Below the pieces are notes generated by a model. The model was given only the letters and a program-made list of their open reading frames with translations. It did not search any database and was not told where the DNA came from. Positions 1 to 64,000 of a stretch of DNA of 64,000 bases are shown here, in pieces. How positions within the stretch are numbered: the first letter of the stretch is position 1; each line of letters opens with the position of its first letter. Position numbers and translations under genes: made by a program. The DNA comes from Hericium rajendrae (Eukaryota; Basidiomycota; Agaricomycetes; Russulales; Hericiaceae), in assembly GCA_033439255.1 (NCBI GenBank), contig CM065878.1, positions 2,666,001 to 2,730,000 on the forward strand, written 5' to 3'.

Positions 1-397
1 GCGAAGGTGTGTTGTTCAGTTGTCCTGCTTTCGAAGGTTACTTATTTGTGCGTTGCAGCCCAAGCGCGACAAGTTTTCTGGACTTACACGTCGCGTAAAG
101 AGACGGAAGTTGGCATTGGAGGAAGATGCTAAAGCAGAGGATCGTGGCGCCGTCGAAGCTAGTATTCGCTCGGTCAAGAAGGCGTCTCGACCAAACAAAA
201 TCGGCGTGCCGGAGCCACGAATAAAGCGGACAAAGTCCAAGGACAATCGCTCCAAGCCGAAAGCGATGTCGAAGTCGGGGGCGTTCGACCGTGACTTGGG
301 CCAGAAAACAAGCCGAGGTGAGGGTGTCCGTGCGAAGAAGGGGGATGCGATAGGACGCGGCAAAAAAGCTGGCAGTGGTAAACGCAAAGCTAGGTGA
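1..397 (+). CDS. DRS1: C-terminal end of a Drs1/DDX27-like DEAD-box RNA helicase (partial)
   Basis: The last exon of a gene that begins before the window. A short intron (about 7-58, GT...GCAG) separates codons for A-K from an exon reading PKRDKFSGLTRRVKRRK and ending at TGA 395-397. The tail is very rich in Lys and Arg, with AIRS-like (EASIRSVKKASRPNK) and GVPEPR segments and a GRGKKAGSGKRKAR terminus. This resembles the basic C-terminal extension behind the helicase core of Drs1/DDX27, a nucleolar helicase of 60S ribosomal subunit assembly. The helicase domain itself is outside the window, so the identification rests on the tail alone. Any basic nucleolar protein could look similar. Confidence 0.5.
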   Translation, partial: RRCVVQLSCFRRLLICALQPKRDKFSGLTRRVKRRKLALEEDAKAEDRGAVEASIRSVKKASRPNKIGVPEPRIKRTKSKDNRSKPKAMSKSGAFDRDLGQKTSRGEGVRAKKGDAIGRGKKAGSGKRKAR

Positions 398-905
398 TAT
401 GGCTAACATATAATACCCACTTGCAGTATGTATGCTGTCTATCTATACTGGGGATGTTCTCGATGCATCACTGACCACGATTGGCCGCAAGCTGATAAAG
501 TGCGGTATCGTCATCCAACGCCGCGACACGTTAAGTCTAACGATATGAGATTCGCGCCCGGACGGGGCAGCCAAAAAGCATGTATACATGATCGACACAT
601 ATGGATAGGTAGCCAGAGTTGAATTTCGTGCAGGGGTAAGAGTCTATCAAGCTCAAACGGAGATTTAGGTTGGATTTCCTTGATAGCTGCAAGATTGGGT
701 ATGCGAAGGGCGGCGAGGACAGTCAGCTGTCATGGAGCATACATAAGTGCAGATATTTTATAAAGGAGTGAAGTAACAAGCAGAGCGGGTTATGCAAGAA
801 AGCGGGTATCCGTGTTGAACAGTCTTTGTCAGAGGAAAGCGAGAGATCCTGGTGATAGATAGAATATATGCAGCGATGGGGCGACGTAAATGAGGCTGTT
901 GACCT
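398..905. other. Intergenic, convergent 3' flanks
   Basis: About 500 bases between the helicase stop and the stop of the minus-strand RasGEF gene. I see no conserved coding frame, RNA gene or repeat here; it should hold the two 3' UTRs. Confidence 0.5.
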
Positions 906-3900
906 CTAGAACCACTTCTTGATCCTGGTAAGAACACTGAAATGAGCTGGATCCGAAATAGGCCGCGGAAGGAAGGCGCGATAGGGCACTTCATCATCAT
1001 CCCCTTCAGGCGGTGTCGCGATGCGAGATCTTTGCAACTGAAGGAAGGGCTCAGTTGAGAAACTCCCCATTGATGAGAAGACGAACCTCAAGATCCATGA
1101 CACAATCTCTCATCAACATGTCGCGTATTCTGGGTCGCTCTTCGAACATGTACTCCGTCGAAGTGCGGCATTGATTCTGGAATTGAACAGTCGACAAAAT
1201 GAATTTACCGATCATACTAAACTTGGCCCAATGGATTTTCGTCGGGTCCGACGCCTTGAAGTCATCATTACCTTCGTGCGCGCGAATTAAGTCCCCCACG
1301 TGAACTTCCCTACGAAGACGAGTCAATGCGCGGTTAATTCCGGCAATTATTCGCACAAACTTACATGGCAGGAATGCAGGGGCCTTTGGTGTTCCGCAGG
1401 GCCATTCGATAAGCACGGTGCGATCGTACAGCCTGCAGCAAAAGTTCCCATGACTGCAGAGACTTCCAAAGGTTGGGATTTTTCTGCTGGAACAACTCCA
1501 TGCTCTTGTCGCCCGTATACGGCGCCGCGGCATTGATGCCAGCGACAAAAGCGCGCAGGGCAGAATAGTTATTCAAGCCTCGCAACTTCTGTGCGATCTC
1601 TACCACTTTCTCGATTGTCCTCGCGCGCGACTTTGGCTTGTCGTGGCAGAGGATAAGGGAGACGACCCTGCAAAACTCGCCAGCTTCAGGAACCACAACG
1701 ATTAACAAGACAGACTCGCACTCACCAATTGGCGAGATGATTGGAGACCTCGCCGAACCTGGCGATGGGATCCTCGTCTGGCTCCTTTCGCCCGCTGACA
1801 AGGGTGTGTTGCAACCAGTGTCGCGGCTACCAGGAATGTGAGCATTTCGAACAGCGACATACAGGAGCGCCGTACCTCGATCTGCAGTAGCAACTTAGTA
1901 CAAATCCTAGTGATTTCCTGAGCGACCTCCGCAGAGTCCATTGGAAGCAGCTCGTTCGAGACGGTCTTGAGCGTTCTGATAATGGTTGCTTCGCTGTCCT
2001 CGAATGCCGGGTTGGGAGGTGGCTGGCTAGGAAACGAGTTAGGCATGACCAATGCCTTGGCGGTAAGCGGTAGGCTAGACTTCCGTTCTCTGGACGACAC
2101 GGGGACCGACGGCGTGCTTCTGGTTTGGGATGCGTCCTCAACGGCAGAAGCGGGCGACTCAGCCCCCTGCGCTACTGCTACAGCCGCCTCTTCCTCCTCG
2201 CTGTAAGCGTCATCGCTTTCTGTAGGGGCTCCTCGACCTTCAATGCCCACTTCGCATCGTGGTCCGTCGTGGGTCGACTCTCCAAAAACGGAAGGAAGTC
2301 GGAACCGTAGTGGAGCAGGTGTGTTTTGGATACGATAGATTTAACTAAAGCATTGAGAGCATCCGCCGTTGCGCCCACCGCGAAGTCATGAGGGTAATCA
2401 TGGATCCAGACTTCGAGGAGATGGCATAGCCTAAAACGCACACCATGTCAATATCAAGGACGAAGAGTCATTACTACCAAAAAAAAAAAAAAAACGAACC
2501 TCATTTGGGCAAAACAAGCGAACATGGGGTCGTTGGATGACTGATCCAGCTGACGCATGCGCTTCTGCATAGCTAAGACGACACTTCGAGGACTTGCGAA
2601 CCGCCGATAGGTCAACAGGAATTGATTAATATATCCCCAATCTAGGGGACGCCCGTTTTATATTATGATCGAGAACAGTGGACGAGATATACTTACCATC
2701 ACCGCTGACAGCCAAGAACAAAAGTTTATCGAGCAACTCTTCGAGAGTTGCCCAAGGCGCAGGACGACTGAACCGTCGCCTCAATGATAATATCCTATAT
2801 ATGCGTGGGCAAGCTCACCTGTCCTTTTCCTTGGTGTCGACGCGATCCTCCGCTGCTTCGTCTACACTCGTCAATCCGTCGTTCGGCATGGAGTTCGGAG
2901 TCTGAAGAGAGGCATTGCCGTCGATGCTGTGAATTGAAAGGCTGATGATACTCCTTGTTTTCTGCCTATCCAATTCCTGATGCCTAGATGCTTCGTGCCC
3001 TGAATGAAGATCGCTGGTCGAGCGAGCACGCGTAGGAGAAGTTGGTGCAGCTGACGAGCGCTGACTCGCAGACGATGAAACGGGGGCTTGCATGTAACTT
3101 GATGAGTTGTGAGATGTTGCTGCAGTTGGAGTTGCCGCCGCGGAACGCGATATATCCCATGGCTGAGGCGACCTAAGTTGTTCCGGCGATGCTGGATTCG
3201 AATAGGCAGATTGATCTCCGCGAACAAATTCTGGATCATAAGGCTCAGCTGGTTTCCTCACAACGCCATTCGATTGAAATACCGCTTACTTCGCTCAGTG
3301 AAGATGGCTTTCAAGAGCCACTCAAAACCAAGACGAAGGTTACCTTTGCCACCATCTTCAACTGCGGTTACCTCTATGAGGCCAACGTCGTAGCGGTTCA
3401 GACGCTCATATACACCGTTGGATTGGATATGTCTGTCAAGATCGCACTTGCATGCGAAGACAACTGTCGGGAGCTTTAGATCGCGAAATCCCTCTGTGCA
3501 TAGTCCATTCACTAAGTAGTCCAATTAACAATATAAGGGATTACGCACGCAGGACGCCTTCAACTCGTGCGAAAGACGATTCTTCTGAGACATCATAGCA
3601 CACGAAGACACCGTCCAGGGGAGTCGCCCCTTCCGGCCATATACTCCCGCGCTCGTCAAGATTGAGATACGAGATATTCACCTCCAGGACGCGGACCTTC
3701 ACCTCGATACCTGCTTGTTGAAGAATTCTGCCCTCGCGGAATGTGTCTACAGTATGTAAGCATAGTGATCAGCGGCCCGTTTTGAAAAGAGACGTACAAT
3801 CAAAGATCCCACGAGAACTAAGTAGATCCGCTTTCTGAACCTCCTCCGTTAGATTGTAACCTTTGAGACCTTTGACAATAGCCGTAGATTTGCCGCAGCG

Positions 3901-4894
3901 GGGTTCTCCGACTACAGCCACAGTGACAGGTCTTAGATCATCCTGTTTAAATGCTCATCAAGGAGTTAGACACATGGTTTCCGTTAAGACATACCTTAGA
4001 TAGTCCGAAAGCAGTGTTCAGACGTGTATGGTCCCCTCCAGCTTGACCCACACTTCCGCTACGCGCTCGACCTGATGCAGCAAACGACTCAGCTAGACCC
4101 GCCGGCCGGTGTGACGGGCCAGCTGGGGATATTGGAGGTAGTCGCTGCACGTCGTCTCGCGTCTGTGTGCTAGCAGCACTCAGGCTGCTCATGCTGGAGG
4201 GGGATGAGAGCCCAGATAGACGTGAGGGGAGAGGCAAATCGCCCGGTTCTGGTGGAATGATGGGCTGAATTCGTCCCTTGCCCTTGAAGATGGACTGTCC
4301 CGGTCCATCGACAAATGTCGGGAGATCATGTATTCCGTCGCTATCAGAGGAGAACGAGTCCGTAACGGATTGATAGTCGCTAGTCGTGCTGACGCTCACG
4401 CCACGGCTGCGACGAGAGAGTGGGTCACGCTCTCCATACAATACTTGAGGGTCATCGGTGATCTGAGGTTGCCAAGCCATGGTGGCAGGCGGGACGAATC
4501 GAGGTTCGTCTGCACCCGTCCCTAGGGTGTTTGTCCGACCTTGACGCCCGACCGTCATTGGACTGCTCCGTCTATGGCGTATAAATGAGTCGATGGAGAT
4601 GGATTTTCTCAGATTGGCCCCAGCCGACAGTGATTGAGCCGGACTAAGGGAATGTTGCTGAGCTTCGTCTAGGTCTTGAATATGAGAGTCGGAAGTCAAC
4701 GGGGAGTTTTGCAAGTGGGCTGCGTCGAACGTAGGTTGAACCCGTTCGTGCGGGGGAGAGAGGAGGGTTTCGGTGTCGGGCATCTCTATAGGCGGGAGGG
4801 AAGGTATATTTGGTAGATCACTTGCTCCATTAGTAGTCCCCACGGTGGTCTTTACTGTCGGACGAGGCGCGTCATAGAAGGGCATGGAGCACAC
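906..4894 (-). CDS. RasGEF (CDC25-homology) protein with an N-terminal Ras-like P-loop domain
   Basis: Multi-exon gene read from 4894 down to the stop at 906. The first ~300 residues (4894-3990) are a Ser/Pro-rich disordered leader. The next exon holds VTVAVVGEPRCGKST, a P-loop, and the region at 3500-3260 has FACKCDLD where Ras proteins have NKxD; I see no clear DxxG motif, so the GTPase-like fold may not hydrolyse GTP. A second Ser-rich linker follows (3261-2815). Then comes a RasGEF N-terminal domain (DWGYINQFLLTYRRFASPRS near 2640-2560). The catalytic RasGEF domain runs from EVAQEITRICTKLL (about 1940) through PIARFGEVSNHLANW, GLNNYSALRAFVAGINAAAP and VHVGDLIRAHEGNDD to IHWAKFSMIGKFI (about 1200). 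Family role: loading Ras-type GTPases with GTP. A run of 16 A's (2479-2494) lies in an intron. The start is the first ATG of the leader; an upstream exon is possible. Confidence 0.85.
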
Positions 4895-5208
4895 GGCAGC
4901 TCGTAGAACGGCGTGAGGGATGGGATGGAGACAGGAGGGGTGGCGCGCGTTGCGGCGAGGACGATGAGGTGGCGACAGCGGCGGCGGCGGGACAAGCCTA
5001 GGGAGTGCCTAGGGAGTGCCTTAGCCTAGGGACGGCGCGCAGGGGCGGCACTCAACTGCATTATGTAACCTGCTTCCCTCCCCACCATGTTCCCCACCAT
5101 GTTCCTCGCGTGCATCCAATCTCCAGCCTGCCCGAGGCCACACGGACGTCCCACTATGCAAGTCCTCAATCGTATTTGTTTCGAGTGCTGTCCCACCGCC
5201 CATCTGCA
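4895..5208. promoter_or_regulatory. Divergent promoter region between the RasGEF and MARVEL-like genes
   Basis: The 314 bases between two outward-facing start codons must hold both promoters. The stretch 4910-5000 is GC-rich, with short direct repeats (tagggagtgccta occurs twice at about 4998-5022). No TATA box is evident. Confidence 0.5.
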
Positions 5209-5910
5209 ATGTCGCACACCGTAGCACTCATCAGCGCTCGTCAGCGCCCGGCTCTCTTCGCCCTCATCGCATTGTCGACCATAACGGAACTTGGTCTGAC
5301 TGCATTCTTCGTTAGCGTCGGAAAGGATGTATTTGGGTCCAGCTCACGGTATAAAGCCTTGTGGGTCCTGCTCTGCTTCTCTCCTTACTATCCACCAGTT
5401 GACCGATGTCCCAGACTGATTCTATTTCTCTTCAACGCTGCATGGACCATAATCTCCTCTGCTGTATATATGCGGTGGACTATGGACGGGGTGGTGCGCT
5501 TATTCGCTGGCGTTGCTAGCTCTTTCGTCTGGTTAGCGATCACCTCGATTGTGTGGGTGAGTCCCTTGACCATCTCGTACATCGTGTCGTGACCTGAAAT
5601 TTGAATGGAGGGCGCTGCAGCTGGTCTCGCGTATAATGCTCGGGTGAATGAGAGTCCCACTGCCCTCTTATGGTGAGCTTCTCATTCCTCGGTGTAAGCT
5701 AGACGATCGATTCGTTTGCTCAGCTGCAAGCACATCGTACCAAAAGCTTTGGGCTGGACGGAATTCTCGTTGTGTCTCTTGACATTATCGGCTGCATCAG
5801 TGTGGATGCGCGGAAGCCGGAAAGTCGTCAGTAGTGCACTCTCTCAATGGGGGCACAAAGCTCATTTTTATACCGCTTTGTCTTGTCAGAGAAATACTTT
5901 ATACGTGTAG
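5209..5910 (+). CDS. MARVEL-like four-helix membrane protein
   Basis: Four exons (5209-5360, 5415-5556, 5611-5672, 5724-5910) give a 180-residue protein in one clean frame. It starts MSHTVALISARQRPALFALI, and four hydrophobic segments follow in order: ALFALIALSTITELGLTAFF, LILFLFNAAWTIISSAVYM, LFAGVASSFVWLAITSIVW and LGWTEFSLCLLTLSAASVWM. This spacing, with the intron after SIVW and a GAAAGLAYN loop, matches the small MARVEL-like integral membrane proteins common in Agaricomycetes. They are thought to sit in the plasma or vesicle membrane; their job is not known. An earlier in-frame ATG at 5005 exists, but the leader it adds is not protein-like. Confidence 0.75.
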
Positions 5911-6510
5911 ATCCTTTCATTATCAAGATGGGCGCTCTTCTAATACTCATCCCAGCCTCACTTGACCGGACTCTGAGGCATCTAGCATTATTTAACTGCT
6001 TTGCGTACATGCAGGTATCATAGTTGTGGACAAAACTCGTGTTTTTTTTTGCTCGGAGAGCAGAGCCTTGTGGTCGACGATATCGTGCAGGCGGTGCCTA
6101 TCTGAATGCACCAGGTCCCACTTTTGTTTGAATCTGTACCGTGAGCTGCTGACTGCGTCCAATATCATTTTGCTATGTCTTGACGATCTACCTTCCGCGC
6201 CTTCCGAACTCCTTATATATACAGCGAAAGTCAGTACGATACAAGTGCTGTCATTATATACCCCGGCATACTTCTCGCTCAACATGGTCATTGCAAGAGC
6301 GACGGAGCTGCTTTGTTTTGTCTGTTCAGCAAGAAAATCTCATTGTTCGGGATCAAATCCACTACGTGTGCACTCCACCGGTCGCCATCCCAGTTGCAGC
6401 GCTGGTTCGCATGGTTATTGTAGACTCCGGAACAGCGGTTTCTGGGTTTGTCGTCCCCACGGCTCCTTGTGCACCAGAAAACAACCAGAAAGTACATAGC
6501 TATTTTGTGA
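5911..6510. other. No recognised gene
   Basis: About 600 bases. Open frames occur on both strands (for example 6026-6499 +), but none gives a recognisable or amphipathic protein pattern and I cannot join them to either neighbour. I treat it as intergenic, possibly the decayed remainder of the transposon fragment next to it. Confidence 0.4.
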
Positions 6511-6834
6511 TCAGCTACTGTGAGCACGTCGGGATTGGAACGGGAGTAATCCATTCCCGATTACAAGGAGCTCGTCTAGAAAGTAGTCCGGATTCTGTCG
6601 AACAAGCTGTAAGATGTAGTCGATGTCATCATGCTCAAGTACACGAAGTCGGCCACGAAGACTCAAGGAGGGCCGTATCACATCGCCAGTCTCGCGCCTG
6701 AGCTTGAGAATGCGGAACCAGGTCCGCTCGGAGAAGTCTAGGCACTCGAGAATTTGGTCGAGCTGAAGCAGATGTCGTTGCCAGATCCTGATAGCGGCTA
6801 TTTTGACATCACGGCTGATCTTTCGGAAACCCAT
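6511..6834 (-). pseudogene. Tc1/mariner-type transposase, N-terminal fragment
   Basis: About 90 residues starting MGFRKISRDVKIAAIRIWQR resemble the N-terminal helix-turn-helix region of Tc1-like transposases found in many mushroom genomes. The segments LEHDDIDYILQLVRQNP and DYFLDELL are typical of the linker before the DDE catalytic domain. The match stops after FLDELL, and no DDE domain follows downstream on the minus strand. This is therefore a 5' fragment of a dead element. No terminal inverted repeats were found around it. Confidence 0.7.
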
Positions 6835-7373
6835 GGTGTATAGAGAGGGAAAGCTAAGAACACAGGACTAAGTAGTAGACTATGGACAAGACGACGCGCT
6901 GAGACGCGCCGCCACTTCGCCGCCACCCATTTCCTCTTTCATCGAAAAAACGCGTGTTCCTGCCATCCTTTATGCAAACGGCTGTAAGTTCGCAATCGGC
7001 GCTGTGTCGAAAGATCGGCCACCATGTTTCTCGATCAGCCTGGGTCAAGGAAGCTATCATTTGGCCTAACGACTTTTTGCTGTAGGCCGTAAGCCTCTTG
7101 AGATGCGAAATACTGAAGGTTTGAAGCTGGGTGACAGAACGATAGACGCCGGGATATGTTTATCTGATTAGGTCATGAGCGATTCCAGGCAGGCCGACTT
7201 ACTTTGACTTCCGCGCTCGACCACATCCATGCCGGGCGTCCTCGGTGCATGAGCCTCGTCCGTGTTGCACGTTGGCACCTGCTGGCCCTTATACCTTTGC
7301 CCAGAGATCCACTAGGCCAGCTCTCCATTCGCCTCCAAACATACCACTGCACGGGCTGCAGCGCTCGCACCCC
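6835..7373. other. Intergenic, upstream of the transporter gene
   Basis: About 540 bases with no supported gene. The last 150 should contain the promoter of the transporter starting at 7374. Confidence 0.4.
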
Positions 7374-9604
7374 ATGTCGTATTCATCTATCCATGGCGTA
7401 TCGAGCAGCAGACATTCTGAAGTCGACACGGAAGGCGAGGCCGAGGATTCTGACGGTCTCCTGGCCCCGGAGGATGACCTCGGACCTACTTTCATTCTTG
7501 CCGAGCCTCCTCGGTCGCTCCGGATCCGCGCGTTTCTCGTTCGCGCACTTGCGCTGCTATGCGCATGTCTGTTCAGCGTCGGAAGCCACTAGTGAGTTCC
7601 CGTTGCCTTTCCGATAAGCTCCTAGTAATATTTTCGAAGTGGGAGCTATATTTTAGCCCCTCTTAAATCAAGGCTGTCCCGAGAAATGGGAACGTCGAAT
7701 ACAGAATTCAGCCTCCTTGTCTCTGCCTTCAGTCTCAACAGCACCTGGACACCTCTTGTCGGAGGTGTTCTGGCGAGTAGACTGGGCACTACGCTCACAA
7801 GCATACTGGCAACTGGATTGATCTTCTCAGGTATGGCACTCCCACCGCGGCCTACGCGCCCGCTGACGTATTTCTCCGCTCAGGTCTCAGTTTACTACTG
7901 GTTGGTGACCTTGTACAAGATGTTCGCATGATGACGGGCGGCATGTTTATATTCGGTCTCGGTGTCAGCCCGCTGGCTGTTGTTCAAGAGACCATCATCG
8001 TTCGCTTCTTCAAGTCCCATGGTCTTGGCCTCTCTCTGGCACTTGGTCTCGTAGCAGGCAAGGCTGCGTCCTTTATATCCGCACGTGCATCGTACCCCTC
8101 TCTGAAAAGTTCGGACCACATGCACCGTTCTATGCAGCTGCAGGCCTGGGTGCAGTATCATTCCTTGTCAACCTCGTATATGTCTATGCTTCGGCATGGC
8201 TTGTGAGTGGTGCGCAGACAGAGCTTGAAGCTCCGGAACTTCAAGCGGCCGCTCGTCGAATCTCTATCCAAGATACCACTGAAGCCGAAGCACTAGAGAA
8301 AGTCGCGAAGAAGAAAAAGGTTAATATTCGTGATCTGATCGTGCTTGGCGACGTCTTCTGGGCGTAAGTGGCTTCTGAGTTTCATGTTCCATTCCTAACA
8401 GATACTTGTTTCTTAGCTACATTGGTGTCAATGTACTTTGTGGTGCACTGTGGCATCCATTTACCCATCTTGCGGCGTACGTGCATTCAGAATGCTCTTC
8501 GAGAATAGCCCGTTTACTCATTCTCTGGAACAGCAATGTCATCGAACAGCGCTTCGAATTGTCGGAACATCAGGCAAGCACACAAGCATCATACCTACTT
8601 GCTGGCAGTATATTCCTTTATCCAATTGTAAGGTCTTCAGTTATCTGGAACGGGACGAGGTACTGACTGAACACTCCAGGTCGGTCTTATCATAGACAGG
8701 GTCAAGAGACCTTACTTCGTCCTCACATTATTGGCTTGCTCCTCCCTTCTGACATTGGCTGCTTATACCTGGCTCGTACTCCCACCTGCATGGACACGTA
8801 CTGCCTGGCCTGCCATAATAAGCTTCGCGACGGGAATAGGGTTCTCGCCTCGTAAGATAGTTATCATTTTTCTTGAAACCTATATTCATTTTCCCCAGTG
8901 CTTCTCGTCGTCGTCGTGCCCCAATTGGTTCCGTCGAAATATATTTCGACTACCCTCGGAGCACACAAGAGTGTAAGTACAAGTCGTACAAGCAATGTCT
9001 CCCTCACCTGACGATTCAATGTCAGCTGGAGCAAACTGGAACAGTGATCTCGCAGACAATCGCAGGTCTGATCCTAGATTCGGGGTCCAAGGCTAGTGTC
9101 GGTCCCGTTGAGCGGCCGAAGCAAGACAAGCGTATCCAATACATGTTGAACACTTTTCTGGTCGTCAATGTCTTACAATTTTTTGGGGTTCTTGCTTTGT
9201 CGTACTTGGACCGGCGTCAGTATTGGGCGGGTGCGCATCAACGAGCTCCGTGCCATGAAGACAGCGACGGAGACGCGGAAGAGCGCGCTGCCCTCATTAA
9301 ATCGACACCCGAGGCGACAGACGTGGTAAGCATTGATGAGTATATGAGCTCGCGAGAAAGAGTGGTTCTTAATCTGGAGAATATTCAGGGTCCAGCATCC
9401 GGATCCTCTACGATAATCACAGACTCCCAGACACTCTTTACACCAAAGAGAAGGTCTTTCGCCACGAAGAGACGGACGAGACAAGGTCGTTTGTTCTCTA
9501 TATTGTGCGCTGTACTCATTATATCCGCCTGGCTTTTGTTCCTTGGCACTGCATGGGTGAAGATGAGGTCAAAGAAGGAGAGAGATGGCGAAGAATCTCG
9601 GTAA
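7374..9604 (+). CDS. MFS transporter of the MFSD1-like group
   Basis: Start MSYSSIHGVSSSRHSEVDTE, followed by an acidic cytoplasmic N terminus. The first helix (FLVRALALLCACLFSVGSHY) is split by an intron. Further exons give FSLLVSAFSLNSTWTPLVGG, GGMFIFGLGVSPLAVVQETI, SHGLGLSLALGLVAGKAAS, NVLCGALWHPFTHLAA, FVLTLLACSSLLTLAAYTWL, and a Glu/Asp-rich loop with a last helix before the stop at 9604. At least eight introns of about 50 bp. The motif order (AFSLNSTWTPLVGG; FFKSHGLGLSLALGL) is that of the MFSD1-like branch, which in animals is a lysosomal dipeptide carrier; the fungal substrate is unknown. Helices 1-6 and 7-12 are separated by the long basic loop KVAKKKKVNIRDL. Confidence 0.8.
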
Positions 9605-10103
9605 TATTGATCTGTAGCAATCCGTTGTGACTATAGCATGTATCATGACCTATACCTTCCATAAGACTTCTTATGTGATATTTTCAATCCTCCCATCTGC
9701 GGAATTAACGAGCGTTGCTGGTTTCGAATTCATATCCATAGGTCGTCTCTACTCGCGTTACCAGCTGACACTAGTACCCCGCGTTGCTTGCGAAGACCGG
9801 AAAGGGATGTCGCGGGGCTTTGGATAGAGTGGCAGAAGTCGCGACTCCGATTTCGGCGACTGCCGACAAACTTTCGCGTAGTGGCAGCTCATCGCGGTAC
9901 ACAACCAAGACCGGCCAACCTCAAGACCTCAAGACCGTTAGGAGGTGAGTTAGTTCACAAAATAGCTGTACGAACTGTCCACAGCTGTTTCATGCTGTCC
10001 GTGAGGTTGGAGTAAAGGGATGGAGCGCGGAATGCAATGGATGCGGGGTGTTGGGTACGGATGACATCTCGCGACCCATACTGACTGCCTGTCTTCAGCC
10101 GCG
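9605..10103. other. Intergenic, eL15 promoter and leader
   Basis: About 500 bases, no coding pattern. A likely intron acceptor (ctgtcttcag, about 10090-10099) just before the eL15 ATG suggests an intron in the 5' UTR, which is common for fungal ribosomal protein genes. Confidence 0.4.
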
Positions 10104-10579
10104 ATGGGAGCCTACAAATACATTGGCGAGCTCTACAAAAAGAAGCAGTCGGATGTGCTGCGCTTCCTCCTCCGTGTTAGGTGCGTGGTATTGTGTGTTT
10201 TTGCGGACATTCGTCTGAATAGTGGCGTCCATAGGTGCTGGGAGTACCGCCAGCTGAACGTCATCCACCGTGCATCCCGCCCATCCCGCCCCGACAAGGC
10301 TCGCCGTCTTGGCTACAAGGCCAAGCAGGGATACGTGGTCTACCGCGTCCGTGTGCGCAGGGGTAACCGCAAAAAGCACGTCCCCAAGGGTGAGTGATCC
10401 CATATGCGGTTTGTTGCGCACATTCCAATAGCATTGCCTCCCAATCTCAGGTGCTACCTACGGCAAGCCTGTTCATCAGGGTGTGAACCACCTCAAGTTC
10501 CAGCGTGGACTGAGGAGTGTTGCCGAGGAGCGTGTTGGTAGACGTTGCGGCAACTTGCGTGTGTTGAACTCGTACTGGA

Positions 10580-10610
<31 letters not shown>

Positions 10611-10936
10611 AGTCATCCTTGTTGATCCCCAGCACAAGGCTGTAAGCATACGATTTCTGTTCTGCTGGTTTGTGCATTGCTGAACTGAGTTTACGCAGAT
10701 CCGCCGTGATCCCAAAATCAACTGGATCACCGCTCCCGTTCACAAGCGCAGGGAGGCCCGTGGCCTTACCAGCATCGGCAAGCAGGTATGTTTTACGGTC
10801 TTTTTTGTCGAGACATCTTGTTTATCATTATTTCTCCTAGAACCGCGGATTGGGCAAGGGCAGTCGTTACAACCATACACCCCGTGTGTCGACCTGGAAG
10901 AGGCACAACACCCTCAGCCTCCGTCGCTACCGGTGA
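10104..10936 (+). CDS. RPL15: 60S ribosomal protein eL15
   Basis: Five exons (10104-10180, 10235-10389, 10451-10641, 10699-10785, 10841-10936) join into a full-length eL15 of 201 residues. It begins [20 protein letters not shown] and contains [40 protein letters not shown] and [19 protein letters not shown]; it ends [15 protein letters not shown]. All splice sites are GT-AG and the frame is intact. The protein is a core structural component of the large cytosolic ribosomal subunit. Every family landmark is present, so this is one of the safest calls in the window. Confidence 0.97.
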
Positions 10937-11479
10937 TCATGTCCTGCCGAGTTACATACCATCTTGTCCCTTTGTATCAATCCATGTCATGCTCTCTATG
11001 GGTTATGTCCATGTCGTTCTCAATGCACATTTTCACGACCTGTTGACCTCTGCTAATGGAGAGAGTTGAGATCGTGAGAGCTCAGTCCGTATTTGCTTCC
11101 GTCTCGAGGCAGCTGTGCTGCGCTCGTATTACCCACATAAGTAACCCATTGAATGCATGGTTCGATCGTGTACCGCGCCGTGCCCTCGTATCCCCTTTTC
11201 TCCTGCAGGCTTGCGGCTGCAATAGCTGTACATGATGGACATAGTTTCAAAGCGTCAGAGACCTGCAAGAAGCCGCGTGTCGGCAATGTGGACAGAGCGT
11301 CACATCGACTTATAAATCCGAACATGAACCTCGTCCCGAATCTGCCCCACTGACGACACTTTCAACCACTTGTCTCGAGACATCTGGTACGACACAACCC
11401 TACATATCCTCACTAACCGTGTTTTCTGATCACCAAGCTCGTTGCTTACGTCTAACTCGACTGACTGCTCAGGCCAACG
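10937..11479. other. Intergenic
   Basis: Contains the eL15 3' flank and the region upstream of the GH16 gene. No further gene, RNA or repeat is supported. Confidence 0.4.
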
Positions 11480-13347
11480 ATGCTTCAGAGTCGCTCACTA
11501 CTCTTCCTCTTGTCTGCGTTGGCTGTTCAGGAAACCTGGTCCTTCCCAAACGTCAATAACGTTCCGTTGGGAGGAAGAGGTGCGAGCTCGTCTTCCCGGC
11601 TTTCGCCTTCGTCACGAGAACGATATACTCCCCGTACGAAGAGAAGCACGAGCAGTAACGCGACCGGGAGTAGCACGAATTCATCTAGCACAAATTCGTC
11701 GAACATCTTATGGATCATTCAGGACACATTTGATGGCAGCAATTTCTTCGAGTGCGTAATATGTCCATTTTCTGATTTGGAACAAACATTCATGGTCATA
11801 TTCCAGCGAGTTCGGATTCTACTCCGGTGATGATCCCACCCAGTGAGTATACCCCTTCGTTCCATGCACAAATTAGGCTCATGCTAATCTCAGTGGAACC
11901 GTCGAGTAATGCTCATTCAAAAACATGGACCTTGCATGCATTGATGGAGTTGAATCAGCTATGTGAACAGCAGCACAGCATTCGCAAACCGATTAGCGTA
12001 TGTGGACAACAGCAGCAAGATCATCATGAAAGGCGATGATACAAACTGGTTGCCGGCTGGTGCGAATCGGCAGAGGTGCGTGCCTCATTGAAATCTTGTT
12101 CCAAGTCAAGCTGAAACCGCTCCATAGCGTTCGGGTTTCTAGCTATGCCCAGTACAACGGCGGTCTGTTCATTTTGGATGTTAATAGAGCGCCGTGGGGT
12201 TGTGGTGCGTTTTTTCCTCTTGCCTGTCATAGGCAATCAATTTCATATGTGCTGCTTAGGTGTTTGGCCTGCTTTCTGGACTCTGGGGAATGGAGTCTGG
12301 CCCTATGTTCGTGTATGCCTGTTTTCAAGCTGTGTTGCGACAACTGATGCATATCCCTAGACCGGAGAAAGTCGATATTATAGAAGGCGTGCACGATAAT
12401 GAACACAATCAAGTGACATGGCACACGTCGCCAGGTACGCAACTAGCTCATTGCGTTGAACGAGTTCTCACAGCGAACCCAGGTTGTACTTTGACGCCAA
12501 CAGCCAACTTCACCGGCACTATAGTGGTAGATCATATGTAGAATCATGGCTTGCTTGAACTCATATTTTGGTCTTCAGGGTCAGAACAATCAGCCCAACC
12601 TAGATTGCCGAGGCACCAATAATGGGCCTGGGTGCGGGATCACAGAGTGGAGTAGGGCCTCTTACGGCCCTACTTTCGATGCACAAGGTGGTGGAGTCTT
12701 CGCTATGAAATGGGACCAAGATGGCATTGCTGTTTGTGAGTCATACCATTCGCGTCCACCTTTTCCTCGTCCTGACATTATGCAGGGTCATTTTATAGAG
12801 TCGCTGTTCCGCAGGATATTGTCAACCAGGCACCAAATCCTTCCCAATGGGGCGCTCCTGTTGCTGCCTTGGAGCCTGGAAACTGTAATCCATTCCAATA
12901 CTTCGCAAACCACTCAATCGTCTTTGGTATGTCTGCTGTGCTTTGATCAACGTTTGGAACGTAGCTAAGAATATTACGTCAGATATCACTTTCTGTGGTA
13001 ACTCGCGCTTTTTCTCTTGAAGCTTCCGGTCCTGATTTGCTAGGTGATTGGGCTGGTAATTCATACGCTACATCCGGCTGTCCTGGAACATGTAGCGACC
13101 GCCTCATGGATCCGTCGAACTTCGTGGTAAGTGAGACACGCAAACTGCACTTTTTAAGGTACTGATTTGATGTTTGGTTGTATAGAACGCATCCTGGGAC
13201 ATCAATACGGTCAAAGTTTATCGAAGACAGGATATAACTGGTACCATTTCCGGTGCAATCCGCGACCAATGTGTTGGTTTGGCTGCCACCGTGGGCATTG
13301 CAATCACAGCTGCTATCAGTGCAATCGTCTCGCTCGTATTGTTTTAG
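11480..13347 (+). CDS. GH16 endo-beta-glucanase-like secreted protein, frame broken at the active site
   Basis: A signal peptide (MLQSRSLLFLLSALAVQETW) and Ser/Asn-rich linker lead into a GH16 fold: DTFDGSNFFDEFGFYSGDDP, GTVDYVNSSTAFANRLAYV, GDDTNWLPAGANRQSVRVSS, GGLFILDVNRAPWGCGVWPA, FWTLGNGVWPY, then the catalytic motif, GCGITEWSRASYGPTFDAQG, WSFYRVAVPQDIVNQAP, GNCNPFQYFANHSIVFDITF and a hydrophobic tail typical of GPI or membrane anchoring. About ten introns all splice in phase. The one exception is the catalytic exon (from 12361). It reads GGA-GAA-A-GTC-GAT-ATT-ATA-GAA, one A too many (AAA at 12368-12370) for GEVDIIEG, the GH16 ExDxxE site. Either the gene is dead or the base is an error. 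GH16 enzymes of this type act on beta-1,3/1,4-glucans of the wall or substrate. Confidence 0.85.
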
Positions 13348-13521
13348 ATGGATATTTTGTACACAATGAACCACTCGATACCTCTCCTACATACCTACTC
13401 ACCTACTCACGTACCCACATACCTTTACGACTTGATCACGACTGGATGATGGTATTACTCAGACGATCTGGAAGCACGATATCATGAGGATCTTATGTAT
13501 TCGTACAATCGTACATGACGA

Positions 13522-14955
13522 TTACAACTTCATTTTCCATATTCTATTCTCGATTCCTTCGTCCGCAGCTAGCCCGCCGAGGAAAAGAGGCTCTGCGAAA
13601 CTCGCCCGTAATGGTGTAACGCTCACGAAGCCCTTCATTATCGCCCACCCATCGGATCCCTCTGGTAATAATGCCTCATCCGGCGTGATCAGCCCTTTCA
13701 TTTCGGGCGAGAACTTGAAAACGAGGTGGTTGTCTGCATGGTTTGTTTGGGGAGCACTGCGCTCCAACCACGGGGCCGGAGATTCCGACGCGGTGTCAGC
13801 GTCGGGCCCGCCGATCGAAACAGTGCGCGCCAAGGCAGCCCGTTGCGAATTGGTGTGCGCTTTGAAGAGACTGCCGTAAGTATTCCGCCACATTCGGGTC
13901 CAACAGATCTGCAGGCCCTCCTCGTGAAGGAGGCGCTCTATCATGGGTATGTTCACACTGTAAAGATCAACTTCGTCGTTGCGTAGTCCGCCCATGTCTT
14001 CTCCCCAGTTGTTCCACAGATGGCTGACTATGCGCATCGATAGGGAATGCGCGGGCTCAAACCATGTTGACGGAGTGGGATGGATGACCGTGCCGTAGGA
14101 CAACGCGATGGAACGCGTCCCAGACAAGGAAGAGGATAGCGCGGCGCCTATGGTACCCGAGGACAGTGCGAAAGCGGCTTATGCACGTGAAGGATACATG
14201 AGCCATCGCAAGGGCTATCATTGGCTTAAGCTCACCAGATGTGTTGCGTCCAAGATTAGGTCCTGATAGCTATATGAATCGGATTATTAAGCGTACACTA
14301 CCATCAGGCAATACGCACCAAAAGGTCGATTTCTCCAGGATACATATTATGAAGGGCTATATTAGCGCATGTTGCTGGGGTCTATTTCGGAGAGGTCGTG
14401 ATCGTGATTTCTGCTGCGGCGGAGATGTGGCCTTACCCCATCCAGGAGAATCCATTCAGCGACTTCACCATCTTTCAGCGGTCGCGATGATTCCGAAACC
14501 TCTCCCTTCCCATCTGAAGATAAAAAAAAAATTCAGCACTCAGAATTATAGCGACATGATACAGTGGGGTGATTACCAGGATCCTTGGGATAGTAGTACC
14601 TTCCCTGTATGATGTCTGTGATCTGATACGCCTTGCCTGAAGCAAAATGATTATGTTCCATTTATGATGATGAAGATACCACATCTACCTACCGATCCAA
14701 GATTTCTGCGAGCTTGGAATGACAACGCGAACGTTCCATCCTGCCATAGACAATGATTAGATGACCCTGTGATGTGTATCAGACTACGCACCAAGATCTC
14801 TGGTCAGATGATGAAATAGTCCGTAGATGTAGGGAGAAGCAGGACCGGGGGGTCCATCATCATTCTGCATGATAGATATTCATTTCCATTGAGCGCGGGT
14901 ATATTTCGTGAAAGAATCTCACCGTGAGGAGCACAGTAGGCTTTCGTGTGGCCAT
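13522..14955 (-). CDS. SurE-family 5'-nucleotidase/phosphatase
   Basis: Read from ATG at 14955: MATRKPTVLLTNDDGPPGPA, where NDDG is the SurE metal-binding start. Then SQKSWIGKAYQITDIIQGRY, GEVAEWILLDGTPATCANIA, LLLSGPNLGRNTSAAFALSS and GTIGAALSSSLSGTRSIALS follow, ending with FEPAHSLSMRIVSHLWNNWG, EVDLYSVNIPMIERL and a C-terminal tail to 13522. At least seven short introns. Both sequence hallmarks of SurE (NDDG and SGPNxGRN) are intact. SurE enzymes remove phosphate from nucleoside monophosphates; in yeast the domain is the N-terminal part of Pby1. No tubulin-tyrosine-ligase domain follows here, so this is a stand-alone SurE. Its 3' end converges with the GH16 gene 175 bp away. Confidence 0.88.
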
Positions 14956-15153
14956 GACAGAATGGTGGAACTACGGAAACGATGATCAAGAGATTGCCTA
15001 AGATCGGCCCATATCGCGTCCCTGTCACAGCACGTGCATTGTGTCACACCGCGTATTGTTTCCGTTCGACTTTTGGTCAATCGACTACGCGCTCTTTAGC
15101 TGTCGTCTTGTCGCATCCTCCTTCATCTATAGGCTACTCTTCTTCGAGCAGAT

Positions 15154-16672
15154 ATGCCAACACCGTACGAACTCGAGAGACTAGAGAATATCAAGAGGAA
15201 CAGAGCATTGCTAGAGGCGCTCGACATCGAGCAGTACAAACCACCCAAGCCAGCTCAACCGGAGAAGCGCAAAGTTACGAAGAAAAGAAAGGCCTCGCCT
15301 ACTGTCACCACTGAAGAGAGTCCCGACCCAGTCAAATCGCCTCGCACCGATGCTTCTGACTCATTCGCAACCGGGCTTCGTCGAAGCCAACGGAACGCAG
15401 GCAAGACTATCGACTATCTCTCGATCAAGGAGCAGAGACAGCCGCTTCTCGTGTCAAAGATAGGTATCGACCACGAAACTGAACCGAATCGTCGGTCTGG
15501 AAAACGAATGCATGATCCGTATGTATTCGTTTTATCGTGGCAGCGACGAAACTAATTCATCGTCATTAGGAAGGTTTTTGGTTCTATCCCTGGTGTCGAA
15601 GTTGGTACCTGGTGGGAGACGAGGTGTGCATCTTCAATCCTTCCCTCAGGCATTGTCTGACTAGGAGCCAGGGAGGATTGTAGCAACGACGCTATACATG
15701 CGTGAGCTCTCCTCTACCGCTATCAACGATTTGTGTTCATCAGGTCGACAGTCCATGGGTTGGTGGAATTTCGGGGTCGTCTTCGGGTGCATATTCGATT
15801 GCATTATCTGGAGGCTACGAAGATGACGTGGATTTGGGCTACGCGTTGTAGGTCCGCAACTCCATAAATGGGCCCGCGCTGACGCCCGTATGCTTGCCAG
15901 TACCTTCACGGGCTCTGGTCAGTAAGCTGTAGTGTCCCAAGAATCAGTGCTTATTTCATCCCAGGCGGCCGTGATCTCAAGGGAACCAAGAATGCGCCCA
16001 AGAATGTTAGTATCACTGTCATTGCTGTCGCACGCTGTCTGTTGGAAGTCTAACATGCTCGTGCTGCAGCTGCGAACCGCCCCGCAAAGCTCGAACCAAA
16101 CGTTCGAAAATCATTTCAACATGGCTCTCAAGGTGATTACTCTCCTAAACCGTCTACATGTGTGGCCCTTGACTCCGTGTTAGAAATCATCAGAAACCAA
16201 GAAGCCAGTCCGGGTCATTCGTGGGTATAAACTGAACTCGCCTTATGCACCGACCGAAGGGTAAGTGCACTGTCTCCAGTTCGAGATATTTGTGCTTACG
16301 TCGTTGCCGCCAGTTATCGCTATGACGGGCTGTACATAGTAGCCAAGGTATGTTCGCATGTGTATATTTTGCTCAGGCTGTATCTCATCGGCATACTACA
16401 GGCCTGGAGGGAGAAAGGGATGAATGCGAAGGGATTTCTTGTTTGCAAGTTTGCATTGCAGGTAATTGTACTCAAACTCTATGAGAATCGCACTGATGGT
16501 AGTCGTTCTCGTCATATAGCGACTTCCGGGCCAACCACCTCTCCCTTCTCGCACGAAGGACGAAATAGGAGGAGATTCTGCTGATGACAACGAAGGCTCC
16601 GCCGATGGCAAAGAGAACTCCGCCGAAGGCGACGGTGATTCTGGTGACGGTAGTGCATCCCCAAGCAACTAA
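15154..16672 (+). CDS. SRA-YDG domain protein (candidate methyl-DNA reader)
   Basis: The first exon (15154-15521) codes a basic, charged N terminus (MPTPYELERLENIKRNRALL; TGLRRSQRNAGKTIDYLS). The SRA domain then runs across several short exons: KVFGSIPGVEVGTWWETR, the exon with ISSG-GAYSIALSGGYEDDVDL, YAFTFTGSGGRDLKGTKNAP, QSSNQTFENHFNMALK, PVRVIRGYKLNSPYAPTEG and YRYDGLYIVAKAWREKGMNA, ending FLVCKFALQRLPGQPP and an acidic tail to TAA at 16672. GSIPGVEVG and YRYDGLY are the hallmark SRA-YDG segments. In UHRF1 and plant SUVH proteins this domain flips out and recognises 5-methylcytosine. There is no RING, PHD or SET domain, so the protein is small (about 300 residues). It is worth noting beside the CpG-depleted repeats later in the window. 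Confidence 0.85.
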
Positions 16673-17220
16673 TGACGCCATTGTGCGGTCCTTGCTGCAT
16701 GCTATATATGTGGACGTGTTTCTTGCTAACGCTCTATATGCCGCGACTCCTTGCTTTATTATATGCTGTCCTGTTGCTCCTAGTCATGCTCTCCTTTTAT
16801 CACCGTCTGCTGTAGTTTCTGTCCTCATATATCTTTCATCACGCATATATTTGTCTTTCAGTATCTACCATGGTTGCATCTGTACTTAATCGCCTTACTT
16901 CCCTACTTGCGGCTTTTTTCGTCTTAGGCATCGAGCTGGTCTTGTACAGTCATAACTTATCATAAGTACCCTCAGCTATATGGGGTATCTCACACGCACG
17001 AGCCATGGGCACTGGACAGTATGGTCGAGGTCCGAGCTGGTCCGAGTAACTGCCGGTTGTCGAGATGACAGATCGGCGCTCATGTGCCTGATGGGCGTAC
17101 TGTGACTGCAGCATCCTTTGAGAGAACGCTGTCATCTTCGCCCGAACTTCCCAGTCGAAAAAGAAAAAAAGCCGTCCTCTCACTTCCCGGGCATTCATAG
17201 CCCTTACCACTCCTTTCAAA
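16673..17220. other. Intergenic
   Basis: T-rich stretch (16,740-16,930) followed by the upstream region of the DPBB gene. No gene seen. Confidence 0.4.
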
Positions 17221-18276
17221 ATGCGTTCTTTTGTCAACATGCTGTCTTTACTCTTCTTCTCCGCCTATTGGCTCCTTCAACTGCAACCGGCCGCCGCGGC
17301 CCATCAAACCCGTTCATTAGGACAACGTAGCCGCCATGTGTTGCTCTCCGCCAATGATACCCGCGCCGTTGAGAAGCGAGATGGTGCGCAGTTCACGCAC
17401 TTTGCACCAGGACTGTGAGTTGCTGTTGGAGGACTCCATTGGTCGACTTTGTCTTGATCGCTGAGGCTTTGTAGGGGAGCATGTGGAAAATACAACAGCG
17501 CCTCAGACTTGGTGTGTATTCTTCAATGCGGTATGAGTTGTTTCGTGAAGCAAAGCTAACTTCAAATTATTTTGCCTCCGCGTGGGTAGATCGTTGCCCT
17601 CAACGCGCAGGTGAGGGAAATGTGATTTTTCTGGTGAGAAATTAGTCTAAGCGCATGCCCGACCCAGCAATGGGACGGCGGTTCTCACTGCTTCAAGACG
17701 ATCACGGTTTCGTACCAGGGTAAAAGCGTCCAAGCCCAGATCACCGACGAGGTGCAGTGTCATTCCTTCTCGTCGGCAAATTTCAAATAGGGCTTACCCG
17801 GCGTACGCCAGTGCATGGGCTGCCCTTATAACGGACTAGATCTGAGTCCCGCCACCTTCTCCGCCCTTGCGGAAATAGGGCTCGATGAGATGGTTGGGTC
17901 GTGGTCCTTCGGCAGCGGCGGGGGTGACGATGCTCCCGACAAGACTACGACTCAGGCTCCGGCGTCGACCTCGCACAAGCCGAGCCCTAGTCCTTCATCT
18001 TCGCCCACGCCCACGCCCATATCCACCACGACTCGCGAACAGCCAAGCAGCACATCAACCACACATACCACGCAAACGTCCGCCAGCACCAGCACCAGCT
18101 CCACGCCCTCGCCGTCCCCCAGGTCGTCTTTGCAGTCGACGACGTCGATCGCTCCCTCGTCCGGCAGTGCTGCCAGTGCGCCTACTTCCACATCTCTTCC
18201 CGATGAATTCCTGGCCTTGGTGAACATGGCGGTCGTCCAATTCGGAGATATCATCCAGTATGGCCTCAAGATTTGA
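17221..18276 (+). CDS. Secreted double-psi beta-barrel (RlpA/barwin-like) protein with Ser/Thr-rich tail
   Basis: Start MRSFVNMLSLLFFSAYWLLQ gives a signal peptide cut near PAAAA. A VEKR site at about residue 55 is a likely Kex2 cleavage. The domain follows across four introns: FAPGLGACGKYNSASDL, IVALNAQQWDGGSHCFKTIT, VSYQGKSVQAQITDE and CMGCPYNGLDLSPATFSALA. GACGxY, the paired Cys and the D-L-S-P-x-x-F ending are those of small expansin-like or cerato-platanin-related DPBB proteins of fungi. The last ~130 residues are Ser/Thr/Pro-rich and probably O-glycosylated. No catalytic activity is established for such proteins; they are thought to act on cell walls. Confidence 0.85.
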
Positions 18277-18588
18277 TAGTGTCTGGGTTCTTTGCCTTCT
18301 TCGGTTTGGTGTCTGTCTCTTTGAAATCATTGTTGTTTATTTATTCGGTTCTGTTGTCTGAATCTGGTACCACACGATAGTACCATTCCTCTCTTTTGGG
18401 GTTTCTTGTGGTGTTGAATGTATCGCATTGACACCGTCGTTATTCTTGGTATTTCTACCCCCACGTCGTCCCCTTGTGGGCCGTAACGTCTCGACTCCGG
18501 CGATACAGTGAAATGCGTGACAAAATGATACAGCAAATCTTCCTACATATCAGCCTTCTTGGTTGCAATGTTGATGCTACAGTATTCC
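18277..18588. other. Intergenic, convergent 3' flanks
   Basis: About 310 bases between two stop codons on opposite strands; nothing else seen. Confidence 0.4.
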
Positions 18589-19935
18589 CTAAAACTCTTC
18601 GATCGCATCACGAACAATACACACGAACTCATCCATCTCGTTCACGGGACCTGTCCGTCGCGAAGCCTTCCACAGCCGGTAAACTCCACGAATGGCCTCA
18701 CTAACACCGTCCATCGGTACCTCTGCGTCTTGTCCTCTGCTGTGTCGCAGGAACGACACATCATGTGTTTTCTGCGGTCGTGGGGATAGAATGTCCTTTC
18801 CTTCTCCTTCACGTCCCTCTGGCTGGCCGTTCGACGAAGGATGGTCGTCACCACCGTTTTTTGTATACAGCTGGGTTGCTAGTGACAGCGTATCGCTCTC
18901 CTCGTCGAGCGCTTGGGCTTCCGTTGTCTCCCACTCCTTTAATTTCGAGGATGGCCCACCGACCCTATTCGATGCAACATCCGATACGACCGATTCCGAT
19001 CTGGAGCCGTATCCCGAGGGAGGCCGACTATGGCGTGGAGATAAAGCGGTAAGCCGATGTGACAGCATATGTGGGCAAGGCGGGACGTCTCGTGAGGGTG
19101 GAATATGGGGACGGAAGGAAATAGGGGGAATCAGCAGGGGCTCGTTCGGTCGGAATATGGTGTGCATGCTCGTGTTCGGAAGCAAGATGCAGCTTGCGCT
19201 TGGCTTTTTGCACGGGCGAGGGGATGGTGGAGTCCGCAGAGCCTGTGCTCAAACCAGTGAGCAGACGGTTAATTATTTGGGTGGGAGACGTACCTTGAAC
19301 TGAGGCATATTGGGCCCAGTAGGCGTCCTCGCCAAGTTCGGAGCCAGCTTTACTGGCCACATTTCTGCTCAATCTGGGACTGGCATCCTCGTCATGCGCG
19401 CCATACAAATTCCAATAGTCATCGCCCTCGCCTTTATCGGAGTGATCTCCGTCTGAAGCATGATTAGTGGCAACAGTAGCAAACGATGCGTCGACGTCGC
19501 TGCCGACCAGGGCCTGATCCAAGGAGGCATGACTCCCAGGAGGGAAGGGCATGAGATTAGCGTCGTGGTATCTCCAACTTTCCTCTCCGTCCCATTGGAA
19601 GACCAGCCTCAACCCATGGTCTCCAGAGGGGAGATGTGAACATGCGCATAGGAGTGCTCAGCATCGGAGGTGTAATGAATTGGGAAACTGGCCAATGTCT
19701 CGTCATCGATGGCGGTAGGCAGCGCTTCGAGCAGCTCGATGGCGTGGTCGCGATTAACGTGTGCCCAGCATAAGTAGTTGGCAGAATCATGGAAGGAAAT
19801 GTTGAGGAAGTGATGTCTCTGGAAAAGAGCTGTCGAGAGAAGGTGTGGGGGTATGGGCTCGTCAAGTTCCGACGGCGGAGAGATGTACTGTAACGTCAAA
19901 TTGATGTGATACGGCAGGAGCGGTGTGGGACGCAT
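18589..19935 (-). CDS. Uncharacterised protein resembling a basidiomycete family, frame broken twice
   Basis: From ATG 19935: MRPTPLLPYHINLTLQYISP, a segment LFQRHHFLNISFHDSANYLC, then IHYTSDAEHSYAHVHIS. The frame shifts at a GGG (19613-19615): with one more G it continues ETMGLRLVFQWDGEESWRYH. It proceeds through GEGDDYWNLYG and GEDAYWAQYASVQG to an intron (about 19,245-19,295) and ADSTIPSPVQK. A second shift at five A's (19205-19209) is needed to reach LLIPPISFRPHIPPSRD and MLSHRLTALSPRHSRPPSGYG. It ends with a helical segment SEAIRGVYRLWKASRR and the stop at 18589. From memory the order of blocks (DAEHxYAHV, LVFQWDG, DDYWNxYG, DAYWAxYSSVQG, a C-terminal helix) fits a conserved but unnamed basidiomycete protein. 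No function can be assigned. Confidence 0.65.
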
Positions 19936-20209
19936 TGTTAAAGGCTTTCGGGTCGGACTGGGAGAATAGAAAGATTTATAGGGAGCGGTGGGAGTTCAGT
20001 CCAGTCGCGTCCGATTCAGGTCGCGAGTTTATGCTCCGCCCACGTGAGCCCCTTCGCCACCGCCGTGTTCCCAAGCGCTGTGCTCGACCACCACAACCAC
20101 CTTCAGTCTGCCTTCAAATCTCCCTATACCACCCCGTTCATCGTAGTTCTTGACGGGAGTTCATATACCCATCGCACTCCTTTTCAATTGTGACCCATCT
20201 GCTATCGCC

Positions 20210-20783
20210 ATGCGTGTACCCGCTCTCTTTGCAGTCCTGTTCACGCCTCTGGTCGTTCTAGCGCAGGTCGGTTTCCAATCCGAGTCGAGACCACTTTCAT
20301 ATTAGCTGAACTTCTATCGCATAGAATAACAACAATACCAGCAACGGCGGTAACTCGCAATCCGTCCAAGTCTCCACGTCCTTCTCGCAAGGCATCTCTT
20401 TCGACGGTAACCGCCAACCACATACCGTATCCCAACCAGTCGCCGTCACCATCACACAAGCGGCGTCTCCTGCGCCATCGTCCAATTCCACCGGCAACTC
20501 GACGGACTCAGGAAACTCGACGACGTCGGGGAACTCTACCACAAATGGAAACTCCACATCCACCCAGCCCACTTCGACTGGCCCTCTGCCCACCGCTCCT
20601 ACGGATGTTGACGGTGGAGGCAACGGCGTTCACGGTGCTCCAATGCCTGGTCAGTCAGGATCGAATGGTGAATTCGGTCCGGGCGACGGGTACACCACGA
20701 GTGGCGTCATGGCAGTGGAACGGAACGCGATCCTTGTGAGTCTGGCAGGGATGGTGGTAGGAGGAGCATTGGCGGTGTGGTAA
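20210..20783 (+). CDS. Small Ser/Asn/Gly-rich GPI-type cell-wall protein
   Basis: Two exons: MRVPALFAVLFTPLVVLAQ (signal peptide), one intron to about 20,323, then NNNNTSNGGNSQSVQVSTSF and a low-complexity region with GNSTDSGNSTTSGNSTTNGN repeats rich in N-glycosylation sites (NST). The C terminus (GDGYTTSG...VERNAILVSLAGMVVGGALA) is a small-residue site followed by a hydrophobic tail, as in GPI-anchored proteins. About 170 residues. Probably a structural or signalling wall protein; no enzymatic domain. Stop 20781-20783. Confidence 0.7.
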
Positions 20784-21196
20784 AGTGCATTAGCTGAAGA
20801 GGGTTTTATGTTCGAACATGGACTGGTGTTCTTTTGGATTTTATGATCATGGACAGACAGGATAGGATACTGTAGCCCTTCCAGGGCTTTTCCGAGTCCT
20901 TCCCGCAATGACTATTGACTCTTGCAGTCTCATACAATACCACGTAGTATTAGTACAGCTACTTCACGGACTACCCGAGGGTGATGCATGGTACACCTCG
21001 TTGTGAGAAACGCTTTGCTGGAGCTTTGATTTCCTGCGACGGCCTTTGTCTCCGACTATGGCAACACGACAGCGCCTCTTGTCCCAACTCTTTCACCTTC
21101 CGAGCAGAAGGCCATTGAAAACTTCTCCGTCGCGCATCGATCCGAGTCAGTATTCACTATTCTACCATCGACATCCCGACTCTGCTGCACCAGCGA
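20784..21196. other. Intergenic
   Basis: Holds the GPI-protein 3' flank and the MYG1 promoter. No other feature found. Confidence 0.4.
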
Positions 21197-22550
21197 ATGT
21201 CGACTCAAGTTGAACAGCCCGCTAAGAAACAGAAAATGGACACACAGAAAGTACGCATGTACAAGCTCTGCCATTCGCCCGCTGACATTCAGTTATCGCC
21301 ACAGGTGATTGGAACTCACAACGGCACTTTCCACTGTGACGAGGCTCTGGCTGTGTTTCTGTTGAGGCAGACAGCAGCATATAGAGATGCAGGTACAGTC
21401 CATCTACGATCACCTCGAGGAGTATCTCACCGAATGAAACTCGTGATCTAGGTCTCAAAAGAAGCAGGGACCCAAAGTCCTCGACACCTGCGATATTGTC
21501 GTCGATGTCGGTGCGGTTTATGACGAGAGCAAGCAACGCTTCGACCACCATCAACGCGGATTTGATGAAGTCTTTGGCCACGGCTTCGTCACGAAGCTGT
21601 CTTCCGCTGGGCTGATCTACAAGTACGCATTTTTATGTGTATCTCTGAAGGATTGCCACTAAGTCGTGGCTTTTAGGCACTTTGGTCAAGAGATCATCGC
21701 AAACAAGCTTGGCCTACCCGCGGATGACCCGAAAGTGCAGACTTTGTGGTTGAAGCTGTACAAAGTAGAGATATCCTCCTTATTCTTAGTCATTTCCTAG
21801 CTCACGAGCATTGTAGGAATTCATCGAAGCCATAGATGGTATCGATAATGGCGTATCGCAGTACCCGAACGACATCAGCCCCAAGTATCGCAACCGCACT
21901 GATCTTTCGAGCCGCGTCGGCTGGCTCAATCCTGCATGGAATGAACCGATCGACCCCGCTACTGTCGATGTGCGTCTCTTTGACATCGTCATATTTTCTC
22001 AAGTTTAACTCGATTCGTTTAGGCTCGATTCGCCAAGGCCTCTCAGCTTACGGGAGAAGAATTCCTCGGTCGCTTGAACTACTACGGCAAAGCCTGGCTG
22101 CCTGCTCGTGACCTCGTCGTTACAGCCCTTGACCAGAGGTTGAATATTCACGATAGTGGTCGCATCATCCTCTTTGAGCAATTTGCTCCGTGGAAGGTTA
22201 ATCATCCGACTGACTCCATCTTCATCGCAGAAACCTGACGCCCCTGTTTTTAGGAACATCTCTTCGAACTCGAAGGCGAACTCGGCATTCTGCCGTCCGC
22301 TCAGCCGTTCTACGTCATATATCCCGACGAGACGGCTGGAAACTGGCGCATCCAGGCTGTTCCCATCTCTCCCGAGAGCTTCGAGAGTCGCAAGGCGCTC
22401 CCTGAGGTCTGGCGCGGCGTGCGCGATGACGACCTATCGCGCGTCACTGGCATCGACGGGGGTATCTTCGTCCATGCCTCGGGTTTCATCGGCGGAAACA
22501 AGACCAAGGAGGGTGCGCTGAACATGGTCCTGAAAGCCCTCGATATGTGA
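21197..22550 (+). CDS. MYG1: MYG1-family DHH-like nuclease
   Basis: Start [18 protein letters not shown], then an intron and [20 protein letters not shown], the N-terminal NGxFHxDE metal motif. Later exons give [40 protein letters not shown] (the DHH motif), [64 protein letters not shown], and the C-terminal [39 protein letters not shown]. Complete and in frame; stop 22548-22550. MYG1 proteins are DHH-superfamily exoribonucleases that act on RNA in nucleus and mitochondria; the metal-binding residues are all present. Confidence 0.93.
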
Positions 22551-23444
22551 TTTTCCCGCATGGTCCAAAGTCAATTGCATCCGTCCAAAGTTCGGTACTA
22601 TGCGTTGAGCATAGTGGCAGAGTAACCCTGCAAGATCTGCGTAGCAGATTTACTCATCGCTGATGCCAGCGATTTACCTAGTTTCTAGGTAATACCAGGT
22701 AGATGGCACCTACCCTCCTGTGCTCCTAATGGAGTGATATCGGTCCCGTCCTGCGAGTCGGTTTCATGGCAGCGTGGAGATTCCTTGTACTTTTATTACG
22801 GCCATGAACCAGTTGAAATAGTGTCCACATTCAGCGTGTCCCATCTTGAGTAGCATAACCGATAACAGTCAACTGGTAGGTCATTGTTATTGGAGCCAAG
22901 TGGGTCTTGCGTCGACAAGAGGCGTGGCTGCTTGGAAAAAAACGTTGCGCTACGTGAGCGTGTGCCGCGAGTTGGCCGCGAGTGCGCGGTCTTACCGGAT
23001 CGAGGACTTCCATCTCTTCCGCATCACCGTCAACACGACGACGACGTCGCTCAATTGTTCTTCGACTCTGTCACTACATTGTTCCTCTCACATTCACCCC
23101 CCTCGTTTCATCCGCATTTTGAAATATGGAAGCGACGGACAAGGATTGTAGCTATGCGTTCGTTCACAGAAGCACAGCCGACCCGGATCCAGAACAAAGC
23201 CAAGGACTTTGCCTTGCATGTTCACCTCGAGGCCTATTGTTCTGTCTGTGTCGTCTCTACTCAAGCGATGTGTCTCAGCCTTTATAAAACCCTTTCGCAT
23301 GATGTCAACGAACTTCAGTCCCCCATCTTCTCACTGTCTTTTTCTCGACTGCAGGCAGTTGGTAGTTGTTTCTCTCGACGAGCTCTTGTTCACGCTCCTC
23401 TACGTTTTTATTGAATTTTCAACTTCATCTCTTCAAGTTCTATC
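22551..23444. other. Intergenic, with a run of small hairpins
   Basis: About 890 bases with no supported gene. The first part, probably the MYG1 3' UTR, holds the hairpins listed separately. The last part (23,300-23,444) is C/T-rich, as in fungal promoters. Confidence 0.45.
22635..22714. repeat. Four consecutive small inverted repeats
   Basis: ATCTGC-gta-GCAGAT (22635-22649), ATCGCTG-atgc-CAGCGAT (22656-22673), ACCTAG-ttt-CTAGGT (22676-22690) and GGTAG-N7-CTACC (22698-22714) follow one another with 6, 2 and 7 bases between them. They start 85 bases after the MYG1 stop codon and would fold as a row of stem-loops in its 3' UTR. Confidence 0.7.
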
Positions 23445-24376
23445 ATGATTGCCGGTCTTTCTAAAGCTATTACGCTATACCTAGCGCCCATCTTGTCTCT
23501 GACATCCATTCTACTCGCGTTGTTCGCGTTTCTTTCGCCCGTCGTGATGTTCCACACCCAAGTCTCGTTGCTTACGGTGTCGCCATCTTCATCCTTGACC
23601 AATCCAGGCTCGAAGGACAGCATCGATGGACCATCGCTCTTCTTGGGTGCACTCGGTATGATTGATATCTCAATTGCATTTGTGTATTTCTCTGACCTGA
23701 TAGTAGGCTCGTGTTCTCGGCCGAACCACGATGGTGCTGTCAACTGCACTGTGCCAACGCTGTCTCCGGTATACGGTATGTGCTGTCAAATATTTGTCCA
23801 TTTACATTCGACTTATCCTCGATATCGAGACCTGTCCGCACTCCCGGCGGGTGCTCCCGATCTGTTGACCGCACCGACGCAAACGACGCCTGCCTTCATT
23901 GCGGTTTCTCTCGGCTTCTCCATAATTTTCTTTGTCCTCTTTACCATGACCTCCTTTCGCGGGAGGATGGGCGAGCGCATGTCCGCGGCTCTTGATAGGC
24001 CGGTGATTCAACGCCTCTGTGCTTGGATCGGCCTTTTGGGTTTCATCATTGGTGAGCTGCTTTCTGTGATGCTTGTCGTTTTTCGATGCTTACCAGTCTG
24101 CGTGATGGTAGGATTCACTGCTTTCTTAGTCCTCCGCATGTGGTTTGGCAAAGCCGTTGAAGACTTCAACCGAGCTATCACAGAAGCTGGTGAGAATGGT
24201 CCCCAAATCGTCGCAAATACCAGCAATGGATTTATCAGTGGGTGCTTTTCATTTTCAGATTTTGTCTATCTTTGACATTCATCCTTCTAGTGGTCTATGT
24301 TGCATATGCCTTCTATGCTGTGCCTCTCATCTGCTCTCTGGCAAAACTCCACGTTGCCGCATCGGCCGGAAAATAG
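23445..24376 (+). CDS. SUR7/PalI-like four-helix membrane protein
   Basis: Starts MIAGLSKAITLYLAPILSLT with a first membrane helix to about residue 35. An outer loop (SCSRPNHDGAVNCTVPTLSP) carries two cysteines. Three more helices follow: FIAVSLGFSIIFFVLFTMTS, LCAWIGLLGFIIG/LTAFLVLRMW (joined over an intron) and MVYVAYAFYAVPLICSLAKL. The frame is intact across four short introns; stop 24374-24376. This topology, with a long Cys-bearing loop after helix 1, is that of the SUR7/PalI group of fungal plasma-membrane proteins, which organise membrane domains or take part in pH sensing. The exact subgroup is uncertain. Confidence 0.6.
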
Positions 24377-25076
24377 ACGTTGCTTCTCAACAGCATGGAC
24401 ATCTGGCTGGCTCAAGTGCTGAGCTGGCCTCATTCTCACGACTGTAGCATATGGACATACTGAGATTACTCTTCCATGAGATGTGCTATAATTAACGATA
24501 CTGCTCGAGCGCTGCTCAGGACTCATTCATGGTTATCACCGTGTGGATCATGATAAATTCTGTACGACTACATGTGGACGAGATATGAGAGTTTGCATCG
24601 TGAATATTGCGAAAAACAAGCGTGAGCGCTCACCCTGACTTGAAATTGAATGAGAAAGCCCGTAAGTCGCCGGCTTGTCGCCGCGCTTGAGCCGCACCGC
24701 CAGGTTACTCACATCCACTCAGCCAGCCATCTTGACTCGCGAGTCCTCTTCTATCCACACGAGTCGCATGCTCCAGGATGTCTATCTTCTCAAAACTCTT
24801 GAACTCGCCGAATCTGTGAACGACGCGTGCTGCAGAACGAGGTGCACGACTGCAACCGATAAGATGACGGTGCCGGGCTTCTTCCACGCACCCTTCGGTG
24901 TCACTTTGGCACCACTTTGGAAGATCATCTGCAGGGCCTCCTTCCAGCCACGTAGGGCCGTGAGGCAGCATGGTTTATACTGCTCTGTGGCAGACTACGG
25001 CATGGCGAATGGCAGAGGAGGTATAAATACGAGCGCGACGGTGCGGTAGGTGAGCATTGCATACAGCTTTTCGAGG
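24377..25076. promoter_or_regulatory. Intergenic region with a TATA box before the first PL8 gene
   Basis: No gene is supported in this 700-base stretch. A TATA-like box, tataaata, lies at 25022-25029, about 48 bases before the PL8 start codon, so the downstream part is the PL8 core promoter. Confidence 0.5.
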
Positions 25077-27827
25077 ATGATGCTCAGGATTTCGCTTTTA
25101 GCCGTACTCATCTCGTTCGTATTGACCTCTCTATGTGTCGCCCGGTCCACGAACTCGACGGCTGAGATGCCCGGCACTGGTCGCCCGGTGTCGTCTGCCT
25201 CCCCATCGCAGGACATTCAGCTGTTGACGCAGCGCCGATTGTCCACCATTGTCGGGGAAACAACAAGTGCCAGCGATATATCGAGCTGGTGAGCTCCACA
25301 GTGCCATTTTGGGACGGAATCTTTGAACCCTTATAATTTAGGCTTTCGTCGCTGGGGTTCAACGGCAAATGGCCAGACTCTGAAGTCGATTACACCACTG
25401 GCTGCGACGCGCAAACAGGAAGCTGGCCGGCGCAACAGCACTGGAAACGGATTTGTGCGTACAAGATAATTCTCACCATGTCTTATTTCGTAACATATAT
25501 TGTCTATTTTAGCGACTTTTGCTGCTGCTTGGAATGGAGGCTTGAAGGGTGCCGATCAGTGGGTGAAGAGCGACGAGTTGCGGAGCGCGATTTCTCTGGC
25601 GATGGGCTACTGGTTCGAAAATGACTTCACCGATCCTTCTTGTTTGGACTCTGGCGGTGATGCGTCCTGTCCTTGTGGAACTCCAGGTTTCTGGAACACT
25701 AATTGGTTCTCCAACGTGAGTTAAATCCAAACGGACAACAAACGAGTGTTCTCATTGCTTTCTACAGATCATCTTAATTCCCGCCTTCGTTGGCGAGACG
25801 TGTCTCCTCTTGAACAACACTCTGTTGCCTACTGAGCTGAGTAACTGTACCCACATGACAGGTCGTGCCTACAACACGTTCGAGACTGGTATCAACGGCG
25901 TTAGCGCAATCACTGGTGCAAACACCTTGGACATCGCCAGCATTGGGATCGACCTGGGCCTTTTAACCGTGAACGAGACACTCTTGGATGATGCCTTCGA
26001 TAGGGTGCACAACGAAGTCGTCGTCCAAAATGGCGTGAAGGTGGACGGAATTCGAGCCGATGGCAGTTTTGGCCAGCATTCTGGAATCCTGTACAACGGA
26101 AATTACGGCAAAGACTAGTGGGTCTTTTGCATTTGCCTGGCTTCAGGAAACTGATGATTTCTCCAGTGCGAACGACGTATTCGATCTTGAGATTGAAGCT
26201 GGTGGCACCAGTTTCCAAGCCTCTGATGAATCACGGAGTGCTTTCGAAGTTCTTTGGGACGGCGACCTATGGATGATCTTCAAGAACACAGTGACAGGCG
26301 TGTTGCATTGGGATTATGTGAGTACCTCGACTGCTAGGACAGTGATTCTTCTTACTCATATATAATTAGAGTGTCTTAGGGCGGTTTATCAGTCTTCCCG
26401 TAGCTGACAACCAGTTCGTATCTGGGGTCTATATGTTTAAGTTGATCTATCTGAACTCATTGCCACGCGCTGCAGGGCGACGGAGAACCTGAAGACGAAT
26501 CTCACTCAACTACAAGTCCTTGCTCAGGAATGGGGCTCTTCATCCCTCCAGCAGGCATTTAACGACCTATCATTCGACGCCTCTACTGCAAATGCCGGTG
26601 CTTTGACCGGAAATCGTATGTTTTATGCTAATGATTATATGGTCCGTGTTCTGGCATCAGCACCTCACGTTCTCTAAGCTGACGTCGTAATCTATCTAGG
26701 TCCAACGAAGTTCAAACTATATCACCACTCTGAAGATGTTTTCAAAGCGGACTCAGAACACTGAATGTACGACCAACCAAAATCCATTTGGCTTCCATCT
26801 GAGTGACGGAACGCTCTATACGTATATCTCGGGCAACGAATATGAGGATATCTTTGCCGCATGGGACTGGACTCTCATTCCGGGCACAACTGTGGATTAC
26901 GGTGCAACGCCTCTGACCTGCAGTTCAGCACGTAAAACAGGTACTCAAGCACTCGTTGGCGGTGCCTCAGACGGAGCCATCGGTGTTGCAGCGATGCGCT
27001 ATGAGACGCCTACCACCAAGACTCTGAACTGGCGCAAAACATTCTTCTTCCTCGACGGCGACGTACAGCACGTCATGATTGCTCGCATCAGCTCATCGAC
27101 TTCTGCCCCCGTCTTTACTGTTCTCGATCAGCGTCGACACAACGGCGATATTCTGGTTGATGGCGTTGCCAGTCAGAGTGGTAACTTCAGCTCAGTTGGG
27201 TCCTTGTGGCACGACAGTGTGGGATATACATTCAACAAATCCAATTCTGGGGTCTCGTTGTCTCTCGACGTCGGCGATCGGACTGGTGATTGGTCTGCCA
27301 TCGGGACGTCGAAGCAGCCACCACCGACTGTTGATCTCTTCGCCGCCTGGCTCAGCCATGATGACCTCAATGCCGACGTCGACTACACCATCTATCCCGC
27401 GACCACCGCCGCTTCGTTCCAGACGAAGTCTTCCGCTTCTCAGATCCAAACCATTCGTAATGACGGGTCTATATCTGCCCTACTCGATGTGGCTAATAAA
27501 GTGGCAATGTTTGTGTTCTGGGAAGCTAATGGGGGTCAGACGGCGATACCGTCTATTTCTGGCGCTGCACCGATCACTGTCAAATCAAACGGCAACGCCG
27601 CTATCATCGTTCGGATGGATGCGTGGAATGTCACAGCTGCTGATCCGACGCAATCGCTCAGCAATTTGACTGTTACCTTTACTCTCGGTTCAGGATCCGT
27701 CCCACAAGGTTGGGGATCTGGTAGCAGCAAAGCGCTTTCGTTCACTCTTCCATCTGGTGGTGTCGTAGGAAGCAGTATTTCTCAGTTACTCTTGATTGAA
27801 GGTCTTCTGTATTGGTGGTACGTCTGA
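25077..27827 (+). CDS. Polysaccharide lyase family 8, secreted (copy 1, intact)
   Basis: Signal peptide MMLRISLLAVLISFVLTSLC, then an alpha-helical toroid domain: GFNGKWPDSEVDYTTGCDAQ, AAWNGGLKGADQWVKSDELR, PGFWNTNWFSN (likely the catalytic Asn region) and DGSFGQHSGILYNGNYGKDY, where QHS supplies the catalytic His and the YNGNYG block the Tyr. The beta domain follows: SNYITTLKMFSKRTQNTECT, NPFGFHLSDGTLYTYISGNE, YEDIFAAWDWTLIPGTTV and a C-terminal beta-sandwich to about 27,790. All introns (about eight, near 50-65 bp) splice in phase. PL8 enzymes cleave uronate-containing polysaccharides (hyaluronate, chondroitin, xanthan) by beta-elimination; the fungal substrate is not known. The end is uncertain. 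The open frame stops at 27827, but an alternative splice at about 27,794 would give the SxSQKL ending of copy 2 and read into the segment at 27,878-28,168. Confidence 0.88.
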
Positions 27828-27877
27828 TCTTTTTCTGTACGTGATTCTGCTTCTCATCTGCAGAAAAGTTATCATCT

Positions 27878-28168
27878 ATGTCAATTGATCTCTTCGATGG
27901 TTTTATTGTGTATCCATATTCTGCTTTCGGATACTATGTTGTCTGGTTTTGTATTATGTTAGTCGAAGAACTGTCGATTGGCCCATGTCAAGGTGAGAAC
28001 CATCTGCGACGACTGATCATCTTTGTCGAAGCGTGGTTCCTGTGGATCGTCTGGCCGTTCATTTCCTTTCAGCCCTGGTCTTCGTCACGCAATAGCGGCG
28101 AAGTAGATGTTGTTCAGGCACAGCCATTAGCTTCTGAGCCCAATTACGTCCGCAGGAACATCTCGTAG
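27878..28168 (+). other. Open segment with two hydrophobic stretches after PL8 copy 1
   Basis: A frame of 96 codons with AFGYYVVWFCIMLVEE and FVEAWFLWIVWPFISFQPWS. It could be a spliced C-terminal extension of PL8 copy 1 (acceptor ctgcag just upstream) or chance. No family recognised. Confidence 0.25.
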
Positions 28169-28281
28169 CGCCACTTCACCAGCGTATAGCATGGACGTTT
28201 CATAAATTGTGAGCGTCGATTTCATCACTCATTCTGCAACCTCTGACGCTCGTTCTGCATGTCTGCAATACCCTATCGTTC

Positions 28282-28662
28282 GTACCTGGCCAGTCTATTC
28301 GCTTTGACAATGATCATAGTATGGATCTACTGCATGATCGAGGTGCCGGCGACTTGTATACAACCATCTTTGAGGCGAATGAAATGGGACGTGGGCGGAA
28401 GGAGTATCATGGTCCCATCCAATGCAGGACGTACCTCGCTCACTATTCCGTGCGATAGCTATTAGCAGGGCTGTGGTTATGCATCGCATGGATACGTGGC
28501 TTGTTACTGTGGCAGAACGCACACAAACGTCGAACATCTTGACTCTGGAGTTTGATCTCGGATCCGGTGTTGCTCCGAAGGAATAGACGGCTGGCTCGAG
28601 CCATGCGGTGTTAGTCCTGCTTCCAAATGGCGGGTTAGCAGCGAGCAGCAAGTCGTTTAATC
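28282..28662 (+). pseudogene. PL8 lyase relic (C-terminal domain only)
   Basis: Between the two PL8 genes, one frame reads QSIRFDNDHSMDLLHD and FEANE, then AVVMHRMDTWLVTVAERTQ, SNILTLEFDLGSGVAPKE, a TAG stop and SSHAVLVLLPNGGLAASSKS. This aligns with copy 1 (RNDGSISALLDV, FWEANG, AAIIVRMDAWNVTAADPTQ, SNLTVTFTLGSGSVPQ, SSKALSFTLPSGGVVGSSIS). It carries at least two in-frame stops (near 28,450 and 28,585) and no upstream domains. It is the 3' remnant of a third PL8 copy. Confidence 0.8.
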
Positions 28663-29100
28663 TCTTTGGCTCAGTCCGAGAACAGTAGATTTTTGCTGCG
28701 TAGTCGTCTCGTCGTTTCTATGCTAGTGTTTTTACTTATAATTTATGACAGACAAATGCGTCTCTTGGGATACATGCGGACGGAAGTCACGCGGGCGGCG
28801 GGCCGACTTGCATGGAACTGGAAGGCGGGATCTATGGGCGCTTGTTGATGCTCATGCGCTCGGAAACCAGGTCGTCACTTGCCTTACCATTGACGTTGCC
28901 GAGTCACCCGACGGTTCTATTAGGTCTTATCACCGCGATCGTGGTCTTCAATTGCCTGTATAATCATCTGACCATTCAAACACTCTGTTAGCCAACATGG
29001 TCAGCCAACGTAAGGTCAGCCCACGCCCACCCTAATTCAAAAGCCCCACCGTGTCTCGCAGAACCATCCACTCATTTTCTTCACACTCTTTTCCTCGGTC
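28663..29100. other. Intergenic
   Basis: About 440 bases upstream of PL8 copy 2; no gene seen. Confidence 0.4.
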
Positions 29101-32100
29101 ATGTCTATTCCTCGATTACTGACCTCGCTTCTGTACTTCTTTGCAGTGGGCTACTCATACCCGCATTCTCCTGGCTTTAGTCCCCCAACAATGCTCCCCG
29201 GTTCAACGCCTTCGACCATCCCACTGTTGCGACCTCCAGTAATCTTATTGGTCTCCAAACATCCTCATCCATTCTATCCGTTGGGGCACCAACTACTGCA
29301 AAACCACCATTTGCCTCCACACCGGGCATTGCGAGTCATACAACCTCAGCGTTCGCATCGAATGTCCCGGCGACCACAATGGCTTCGACATCCGTGTCAC
29401 TGAACTCTACTTCTAGGAGCGCTTATTCCACGGTTCCGTCTTCGTCGGTGTCTTCCTCGACATCTTCCACGCAAACTTTGGCGGCTCCCACTCCGTCCAT
29501 TGATCCCAAAGCTTTGGAAGACATGGCCACGGTCTTGCAAAGAAGACAGTCATTCATCACAGTCAGCGCGACTAGTGTCACCAGTATCTCCTCTTGGTGC
29601 GCGTCTCTACCACTTTCCGTCATCAGGAGCATTATATAAACTCTAATATTCACAGGCTATCATCCATTGGTTCCGATGGAAAATGGCCAGACTCTGAAAT
29701 TGACTATACGGCGGGTTGCGATGCCCAACGCGCGAATTGGCCCGCCGGGGACCACTGGATTCGGATATGTAAGTAGCAGTAGCGGTTAGCCATACCTTGA
29801 GATACTTCGGTTGACACAATGGTCAGTGACAATGTCAGCCGCATGGCATGGTGGATTAGAAGGCGCCGGAACAGTGGGTCAAAGATTCGGAACTAAGAGA
29901 TGCAATCTCATCTGCCATGTCCTGGTGGTTTACCCGCGACTTCACTACTCCTGGATGCCTTGATGAGGGGAACAGCGACAGTTGTCCATGTGGACGCCCG
30001 GCTTGTGGAATAGTAATTGGTTCTCGAATGTGAGGATACGCAACAATGCGCTTTCATCCAGGTTTTTGCTGACACCCCTCTAGGTCATTTTGGTCCCCCG
30101 CCTTGTCGGAGAGAGCTGCCTCCTTTTCAATGCCTCCCTAACGCCCGATCAGCTGACCAGCTGCAAAACAATGACAGCGCGCTCATACGATACCTTCTAC
30201 GAAGGAAACAAGGGTTATCTTTCCGGCGCCAACATCTTGGACGTGGCAAAGATTGGGATCGACCTGTCCTTGCTCACGACTAACTTGACGCTCATTACCG
30301 AGGCTTACGGTAGAATACACAATGAGGTCATCGTAGAGCCTCGCAATGGCTCGCCAACCGACGGAATCCAATCGGATGGTGCATTTGATCAGCACTCTGG
30401 TCTTCTCTATAATGGCAACTACGGCAAGGACTAGTAAGCGTTTCAATGCGAGGCTAGTCCGAGTGCTCATCTTCCCTAAACTAGTTCAAATGACGTTCTT
30501 GAACTCGAGATCGATGCTGGCGGAACACAATTTGCAGCGGATCAAGATTCCCAGAAAGCTTTCGAGACGCTGATTGACGGAGACCAGTGGATGATTGTCC
30601 TCAACAAGTTAACTGGCGTGTTACACTGGGACTTGGTAAGCTTTACTCGGCATCTTATCCGAATCTATTAATCTCAAATTGCGTCAGAGCGCCTTGCCTC
30701 GATTCATTTCTTTTCCAGTCGCTGATGCTCAGTAAGGATTTTCATTCAACATGTTTGGTTTGTCACCAACCTCTATTCTCAGAGCGACCGGGAGTCTTAA
30801 TCTCAATCTTACGGAAATTCAAGAACTAGGGCAACTATGGCAATCATCCACCATGACCGACGTCTACAACAGGTTAATTAACCCCGGAAATACTGCAAAT
30901 GCTGGGTCTTTGAATGGAAATCGCCTGTTCTATAGCAATGACTACATGGTGCGCATAGTCACGTCAAACTGTCACCATTGGCGGCGTTATTCAATTTTTT
31001 GATTCAGGTTCAGCGAGGCAAGGGTACGTCACAACCCTCAAAATGTACTCCTCGAGGACAAAAAACACCGAATGCACAAACTCCCAGAACGTGAGTCTTG
31101 ATACCCACCCACTGCACGCCATTGGTAACTGACGCTGGTAATGTCTGTCTCTAGCCTCTGGGGTTTCATTTAGCCGATGGAGCGCAGTATACATACCTGC
31201 AAGGCAACGAATACGAGGATGTTGCAGCAGCTTGGGACTGGAACCTCATCCCTGGCATTACTGTCGATTCAAACAACACAATACTGAGCTGCGACGACGC
31301 TAGTTATTCGGGCATTGAAAACTTTGTCGGTGGAGTCTCCAACGGCAAAGTTGGCGCCGCTGCCATGCGATACACAAATCCGCTCACGAAGGCGCTGAGC
31401 TGGCAGAAAGCCTGGTTTTCCTCGACGATGACGTTCAGTATGTCATGATCGCCAACATCAGTTCGAGCAGTGGCGCTTCTGTTCTGTCCGTGCTGGACCA
31501 GCGGCGCCGTGATGGAGATATCTATGTTAACGACGAGCACGTCTCCTCTTTCGGGCAATCGTCGCACAGCTTTGCCTCAACCCTGTGGCACGGAGATATT
31601 GGATATAAGTTCGATAACGTATTCACCGAGCTGTCTTTGTCCGTTGGGGAGAAAGCCGGCGATTGGTCCAAAATCGGGACTTCAACCCAGCCTCCAACAA
31701 CTGTAGATCTTTACGCTGCCTGGTTGGAGCACAAAATATACAGGCTCCGGTATCTTACCTCGCATTCCCAGCCACCGATTTCAAAACCTTCCAGAAAAAG
31801 CGCAGTGTTCGCGACATTCGCCTTGTTCACAATGATGCTCACCTGATGGCTGCCTACGACGCGGACAACGACACGATCTTCGCCGTATTTTGGGATGAGA
31901 TGGGCGGCAGCGTGTACTTTCTCCGCTCGCTGTCTCAAGGGGCGGCGATTATCTCGACCAGTGGCAATATCGCTCTGATCTACAACATGAAGTCCAATGA
32001 GATCACCGTATCGGACCCTTCTCAAACTTTATCTACCGTGGACATAAAGGTGACGTCGGGCTGGTTGGGACAGAAGCGCAGCACGACGATTGCTCTGCCA

Positions 32101-32142
32101 ACTGGGGACGCCACGGGTAGCAGCATAACACAAAAACTTTGA
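29101..32142 (+). CDS. Polysaccharide lyase family 8, secreted (copy 2, five frame breaks)
   Basis: Clear paralogue of the gene at 25,077. Signal peptide MSIPRLLTSLLYFFAVGYSY, a Ser/Thr-rich linker, then WLSSIGSDGKWPDSEIDYTA, NSNWFSN, DGAFDQHSGLLYNGNYGKDY (catalytic His and Tyr kept), GYVTTLKMYSSRTKNTECT, NEYEDVAAAWDWNLIPGITV and an ending GDATGSSITQKL. Five single-base steps are needed to read it through. There is one base too few at CCCCC (29182-29186), CCC (29997-29999), TTTT (31416-31419) and AAAA (31733-31736), and one too many at GG (29868-29869). All sit in homopolymers. Apart from these the family residues are well kept, so either the sequence has errors or the gene died recently. Confidence 0.8.
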
Positions 32143-32307
32143 CTCTACTCATGGGCCCATTCATTTATTGATTGGTTATTGAGGTGTTCAAGCATACTAA
32201 CTTCGTAGGCTTGTAGATCATAGGGTCGAGTGGATGTTGACTTCACACGAACTCTTACTTATATGGAATCACATGAATTTTAATGAGACAAGTCATGGAA
32301 ACATAAA

Positions 32308-33267
32308 TTAAAATGCAGCAGGCTGCTCCTGGTAGGCAGCGGGCTGCTCAAATGCGGGGTCGGCGGCCTGGTACGCAGGCTCATCAGCCGCCGCTGGTGG
32401 TGCGGCCTGGGGGACGAGGGGTTCGCGCTGCTCCGACGATGGCTCCGAGACGATCTTGTCGATCGGGGGCTCGAGGATCTGGACGGCATCAGGCAGAGGC
32501 TTGCGGGGACCGAGGGCACCCTCCGGGTCCCAGCCCTTCATGCTGTAGTCGAGTGTCAATAACTGAAGACAACACACAGAACGCGTGCCAATACTAACAT
32601 TTTGACCTTGATACCGAGAACACCCTGGCGGAGCAGAACGTGGCGCACTGCGTAGTCGACGAAGTCGCGGGCGGGCTGACCGGAGTGGATCATGAAGCCG
32701 TCGGTGAACTTCATTGACTTGGCACGGGCAGCACGAAGCTTGCCGGAAACGACGACTTCGCAACCCTTGGCACCGGATTCCATAACGAAGCGGAGGACAC
32801 CGTAGCACGCACTGCAAGAAGCTATCAGACGCTGAACACAACACCCAATTCGATTTAAACACACACCGACGGATGGCGAGGCCACCAAGGAGCTTGTATC
32901 GCAAGCTCTCGCACTGCGCGACGGCAGAGAGACCACGGTACTGCACCTTCTCGGCATACAGCTCGAGAGAGTTCTCCGGGAACTTGAAACGCTTCTGGAC
33001 GAGCGCAGTAAGCTCACGAATACGGCGGCCCTTCTCGCCGAGGACCTCCTGAGTATGGGTAGCGCGGATGATGATCTACAAGGCCCAGATTAGTCGGATC
33101 CTGGCCAAAAGCTGAGATATCGGTACCTCAGTGCGAGCGTGGGTGACACGGACATCACAGCCAGAGTAACCCTCCTCGGAGAGCTCACGGGTGAAGAACT
33201 CGTTGAGCTCAGCACGGAAGACACCGTCCGCTACGAACTTGCGCTTTTTGCTGATCTGGGCGGACAT
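32308..33267 (-). CDS. RPS3: 40S ribosomal protein uS3
   Basis: Starts [20 protein letters not shown] at 33267. Exons join into the KH domain ([40 protein letters not shown]), then [40 protein letters not shown] and [40 protein letters not shown] and [19 protein letters not shown]. Stop 32308. Three introns. The Ala/Pro/Gln-rich C-terminal extension ([20 protein letters not shown]) is longer than in yeast. uS3 lines the mRNA entry channel of the small subunit. Confidence 0.96.
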
Positions 33268-34732
33268 CTTGAAGTTTTGAGAAGGGCTGGAAGAGAGTAG
33301 ATGGGTCAGTCCCGCGTCAACTCTCGATCAGCTCATCCAAAGATTGGTCTCGTCATCCACCCCATAAATCGTGCTCCGCACTCGGCCAAAAGGCGAAATG
33401 CAATCTCCAGCACTCTCGAAGCCGTAGGATGAGAAAAACACGGACCTTGAGGATGGAAAACGGACGCCTGGCAGCCTTGACTAGGGGGACGATGTTGTCG
33501 GGCGCCCTCACACCCTGAATTCCAGCCACCTCCGAGCGGAGCTTGAAAAATCACTATATAGAGAGTTTTTTCTATTCACTTTCCTCCTCGCCTTTCTCCT
33601 CGCTTTCTCCTCGCTTTTCTCCTCGCTCTCTCCTCGCTTTTCCGTTAAAGATTCCTTGCCGACCATGGCCGACCATGGTCTTAAACGTTGTATTTTCAGC
33701 TCGAATGTGAGCTCGTCGTTCCCCCGTTCTATGTTTCTATGAAGAGTGTTGCATCACCTGTAACCACAACTGGCACCTCTTAGTCGACTTGACCGCGTCC
33801 CTGGACCTTTTGGTTTCATGGATGCGTGTTACTGACATGAATGACTTAATCTGAGATATCTTTTTCCGTTCTTCCCGCATTCATTCTTGAATCCTTCTGA
33901 CCTTTCTTTCTCTAGATCATAACGACCTCGACCCTCTCATTGATGATGATGACTCTCTCTCTCTTCTTTTCTCTGTGTCCCGTCCCTGTCCCGGGTTAAG
34001 GTTTTAAGAGTCTACCTTGCGGATGCTGTCTGGATTCTTTTTTTTACATTCACGTCACCTGTCGATGTGTGTTCATACTGTGCATCATATTTCAAACTGT
34101 ATTTGCCATGTTTATCTGTCAAAGTTCGTCTATTTTCATGGTCGCCAAAATCGTCTCACGGCTTCATTTGCTCGACTGTCTTGTGACCATCCCAGGTCGT
34201 ATCGGACCAAGTACTGTGTTCTTATCATTATTTTCGGGTTTGCCATTGCTGCAGCTGTGAACATCGAATAAGTTACTTCGAAGAAGTCATCGATCAAGCT
34301 TCCCACGGGTGTAACGCAGCGTACTCGATGCCTACATTCATCTCCTCCACGTATTTCGTGCCCCGTTATCTCATGAGGACATTGTGTTACGCGTTCAGGT
34401 CGAGCAGGGCGATCTGACTATGCTAGTGTACCTGGTTATAGTCGGCCGAGCTGGAGGTACTTTCATATATGGTTTTCAGAGCCATATCAAGCAAGCTGGA
34501 GATAACGACGGATGATAGTGCGGGCCCCGTGGTTACTGCTATCGGTTTAAGACGACCGTAGTGAGTAGTTTCTCGAACATCTTATCCACGTCATATACAT
34601 TTGATATCATGGCTTTTGCTCGTGTATATATGTTAGTCCTGTCAGACCGACCGACTGATACCGATTCCCAGAGTCCGACTCCTGCCCCTGGCTAGTACCT
34701 CCTCAGTCAGTTGTCTTTGATCCCTGTGCACG
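33268..34732. other. Long divergent intergenic region (uS3 and amidase promoters)
   Basis: About 1.46 kb between two outward-reading genes. It holds the C/T-rich tandem repeat listed next, T-rich stretches (33,840-34,060) and no supported gene. Open frames near 34,017-34,271 lack any protein-like pattern. Confidence 0.5.
33586..33645. repeat. Short tandem repeat of tctcctcgctt type
   Basis: Five to six imperfect copies of an 11-12 base pyrimidine unit (tctcctcgcttt) on the plus strand, hence a purine-rich array upstream of uS3. Such tracts are common in fungal ribosomal-protein promoters. Confidence 0.75.
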
Positions 34733-36842
34733 ATGCCAAACAACTGGCAAGAACTCATTGCGGACAAGAAGCGCCGCCAACAAGAGTCCATACCCAAGGA
34801 GTGGATTGTTCAAATACCGCCAGATGACGTGCTTGACGTTACGGATGTCCCTCGACAGTGCGGTCTTCTCACTGCGAAGGAACTCGAAATTACCGAGCTC
34901 GACGATGTCCCTCTTCTTCTCAAGAAGTTGGCATCCGCGGAATGGTCAGCGGTAGAAGTCACGACGGCCTTCGCGAAGAGAGCAATCGTCGCACATCAGT
35001 TGGTGAGCCGCTTTTTCTTGTTGGCGTATTAAGAGGCTGACGCGTTTGGTATCAGACGAACTGTCTTACGGAGATCTTCATTGATCGCGCTTTAGCTCGC
35101 GCAGCTTGGCTCGACGAACAGCTGAAGACCACAGGCAAGGTCGTCGGGCCTTTGCATGGCTTGCCAGTGTCCTTGAAGGATCAGATCTGCATCAAGGGCC
35201 TGGAGACGGTCATGGGTAAGAGTAACCTTTGTGAACTCTTTCGAACACGCTCTCATGCTACACAGGGTATGCGTCCTGGATCGGCAAATACGCTGAAAAG
35301 GACTCCGTTCTCACAGAGATTTTGTACGATTGCGGCGCCGTGTTATATGTGCGAACGAACGTGCCCCAGACGCTCATGGTAATCTCTGCTTTATATGCGT
35401 CGTACCCGACAAATCGGGCTAACGTAACCTAGTACCCAGAGACGTATAATTTGGTGTTCGGAAGGACTCTCAACCCGCGCAACAGGACGCTCGCTTGTGG
35501 TGGCTCTTCAGGAGGTGAAGGTGCTCTGATCGCTTTAAGGGGGAGCCCATTGGGTGTGGGTTCCGATCTCGGCGGGTACGTCAAGGATTGTCGTCTGCGC
35601 TGTCTCAAGCATATTGAACCAGCCCATCAGCTCTGTGCGTATTCCAGCTTCGTACAATGGACTATATGGCCTGCGACCAGGGTACAATCGCGTCCCATAC
35701 GAAGGCACTCTGAATACCCAGGAAGGTGAAGATTCGCTTCCGTCCGTGCTCGGGCCCCTTTGCCGCGACCTCGGTGGGATCAAAGTCTTTATCCAGAGCG
35801 TTGTAAGCAGCAAGCCCTGGTTCAGAGATCCTCTGGTCATCAGAAAGCCCTGGCTTGAGGACGAGTACAAATTGGTGGAGCATGGAAGCGGGAACAAGCT
35901 GTCTTTTGGGTTTCTGTGGAATGACGGCTTGGTCGTGCCGCATCCGCCCATCATCCGCGCTCTGGAGATGACGAAGAAAGCCTTGCTGGCTGCTGGTCAC
36001 GAAGGTACGCATCACTGTTCTGTTGAGCTTTTGTTCGGCCTTGTGACAAGCGAAACTTTAGTCGTCGACTGGAAACCGTATAAGCACGACGAGCTTTATG
36101 ACATTGTTGTAAGCACTACACCTTGGTTAATGGAATCTCTACTGACATATCTACAGCGTGCTATATGGACAGCAGCGGGAGACGAAGATTATCGGGCCGT
36201 CACATCCTTATCCGGAGAGCCTCTCTTGCAAAGTATGGAGGATTATGTCGAAGGTGTTACAGGCGCTCTTTACTTGAGCGACAAAGCCATGACCGTCTAC
36301 CAGTTGTGGCAAGTCCAGAAGAAAGGATTGCTCTTAGAAAGGAGTACCTGGACTACTGGCAGAGTTCAGTCAAGCTCACTAGCACTGAACGCCCGGTTGA
36401 TGCCATCATCTCTCCGTCTGCTTTCTATGCCTCCCATCCGCACGGAAAGAACGCGTCAGTTTTAGTCGCAAACTGTGTTCTGAACTCCACACTGACATGA
36501 CTTTCAGAGGCGCCGATTACACCATGATTTGGAACTGCTTGGATTATACAGCACTTGTTTTCCCCGTCACGCAGGTGGACACGACACTTGACCAACCCAA
36601 GCCGCCGCACGAATTCTTGTCCGAGAAGGATAAGGCGATATATAGCCTTTGTACGTTCTGCTTTCTATCAGTGCTGAAATAAAGTTCCTTATGATGCTAT
36701 CTGGCTTCTGCCATCAGATGACAGCCCCGAGACATACAAGAATGCGCCTGTATCCTTGCAGTTGGTCGGCCGCACTCTGGAGGAAGAGGCAGTCATCAAG
36801 ATAACAGAGATCGTCGCTGCGGCACTTCAGGCCAATTCTTGA
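34733..36842 (+). CDS. Amidase-signature family hydrolase (acetamidase-like)
   Basis: Starts MPNNWQELIADKKRRQQESI. The catalytic triad of the amidase-signature family is visible: Lys in GLPVSLKDQICIKG, then CGGSSGGEGALIALRGSPLG and SDLGG-SVRIPASYNGLYGLR for the two Ser. Later blocks: GTLNTQEGEDSLPSVLGPLC, LGGIKVFIQSVV, DGLVVPHPPIIRALEMTKKA, MIWNCLDYTALVFPVTQVD, and NAPVSLQLVGRTLEEEAV near the end. At least nine introns. One frame break: AA at 36319-36320 needs one more A to give QKERIALRKEYLDYW. These enzymes split amides to acid and ammonia; the substrate of this one is unknown. The 3' end lies 100 bp from the converging thiolase. Confidence 0.88.
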
Positions 36843-36941
36843 GCGGTGCGAACGGGATATATAAGCAGGCTGGATATTTGATCTGCAGTGTAGTATGGTG
36901 TACATCGCTATGGAAGCCCGGAAGAATGTATAACAATGCTA

Positions 36942-38683
36942 TCAATGCGAGCGAGCTTCGTTGACAAAGATGCCTGCAGCACCCATCCCGCTTCCGATAC
37001 ACATACTTGTGCACAAAAGTCAGCATTGCGACGTCGCAACTCAGCAAGACCAGTCACGATTTGGCGAACTCCAGCTACAAATGTTCATCAGAAATATTAA
37101 TGGGCAGGTGCAGTGTAAGTAACTTACTCATGCCTAATGGATGCGTTAATGCGATAGAGCTCCCGCTGAGAACCAGGTCAGCGTCATTACTAGCAAATGG
37201 ACCAAAGTACGTACTTGGGATTAATCTTGTCCATGGATATTTGCAGTTGCTCAACACAATACGCGAATTGCGACGCGAAAGCCTCGTTGATCTTGGGTGA
37301 AACCATAAGGAGCCTGGAGGAGCAAAAATGATTCACGTTCCACGAACCTCGTAGATATCAATATCGTCCCTCGTCAGACCCGCCTGGGCCAGCGCCTTCG
37401 GAATAGCAGCAATTGGCCCGATGCCCATATGACGCGGCTCGACACCTGTATATACCTCAGTCCCAATGCTCTATCACTGGAGGAAACGGGATACTGACCA
37501 ACGACAGCACTACCCACCCATTTACCCAGGATCTCCATGCCTTCCTTCTCCGCGCGTTCGCGCGTAGTCAGAATGCACAACGCCGCACCATCACCGATGC
37601 CGCTGGCATTTCCAGCAGTCGTGGACGCCTCGCCCCAGTCTGGGAAAACGGGCTTCAGAGCGGAAAGGCTCTCTGGGGTCACATTCGGGCGGATGGTATC
37701 GTCGACGGAGACTATGGTTCCCCGGAGCTCAATCGGCACAATTTCTTCTGCGAAGATTCCATTTGACGAAGCCTAGAAACCTGTGAGAAACGTGGTGGCA
37801 GTGAGGACATAATAGCGTTACCTTTGTCGCTCGGGTGTGAGAGATGTGAGCATATTCGTCCTGTTTCTGCCGCGAGATATTGTACGTGTGCGCGACCATC
37901 TCAGACGTCCAGCCCATGGGCTGTAAATATCCAGCACTGTGAGATGCAACATCACAGCAGGGCCAACGAAGATACACCTGCCTGGATGCAATCATGCGCT
38001 TTCGCGTTCTGACCCACGGTTTCTGTAACTGCAGGTGTCGGACGCGGGCTAGACAGGTAAGGAATCAGATGTCAGATCCTTGGTCTTGGCAACATCTCGT
38101 CGCGGGACTCACTTCTGCGACATGCTTTCGACGCCGACCGCGAGCCCCAGAGAGATCTCTCCGGACTGGATGTCATGCGCGATGTTCCTAATGGCCATCA
38201 ACCCTGAAGAGCAAAGCCTGTTCACGGTGGATATTGGGACATGGTCCGGGATGCCTGCGGCAAGGGCTGCCGCTCGCGAGACGTAGAGAGGTGAAGGCGG
38301 GTGACAAGTTCCTGCAGGATAGTCGGTACAGTGAAAGAGATGCCAATAACTTTGCGAGATGATGGGCCTTACCTACGCAAATATCGTCTATCTGTGCAGG
38401 GTCCAGCTTCGTCCTCTCGAAGGTGGCCTGGCGAAGGTAAGACGACTAGTTATTCGTACAGAACAAGATCACACTTTACCCTGAACAAAGAATGTAGCAA
38501 TTCATCAACGGGGACATCCTGAAGTTGACCCTTCTTCGCCCGGCCCATAGCTGTACGTTTAGCGAAAGTAATGACCACATCGTCTGGCTTCTTCTGCAAC
38601 AAGGCCGAACGCCCGCGAGCAGCAGTCGATGCGGCTCTGCTGGAAGGCGCGATGATCCGAGGATAAACACTACGCACGAACAT
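36942..38683 (-). CDS. 3-ketoacyl-CoA thiolase (peroxisomal ACAA1/POT1 type)
   Basis: Start [20 protein letters not shown] at 38683, then [38 protein letters not shown] and [20 protein letters not shown] with the nucleophilic Cys, and AVGVESMSQ. Then [79 protein letters not shown] (the usual GHPxG is THPLG) and [19 protein letters not shown]. Complete and in frame over about nine introns. It cleaves 3-ketoacyl-CoA to acetyl-CoA in fatty-acid beta-oxidation. The sequence follows the peroxisomal ACAA1 pattern rather than ERG10. The N-terminal 30 residues could be a targeting peptide, though I see no clear PTS2 motif or C-terminal SKL. Confidence 0.9.
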
Positions 38684-39444
38684 GGTTCTGGGAGAAAATC
38701 AAGACGACGAGCATGAATAGCGCGGGTTTCCTTCCAACTTCATATATGTAACGACTAAAGCCAACCGAAGGCTAGAAGGGGGAATCGTTTCCCCACAGCA
38801 GCATGATGATGCATCCGGCCAGCTGCTTCGTGATGCGCTACGGCCGTCTTGTGACATATCAAAGCTGATACAGCCGCCTTCTCCTCGGCCCAACACTAAG
38901 TATGGTGGACCAATACCCAGCATACGTGACACAAATAATATGTACATTCGAGCGTGATTTCAGAGCAAGGAAGCGTAAATACGTGATCATAGATACAATG
39001 CGGGTCACTGGATTGGTCTTTCACGGAGGGAGGCAGTTGGCCCCATAGCGGCTCAGAGTGTCTGCGCTTTCATGCCATCACCATCTTATTGCCGCGACAA
39101 CATTTTGGGATGTGTTCGAGACGAACCGGAATGCTGTCCGCGGGAGGAAGAAGCAGCGCAAGGGGGCCGATGAACCTACCAATTATCAGACTTGGCCAGA
39201 AGGAGGATCAGGACTCTTCCAGAGGCCATCGCCTTACGGACAGGACGGATGTGCCGGCCACAAGAGATTAGGAACACGCAAGTGAATCAGACACTCGAAC
39301 GGAACTGCATGTTGAAAAGCAACTATGATGATTAAAATGTGTACTCTGGCAGACTACGGTCAGCTGGGAGCAATCTGCTAGGGTATAGCAAATGTACACA
39401 CCTAACGCTCCAACCTTCCCTCGTCTGCCATCCTAGGCGCTGCG
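38684..39444. other. Intergenic
   Basis: About 760 bases with the thiolase promoter and the bL32m 3' flank. Nothing else supported. Confidence 0.4.
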
Positions 39445-39881
39445 TCATGAAGACCCAGAATCCTCCTGCTTGCCCTTCGCCTCTGCCTTCCACCCGCGAC
39501 TAAGACTGGAATAGCACGTTGGGCAAAGGTGATGGGCTAGTTTGGCGGAGCCGCATCCTGGGCAATGCACAAGGTCTACGCAAGCAAAGTGTTCAGACGC
39601 AGATGGAAAGGCAAAATCGCGATATTCCTACTTCGTTTATCATGAAGGCCTTTATTCGCACTTCGCATGGCTTTACGCGAATGCGAGACCTTCTTTTTCG
39701 GTACGGCGAGAAGGAAAGGTGGGAGGAGCTCGAGGAGGGACTGCAACGACCATTGGAAAGGCTGCGAAATAGTGGCAGCAGCGGCGGCTACGGGCACCCC
39801 GACCCCGGCGAACAGCGACTTCAAAGCGAACGGCCTGGAAGCAGGGAGTAAAGACCGCGAACTGAGGGCGAGAGCAGCCAT
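39445..39881 (-). CDS. MRPL32: Mitochondrial ribosomal protein bL32m
   Basis: Two exons. The N terminus MAALALSSRSLLPASRPFAL is an amphipathic mitochondrial presequence, and the mature protein begins near AVPKKKVSHSRKAMRSANKG, the bL32 signature. After an intron (donor at about 39,624) the sequence continues KRNLVHCPGCGSAKLAHHLC and PTCYSSLSRGWKAEAKG, giving the CxxC...CxxC zinc site. Stop 39445-39447. I chose the ATG at 39881; an earlier in-frame ATG at 40004 would overlap the neighbour's leader and adds no presequence-like residues. Part of the large mitoribosomal subunit. It is transcribed away from NDUFA5, with 141 bp between the starts. Confidence 0.92.
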
Positions 39882-40022
39882 GGTGATAGACAGCAGTGAA
39901 GAGCAGAGGAGCGTTACTCGGTTGACGCCTGTTGACGCCCGAGTCGATTTCCACATTGGTCGACGCGACGCTGCTTGCACGCAACCTCCGTTGTCCGCAC
40001 TCATCTCTTCGCCGAGTCTGCC
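39882..40022. promoter_or_regulatory. Shared bidirectional promoter of bL32m and NDUFA5
   Basis: Only 141 bases separate the start codons of two mitochondrial-protein genes on opposite strands, so both promoters and leaders must overlap here. No TATA box is visible. Confidence 0.7.
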
Positions 40023-40473
40023 ATGTTCCGCCTCACTCGCCCTCTACTCCAACAGGTGACAAAACTGTCTACCGGTATCTACGGTGTCCCAGTTCACCAT
40101 AATCCTCTTCCCGAGCTGTTTCGGACATACGAGTCGACTCTCACCGCGCTCTCAGCTCTCCCGGAGACATCCGTCTACCGCCAGGGCACCGAGGCTCTGA
40201 TCCTTCGGAAGCTAAACATTGTGCAGGGTGCTGGCGGCAACATTGCCGAAGTTGAGAAGCAGCTGGATGAGGGCCAGGTCGAGGAGGCGTTGATGGTTGC
40301 GAAGGACGAACTGAGCTTGGTTGGCAAGATGGCGGAGTGGAAGGCGTATGTATCATCTCATTCGCGGTTCTATCTTCCTTGCTCAATGTCTTATTTTTAG
40401 ATGGGAGCCATTGGAGGAGAAGCCAGAACCAGGACAGTGGGAGTACTTTGGCAAAGTGTCGAGTGCGACGTGA
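40023..40473 (+). CDS. NDUFA5: Complex I accessory subunit NDUFA5
   Basis: Two exons: MFRLTRPLLQQVTKLSTGIY, GVPVHHNPLPELFRTYESTL, SALPETSVYRQGTEALILRK, AEVEKQLDEGQVEEALMVAK and DELSLVGKMAEWKA, then after a short intron WEPLEEKPEPGQWEYFGKVS and the stop at 40471-40473. This is a complete fungal NDUFA5 (about 130 residues), ending in the conserved WEPLEEKPxPGQWxYF. The protein is a matrix-arm accessory subunit of NADH:ubiquinone oxidoreductase. An in-frame ATG at 39,975 adds 16 residues that look like leader sequence, not presequence, so the start at 40023 is preferred. Confidence 0.95.
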
Positions 40474-41045
40474 TGTCTTGTCTTGCTCGTTCAATTCACT
40501 GCTTTACTCCGTCCGATACACACAGGCCCCAGGAGCGCCAGCTATCAAGGCCATTGCGGGTTCTTACAGCATCGATGCGTGACTAGCTGATGCTATGAAG
40601 CGACTTTTATGCAACAGGAAAGTACCCGTGCCGAACGATGGACGTGGGTTCACTTGCTCGGTAAATCCGCGGGACATTGGTTCAATGTTGGCAACTTCAA
40701 GGCGTTATTCACTATCTACATGCTCCTACGCAACTGCAAACATGGATAGATGGCATACGTATGAGTGTACGTCGTCTCAAGTCCATTATGAACAGCACCA
40801 TCCACCCCGCATGAGATGACGAAGGGTGGAATACGTGAGACGAAGCAGACCATGCTGTCTGCCCGGAGGAAATTCTCCAAAACGACCGGGGGTCTTGGGG
40901 ACTAGTAAATGAGCAGATAGTTGCATGGGAAATGCCAGCAGTCAGCCTTTATACCCATGAGAACGGGAGAAGCGCTGATGATGCGAAATCTCGTAATATG
41001 AAAGACATCGATAGCTCAGAAGGGACCACAAGCTGCAAAAACATT
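40474..41045. other. Intergenic
   Basis: About 570 bases between NDUFA5 and the tRNA gene. No coding pattern, repeat or RNA gene was recognised. Confidence 0.4.
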
Positions 41046-41167
41046 CGCTGACAGCAGGATTTGAACCTACGCGGGCAATGCCCAAGTGATGATGAATGCA
41101 AATCACGTGAAAATCACGTGCCGGGTGCAGTTCAAATCACTCGCCTTAACGACTCGGCCATATCAGC
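41046..41167 (-). tRNA. tRNA-Ser(UGA) with a ~40-nt intron
   Basis: On the minus strand the acceptor stem GCTGATA (41167-41161) pairs with TGTCAGC (41053-41047), leaving a G discriminator. The D arm reads GGCCGAGTCGTTAAGGC, the anticodon stem AGTGA pairs with TCACT, and the T arm is GTAGG-TTCAAAT-CCTGC. A long variable arm (GGGC-att-GCCC) marks tRNA-Ser. The anticodon TGA (41134-41132) reads UCA. A 40-nt intron (41130-41091) sits one base 3' of the anticodon, the usual place, and contains a repeated cacgtga. Spliced length is 82 nt and all stems pair, so the gene looks functional. CCA is not encoded, as expected. Confidence 0.93.
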
Positions 41168-41169
41168 TT
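41133..41169. repeat. Proposed attachment repeat in the tRNA-Ser gene (37 bp, copy 1)
   Basis: Identical base for base to 49,248-49,284. It covers the tRNA 5' half (nt 1-35, ending inside the anticodon) plus two bases before it. The flanks differ on the anticodon side and resume as diverged element sequence on the other. Confidence 0.85.
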
Positions 41170-41339
41170 ATTTAAATTATACGTACTAAAATATCACAAT
41201 AAGCGATCATCTTGAGACTTGACCTTATCAGATTTCGCTCTGCCCCGACTCAGATGCCACAGCAGGCATGTGCTGAAACTTGACCTTTCCACTATTCTGC
41301 CTGCCTGAGGGCAACCTCCCCAACACAATGGATAGGGAT

Positions 41340-41712
41340 GAGGCCTTTCAGTTTGGTGCAGTTGAATGAGAAAGAAAGGGACATATTTTGGGCTCATTCG
41401 AGCATGATCCGGAGAGAGGTGAGTCTGAGGGAATCGTCAATGAACAAGGCCCAGAGTGCGGGGTCAGATAGTGCTGAGTTCATGCAAATGATGGCAGACA
41501 TGAGTGACGTATAGCCAGGTCCGAGACATTGTCTCTCTTTGCACATTGTGTTGTTGCTGAACAGTCATGCGAAGGATGTTGCAAATCGTCTCCACCGGAA
41601 GTCTCAGGATAGGCATATGGACATTGAAGGCATGCTTGTTTGAAAGGATCTGGGCTTGTAGCTGTGCAGTGGAGCAATCGAGGTCTTTCCTCAACTCATT
41701 ATAGTCGAGCAT
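41340..41712 (-). pseudogene. F-box protein remnant in unit 1
   Basis: MLDYNELRKDLDCSTAQLQA, then PILRLPVETICNILRM and TWLYVTHVCHHLHE resemble the coiled leader and F-box of mushroom F-box proteins. The frame then shifts before ALSDPALWALFIDDSLRLTS and meets TGA after LRIMLE (near 41,400). The same break and stop occur in unit 2, so decay came before the duplication. Confidence 0.65.
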
Positions 41713-42350
41713 AGCTGATATGAAAGAGATTCAATGAATGGGAACATAGGAGCTATGGGGTAAACTCACCGTTCACTTGTGGGGATGGTGTAGAATAAAT
41801 CCGTTTATGCAGATGTATGCGCGGTCACTGACGGGGTGTCCAGACTTGTCAGTCGTTGACCGGGGGAAGACCGACTATATGCTGCACCTGAATCACCCAA
41901 TTGGCCTATCAGGTGAGGAACAGGATGAAACACAAGGTAAAGGGAAGGAAAGCTCACCTCCGTTGTAGAGGAGAACGAGCGAAGGAGAATGAAGAGAGTC
42001 GTGGTGTATAAATGGAGAAGCAGGCAGACGTGACCATGATGGACATGACATCATGAGCCGAGAGAGTGGGCAGAGATGGTCCTAAAGGAGACATAGGAAC
42101 GCGGAAAGGGGACGAGGAGGGATTCAGATGTCCGCGCGTTCTCTCACATGTTTGTGCCAACAGGGACGAGTATATGCAGGGATCGCAAGCGCGGGCTCAG
42201 GAATCGGAGTTACGTCCAATGGACTGCCAGTTAGAATCTCGGCAGCAGGATAAACATTTTGTCTGTTGCGTACATGGTATTCTACAAACTCGTCGTACAA
42301 TGGCAATGGTATTTCTACTACAAAGGAGAGGAGTTTGTGGGTGTTCGTTC

Positions 42351-43529
42351 TCAGAGGGCATCCTCATGGGTGAACTGAGCGTGAGAGGGTCTGGTCACTA
42401 CGATCAGAGGAAGGACATGGGCACGTACCGACGAGGCGCCGCCGGTGAAGAAAAGCTCCTCAGGCGATGGGGAAGATCCTGTCAAGGGAGACAGGGAGTC
42501 GATGAAAAAAAGGGTCTGCGGGATCGAGAAGGCGTTGCCGGCCTCTCCAGCAGGGCAGTGCTCCGACGATTCAGAGATAGATGAGGGTGAGGGAGGTCGC
42601 GAGGGCACCAGTTGATTGGAGCCGGTGGTCATTGTCGCCTGATCACCGCCAGTGACATTGGCCTGTGAAAATGCAGTGGATTGTGTGACGGAGCAGTGAA
42701 AGACTTACCGATGCAAAGAGCACTTCATTCCGGGGAGGGGGATACTGGAGAGGGTAAGGACAGTGCGGTGAATAGGGGAGGGGCCAGACGAACGTAGTGG
42801 CGTGTGAACAAGTGAGCATGGGGGCTGTGACCCATGACTGTGCGCATGCTCATTCGGAGCGCCTGGGGGGAGAAATGTCAATGGCGCGGCATTCCTCTGA
42901 GCATTGCAGGCATACCGCGTAGTGCTCGGAGTGCTATCACGAGAGGAACGTCAATCAGATGGGCATCGCCAGAGGACTAGAGGCATACCATAAGAAAGGG
43001 TGGTCCACGACGCAACAAGTAGTTCCCGGGGTAGGCAAAAGGATAGCCTGCTTGGGAATTTGTTAGATGGGAAAGTTGAAGGGTGGCTTGGTCTTGGTGA
43101 TGACCATTGGCGATAACATTGCCGAGGACGGTGTCTGCATCCGTGTCGCTGTCCGGGGAATGGGCACAAGTGGAGAGAGCAGAGTCATCATCGTCGCCCT
43201 CTTCGGACTTGGGCATGTCCAGGTCCGTATCCACGATGGGGAGGAGGGAGCCTGGATTCTGAGGCAGGGTGAGGCGCATATAGGCGCATATATGCATGCA
43301 GACTCACATTGCAGAGGGCCATGAGAGATTGGGCATCGAGACGAGGAGAAGAAGGTGGGTTCTGAGAGGGTGTGAGGCACGTACAAGCACGTATATGCAG
43401 ACTCACAATGCCAAATTCCATAAGCAATTCTGCATATAGTTGCTGAGGGGAGGGGGCCTCGTCAGCTGTGTGAGAGGATGGAGGGAGGTCCATGTTGTCT
43501 GTGCTGGGCTCGGCAGAAGTGGGAGTCAC
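42351..43529 (-). CDS. Element gene b: small acidic protein, unknown function
   Basis: Multi-exon frame beginning xTPTSAEPSTDNMDLPPSSH (43,529). It has exons NPPSSPRLDAQSLMALCNV and DTDLDMPKSEEGDDDDSALS (followed by ADTVLGNVIANGHH), a middle segment TTFVWPLPYSPHCPYPLQYP, and the end PSPEELFFTGGASS plus FTHEDAL. It is a paralogue of gene a next door. The expected ATG is GTG here (43,529-43,527) in both units, so translation, if any, would start at the next ATG (43,493). The protein is acidic and low in hydrophobics; no domain recognised. Exons around 42,640-42,960 are uncertain. A conserved open segment downstream (42,306-42,170, with LYDEFVEYHVRNRQNVYPAA) may be another exon. Confidence 0.5.
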
Positions 43530-44174
43530 GGTGAGGATGAACCAGAGAGAGTGGGGGAAGGGGGTTTATATAGGATGCTGCAATGCAGGGGCGACGCGTA
43601 GCATCACGTGAGTGACAAAGTCATTATCAATGTTTGCTACGTTCGCGAAGCCCGCGGCATCATGGTCTATTCACTAGTCTCACAGTGCAGCTACCTCTGC
43701 ACGCAAGGCATCCGCTCTGGCGAAGCACCCACCCGCCCAGCTCTTGCATACCCACAAATCTCATCGTTGAGGGCGTATCGGGCAGGACAGGACCAGAGGC
43801 TACGGTGCAGTGTGGGGAAAAGGTGAGGTGCAAGGATGTCAAGGGCTTCGGGGAGAGGTTCATGTGTCCTGGGGCAGAATCAATGGCAGTGTTGTACATG
43901 CAGTTTCTCTTGTGTTCTTTTTCCCGCCGCTTTCCCTCACGCTCGTGGGGGGGGGGGAGGCACGGGGGCGCGAGGGGGCACATGAAGAATACACGTGACC
44001 ACAGTCATAACCACACCGCAAAGCCCGCAGCACATCCTGCTGCTATATCCCCAGAGACCTACATCAGGACTTTGAATTGCAGCAGCAGGCGGAACGATCG
44101 AGTACATGGTCTTCTAGTGTTACAAGTGCAATGGTATTTCTACTCCAAGGGGAGGATTGTCTCCGTCGTCGGTC
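43530..44174. other. Spacer between genes b and a of the element
   Basis: About 645 bases; contains a run of ten or so G's (43,948-43,957). Some decayed similarity to the region downstream of gene b (caatggtatttctact at about 44,130). The unit 2 copy breaks off within this spacer, at the position equivalent to about 43,712. Confidence 0.4.
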
Positions 44175-45209
44175 TCAGAGGGCATCTTCATCTTCATGGG
44201 CAGACTGAGTGAGAGAGAATGTAGTGACTAAGATCGGAAAAGGGCATGAGGACATACCGATGAGGCAGCGCCAGTGACGAAGTGCTCCTCAGGAGATGAA
44301 GGAGATCCACTCAAGGGAGATGCCGGGTCGAGGATAAAATCAGCCTGACAGATCGAGGACGTGTTGGCGTCTTCTTCGGTGGAGGTGTGCTGCAATGAAT
44401 CAGGGAGAGCCGAAGAAGAGGTAGGAATGAGCTTACAACGTCATTAGAGGGTCCCGGGCCGGTAGGAATGGCACCGTGGACCTCGAGCGGTACATTGGCC
44501 TATGCACATGCAGTTGATTGTGTGTAGCAAGGCGGCAAAAGACTTACCGATGCAAAGAGCGACTCATACCCAGCAGGGGGGCCCTGGAGAGGGTAAGGGT
44601 ATGATGGGGGATGGGATAAAGGGAGAACGAACGTAGTGGAGGTCGAACAGATCACGTTGGGTACCGTGGGCCATGAGGGTGTGTGCAAGGCGGCGGTTCT
44701 GGTGTGGGAGGAATGTCAGTGGGGTGCAATTCTTTTGAGCATATACTTTGAGCACGTACTACGTAAAGCTCGGGGTTCTGTCATGAGAGGAATGTCAATT
44801 TATCAGGAGTCGTTGGCGACGCATCTGGCAATTCACCTGACGGGAAACGGGAGCTCTGAATGAATAGCGTTGGTAGACATCGGTGCCAACATCTCCAAGG
44901 ACAGAGTCCAGGTCAGCATCACTGCTCGGTGCAGAGGCACGTGTAGAGAAACTGTGGACGTCAACGTCCTCATCAGAGTCCTCGTCGGACTCGAGGTCGG
45001 GCATGTCAGTGTCCATATCGGTGACGGAGCGTGGATTCTAAGGTGGGGTGAGGTGTAGTTCAGTGCATATATGCATGCAGACTCACGTTGCTGAGGGCCA
45101 TAAGGTAATGGGCATGTTCCAGGAGGGTAGCAAATTCATTGTCAGGGATGAGAGAGGATTGGCTGAGGTCCAAGTTGTCTGTTTCGGGTTCGGTGGAAGT
45201 GGAAGGCAT
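44175..45209 (-). CDS. Element gene a: small acidic protein, paralogue of gene b
   Basis: ATG at 45209 begins MPSTSTEPETDNLDLSQSSL, exon 1 ending LEHAHYLMALSN. Exon 2 is very acidic: DTDMPDLESDEDSDEDVDVH, then DADLDSVLGDVGTDVYQ. Later exons contain STTFVLPLSHPPSYPYPLQG, ESLFAS, a segment with EEDANTSSICQADFILDPAS, SPEEHFVTGAASS and the end SAHEDEDAL at 44,175. Gene b shares the opening TSxEPxTDNxDLxxSS, the xVLGxV block and the ending ASSxxHEDAL, so the two arose by duplication inside the element. Function unknown. The acidic stretch could mimic DNA or bind basic proteins, but this is only a guess. Confidence 0.55.
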
Positions 45210-45781
45210 GGTTGGGATAGAGAAAGGACATGGAGGATGGGGAGTTTATATAGGGCAGGATGGACTGACCCAATGTGGATGGATGGGTGTCACGCAGGAG
45301 ACGCATAACATCACGTGACTGAAGATGACAGGGAAGTGGAGCTGTATCTGAGAGATGGCGGTTTTGTGTTGAGAATCAAAGAAAACAGTGAACGAGGCAT
45401 GTCGTAGGCATGAGGAGAGGCAAACATGCACAAATCCTACAACTCGAGGACCAAACTTGAATTCCATTGCAGACAGTAGGTGCGGAGCAGTATGGATACA
45501 AACATGTACAAACCCCGGGACTCGGGGGCGAAAGGTACATTACAGCGTGTATTCAGGGGACAAGGGCAAGATGCAGACAGCGTGGATACGAGCCAACAAG
45601 CACCAAGCAAAAGAGGCAAAGGCATTGACAAGAGACAGGAATCCGGAGGCCAACACGCACGAGAAAGACGGCAAGTTTCGTTGAAGAGGACTGGGATACG
45701 GAAAGGCATGGACAAGAGACGGGAATCCGGAGGACGACACGCACGACAAAGACAGCGACAGTTTGGACAAAAAGAACTGGG
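45210..45781. other. Spacer with a direct repeat of ~50 bp
   Basis: Region between the recombinase stop and gene a start. Two near-identical ~50-bp stretches (from 45,620 and from 45,702, containing acaagagacRggaatccgga) form a tandem repeat of about 82-bp period. Confidence 0.6.
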
Positions 45782-48700
45782 TCAAGGGGCAGACGCCGTG
45801 GCAGACGCCGTGGTGGATTTTCCTGGAGACTGGGGAAGAAAAAGACGCTGAACATTAGTATATACCTTGCCGCCGCAGGCGGGCAGGCGGTGAACAGTGA
45901 TCAGGTGGTATGTGAGATCACGAAGACTGCCATGGGCGCGGGTGCCGCATGAGGGAACGGGGCACTGCAGAAGGGCGGGGTGGGATGTGAGGTGTTGTTT
46001 GAGATGGGATTTGAAAGAGGCAGCATCGTCCCATCTGAAGGGTTTATAGGAAATGAGCGGAGCCTACACAAGTGGATACGCACTGTTTCATCCTTTGCGA
46101 GAAGGAGATGGATTCGTCGAAAACACAATATGGGCAGAAGATGGGAGACATGGCGAGGGCAGGAAGGACCTCCCCATGGAACTCGGGAAGGAGACCATGG
46201 AAACCTTGATGGAGATCATACTCGACAGCGTTATCCATGGGCGGAAGAAAGGCGATACCGATGGGTTGGACGTCGATGTCCTGAGCACGGGAGGAAAAGG
46301 GCCCGAACAGTTCACCATAATGGTGTGCACAGTGGTCATCCCATTGGAAACCATGGTAGTCGTCGGTCCTGGGGGATGACGTGCAGAAAAAGAAAGCGTG
46401 TGATACAGAGGGACGCACCATTCATGGCAGAGGTAACAGTAATGGGATGTTATCATGGTTTGGACATTGAGGGCGTGCACTTCAGAGAAGTGGTGCTCCC
46501 AACTCTTGCAGTCAGTTTCTTCACAGGGTGAACCGCCATCGAGACGCCACTGACAGGCCGGTCCCTCCTGCGCTGGATCGCAGTTCAAGGTCCAGAGGTG
46601 TGCATTTTGGATATGTGAAACAAATGCATGACGAGAGGGCCAGAGGGTATCGGAGAGAGCGCAGTGGAGCCACTGGCAGGTCTGGGGCCGGTATGTCTCA
46701 GTTGTAAGGGCTTGGACCTCGGTCTGGCGCTGCTTTTCGAGACAGGCATGTATGTGGCGTCCAACGCCACCTGCGCGTTTCATGAGAGCGTCGCTGCTCG
46801 GGATGAGTACATGGGAGCGTGGGAGAGTGGTGGGACTCACATGCAACGCTTTCCACACACAGGACACTTGTTGTCAGCGGTAGGGCTTTCACCTGGATAG
46901 CATAGTGGGGAAGCGCCGCTGGGAAGGTCGAGATAGGCATGGATGGAGTCAGTCAGATTGTCAGGGGTGGAGGTCTGGGCGTGGTAAAGGAGGTGACAGA
47001 GAGCATCGAGGGGATCGGACGTGGCCAGAGGGGTCTGCGCCGTGGTGCTGGTCGATGTCGCTGTCGTCTGTGCATGACGGGCATGGTCGGCAAAGTGTTT
47101 CGTCCTATTTTCGGTGATCTTTTTGCGAGATTTGTAAAGCAAATGATTGTGATAGCGAGCCCGGAGGGTTTTGATGTTCAATGTGATCTCGCGAAGAGCA
47201 GCAGCCTGGGCAGCAGGGGAGAGGGTATCGGGGCCTTGTTGCGGTTGAGACTTGATGAGAACGCGCTTTTCCTGAAGCTAGTGTGTCGGGGTGGGTCAGG
47301 AGTGTCTTTGGCACAGGGAAGAGGCATGTCTCACTGCACTTATTTCTTCCTGAAGCTGGAGAAAGTGGGGTTGGCCCCTCAGTGCTGCGCGGTCTGCAGC
47401 GTTGAGGGTGAAAGGCGCATTGGGGTCGAGAAGGGCAGAGGAGCGAACAAGGCTCTGTCTGATGGTGTGAGCAGAGGAGTAGGCATTGTATGGATTACGC
47501 ACACGCAATCTGGCAGTGGTGTCTGACGACTCTGCATTGGATGCCTTGAGGCCCTGCAAATCGACCGTGGATATAGAAGACTTGTAGTGTTTCTGCACAA
47601 GGGCGTATTGAGCGTGGGGAGAGCAAAGGAGGTGTGGAAAAAACGTACAAAAAACATATCAGATTGGGGGCCATGGGCCATAAGGATCCTGCGCTTGTCG
47701 TCGGAAATTGAGCGAGCAAAGCGCGCTGCCGCGCCGCGGCGGATATCATAGGGGAGGACAGGATCTGTGGTGAAAGTGGGATTGGCAGGGGGAGGTGTCA
47801 AGAGAGGCAAGACATACGCGGAAATCTGGCGGCATAGGACATGGCAGTGAGCCATGTGCGAAAGGAATCATAGCCCAAGGCATGCAACGGGGAGACGGCC
47901 CACTGTCTGTCAACGCGCTCCTCTGCGCGGAATATGGGGCGGTCCTGCCACTCTATCTTGATGGGGAGATCGTAAGGGCGGGTTGAATGGACCTGCGGAG
48001 AGAGGATTTCCTCGACACTGTCCACATGCTGAAAGATCGAGTCTTCCAAGGCAAGACACAGGAACGAGAACACAGGACAGGAAGCACGGTTTTCAGTGGG
48101 TTCAGCTTCGACTAGGAACGATTTGTTTCGAGATAGGTCGTCGCGGGATCCCTTCAGCAGGTCGACGGTGACAGCCATGGTGAGATGGGGATGGGCCTGA
48201 TCCTTGTCGTTGGGAAAGAGGTAAAAGGCACAATTTCTCCATAGGAGAGCCTGGTTGGTGCCCCGATGGCATGCGCTCTCAACGATGGCGCCAATGCGCT
48301 CCGAGGACAGGGAGGCCACAGACAAGATGGAGTGCATCTGCATACGCATGCGCGAGGTGTGGAATTTGACGCGATCGTGCCAAATGGTGTGAAACAGGAT
48401 ATCGACATCAACCTCATCGCATATGCGTTTCTCACGTTCCGCTGTGGTGAGAGGTGTGCAGACGAGCAGATTCTTCGAGTTGATAAAGTTCTCCACACCT
48501 TTTCTGACAGAACGATCAACGCGGATCTGGGCATGACGTGGCCACAAGGCGAGGAATGTGCTCATGTATGACTCCAGAGTGTGTTTCTTTATGTACTCCC
48601 CAACACGTCCGCGAAGGCTCAGGACAAGCCAGCGTGCAAAGTCTAGGATGATATCTAAGGCACATATGAGCACGGGCTCAGAATGAAATGAGGACACTGA

Positions 48701-48978
48701 CGGAGGGAAGGGACGTGGGAGCCAGGTTTGATGTCACTGGAGAGGTCAGCGACCTCTTGTGTGATAGTGCCCTCGGCAATCGCATCGTGGAGAAATTCAG
48801 CCCAGTACTTTCGAATACGATCGTGGTGTTTGGTGGTGGGTACACCGATACGGGCTGCATGAATAACGCCCTTGTAGTTGGTCGTGCAGAGTGTACGAAT
48901 TCCTGGGTTTTCGGCCAGCCGTCATTGCATGCGTTCTTCGCGAGAACAATTGGCAGAGCGGGCGAGCGGGCGGTCCAT
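45782..48978 (-). CDS. Tyrosine-recombinase-like (DUF3435) protein with C-terminal C2H2 fingers
   Basis: Reading down: NYKGVIHAARIGVPTTKHHD, RKYWAEFLHDAIAEGTITQE, an intron, then IILDFARWLVLSLRGRVGEY (N-terminal helical part). The catalytic part has LSSERIGAIVES (first Arg), VTVDLLKGSRDD (Lys), YDIRRGAAARFARSISDDKR (second Arg) and RILMAHGPQSDMFFKHYKS (His and Tyr): the R-K-R-H-Y set of tyrosine recombinases in the DUF3435 arrangement. Then come a basic linker and Cys/His clusters: NKCPVCGKRC, CQWLHCALSDTLWPSRHAFV...HIQNAHL, YCYLCHEW, FCPYC and QCPVPSCGTRAHGSLRDLTY...HLITVH. Stop 45782-45784. The likely ATG (48,978) is followed by an in-frame TGA at 48,924-48,922 where Trp would fit (MQ-stop-RLAENPGIR). 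Either an unseen start or intron exists, or the gene is freshly inactivated. Such proteins drive excision and insertion of Starship-type and Crypton-type elements. Confidence 0.75.
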
Positions 48979-49192
48979 GATGGTGGGAGGAAAGAACGAG
49001 GACAGTGTGGGGGTGATGGCGAGAGGAGAGAAGAAATACGGTGGGGAGAGCCATTGGGGGAAGACACACTTGGGGTGCAGTTGGGGGCAGGCGGCTGGGG
49101 AGAGCCCCAGCGACGAGGCGAGAGGCGGGATGACATCATGCGGAAATGAACAGGGCGGGAAAGTATGCGCCGGCAGGTCGTGGGAAAGTACA

Positions 49193-49246
49193 CGCCTTTT
49201 TTGGCACGGCCCGGGCGTTCCGCCCCCGGCCGCACCAAAAAAGGCG
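49193..49246. repeat. 54-bp near-perfect palindrome next to the attachment repeat
   Basis: Arms cgccttttttggcacggc (49193-49210) and gccgcaccaaaaaaggcg (49229-49246) pair with two mismatches. The 18-base centre is itself partly palindromic (ccgggcg...cgccccc). It ends one base before the 37-bp repeat at 49,248 and lies about 200 bp upstream of the recombinase start region. This is a candidate recombinase binding site or element end. Confidence 0.8.
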
Positions 49247-49247
49247 C

Positions 49248-49284
49248 CAAATCACTCGCCTTAACGACTCGGCCATATCAGCTT
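49248..49284. repeat. Proposed attachment repeat (37 bp, copy 2): orphan tRNA-Ser 5' half
   Basis: Exact copy of 41,133-41,169: the tRNA-Ser 5' half with acceptor strand, D arm and anticodon stem 5' strand, but no 3' half, intron or T arm beside it. It cannot make a tRNA and is best read as a junction between element units. Confidence 0.85.
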
Positions 49285-49449
49285 GCTTGAATTTTGCATA
49301 TAAAAATCTACAATAAGCTCTCATCTTGAGACTTGACCATATCAGATTTCACAAATCACTCTGCTCTGACTTGGATGCTGCAGTGGGCCATGAGAGGAAA
49401 GATCCCTGGATAGGGTGAGAATGGGCTGAGTGAGGATAGAGATGAGGCC

Positions 49450-49816
49450 TTTCAGTTTGGTGCAGTTGAATGAGAAAGAAAGGGACATATTTTGGGCTCA
49501 TTCGAGCATGATCCGGAGAGAGGTGAGTCTGAGGGAATCGTCAATGAACAAGGCCCAGAGTGCGGGGTCAGATAGTGCTGAGTTCATGCAAATGATGGCA
49601 GACATGAGTGACATATAGCCAGGTCCGAGACATTGTCTCTCTTTGCACATTGTGTTGTTGCTGAACAGTCATGCGAAGGATGTTGCAAATCGTCTCCACC
49701 GAAAGTCTCAGGATAGGCATATGGACATTGAAGGCATGCTTGTTTGAAAGGATCTGGGCTTGTAGCTGTGCAGTGGAGCAATCGAGGTCTTTCCTCAACT
49801 CATTATAGTCGAGCAT
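49450..49816 (-). pseudogene. F-box protein remnant in unit 2
   Basis: Near-identical copy of 41,340-41,712 (one visible change in the F-box: RLPVET to RLSVET). It has the same frameshift after HHLHE and the same TGA after LRIMLE. Confidence 0.65.
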
Positions 49817-50972
49817 AGCTGATATGAAAGAGATTCAATGAATGGGAACATAGGAGCTATGGGGTAAACTCACCGTTCACTTGTGGGGATGGTGTAGAAT
49901 AAATCCGTTTATGCAGATGTATGCGTGGTCACTGACGGGGTGTCCAGACTTGTCAGTTGTTGACTGGGGGAAGACCGACTATATGCTGCACCTGAATTAC
50001 CCGATTGGCCTATCAGGTGAGGAACAGGATGAAACACAAGGTAAAGGGAAGGAAAGCTCACCTCTGTCGTAGAAGGGGGGAAAAGAATGAGTAAGGGAGA
50101 ACAAGGAGAGTTGTGGTGTATAAATGGAGAACCAGGCAGACATGGGTGGGACCATCATGGACATGACATCATGAGCCAAGAGAGTGGGCAGAGATAGTCC
50201 TAAAGGAGACATAGGAACACAGAAAGGGAACGAAGGGGGATTCAGATGCCCTAGCAGAAAATGTGTTCTCTCACGTGTTTGTGTCAACAGGGATGAGTAT
50301 ATGCAGATGCAGGGGGATCACAAGTGTGGGCTCGGGAATCAGGGTTACATCCATTGGACCACCAGTTAGAATGGCAGCAGGAGGGTAAACATTTGGTGTA
50401 TTGTGTACATGGTATTCTACAAACTCGTGGTACAATGGCAATGGTATTTCTACTACAAAGAAGAGGAATTTGTAGGTGTTCATTCTCAGAGGGCATCCTC
50501 ATGGGTGAACTGAGCATGAGAGGGTCTGGTCACTACGATTAGAGGAAGGACATGGGCACGTACTGATGAGGCACCACCGGTGAAAAAATGCTCCTCAGGC
50601 AATGGGGAAGATCCTGTCAAGGGAGACGGGGAGTCGACGAAAAAAAGGGCCTGCGGGATCGAGAAGGCATTGCTGGCCTCTCCAGCAGGGCAGTGCTCCG
50701 ACAATTCAGAGATAGATGAGGGTGAGGGAGGTCGCAAGGGCACCAGTTGACTGGAGCCAGTGCATCTGAGAAATTAAAATTTTATATAGCCTAGTGTTCA
50801 TTTATATGTCCTATCATAGTGCTATGAGGTCTATCACCATCTATGTAGCTATCTTTCTCAACTATATAAGGCTATGAGGCCTATCATGGCTTATATAGCA
50901 GTAGTTAGACACTATATAGTGCTATATATTTCTGAGGGGCAGCTATAGCTGCTATATAAACTCACTGGCTTG

Positions 50973-51038
50973 CTATGGTCCCTATGGTCCCTATGGTCCC
51001 TATGGTCCCTATGGTCCCTATGGTCCCTATGGTCCCTA
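50973..51038. repeat. 9-bp tandem repeat (ctatggtcc)x7
   Basis: Seven perfect head-to-tail copies of ctatggtcc (50,973-51,035) plus the start of an eighth. Confidence 0.95.
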
Positions 51039-51169
51039 CAGTAAGTGAGGTATGAATACTAATATTGCTATCTCAAGTCAACCAGGTACGAAAGATACAG
51101 AGTCAAAATCAATTATATTTAATAAGCTACTACTACAATTAAGTACACTACAAACTTAAACAGTGCATG

Positions 51170-51650
51170 CTGATGGAGCACGATAAGGGCGCGCACGCAT
51201 ACGAGGCGCGGCGGGCGTGCGGGGCACAGGAGTTGCGCACGCGGCACAGCAAGCCTATGCGCGAGGCGCTGGGCCCGTGCGCGAGGCGTTGGCCTGTGCG
51301 CGAGGTGCTGGGTCCATGCGCGAGGTGCGGGAAGTGCCGTGGCCGTGTGCGCCAGCGTCGGGCTGCAGCGGGCCCGTATGCGAGACGCGGGGTGTGCACG
51401 AAAGATGCGGCAGGCGGTGGGCCCATGTTTGAGGTACTAGGGACCATCCACGAGGCACGGCGGGCGAGCGCGAGGCGCCCTATGCCAGCGAGGCGTGGGG
51501 CCCGTGCGTAGAGCGCTGGGCTGCCGCGGGCCCGCACGCGAGGTGCGGTGATCGTGGGGCACCGGGCTGCCGCTGGGTCATGCACGAGGCGCGGCGGGGC
51601 ACGGCAGTGGGCGTGCTCGAGTCGCCGGGGTGTGGTAGGCCCGTGCGCGA
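51170..51650. repeat. CpG-rich minisatellite, transposon 1 left block
   Basis: Degenerate copies of a ~20-25 bp unit of the form cgcgaggYgctgggcccgtg. Long open frames arise on both strands because the array lacks A/T-rich stop codons; they are not taken as genes. Confidence 0.8.
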
Positions 51651-52714
51651 AGCGCCACAGGCATGGGCAATGCGTCGGGGTCCGGTGATGCGCCCTTTAG
51701 CACGCCTTGCAACGGCATTGCCCACTCCCCGCCTCCTTGCCCGTCCCGCTTCACTTCACCTCAGCTGCACCAAGCCCGCCCACCGCGACGTTGCTCCCCG
51801 CACAGGACAAGCGCCCCCACGGGTTCGGGACCGACCGGGTCGGACTAAAGCCGGTGTCCCATGGTCCGATGCACCGAACGGGCCGGAGATCAACCGGCTG
51901 GACGAGTCAGCGGCACAGGAACAGAAGCGCGCCCAGCGAACCAGCCGGCTCAATCAACGCGCCCTCGAATGCCCACACGCCCCCGGATCACGAGCGGCGC
52001 CCGCGACAGTGCGCTACTGACGTCATCCCAGCCATTCCAGCTCGACGCGCCCGCCGTTCCCGACGCACGCCCCGGGCGACGTTGTAAGGCGGCACCTTTG
52101 ATTCGTTCGTACCACGCGCACGCCCTCTGCCCTGCACGGGCCGAGCCGCAACGACTCCACTCGCCAAGGGACCCGGAGCAGGCAGGATCAGGAAGGAATT
52201 GGAGATTGGGTCGGTCAGCGGGAGGTTGTCGTAGGAAGTCGCGCCGGGCCGCCTGAGGCGGCCTTGCCCATTTGTACCGTAGCTACTGACTTAGAGAAGC
52301 AGAACGGAATCTGCCTTTTTCCCCTCAGAGCTCAGATCTCACAAAGCCCGCCGTTTGACGTTCTCACCCCAGTCTCTAAGCACGTCTCAGACGTAGCTCT
52401 TCTCACTTTCTCGTGTCGCTCATCATATTCGCCGTACTCGTCGCCGCGCCGTTATCTACAAGCCGTATCACCTAAGACCCGTGAGTCTTGTCGTACCGTC
52501 ATCGTCCCTAGCAGAGCCGTGTCGGAAGTCACCCGCACGCAGCAAGCTCGCCCTCCGCGGCCTTGCTCCCCTACCCGTAGTACGATCACCCGTCAGCTAC
52601 ACGTCTCGGCGCTCCCCTCTTGAGATACTTGGTCCCCTCGCACCCCCCGGTACTCTGTTGGTTTTGGTTTTGGCTGCCGCCTCCATTCCCAGGGTCCACA
52701 CATCACCGGTGGCC
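51651..52714. other. GC-rich block without recognised gene (transposon 1)
   Basis: Not repetitive within the window. Open frames such as 51,580-52,020 (+, with GPEINRLDESAAQEQKRAQR) exist in two registers, but I recognise no family and codon context is uninformative in such GC-rich DNA. Confidence 0.4.
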
Positions 52715-53400
52715 ATGCACAAGGCGCGTCGGACGTTGCGTGGGGCGTGGGGCTCCCGTTAGCTCATGCGTGAGGTACCGCAGGGCGTGGGGCTCCCGCT
52801 GGCTCGTGTGCGAGATACTGCAGAGTGCGGCGGCCTTGTACGGAGTGTGGCGGGCGTCCGCGAGGTGCGGCGGACGTCTGCGCAGGCATCGCGGGCCCTG
52901 GAGATGTCGGGAGGCACGTGAGCGAGGCGCAGGGTGCGTGGGCGAGGCGCGGGGTGCGTGGGCGAGGCGCGGGGGGGGTGGGCGAGGCGCAGCGAGCGTG
53001 CTGCAGGGTGCTGGACTGTCACAGGCCCATACACGAGGTACGGCGGGCATCCACCGGGCGCTGGCTCGTACGCGAGGTGCGGCGGCATGGCGGGCGTGCG
53101 CGAGGCACCGGGCTCATGCACGACGCAGAGGCCTGCGCACGAGGCACTGGGGCCCGCGTGCGAGCACGCCTCGCACAGCCACGCATGACGTGCACGCGTG
53201 CATGTGCTGGCTGGCACGCCGCACGCGGCCGTGGCCATCCGCTGGCCGTGCGTGTGCTGGCATGCGCAGCACGGCGGCCCATGCGCGAGACAGGGAGGCA
53301 GCGACCGGCGTGCCTGGCGAGGCGGCGGGCTGTCGTGTGCGTTGTGCGGCAGTGTGTGTGGCAGCGGAATCGGGGGTGGGTCGATGGGGGAGAGGCGGCA
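52715..53400. repeat. CpG-rich minisatellite, transposon 1 right block
   Basis: Repeats of cgcgaggtgcggcgggcgt type, including ggcgaggcgcggggtgcgtg three times in a row at about 52,921-52,990. Same family as 51,170-51,650. Confidence 0.8.
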
Positions 53401-53439
53401 GCAGGAGATGAGTGGATGGGAGAGGCCAGCGAGAGAGTA

Positions 53440-53990
53440 TCGCTCGCATGAGCAATACTCCCTGCGTTAGCACGAAGAAACAATAAGGAAGTTTTTTTTT
53501 ACTCACCTGAGGGGCCCTCGTCATCCTATTACCCTCCTTCGGATGTTCAATTTGACGGGAGAGGACAGAGGTGAGAAGGAGAGGGAGGGGAGTGGTGGTG
53601 GAAGCTCGAGTTGAACATTTGAACTTCGATGCGCATTTCGGTGGTTCAGCCACCAAATGTGCGCGAGTTCAAATGTTTCGAACGTAGTAAATCAAATAAA
53701 ATAGGAAAAAATCAAAGAAAAACACAGTATATACATTTCATTAATAGAAAATGACTGAATAAGCTCAGTGTCTAGCTACTGTGCTACAGGCTACCGGGCA
53801 GCGACACGAACTTAATGATGTCTGCCGCCTTAGCCTCTGATGCAGCGTCCAGCAGCGCTCGGGCCGAGTCGCGTCACCCACATTTGGCACTCCGCTCGCC
53901 ACATCTATATAAGGCATGCGCGACGTGTGTTCTCTCTCTCTTCCCTACCACTACCATCTCTCATCTTTCGTCGCTCTCTCTCTTATGCCT
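53440..53990 (+). promoter_or_regulatory. Dispersed TATA module, copy 1
   Basis: Contains a T9 run next to actcacctg (a 5' splice site if read on the minus strand), the segment tagtaaatcaaataaaat (53,686-53,703), cttagcctctga and the block ctatataaggcatgcgcgac with TATA at 53,906-53,912, then a C/T-rich start-like region. It matches 59,410-59,960 in order and spacing and, inverted, the TATA part at 62,420-62,645. Conservation of a TATA box and pyrimidine tract suggests an RNA polymerase II promoter of the transposons; no protein frame follows. Confidence 0.6.
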
Positions 53991-54596
53991 CAACTTTTTT
54001 ATGTTCAGTAAGTTGTTATGTTGTTTTCTTATCTACTAATGCTAATGTTCTTTGTAGACTTTGCAATTTTGCTTTTATTTCCTTAGGTAAACCTTATGTT
54101 TTTCTATTTTCTTATCTTATAATACTAATTTGTTGATTTGTCTTGTAGATCATTTTCGCTTTTTCTTATCTTTGTAGTTGTCACAGATCGCTCCATTTCT
54201 CTCCGCCTTCTTCTCTGCCATCAAGGCATCGCGTCGGTCATGTGCTCCAGCAGCCCCATCACATGTTCACTTCCTCACATGACCTGGGGCTATCCTTCAC
54301 CCATGCCCTTGTTCCCCTTTGGGACATCCTATTGTTCTCCCTCCCATTGTTCTCCTTTTGGCCACCATTGTTCTCACTCTATTGTTCGACCCATTATGGT
54401 GTCCATTGTTCTTTTCCCATTGTCATCCCAGTACTTATAATCGCCTATTTCCCTAGATTGTCCATTTTATCTGTACCGTACTGTACCTCCAATACAGGTC
54501 ACTGCGCTGCTAGTCGCTCTCTGCTCTCTCGCTCCCATCATCGCTGGTGACTTGGGTGGTTCTCTGCTGTCTACGACCGAGTCTTGACAGTAGTAA

Positions 54597-54677
54597 GTCT
54601 TATCTTTTATATCTTATCTTTTATATCTTATCTTGTATATCTTATCTATCTTATCTTATCTATTTATATCTTATCTT
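54597..54677. repeat. Tandem repeat of atcttatcttttat type
   Basis: Three 14-bp copies (one with a base change) followed by shorter atctt units. Confidence 0.85.
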
Positions 54678-55300
54678 TCAGTCATCATAGCTTGTAGTAC
54701 ATCATAGGTTTGTAATAATGTTTGTAGTAATGTACAGAATATATTTAAAATATAATGCTTTTAAATTTTCGATGTTTTGAATGCCTTAAATATATTATGA
54801 TTTTTTCTTAGATTGATGAATTTATAGCATTCTTTGAGCAACATTGTTGGTTAAGGTAACATAGAGTAGATAGCAGTCTTACTAGCTAGATATAATATGA
54901 TATCAGAGATATATCACATAGCAAATATAGCTTTGATAATCATCATATGCTATGGCAGTTATGATAGCTATCTTCTTATAATAGAATAGCTATAATGGCT
55001 ATGATAGCTACTACCTTATCCTATGATAGCTATGATAGCTTATGATAGTCCTATGTAGGTTGTCTTGCTACTATAGAGTGCTATGTAGAAAAGGAGACTG
55101 CTATGGCCCTATCAGAGCTATATAGGCTACATAGTGCTATATACCACTGTTAAATTTCTCAGATGTGGTCATTGTGGCCCCATCAGGAAAAACCGCAAAT
55201 CCATCAAACACGCTTACCGATCATCAGAAGTTTGATGGGTGCTACTGATGTCAGATTAGCGCTACTGATCTAGACTTAGTGATGTAATACAGTCAATGGT

Positions 55301-57575
55301 GTGACTTTGGCCGCAACCTACGGGCCAGACAAAAGTGACCTAAGGCCGTAAGTTACGGGCTGGTCAAACCCAGCTGGAATGAGGGTTTTTGGTCCGTAAG
55401 CTACGGGCCAGCTGGATCTGGGAATAGACCATAAGTTACGGGTCAGCTTATATAGATGTGTACCATAGGTTACGGTGGAGCTGGCAGGGGGTATTTCTTG
55501 GGTGCCGGACTAATGGAATTAAATCAGAACCGGACTACTTTTTCTAGCTTCAGACTGCTTTTTTAGGGCTTGGACTAGTGGTTGAAAATTGAACTGGATT
55601 ACATAAGATAACATAGGACTACGGACTATAGAAGATTATGGAATAGGACTATCAGACAGGACTTCGGACTTGTATTGAATAAGACATCAGACTATTCCAC
55701 AGGACTTTGGACTACTTTATAGGACTTCGGACTACTCTATAGGACTTTGAACTACTCCATAGGACTTCGGACTACTCCATAGAACTTCGGACTACTTAAT
55801 AAAACTTCAGACTACTTAATAGGACTTCGGACTACTTAATAAAACTTCGGACTCTGAACTAGACTAAGGACTCTGGACTCTGGACTTCAGATTGAGAACT
55901 TCGGATTAAGGATTATAAAATAGGACTATAGACAACAGACTTTGGACTAGGACTTAAAACTCCGGAACATGACTCCGGACTCTAGACTATTACGGATCAA
56001 AGACTTCGGACTCCAGACTCCGGACTTCGGACCTCGGACCTCGGACTATAGCCTTCGAACTTCAGACTGAACCATAAAATAGGCATCAGGACTAATCTAA
56101 TGATAAAATCAAATTAAGGACTACAAAATAAAACAAAGGACTATAAAATAGAACTAAGGACTACAAAGACAGATTTAGAATCAGAAAATTAGCCTAAGGA
56201 CTATAAGATCTATGATCAGACTATGGACTATAAGATAGAACTAAGAACTATAAATATATATTCTAAAATTATTCAACAGACTAATTTGTATATAAAAAAG
56301 GCTACTTGAGTTTTGAATTAAATTATTATAGGACAAAGAAAAAGAGCAGGACAAAACAATAGTAGCTAGTAACAATCAAACATTCAAGTTGACGCGTCTT
56401 TAGTTGTACAGCCACAAGACCCATATCTAGATTCTCGGTATTTGAGTCATAACAAATCAAATCAAATACTATAAAATTAGCAAAAATAACAGCATATACT
56501 TTCAACTCATATAATATTATAAAATGCAACAGATTTATATTTAAGATACTATAGTATATGAGATGGCAGATATAAGTTAGTAAAGTCTAAAAATTAGCCT
56601 CTGATGTAGTGCTCGGCAATCACCAACATCTAATATTGTAACTCCGCTGAGTATAGTCACTGTGTTGCAGCTATATCACATCAAATGGATTACTGTGCCA
56701 CTACTTTAAACAAGCTCTCAAGAATGCTAGCTTATAATCCTTAGTTTCATTCTATTATTTAGACTTTAGTCTGAAGTCTCAAGGCTATAGTCCGAGGTCC
56801 GAGGTCCGAGGTCCGGAGTCTGGAGTCCGAAGTCTTTGATCTGTAGTAGTCTAGAGTCCGGAGTCATGTTCCGGAGTTTTAAGTCCTAGTCCAAAGTCTG
56901 TTGTCTATAGTCCTATTTTATAATCCTTAATCCGAAGTTCTCAATCTGAAGTCCAGAGTTCAGAGTCCTTAGTCTAGTTCAGAGTCCGAAGTTTTATTAA
57001 GTAGTCCGAAGTCCTATTAAGTAGTCTGAAGTTTTATTAAGTAGTCCGAAGTTCTATGGAGTAGTCTGAAGTTTTATTAAGTAGTCCGAAGTTCTATGGA
57101 GTAGTCCGAAGTCCTATGGAGTAGTTCAAAGTCCTATAGAGTAGTCCGAAGTCCTATAGAGTAGTCCAAAGTCCTGTGGAATAGTCCGATGTCTTATTCA
57201 ATACAAGTCCGAAGTCCTGTCTGATAGTCCTATTCCATAATCTTCTATAGTCCGTAGTCCTGTGTTATCTTATGTAATCCAGTTCAATTTTCAACCACTA
57301 GTCCGAGCCCTAAAAAAGCAGTCCGAAGCTAGAAAAAGTAGTCCGGTTCTGATTTAATTCCATTAGTCCGGCACCCAAGAAATACCCCCTGCCAGCTCCA
57401 CCGTAACCTATGGTACACATCTATATAAGCTGACCCGTAACTTATGGTCTATTCCCAGATCCAGCTGGCCCGTAGCTTACGGACCAAAAACCCTCATTCC
57501 AGCTGGGTTTGACCAGCCCGTAACTTACGGCCTTAGGCCACTTTTGTCTGGCCCGTAGGTTACGGCCAAAGTCAC
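55301..57575. repeat. Large inverted repeat with ~0.8 kb arms
   Basis: Left arm 55,301-56,069 and right arm 56,768-57,575 are reverse complements with few differences (gtgactttggcc... against ...ggccaaagtcac), around a ~700-bp A/T-rich loop. Outer parts hold repeats of gtaRSttacggRcYagctgg type. Inner parts hold a 20-bp tandem repeat (aggacttcggactactYYat, about ten copies per arm at 55,660-55,860 and 56,990-57,190). A transcript would fold into a very long hairpin. Confidence 0.9.
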
Positions 57576-58179
57576 TGTATTGTGTGTGTAATAGAAGAAT
57601 CATGACCACTGTAATTTAGCCGTAGCTTCTGTAGCACGTAATTATGCAAGGCACATTTTGATCAAGGAATCTGTAGACGTCATCTACCTGCTGTAGCTAT
57701 GATGCGCCTGCTGTAGCTGCAGTAGACAACATATTAACATGCATTATATCATTGACTTTAACTATTCTATGATTCTTATGTACATATACCATTAGTTAGC
57801 AACATAAATATGATATATATGATCAACTCTTATAAGTTTACTTAAGACTGTATAGAGTTGAGTGTTGCCGCATTGTATGAGCAGCAGGACGAAGAATGTT
57901 GCCCAAATATAGGCATGATTTGTCGTCTTAAGCTGGCTGTACTGGAGCGCCACGACTCAACAAGTCGAAACATTGAAGTCCTGTCTCAAGGTATGTTCAC
58001 AGTGTGTATTGATACTAATGCATATGGAATTATAGGTTCTACTACTGCCCTTGCCTCTGGGCTTTGTATCTGGGCCTTGGCTCCAAAAAAAAGGTTCTAA
58101 TAGGTACGTCAAATAATCTTCTGAATCATAGCACAAATGTGTCTCTCCAGACCTCAAACCTTTGTCGATTTGCACGATC

Positions 58180-58770
58180 TTGGCGTCGTTCGAATCGTGC
58201 TGATCGTAGCTTTCGAACGAGCCCACATGCGAGGCGTTTGGATAAGTATTAGGTGAGTTACCTGCCTTATTCTGATAGGTACTTACTGATAGCAGGATCT
58301 TGGCATAGCGCAACGAGCAGGGCATGGATCGGCTCGTGTATAGGCTTGTTCGAACGCTATGATTCATAGCTTTCGAACAAGCCTACATACGAGTCGATCC
58401 AACCAGCCGTTGCTCCGCAGCAAGACATTCTCTCCTCCTGGTAAGGCAAAATTCGCCTTTTAGCGAATTTGTCATATCTCGGTCAATACAGTACGTATCG
58501 ACGACGTTTTAACAGTTCTGGAAAGGGCTAATTTATACCTTTCCAATAAGCCTACATACACGTCGATAGGACTAGGTAGCGCCACGAAACAGCAAGATCT
58601 CCTGGATGATGTGGCAAAACGTGCTTTTGCCATATCTTGGGATATATTGTACGTATCACAGCTCTCTTAGGCTCGACTGAAAGCTCTGATTCGTAACTTT
58701 CGAACAAGCCCTCATGCGTCCATATTGGTGGACATTTCATCGCGCAAGGGACAAACTTGTCCTATCATCC
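58180..58770. repeat. Diverged tandem repeat, period ~165 bp
   Basis: Four blocks each contain a variant of tcRtagctttcgaacaagcc followed by tacatRcgagtcg (near 58,205, 58,365, 58,540 and 58,700). The bases between are also partly alike (gtcatatctcggtcaata and gccatatcttgggatata). Confidence 0.65.
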
Positions 58771-59029
58771 CTCCTCCTAGGCGAGTTTTTTTTTCACTTT
58801 CTCAAATCTCCATCATTTTCTATGATCTTAGGCTTATTTTGCTCACACAATGCAGGGCTTTCATTTTATTATATTAATCAGGTAAGTACTGGACGTGTGG
58901 TACTGCAATATTGATACCTCTGATTTCTTAGGTGTCACCTGGGACGTTCCCACGCCCTCGGCAGAGCGGCACAGAGCAGGACGAAGAATCATGCGCAAAT
59001 TTGGGCATGATTCTTCATCCTCCCAGGGT

Positions 59030-59440
59030 GGCAGGGCACGGTGCGGGTGAGGTGCAGTGCAGTGCAGGTGGGGAGGGGGCACACTAGGGGGGGGCATGCG
59101 GCGCAGTGCATGAGCGAGGCACAGTGTGGTGTGGATGTGGCTACAGGTACGGCGCGGTAGATGGGCATGCAGGTGAGGCACGGCATGGTGGACAGGCATG
59201 CAGGTGAGGTGTGGTACAGCATGGTGGACATGCATGCAGGCGAGGCACGGCACAGCGGGCAGGTGCACGCATGCGTCAGATGCATGGGGTACGGGTGCGG
59301 GAGTGGGTGCAAGGTGGTGCACACAGTGGATGTGCACACATGCATGGTGCAGTGACGTGCGCATGGGTGAGGTGTGGCGCAGTGGACAGGTGTGCAGGCA
59401 TGGCATAGTGCAGCGGACGTGTGATACTCTCAGTGTTAGC
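59030..59440. repeat. Minisatellite, transposon 2, CpG-poor form
   Basis: Copies of ggcatgcaggtgaggcacgg type. The unit looks like that of transposon 1 with CG changed to TG or CA at most places. Confidence 0.75.
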
Positions 59441-59960
59441 ATGAATAAATGAAAAGATTTTTTTTTACTCACCTGCCAGGTCCTCATCATGCTATAACCA
59501 TCTGCCGGCATTTGATTCCACATGAAAGGGGGAGGGAGGGAGGAGGAGAGGAGAGAAGGAGGGGAGTTGAGGGTAGCAGCTGCAAGATGAATGTTATTGA
59601 TGAACTTTGATGTGCGTCAAGTCATTCACCACCAAACATGTGCAAGTTGGAATGTTTCTAATGTAGTAAATCAAATAAAATCAGGATAAATCTGAAAAAA
59701 CACCAATAGCTATATTTCATTGATTCAATTTATTTGAATCACAGAACTATATAGCTACTGTACTATAAGCTACTGGACAGCAACACGAACTTAGTGAAGT
59801 CTGTTGCCTTAGTCTCTGACACAGCACCCGGCAGCATCTGGGCCAAGTCACGGCAGCTGCATTTTGGGCTCCGCTCGCCACGTCTATATAAGGCATGCAC
59901 GACGTGCAACCTCTCTTTCTTTCCAACCCCCATCATCTCTTCTGTCATTGACTCGAGCTT
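59410..59960 (+). promoter_or_regulatory. Dispersed TATA module, copy 2
   Basis: Same order of landmarks as 53,440-53,990: T8-9 run with actcacctg, tagtaaatcaaataaaat (59,665-59,682), cttagtctctga, ctccgctcgccacgtc and tatataaggcatgcacgac (TATA at 59,885). Differences from copy 1 are mostly CG to CA or TG. Confidence 0.6.
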
Positions 59961-62419
59961 TGTGCATGGTGTGTCTTCCTTTTTCTTATTAGTAATCTTT
60001 ATGCTTATGTCTGTTCTTACCTTACTATGGGTATGTACATTTTCGTTTCTTTTTATTTTTTATTTTTTGGTAAGTCTTTGCTTATAGCCTTTGATACCTC
60101 ACTAACTAGCTTTTACTAGTACTTGTTAGATATAATATTGCTTTTTTTGTGATGTTTGTAATGTTTGTTCTTTTTTACAGTCTATGCTTTTGAATCCTCT
60201 TATAGTGTAGTCTCATATAGTACCATGTATTTGTATTTGCTAGTAAATAAATTTGATTGTTGTTTGTTTGAACCCTTATGAACTGCATAAGAATTTTTTG
60301 TTGACTTAGATGTTATATTGAGTTAGTCAAATTTGAAGACCTGCAAATATAACAGGCTGCATATGTGCAATAAATCTATTGTAGCATGAATGGACTACTG
60401 TAGTTGTGGTAGCACATTATAGCATCTGTAGAAGATTGCACATTGTGGAAACTTGACTTGTCTACAGTAGCAAATCTGTACTACAGTGAACTACAGTAGA
60501 CAATATCTATCTACAGTAGCTACAGAAAATAAGAAGAGTCCTACAGACACTACCGCAACTACTCTGGCTACTATAGCTACTGTAGCCAGCGGTAGTTTGC
60601 GATAGTACATACGGTTTTTCCTGATGCCGGTCACCACCAGTGACATTGGCCTGTGGAAATGCAGTGAATTGTGTGACAGAGCAGTGAAAGACTTACAGAT
60701 GCAAAGAGCACTTCATTCCTGGGAGGGAGATACTGGAGAGGGTAAGAACAGTGCGGTGAATAGGGGAGGGGCAAGACAAACATAGTGGCGTGTGAACAAG
60801 TGAGCATGAGGGCTGTGACCCATGAGTGTGCACATGCTCATTTGGAGCTCCTGGGGGGAGAAATGTCAATGGCATGGCATTCCTCTGAGCATTGGAGGCA
60901 TACCGCATAGCACACAGAGTGCTATCATGAGAGGAACATCAATCAGATGGGCATTGCCAGAGGACTGGAGGCATATCATAAGAAAGGGTGGTCCACGACA
61001 CAATGAGTAGTTCTCTGGGTAGGCAAGAGGATAGCCTGCTTGGGAATTTCTTAGATGGGAAACTTGAAGGGTGGCTTGGTCTTGGTGATGACCATTGGCG
61101 ATAATGTTGCCGAGGACGATGTCTGCGTCCGTGTCGCTGTCTGGGGAATGGGCACACGTGGAGAGAGCAGAGTCATCATTGTCACCCTCTTTGGGCTTGG
61201 GCATATCCAGGTCCGTATCAGTGACGGGGAGGAGGGAGCCTAGATTCTAAGGCAGGGTGAGGTGCATATAGGCACATATATGCATGCAGACTCACATTGC
61301 AGAGGGCCATGAGAGATTGGGCATCGAGACAGGGAGAAGAAGGTGGGTTCTGAGAGGATGTGAGGCACATATGTGCACGTATATGCAGACTCACAATGCC
61401 AAATTCCATGAGCAATTCTGCATATAGTTGCTGAGGGGAGGCATCCTCGTCAGCTGTGTGAGAGGATGGAGGGAGGTCCATGTTGTCTGTGCTGGGCTCA
61501 GCAGAAGTGGGAGTCACGGTGAGGATGAACCAGAGAGAGTGGGGGAAGGGGGTTTATATAGGATGCTGCAATGTGGGGGCGACACGTAGCATCACGTGAG
61601 TGACAAAGTCATTATTAATGTTTGCTATGTTCACGAAGCCCACAGCATCATGGTCTATTCACTAGTCTCACAGTGCAGCTACCTCTGTGTGCAAGGCATC
61701 CGCTCCATCTGAAAAATTTGCCAGTGATACATAGCTCTATCTAGTCTACATAGATCTTCTAGCTTCATAGTATCGCCCTTTATTGTATAGCCCACATAGC
61801 CAAAGAGAGATGCTATATAGTGCTATGAAGCTCAAGGGTGATGCTATGGAGTGCTATCATAGCTATCATAGCTACCTATGAAGCTATCATATGGTACCTA
61901 GCTATCATACCTATAAGAGCTATGTCAGTTGCATATGCTATGATTGATAGATAGATTTAGTACATCTATGTAAGATACAAAATCTATCAGCAATATGCAA
62001 ATTTATTTAAAATCAAGACTAGACAAGCTATGCAACAACCTTGAAATCCTGACTCATTATTAATTATAAAAACAAAAGTTTAGATAAATTCAAAAGCATT
62101 ATATTTATTATCTAATATAATATAACATATGATAAATATATACTACAACATCAACATTGATTACAATCTAAACATTAAAAACCTTACAAATACCTACAAA
62201 GATAACAAATCATGAAGCAAACAACTACTTACAAATAAACAAAAAGCGAAATACAATCTATTAGAAAACATGAATAGTTAGCTATAAAAATAAGTTTAGA
62301 AGACTATAACAGACGAAGACTTACCAAAATAAGATAAAAGCAAAATTGCAGCCCATAAGACTAAAACAAAGTAAGCAAGGCATAAGCATAGACTACAAAA
62401 GAAATATGAAGAGACTTAC

Positions 62420-62645
62420 CGAAAGTCTTAGCCAATAGAGAAGCTTGCGCGGAATGAGGAGGGATGGTGGGGGTTGAAGAGAGAGAGAGAACGCGCGTCA
62501 TGCGAGGGTTATATAGGTGAGCGCGGGTTTGCCCGGCGGAGCCCCAAATGTGGCTGCCGGGATGCGGCCCGGGCACCGTGTCAGACGCCAAGTGCCAGAT
62601 CTCATTAACTTCGTTCTGCATTCCAGTAGCTTATAGTATGCTAGT
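62420..62645 (-). promoter_or_regulatory. Dispersed TATA module, copy 3 (inverted)
   Basis: Read on the minus strand: ataagctactgg, gacacggtgcccgggccgc, ccacatttggggctccgc, ctatataaccctcgcatgacg (TATA at about 62,510-62,517), then a (ct)n tract. It lines up with copies 1 and 2. Confidence 0.6.
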
Positions 62646-62989
62646 TAGACATGTGTCTCATTCGATCGAGCGATATAGATATACTCTGAATATATGCTTT
62701 TTTTCAGAATTGTTTCGATTTTATTTGGTTTACTAAGTCGAGACACACTCAAACTCGCGCGTTCACTAATGTAGCTGCCGAACGCGCGTCGATAATTCGT
62801 TCGACTTGTTGCTCTCGGTCCTCCGGCAGTGAGCACGCTCCTTTCACTCTCCTCTTCCTCTCTTCCCTTCCCTCTTCACTATTTGTTGCTCCTCCTCAAC
62901 ATGAAGGATACGACGGGTTTGTAAGGGCTAGAGGGCTCCAGGTGCGTAAATAAAGCTTTTATCTCGTTGTACAGTAATCGACTAATCTT

Positions 62990-63021
62990 GAGAGTCTCGC
63001 TCGTTATCGAGCGAGACTCTC
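62990..63021. repeat. Perfect 14-bp hairpin
   Basis: gagagtctcgctcg - ttat - cgagcgagactctc, followed by a gttttt run on the plus strand. Confidence 0.9.
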
Positions 63022-63199
63022 GTTTTTACTAGTTCTTCGATACTCCACGACCCCCTGCATGCCCTTCGACATCCCATCTCACCTCTCGTGCACCGTCCGC
63101 ATCTTTTCCCTCCCCACGCCTTCTCCCTCCCTGCGCCTTCGACAACTCACTCCTGCGCCGCCGACATGTCATTCCACGGCCTCGCCACAGATCCTCGTC

Positions 63200-64000
63200 T
63201 GTCTGCCACAGCCCGCGGGTGTGCCGACATCCCGGTACGTCATCCCTTGCGGTATCAACGGGCCTCGTCCCACGGCACAGAGCTGCGACAACACGTGGGG
63301 GTTCCCATCGGCTCGCGCTAGGCCAAGACCATGCCCGGTCACCCCCAACACCCACACGCGGGCACTCTCAGCACTCGCACACGTGGCCTCAAGAGCGTGG
63401 CCACGTCCCGTGGATGGCCAGCAAGGCGAACGCCGAGTCTCGTTGCTATGGCAACGAGACTCGACAATGTGTCGTGCGACCACGTACTGCACCGCCTGCT
63501 CCCTGCATGCCCATGCGTGCACGGCTCCGACGTCACGCCAGCGCAAGGCCACGAACACCTGCATGCGGGGCTGCTGGGTACGTGCGCATGCTGGCGCACG
63601 GCCCCGCTGCCCTGCGTGCGTATGGTACGCATGTCGTGAGACCCCCAGCCCAACCTGCACGGACTCAACGACCTAGGCATGGCCACAGCCCGTGTGCGTG
63701 CAACCCACACGCCTCACACATGGCCGGCAGCATATGCACGTTTGCCAATGCACGCCCCTGACTGCTGCACATGCGAGCATACCCCGACTACACGCGCATG
63801 CCCATGTACGGCCCTGCCGACTCCGCAAGGGTGCGCCGTTGGGTGCAGGGCCCTGTCGTCTCCCACACGGCCTTCTCGTAGGCGCAAGGCCTGCGTACGA
63901 CCCCCCGCAATACACTCGCTGCCGCGCACGTAGCGCACGGTCCCGCCATCTCGCGTACGGCTGCACCGTCTGGTATAGGGCCCTGTTGCCTTGCGCATGG
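63200..64000. repeat. GC-rich degenerate repeat region of transposon 3
   Basis: Loose repeats of cgtacggcYcYgYYgcctYgcgcatg type, similar in composition to the reverse complement of the transposon 1 minisatellites. Overlapping open frames in several registers are composition effects and are not called as genes. Confidence 0.5.
63434..63463. repeat. Perfect 13-bp hairpin
   Basis: cgagtctcgttgc - tatg - gcaacgagactcg. Shares the gagtctcg core with the hairpin at 62,990. Confidence 0.9.

Follow-up and report, generated by a model that had tools for sequence, protein, structure and literature searches.

Tandem captain-type recombinase elements at a tRNA-Ser(UGA) gene of Hericium rajendrae, a candidate tRNA-directed family

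In a 64,000-nt stretch of contig CM065878.1 of the basidiomycete Hericium rajendrae (assembly GCA_033439255.1, forward-strand positions 2,666,001 to 2,730,000; here called the window), two related units stand in a row at a tRNA-Ser(UGA) gene. At another place in the genome, a relic abuts one half of a tRNA-Leu gene. Together, these arrangements suggest that the elements aim at tRNA genes much like bacterial islands. The best explanation of the whole, which we regard as probable, is a small family of elements with a captain-type (DUF3435) tyrosine recombinase that inserts at the anticodon loop of tRNA genes. Recombinases of the captain type power the giant Starships, which are associated with gene transfer from one fungus to another, and little is settled about how their targets are chosen. 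In the present case, the elements would target a universal gene that is cut at a fixed point, and the locus retains traces of the rebuilding of the host tRNA gene. If this is confirmed, the search for related elements in other fungi could turn to tRNA genes, and recombinase elements of bacteria and those of fungi would each have come to use tRNA docking sites on their own.

The tRNA-Ser(UGA) gene lies on the minus strand at 41046 to 41167 and contains a 40-nt intron. It scored 45.5 bits against the Rfam tRNA model. One ARAGORN run made no gene call at this position; the run with introns allowed returned tRNA-Ser(UGA), anticodon tga, so that the intact gene of the original prediction was recovered by both programs. 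The 37-bp block of the tRNA 5' half within this gene (41133 to 41169, minus strand) recurs on the same strand as an orphan at 49248 to 49284, and alignment showed the two to be identical in all 37 bp, as had been claimed. As also predicted, an orphan 5' half is found past 64 kb: a third exact copy occupies 72935 to 72971 in window numbering, 8.9 kb beyond the window end, where unit 2 stops. Searching the 46.8-Mb genome with the last 36 bases of the block, with up to three mismatches allowed, yielded four places. Three are exact and lie within the array, the third of them at contig position 2738936 (window position 72936). The fourth, with three mismatches, is the 5' half of a paralogous tRNA-Ser(UGA) gene on C11, and these two genes are the tRNA-Ser(UGA) genes found in the genome. 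The same pattern read backward as a control gave no matches in the whole genome.

Unit 1 spans 41133 to 49247 (8,115 bp), in agreement with the 8.1 kb proposed earlier, and its body (41334 to 49247, minus strand) was delimited by homology to unit 2, which matches it in four main blocks at 92 to 94%. This likeness substantiates the earlier claim that a second unit follows the tRNA half copy. Unit 2 starts at 49248 and extends over 23.7 kb to window position 72934; its body, also on the minus strand, begins at 49390 and fills the window to 64000. Three nested insertions, none of them present in unit 1, were identified in unit 2: at 50763 to 60630, at 61706 to 64000 and on to window position 64531, and, outside the window, at 65326 to about 68174. 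Without them, unit 2 measures about 8.1 kb. Position 61705, originally given as the end of the feature, proved to be just the border of one of these insertions. Beyond the captain gene of unit 2, the third tRNA half is reached and then native flank. Ten ORFs of units 1 and 2 other than the captains were queried against Pfam, and none had a match above the cut-off; DUF87, DUF3439, ProRS-C_1, and RNF111_N fell below it and were regarded as chance.

The modelled part of the unit 1 captain gene occupies 47297 to 48978 on the minus strand, with an ATG placed at 48978 by reading frame, and the gene may extend further left than the model. After removal of the three introns of the splice model (48701-48655, 47817-47765, and 47648-47593), its product matched PF11917 (DUF3435) with an E value of 3.8e-36, the sole Pfam family reported and the one expected at the far end of the unit. 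The second recombinase predicted past 64 kb was located near the end of unit 2 as a one-exon DUF3435 match at 71506 to 72063 in window numbering (E value of 3.7e-20). A search of the whole 46.8-Mb genome with the DUF3435 model returned only these two recombinases. Putative active-site residues were read by motif. An in-frame TGA stands at 48922 to 48924 in unit 1 and, judged from sequence, both captain genes look decayed and now inactive. A scan of viral and prokaryotic collections gave no relative, and a PDB search gave nothing.

At one end of each unit, the captain precedes all other genes. In unit 1, its ATG lies approximately 270 bp from the terminus and the gene reads inward, and the captain of unit 2 has the same place. 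The captain-end terminus of unit 1 (49191 to 49247, minus strand) consists of GGCGCCTTTTTT and a GC-rich inverted repeat, and unit 2 ends in the same terminus, which is also present on C2. Taken by itself, the terminus pattern occurs in the genome no more often than its backward control (23 versus 21 matches); the 23 comprise 3 true termini, 2 matches to the other inverted-repeat arm, and 18 unrelated ones. All three true termini follow a tRNA half; by eye, none of the 18 unrelated matches does. When the captain end was compared with three left-end stretches for a terminal inverted repeat, the scores were reached by 21, 34, and 60 of 200 shuffles.

On C2, a tRNA-Leu(AAG) 5' half that ends in the anticodon loop is followed immediately by the same element terminus, and a captain exon-1 relic in the same direction lies 1.5 kb further in. 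On C11, a captain relic is located 2.4 kb upstream of the other tRNA-Ser(UGA) gene, in its direction. These relics and the array on C1 are diverged relatives, not the same copy. The junction inside the tRNA gene falls at a fixed point, twice at Ser(UGA) in the one array and once at Leu(AAG) on C2. We consider it very improbable that the association is accidental, with a DUF3435 element landing beside tRNA genes and the half copies being ordinary segmental duplications. C11 has no recognisable orphan half (local alignment there scored no better than shuffles), as an accident would allow, but one and the same terminus adjoins the 5' halves of tRNAs of two kinds, each half stopping in the anticodon loop, and in three cases out of three the terminus follows a tRNA half. 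Of the target choice first put forward, tRNA targeting is thus strengthened by the independent C2 locus, whereas its serine-specific part does not hold, since the C2 junction is with a tRNA-Leu(AAG) half. The element looks tRNA-directed and not serine-specific. Three complete tRNA-Leu(AAG)-like genes are present in the genome; ARAGORN called two of them tRNA-Ile, placing the intron differently, and one tRNA-Leu(AAG). Since they agree in both halves, all three were taken as Leu.

We propose that the element inserts into a tRNA gene at the anticodon loop and would thereby split it. The captain-end terminus is joined to the tRNA 5' half at three junctions in two tRNA species, with the captain gene reading inward from the junction. 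At tRNA-Ser(UGA), the 5' half and part of the adjoining 5' flank reappear at the far end of both units, which leaves the tRNA gene intact. The repeat extends imperfectly beyond the tRNA half into host flank, a continuation absent from the original description, for 164 bp in unit 1 (copy F1, 41170 to 41333) and for 105 bp in unit 2 (the shorter copy F2, 49285 to 49389), both delimited by alignment. F1 reaches from the region upstream of the tRNA to the ATGGAT at an LSM1-like start codon. Positions 41133 to 41333 match 72935 to 73141, where the LSM1-like start lies at 73136, at 84.6%. The tRNA looks to have been rebuilt by duplication of its 5' half together with 105 to 164 bp of host flank, and duplication of the half may accompany every insertion. 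The restored tRNA would then be a target again, a second element entering beside it and the older one being pushed outward; from its decay, unit 2 would be the older. Joining by the recombinase, a circle intermediate, and separate arrival of the elements are steps that we infer.

Alternatively, the element may carry one captured tRNA half with flank as an att site, in bacterial style, and integrate by exchange with the tRNA. This would account directly for the observed succession of tRNA, first unit, half, second unit, and half. It would also suit the undecayed state of the half, which keeps 3 of 3 CpGs, and of the terminus (11/12 in unit 2 and 11/14 in unit 1), compared with the flanks (0/5 in F2 and 1/13 in F1). 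However, host flank meets body at differing points in the two units, F1 and F2 differ more from each other than the bodies do, and the 50 kb read on C2 contained neither a second tRNA-Leu half nor an intact tRNA-Leu. We rate a carried att copy as a serious possibility, though a somewhat doubtful one. Of the bacterial-style layout originally described, DUF3435 elements arrayed in tandem at a tRNA gene are supported; a single standard att copy fits less well, given the different flank junctions.

The divergence between the units also bears on whether one tRNA insertion was followed by tandem duplication in place, by unequal crossing-over or replication slip, with the recombinase uninvolved in the tandem form. 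The repeated blocks would supply homology for this, and the bodies are 92 to 94% alike, with only 7 differences in the first 400 bp. That near-identity suggests sequence exchange between the two bodies. Plain duplication in place nevertheless fits poorly with the imbalance of CpG-type differences, 207 being kept in unit 1 and lost from unit 2 and 46 kept in unit 2 (P = 1.4e-25), and with the differing far-end junctions. Unequal methylation could produce the CpG imbalance without separate arrival. All three nested insertions lie in one unit, which also speaks against this origin, as does the excess of transversions in flanks over bodies: 6/82 between F1 and F2 compared with 48/7,884 between the bodies (P = 1.7e-5), and, in the same comparison, 5/161 for F1-F3 (P = 0.004) and 2/89 for F2-F3 (P = 0.11). 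We regard duplication in place as unlikely.

Insertion at the anticodon loop, our preferred reading, could extend to a fungal DUF3435 class that stacks in tandem like bacterial islands. Such elements might survive in low-copy tRNA genes by means of a fresh duplicate of 5' half and flank at each insertion, the broken gene simply being lost where the tRNA is redundant (Leu); we advance this tentatively, with rather less than even confidence. Integrative elements that occupy tRNA genes in bacteria and archaea carry a tyrosine recombinase by the tRNA-fragment junction, keep the tRNA intact, and stack in tandem, all of which the array shares. Bacterial elements mostly repeat the 3' part of the tRNA, unlike the array, which repeats the 5' half and 5' flank; the recombinase family also differs.

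Starships are DUF3435 captain elements of Pezizomycotina and, in the available parts of PMC12134995 and PMC12153272, resemble the array in having a PF11917 recombinase as the first, inward-reading gene at one end, possibly comparable direct repeats at the element ends, and, in some families, a small RNA gene as target, Osiris inserting into and fragmenting 5S rDNA. The array elements may work like a small Starship, and on sequence grounds are candidates for Starship-like status only. Unit 1 has 8.1 kb, compared with 15 to 700 kb and cargo genes for Starships, and the array targets a tRNA gene that is intact there, unlike Starships as these same parts describe them (PMC12134995, PMC12153272). 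Its repeats are 37 bp of tRNA and imperfect flank, compared with 2 to 12 bp, and no terminal inverted repeat stands out, compared with 18 of 20 Starships in the accessible sections of PMC12153272. Starships have already been reported in the basidiomycete Tremella fuciformis; these share the captain gene and direct repeats but measure 42 to 606 kb, and the accessible portion of the report mentions no tRNA target (PMC13066641). Cryptons also use a tyrosine recombinase, according to the part of PMC12134995 available; for the array recombinase, Pfam reports DUF3435 alone and no Crypton-type recombinase. Dada transposons likewise have tRNA genes as targets (PMC8869645). Among the matches listed in the open-licence literature, which leaves aside subscription papers and preprints, there was no tRNA-directed captain element.

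Several further loci were considered. Body-like relics on C12, at C1:1704 kb, and on C4 had no tRNA within the 10 kb read, and a weak captain match at C1:1704 kb (E value of 0.04) was dropped. A tRNA-Arg(CCG) on C5 that neighbours a sequence similar to window positions 41862 to 42153 was not counted because its orientation is opposite and a similar C4 stretch has no tRNA in 10 kb. Also uncounted was C6:340852-340957 (97%, 106 bp), which lies 1.7 kb from a tRNA-Thr and has no captain or terminus. A fourth tRNA-Leu-like 5' half at C1:1567470, with three mismatches and without a complete 3' half, is a pseudogene or fragment.

The tRNA-Ser(UGA) gene lies on the minus strand at 41046-41167 and carries a 40-nt intron. 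A 37-bp block over its 5' half has an exact second copy at 49248-49284, and the repeat stops after the second anticodon base. When this half was searched for in the 46.77-Mb genome, allowing up to 3 mismatches, four places were recovered, three of them exact and all in the array; the genome searches used here score the best candidates only, so their counts are lower bounds. The fourth differs at 3 positions and comes from a second tRNA-Ser(UGA) gene, on contig C11, of which it forms the 5' half. The original observation of a tandem tRNA-Ser(UGA)/recombinase layout was confirmed for the tRNA, the exact 37-bp copy, and the DUF3435 recombinase, and the orphan half (a copy outside an intact tRNA gene) that it predicted beyond 64 kb is present, and exact, at window position 72936.

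Unit 1 occupies 41133-49247 (8,115 bp) and unit 2 occupies 49248-72934 (23,687 bp), with four main blocks matching at 92 to 94%. Unit 2 is longer because three nested insertions, at 50763-60630, 61706-64531, and 65326 to about 68174, make up the excess of about 15.5 kb; the third of them lies past the window end. On the tRNA strand, each unit runs from an orphan half through the terminus, GGCGCCTTTTTT with a GC-rich inverted repeat, to the recombinase gene, which lies about 270 bp in from the terminus and reads inward. The far end of each unit is a copy of the host flank followed by the tRNA half. Native flank stands to the right of the third half, and an LSM1-like gene (LSM domain, E 1.5e-16) starts 164 bp on, at window position 73136. 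An NDUFA5-like gene (39936-40400; E 9.9e-22) lies on the opposite side of the tRNA from the units. All three nested insertions start with CATCTGA(G/A)AAATT; the second finishes with that sequence inverted, and its left end matches, in inverted orientation, the right end of the third. These ends group the three as one DNA transposon family whose ends are inverted. The first also holds a 565-nt inverted repeat (55289-55853 and 57023-57587; 97% complementary, 1,169 nt between) containing runs of 20-nt tandem repeats.

The DUF3435 model detected two recombinases in the genome; each unit has one, placed at its right-hand end and preceding the orphan half. Started after an in-frame TGA and with three introns spliced out, the unit 1 protein matched PF11917 with an E value of 3.8e-36. 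The residues that would, by known motifs, form the active site are present in unit 1: the R in SERIGA, YDIRR, the H in MAHG, and the Y in KHYK. In unit 2, the intron 1 5' splice site has been lost and YDIRR is replaced by YDICH; the exon 1 TGA is common to both units. CpG-type changes in exon 2 for which unit 1 keeps the CpG comprised 21 amino-acid-changing and 12 silent ones, out of 74 and 33 possible plus one possible stop, a pattern that would be expected without constraint. Judged from sequence, both copies are probably inert now; the unit 1 recombinase may be able to start after the TGA.

Searching the genome with the unit 1 body (41334-49247) yielded two relics of captain exon 1 away from the array, on contigs C2 and C11. 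On C2, a 33-nt tRNA half that stops just before the anticodon leads straight into a terminus with the array's sequence, and the captain relic lies 1.5 kb further in. This half matches the 5' half of the genome's tRNA-Leu(AAG) genes at 94% (E 3.2e-9; 20 loci searched) and the Ser half over 24 nt only (83%, E 0.039). The surrounding 50 kb that was read yielded neither a tRNA-Leu nor a 3' half, and a whole-genome search for the tRNA-Leu 3' half gave three matches, all within complete tRNA-Leu genes elsewhere. On C11, the relic spans 142 bp at 80% and shares the direction of the second tRNA-Ser(UGA), which it precedes by 2.4 kb on the upstream side; no orphan half was recognized there. Direct repeats of 1.4 to 1.7 kb (77 to 86%; C11:368654-370348 and 371060-372450) flank the relic upstream of the tRNA gene, and these repeats may have arisen by the process that shaped the array or by another. 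A search for the tRNA-Ser(UGA) 3' half with up to 3 mismatches returned the array and C11 genes only; thus, both tRNA-Ser(UGA) genes found have this element family alongside. The terminus pattern, allowing up to 3 mismatches, showed no excess over its backward control (23 versus 21 matches). By context, three matches were termini, all following a tRNA half, and two were the opposite arm of the inverted repeats at these termini; none of the 18 unrelated matches followed a tRNA half, as judged by eye.

Body-like stretches on contigs C12, C1 (1704 kb), C4, C6, and C5 count against a tRNA-directed reading. No tRNA was found in the 10 kb read near those on C12, C1, and C4, the one on C6 has a tRNA-Thr 1.7 kb away, and a captain was confirmed at none of the five. 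On C5 (2065802-2065920), a tRNA-Arg(CCG) lies 60 bp from a stretch like window 41862-42153, in the orientation opposite to the array. These stretches may be genes of the host that the element also contains.

There were 207 CpG-type transitions at sites where unit 1 retains the CpG and 46 at sites where unit 2 does (P = 1.4e-25). Given this imbalance and the confinement of all three nested insertions to unit 2, the simplest reading of the sequence makes unit 2 the older one and unit 1, adjoining the tRNA, the later arrival; alternatively, the imbalance might stem from unequal methylation. The flank-body junctions also differ. In unit 1 the flank extends to ATGGAT of the LSM1-like start, whereas in unit 2 it ends about 60 to 65 bp earlier and is followed by about 44 bp with no unit 1 counterpart and then by shared body; no second match to 49375-49433 was found in the genome. 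Transversions were more frequent between flank copies (unit 1 versus unit 2, 6/82; unit 1 versus the flank at the third half, 5/161; unit 2 versus the latter, 2/89, not significant) than between bodies (48/7,884). Plain in-place copying of one unit from the other is disfavored by the CpG imbalance, the insertions, the junctions, and the flank transversions. The near identity of the bodies over their first 400 bp (7 differences) points the opposite way and suggests later exchange between the units.

We propose that the recombinase, as the presumed agent, would link the terminus with the tRNA at the anticodon loop, where the junctions are seen, and so split the tRNA gene. At the low-copy tRNA, the 5' half and some flank are seen again at the far end of both units; at a redundant one (Leu), the broken gene was left as is. 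The tRNA-half copy may be brought by the element or be made at each insertion, and the difference in flank-body junctions between the units favors the second. The half and the terminus are conspicuous for little decay. CpGs were kept at 3/3 sites in the half and, in the last 97 bp of the terminus, at 11/12 in unit 2 and 11/14 in unit 1, compared with 0/5 and 1/13 in the unit 2 and unit 1 flanks and 206/407 over all blocks of unit 2. This may reflect an unmethylated promoter or constraint, and the data fit either.

PF11917 is described as the domain of Starship captains (PMC12134995). In Aspergillus fumigatus, Osiris Starships are reported to target 5S rDNA, which their insertion fragments, and Starship direct repeats are 2 to 12 bp in that species (PMC12153272). 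Starships are also on record from a basidiomycete (PMC13066641). Among the matches listed in searches of open-licence papers, no tRNA-directed captain element appeared.

Within unit 1, 42296-42491 and 44121-44320 are related (75%) and resemble a duplicated gene, with relatives containing stops on C12 and at 1704 kb on C1. A polysaccharide lyase family 8 exon was identified at 26700-27827 (PF02278, E 3.2e-72).
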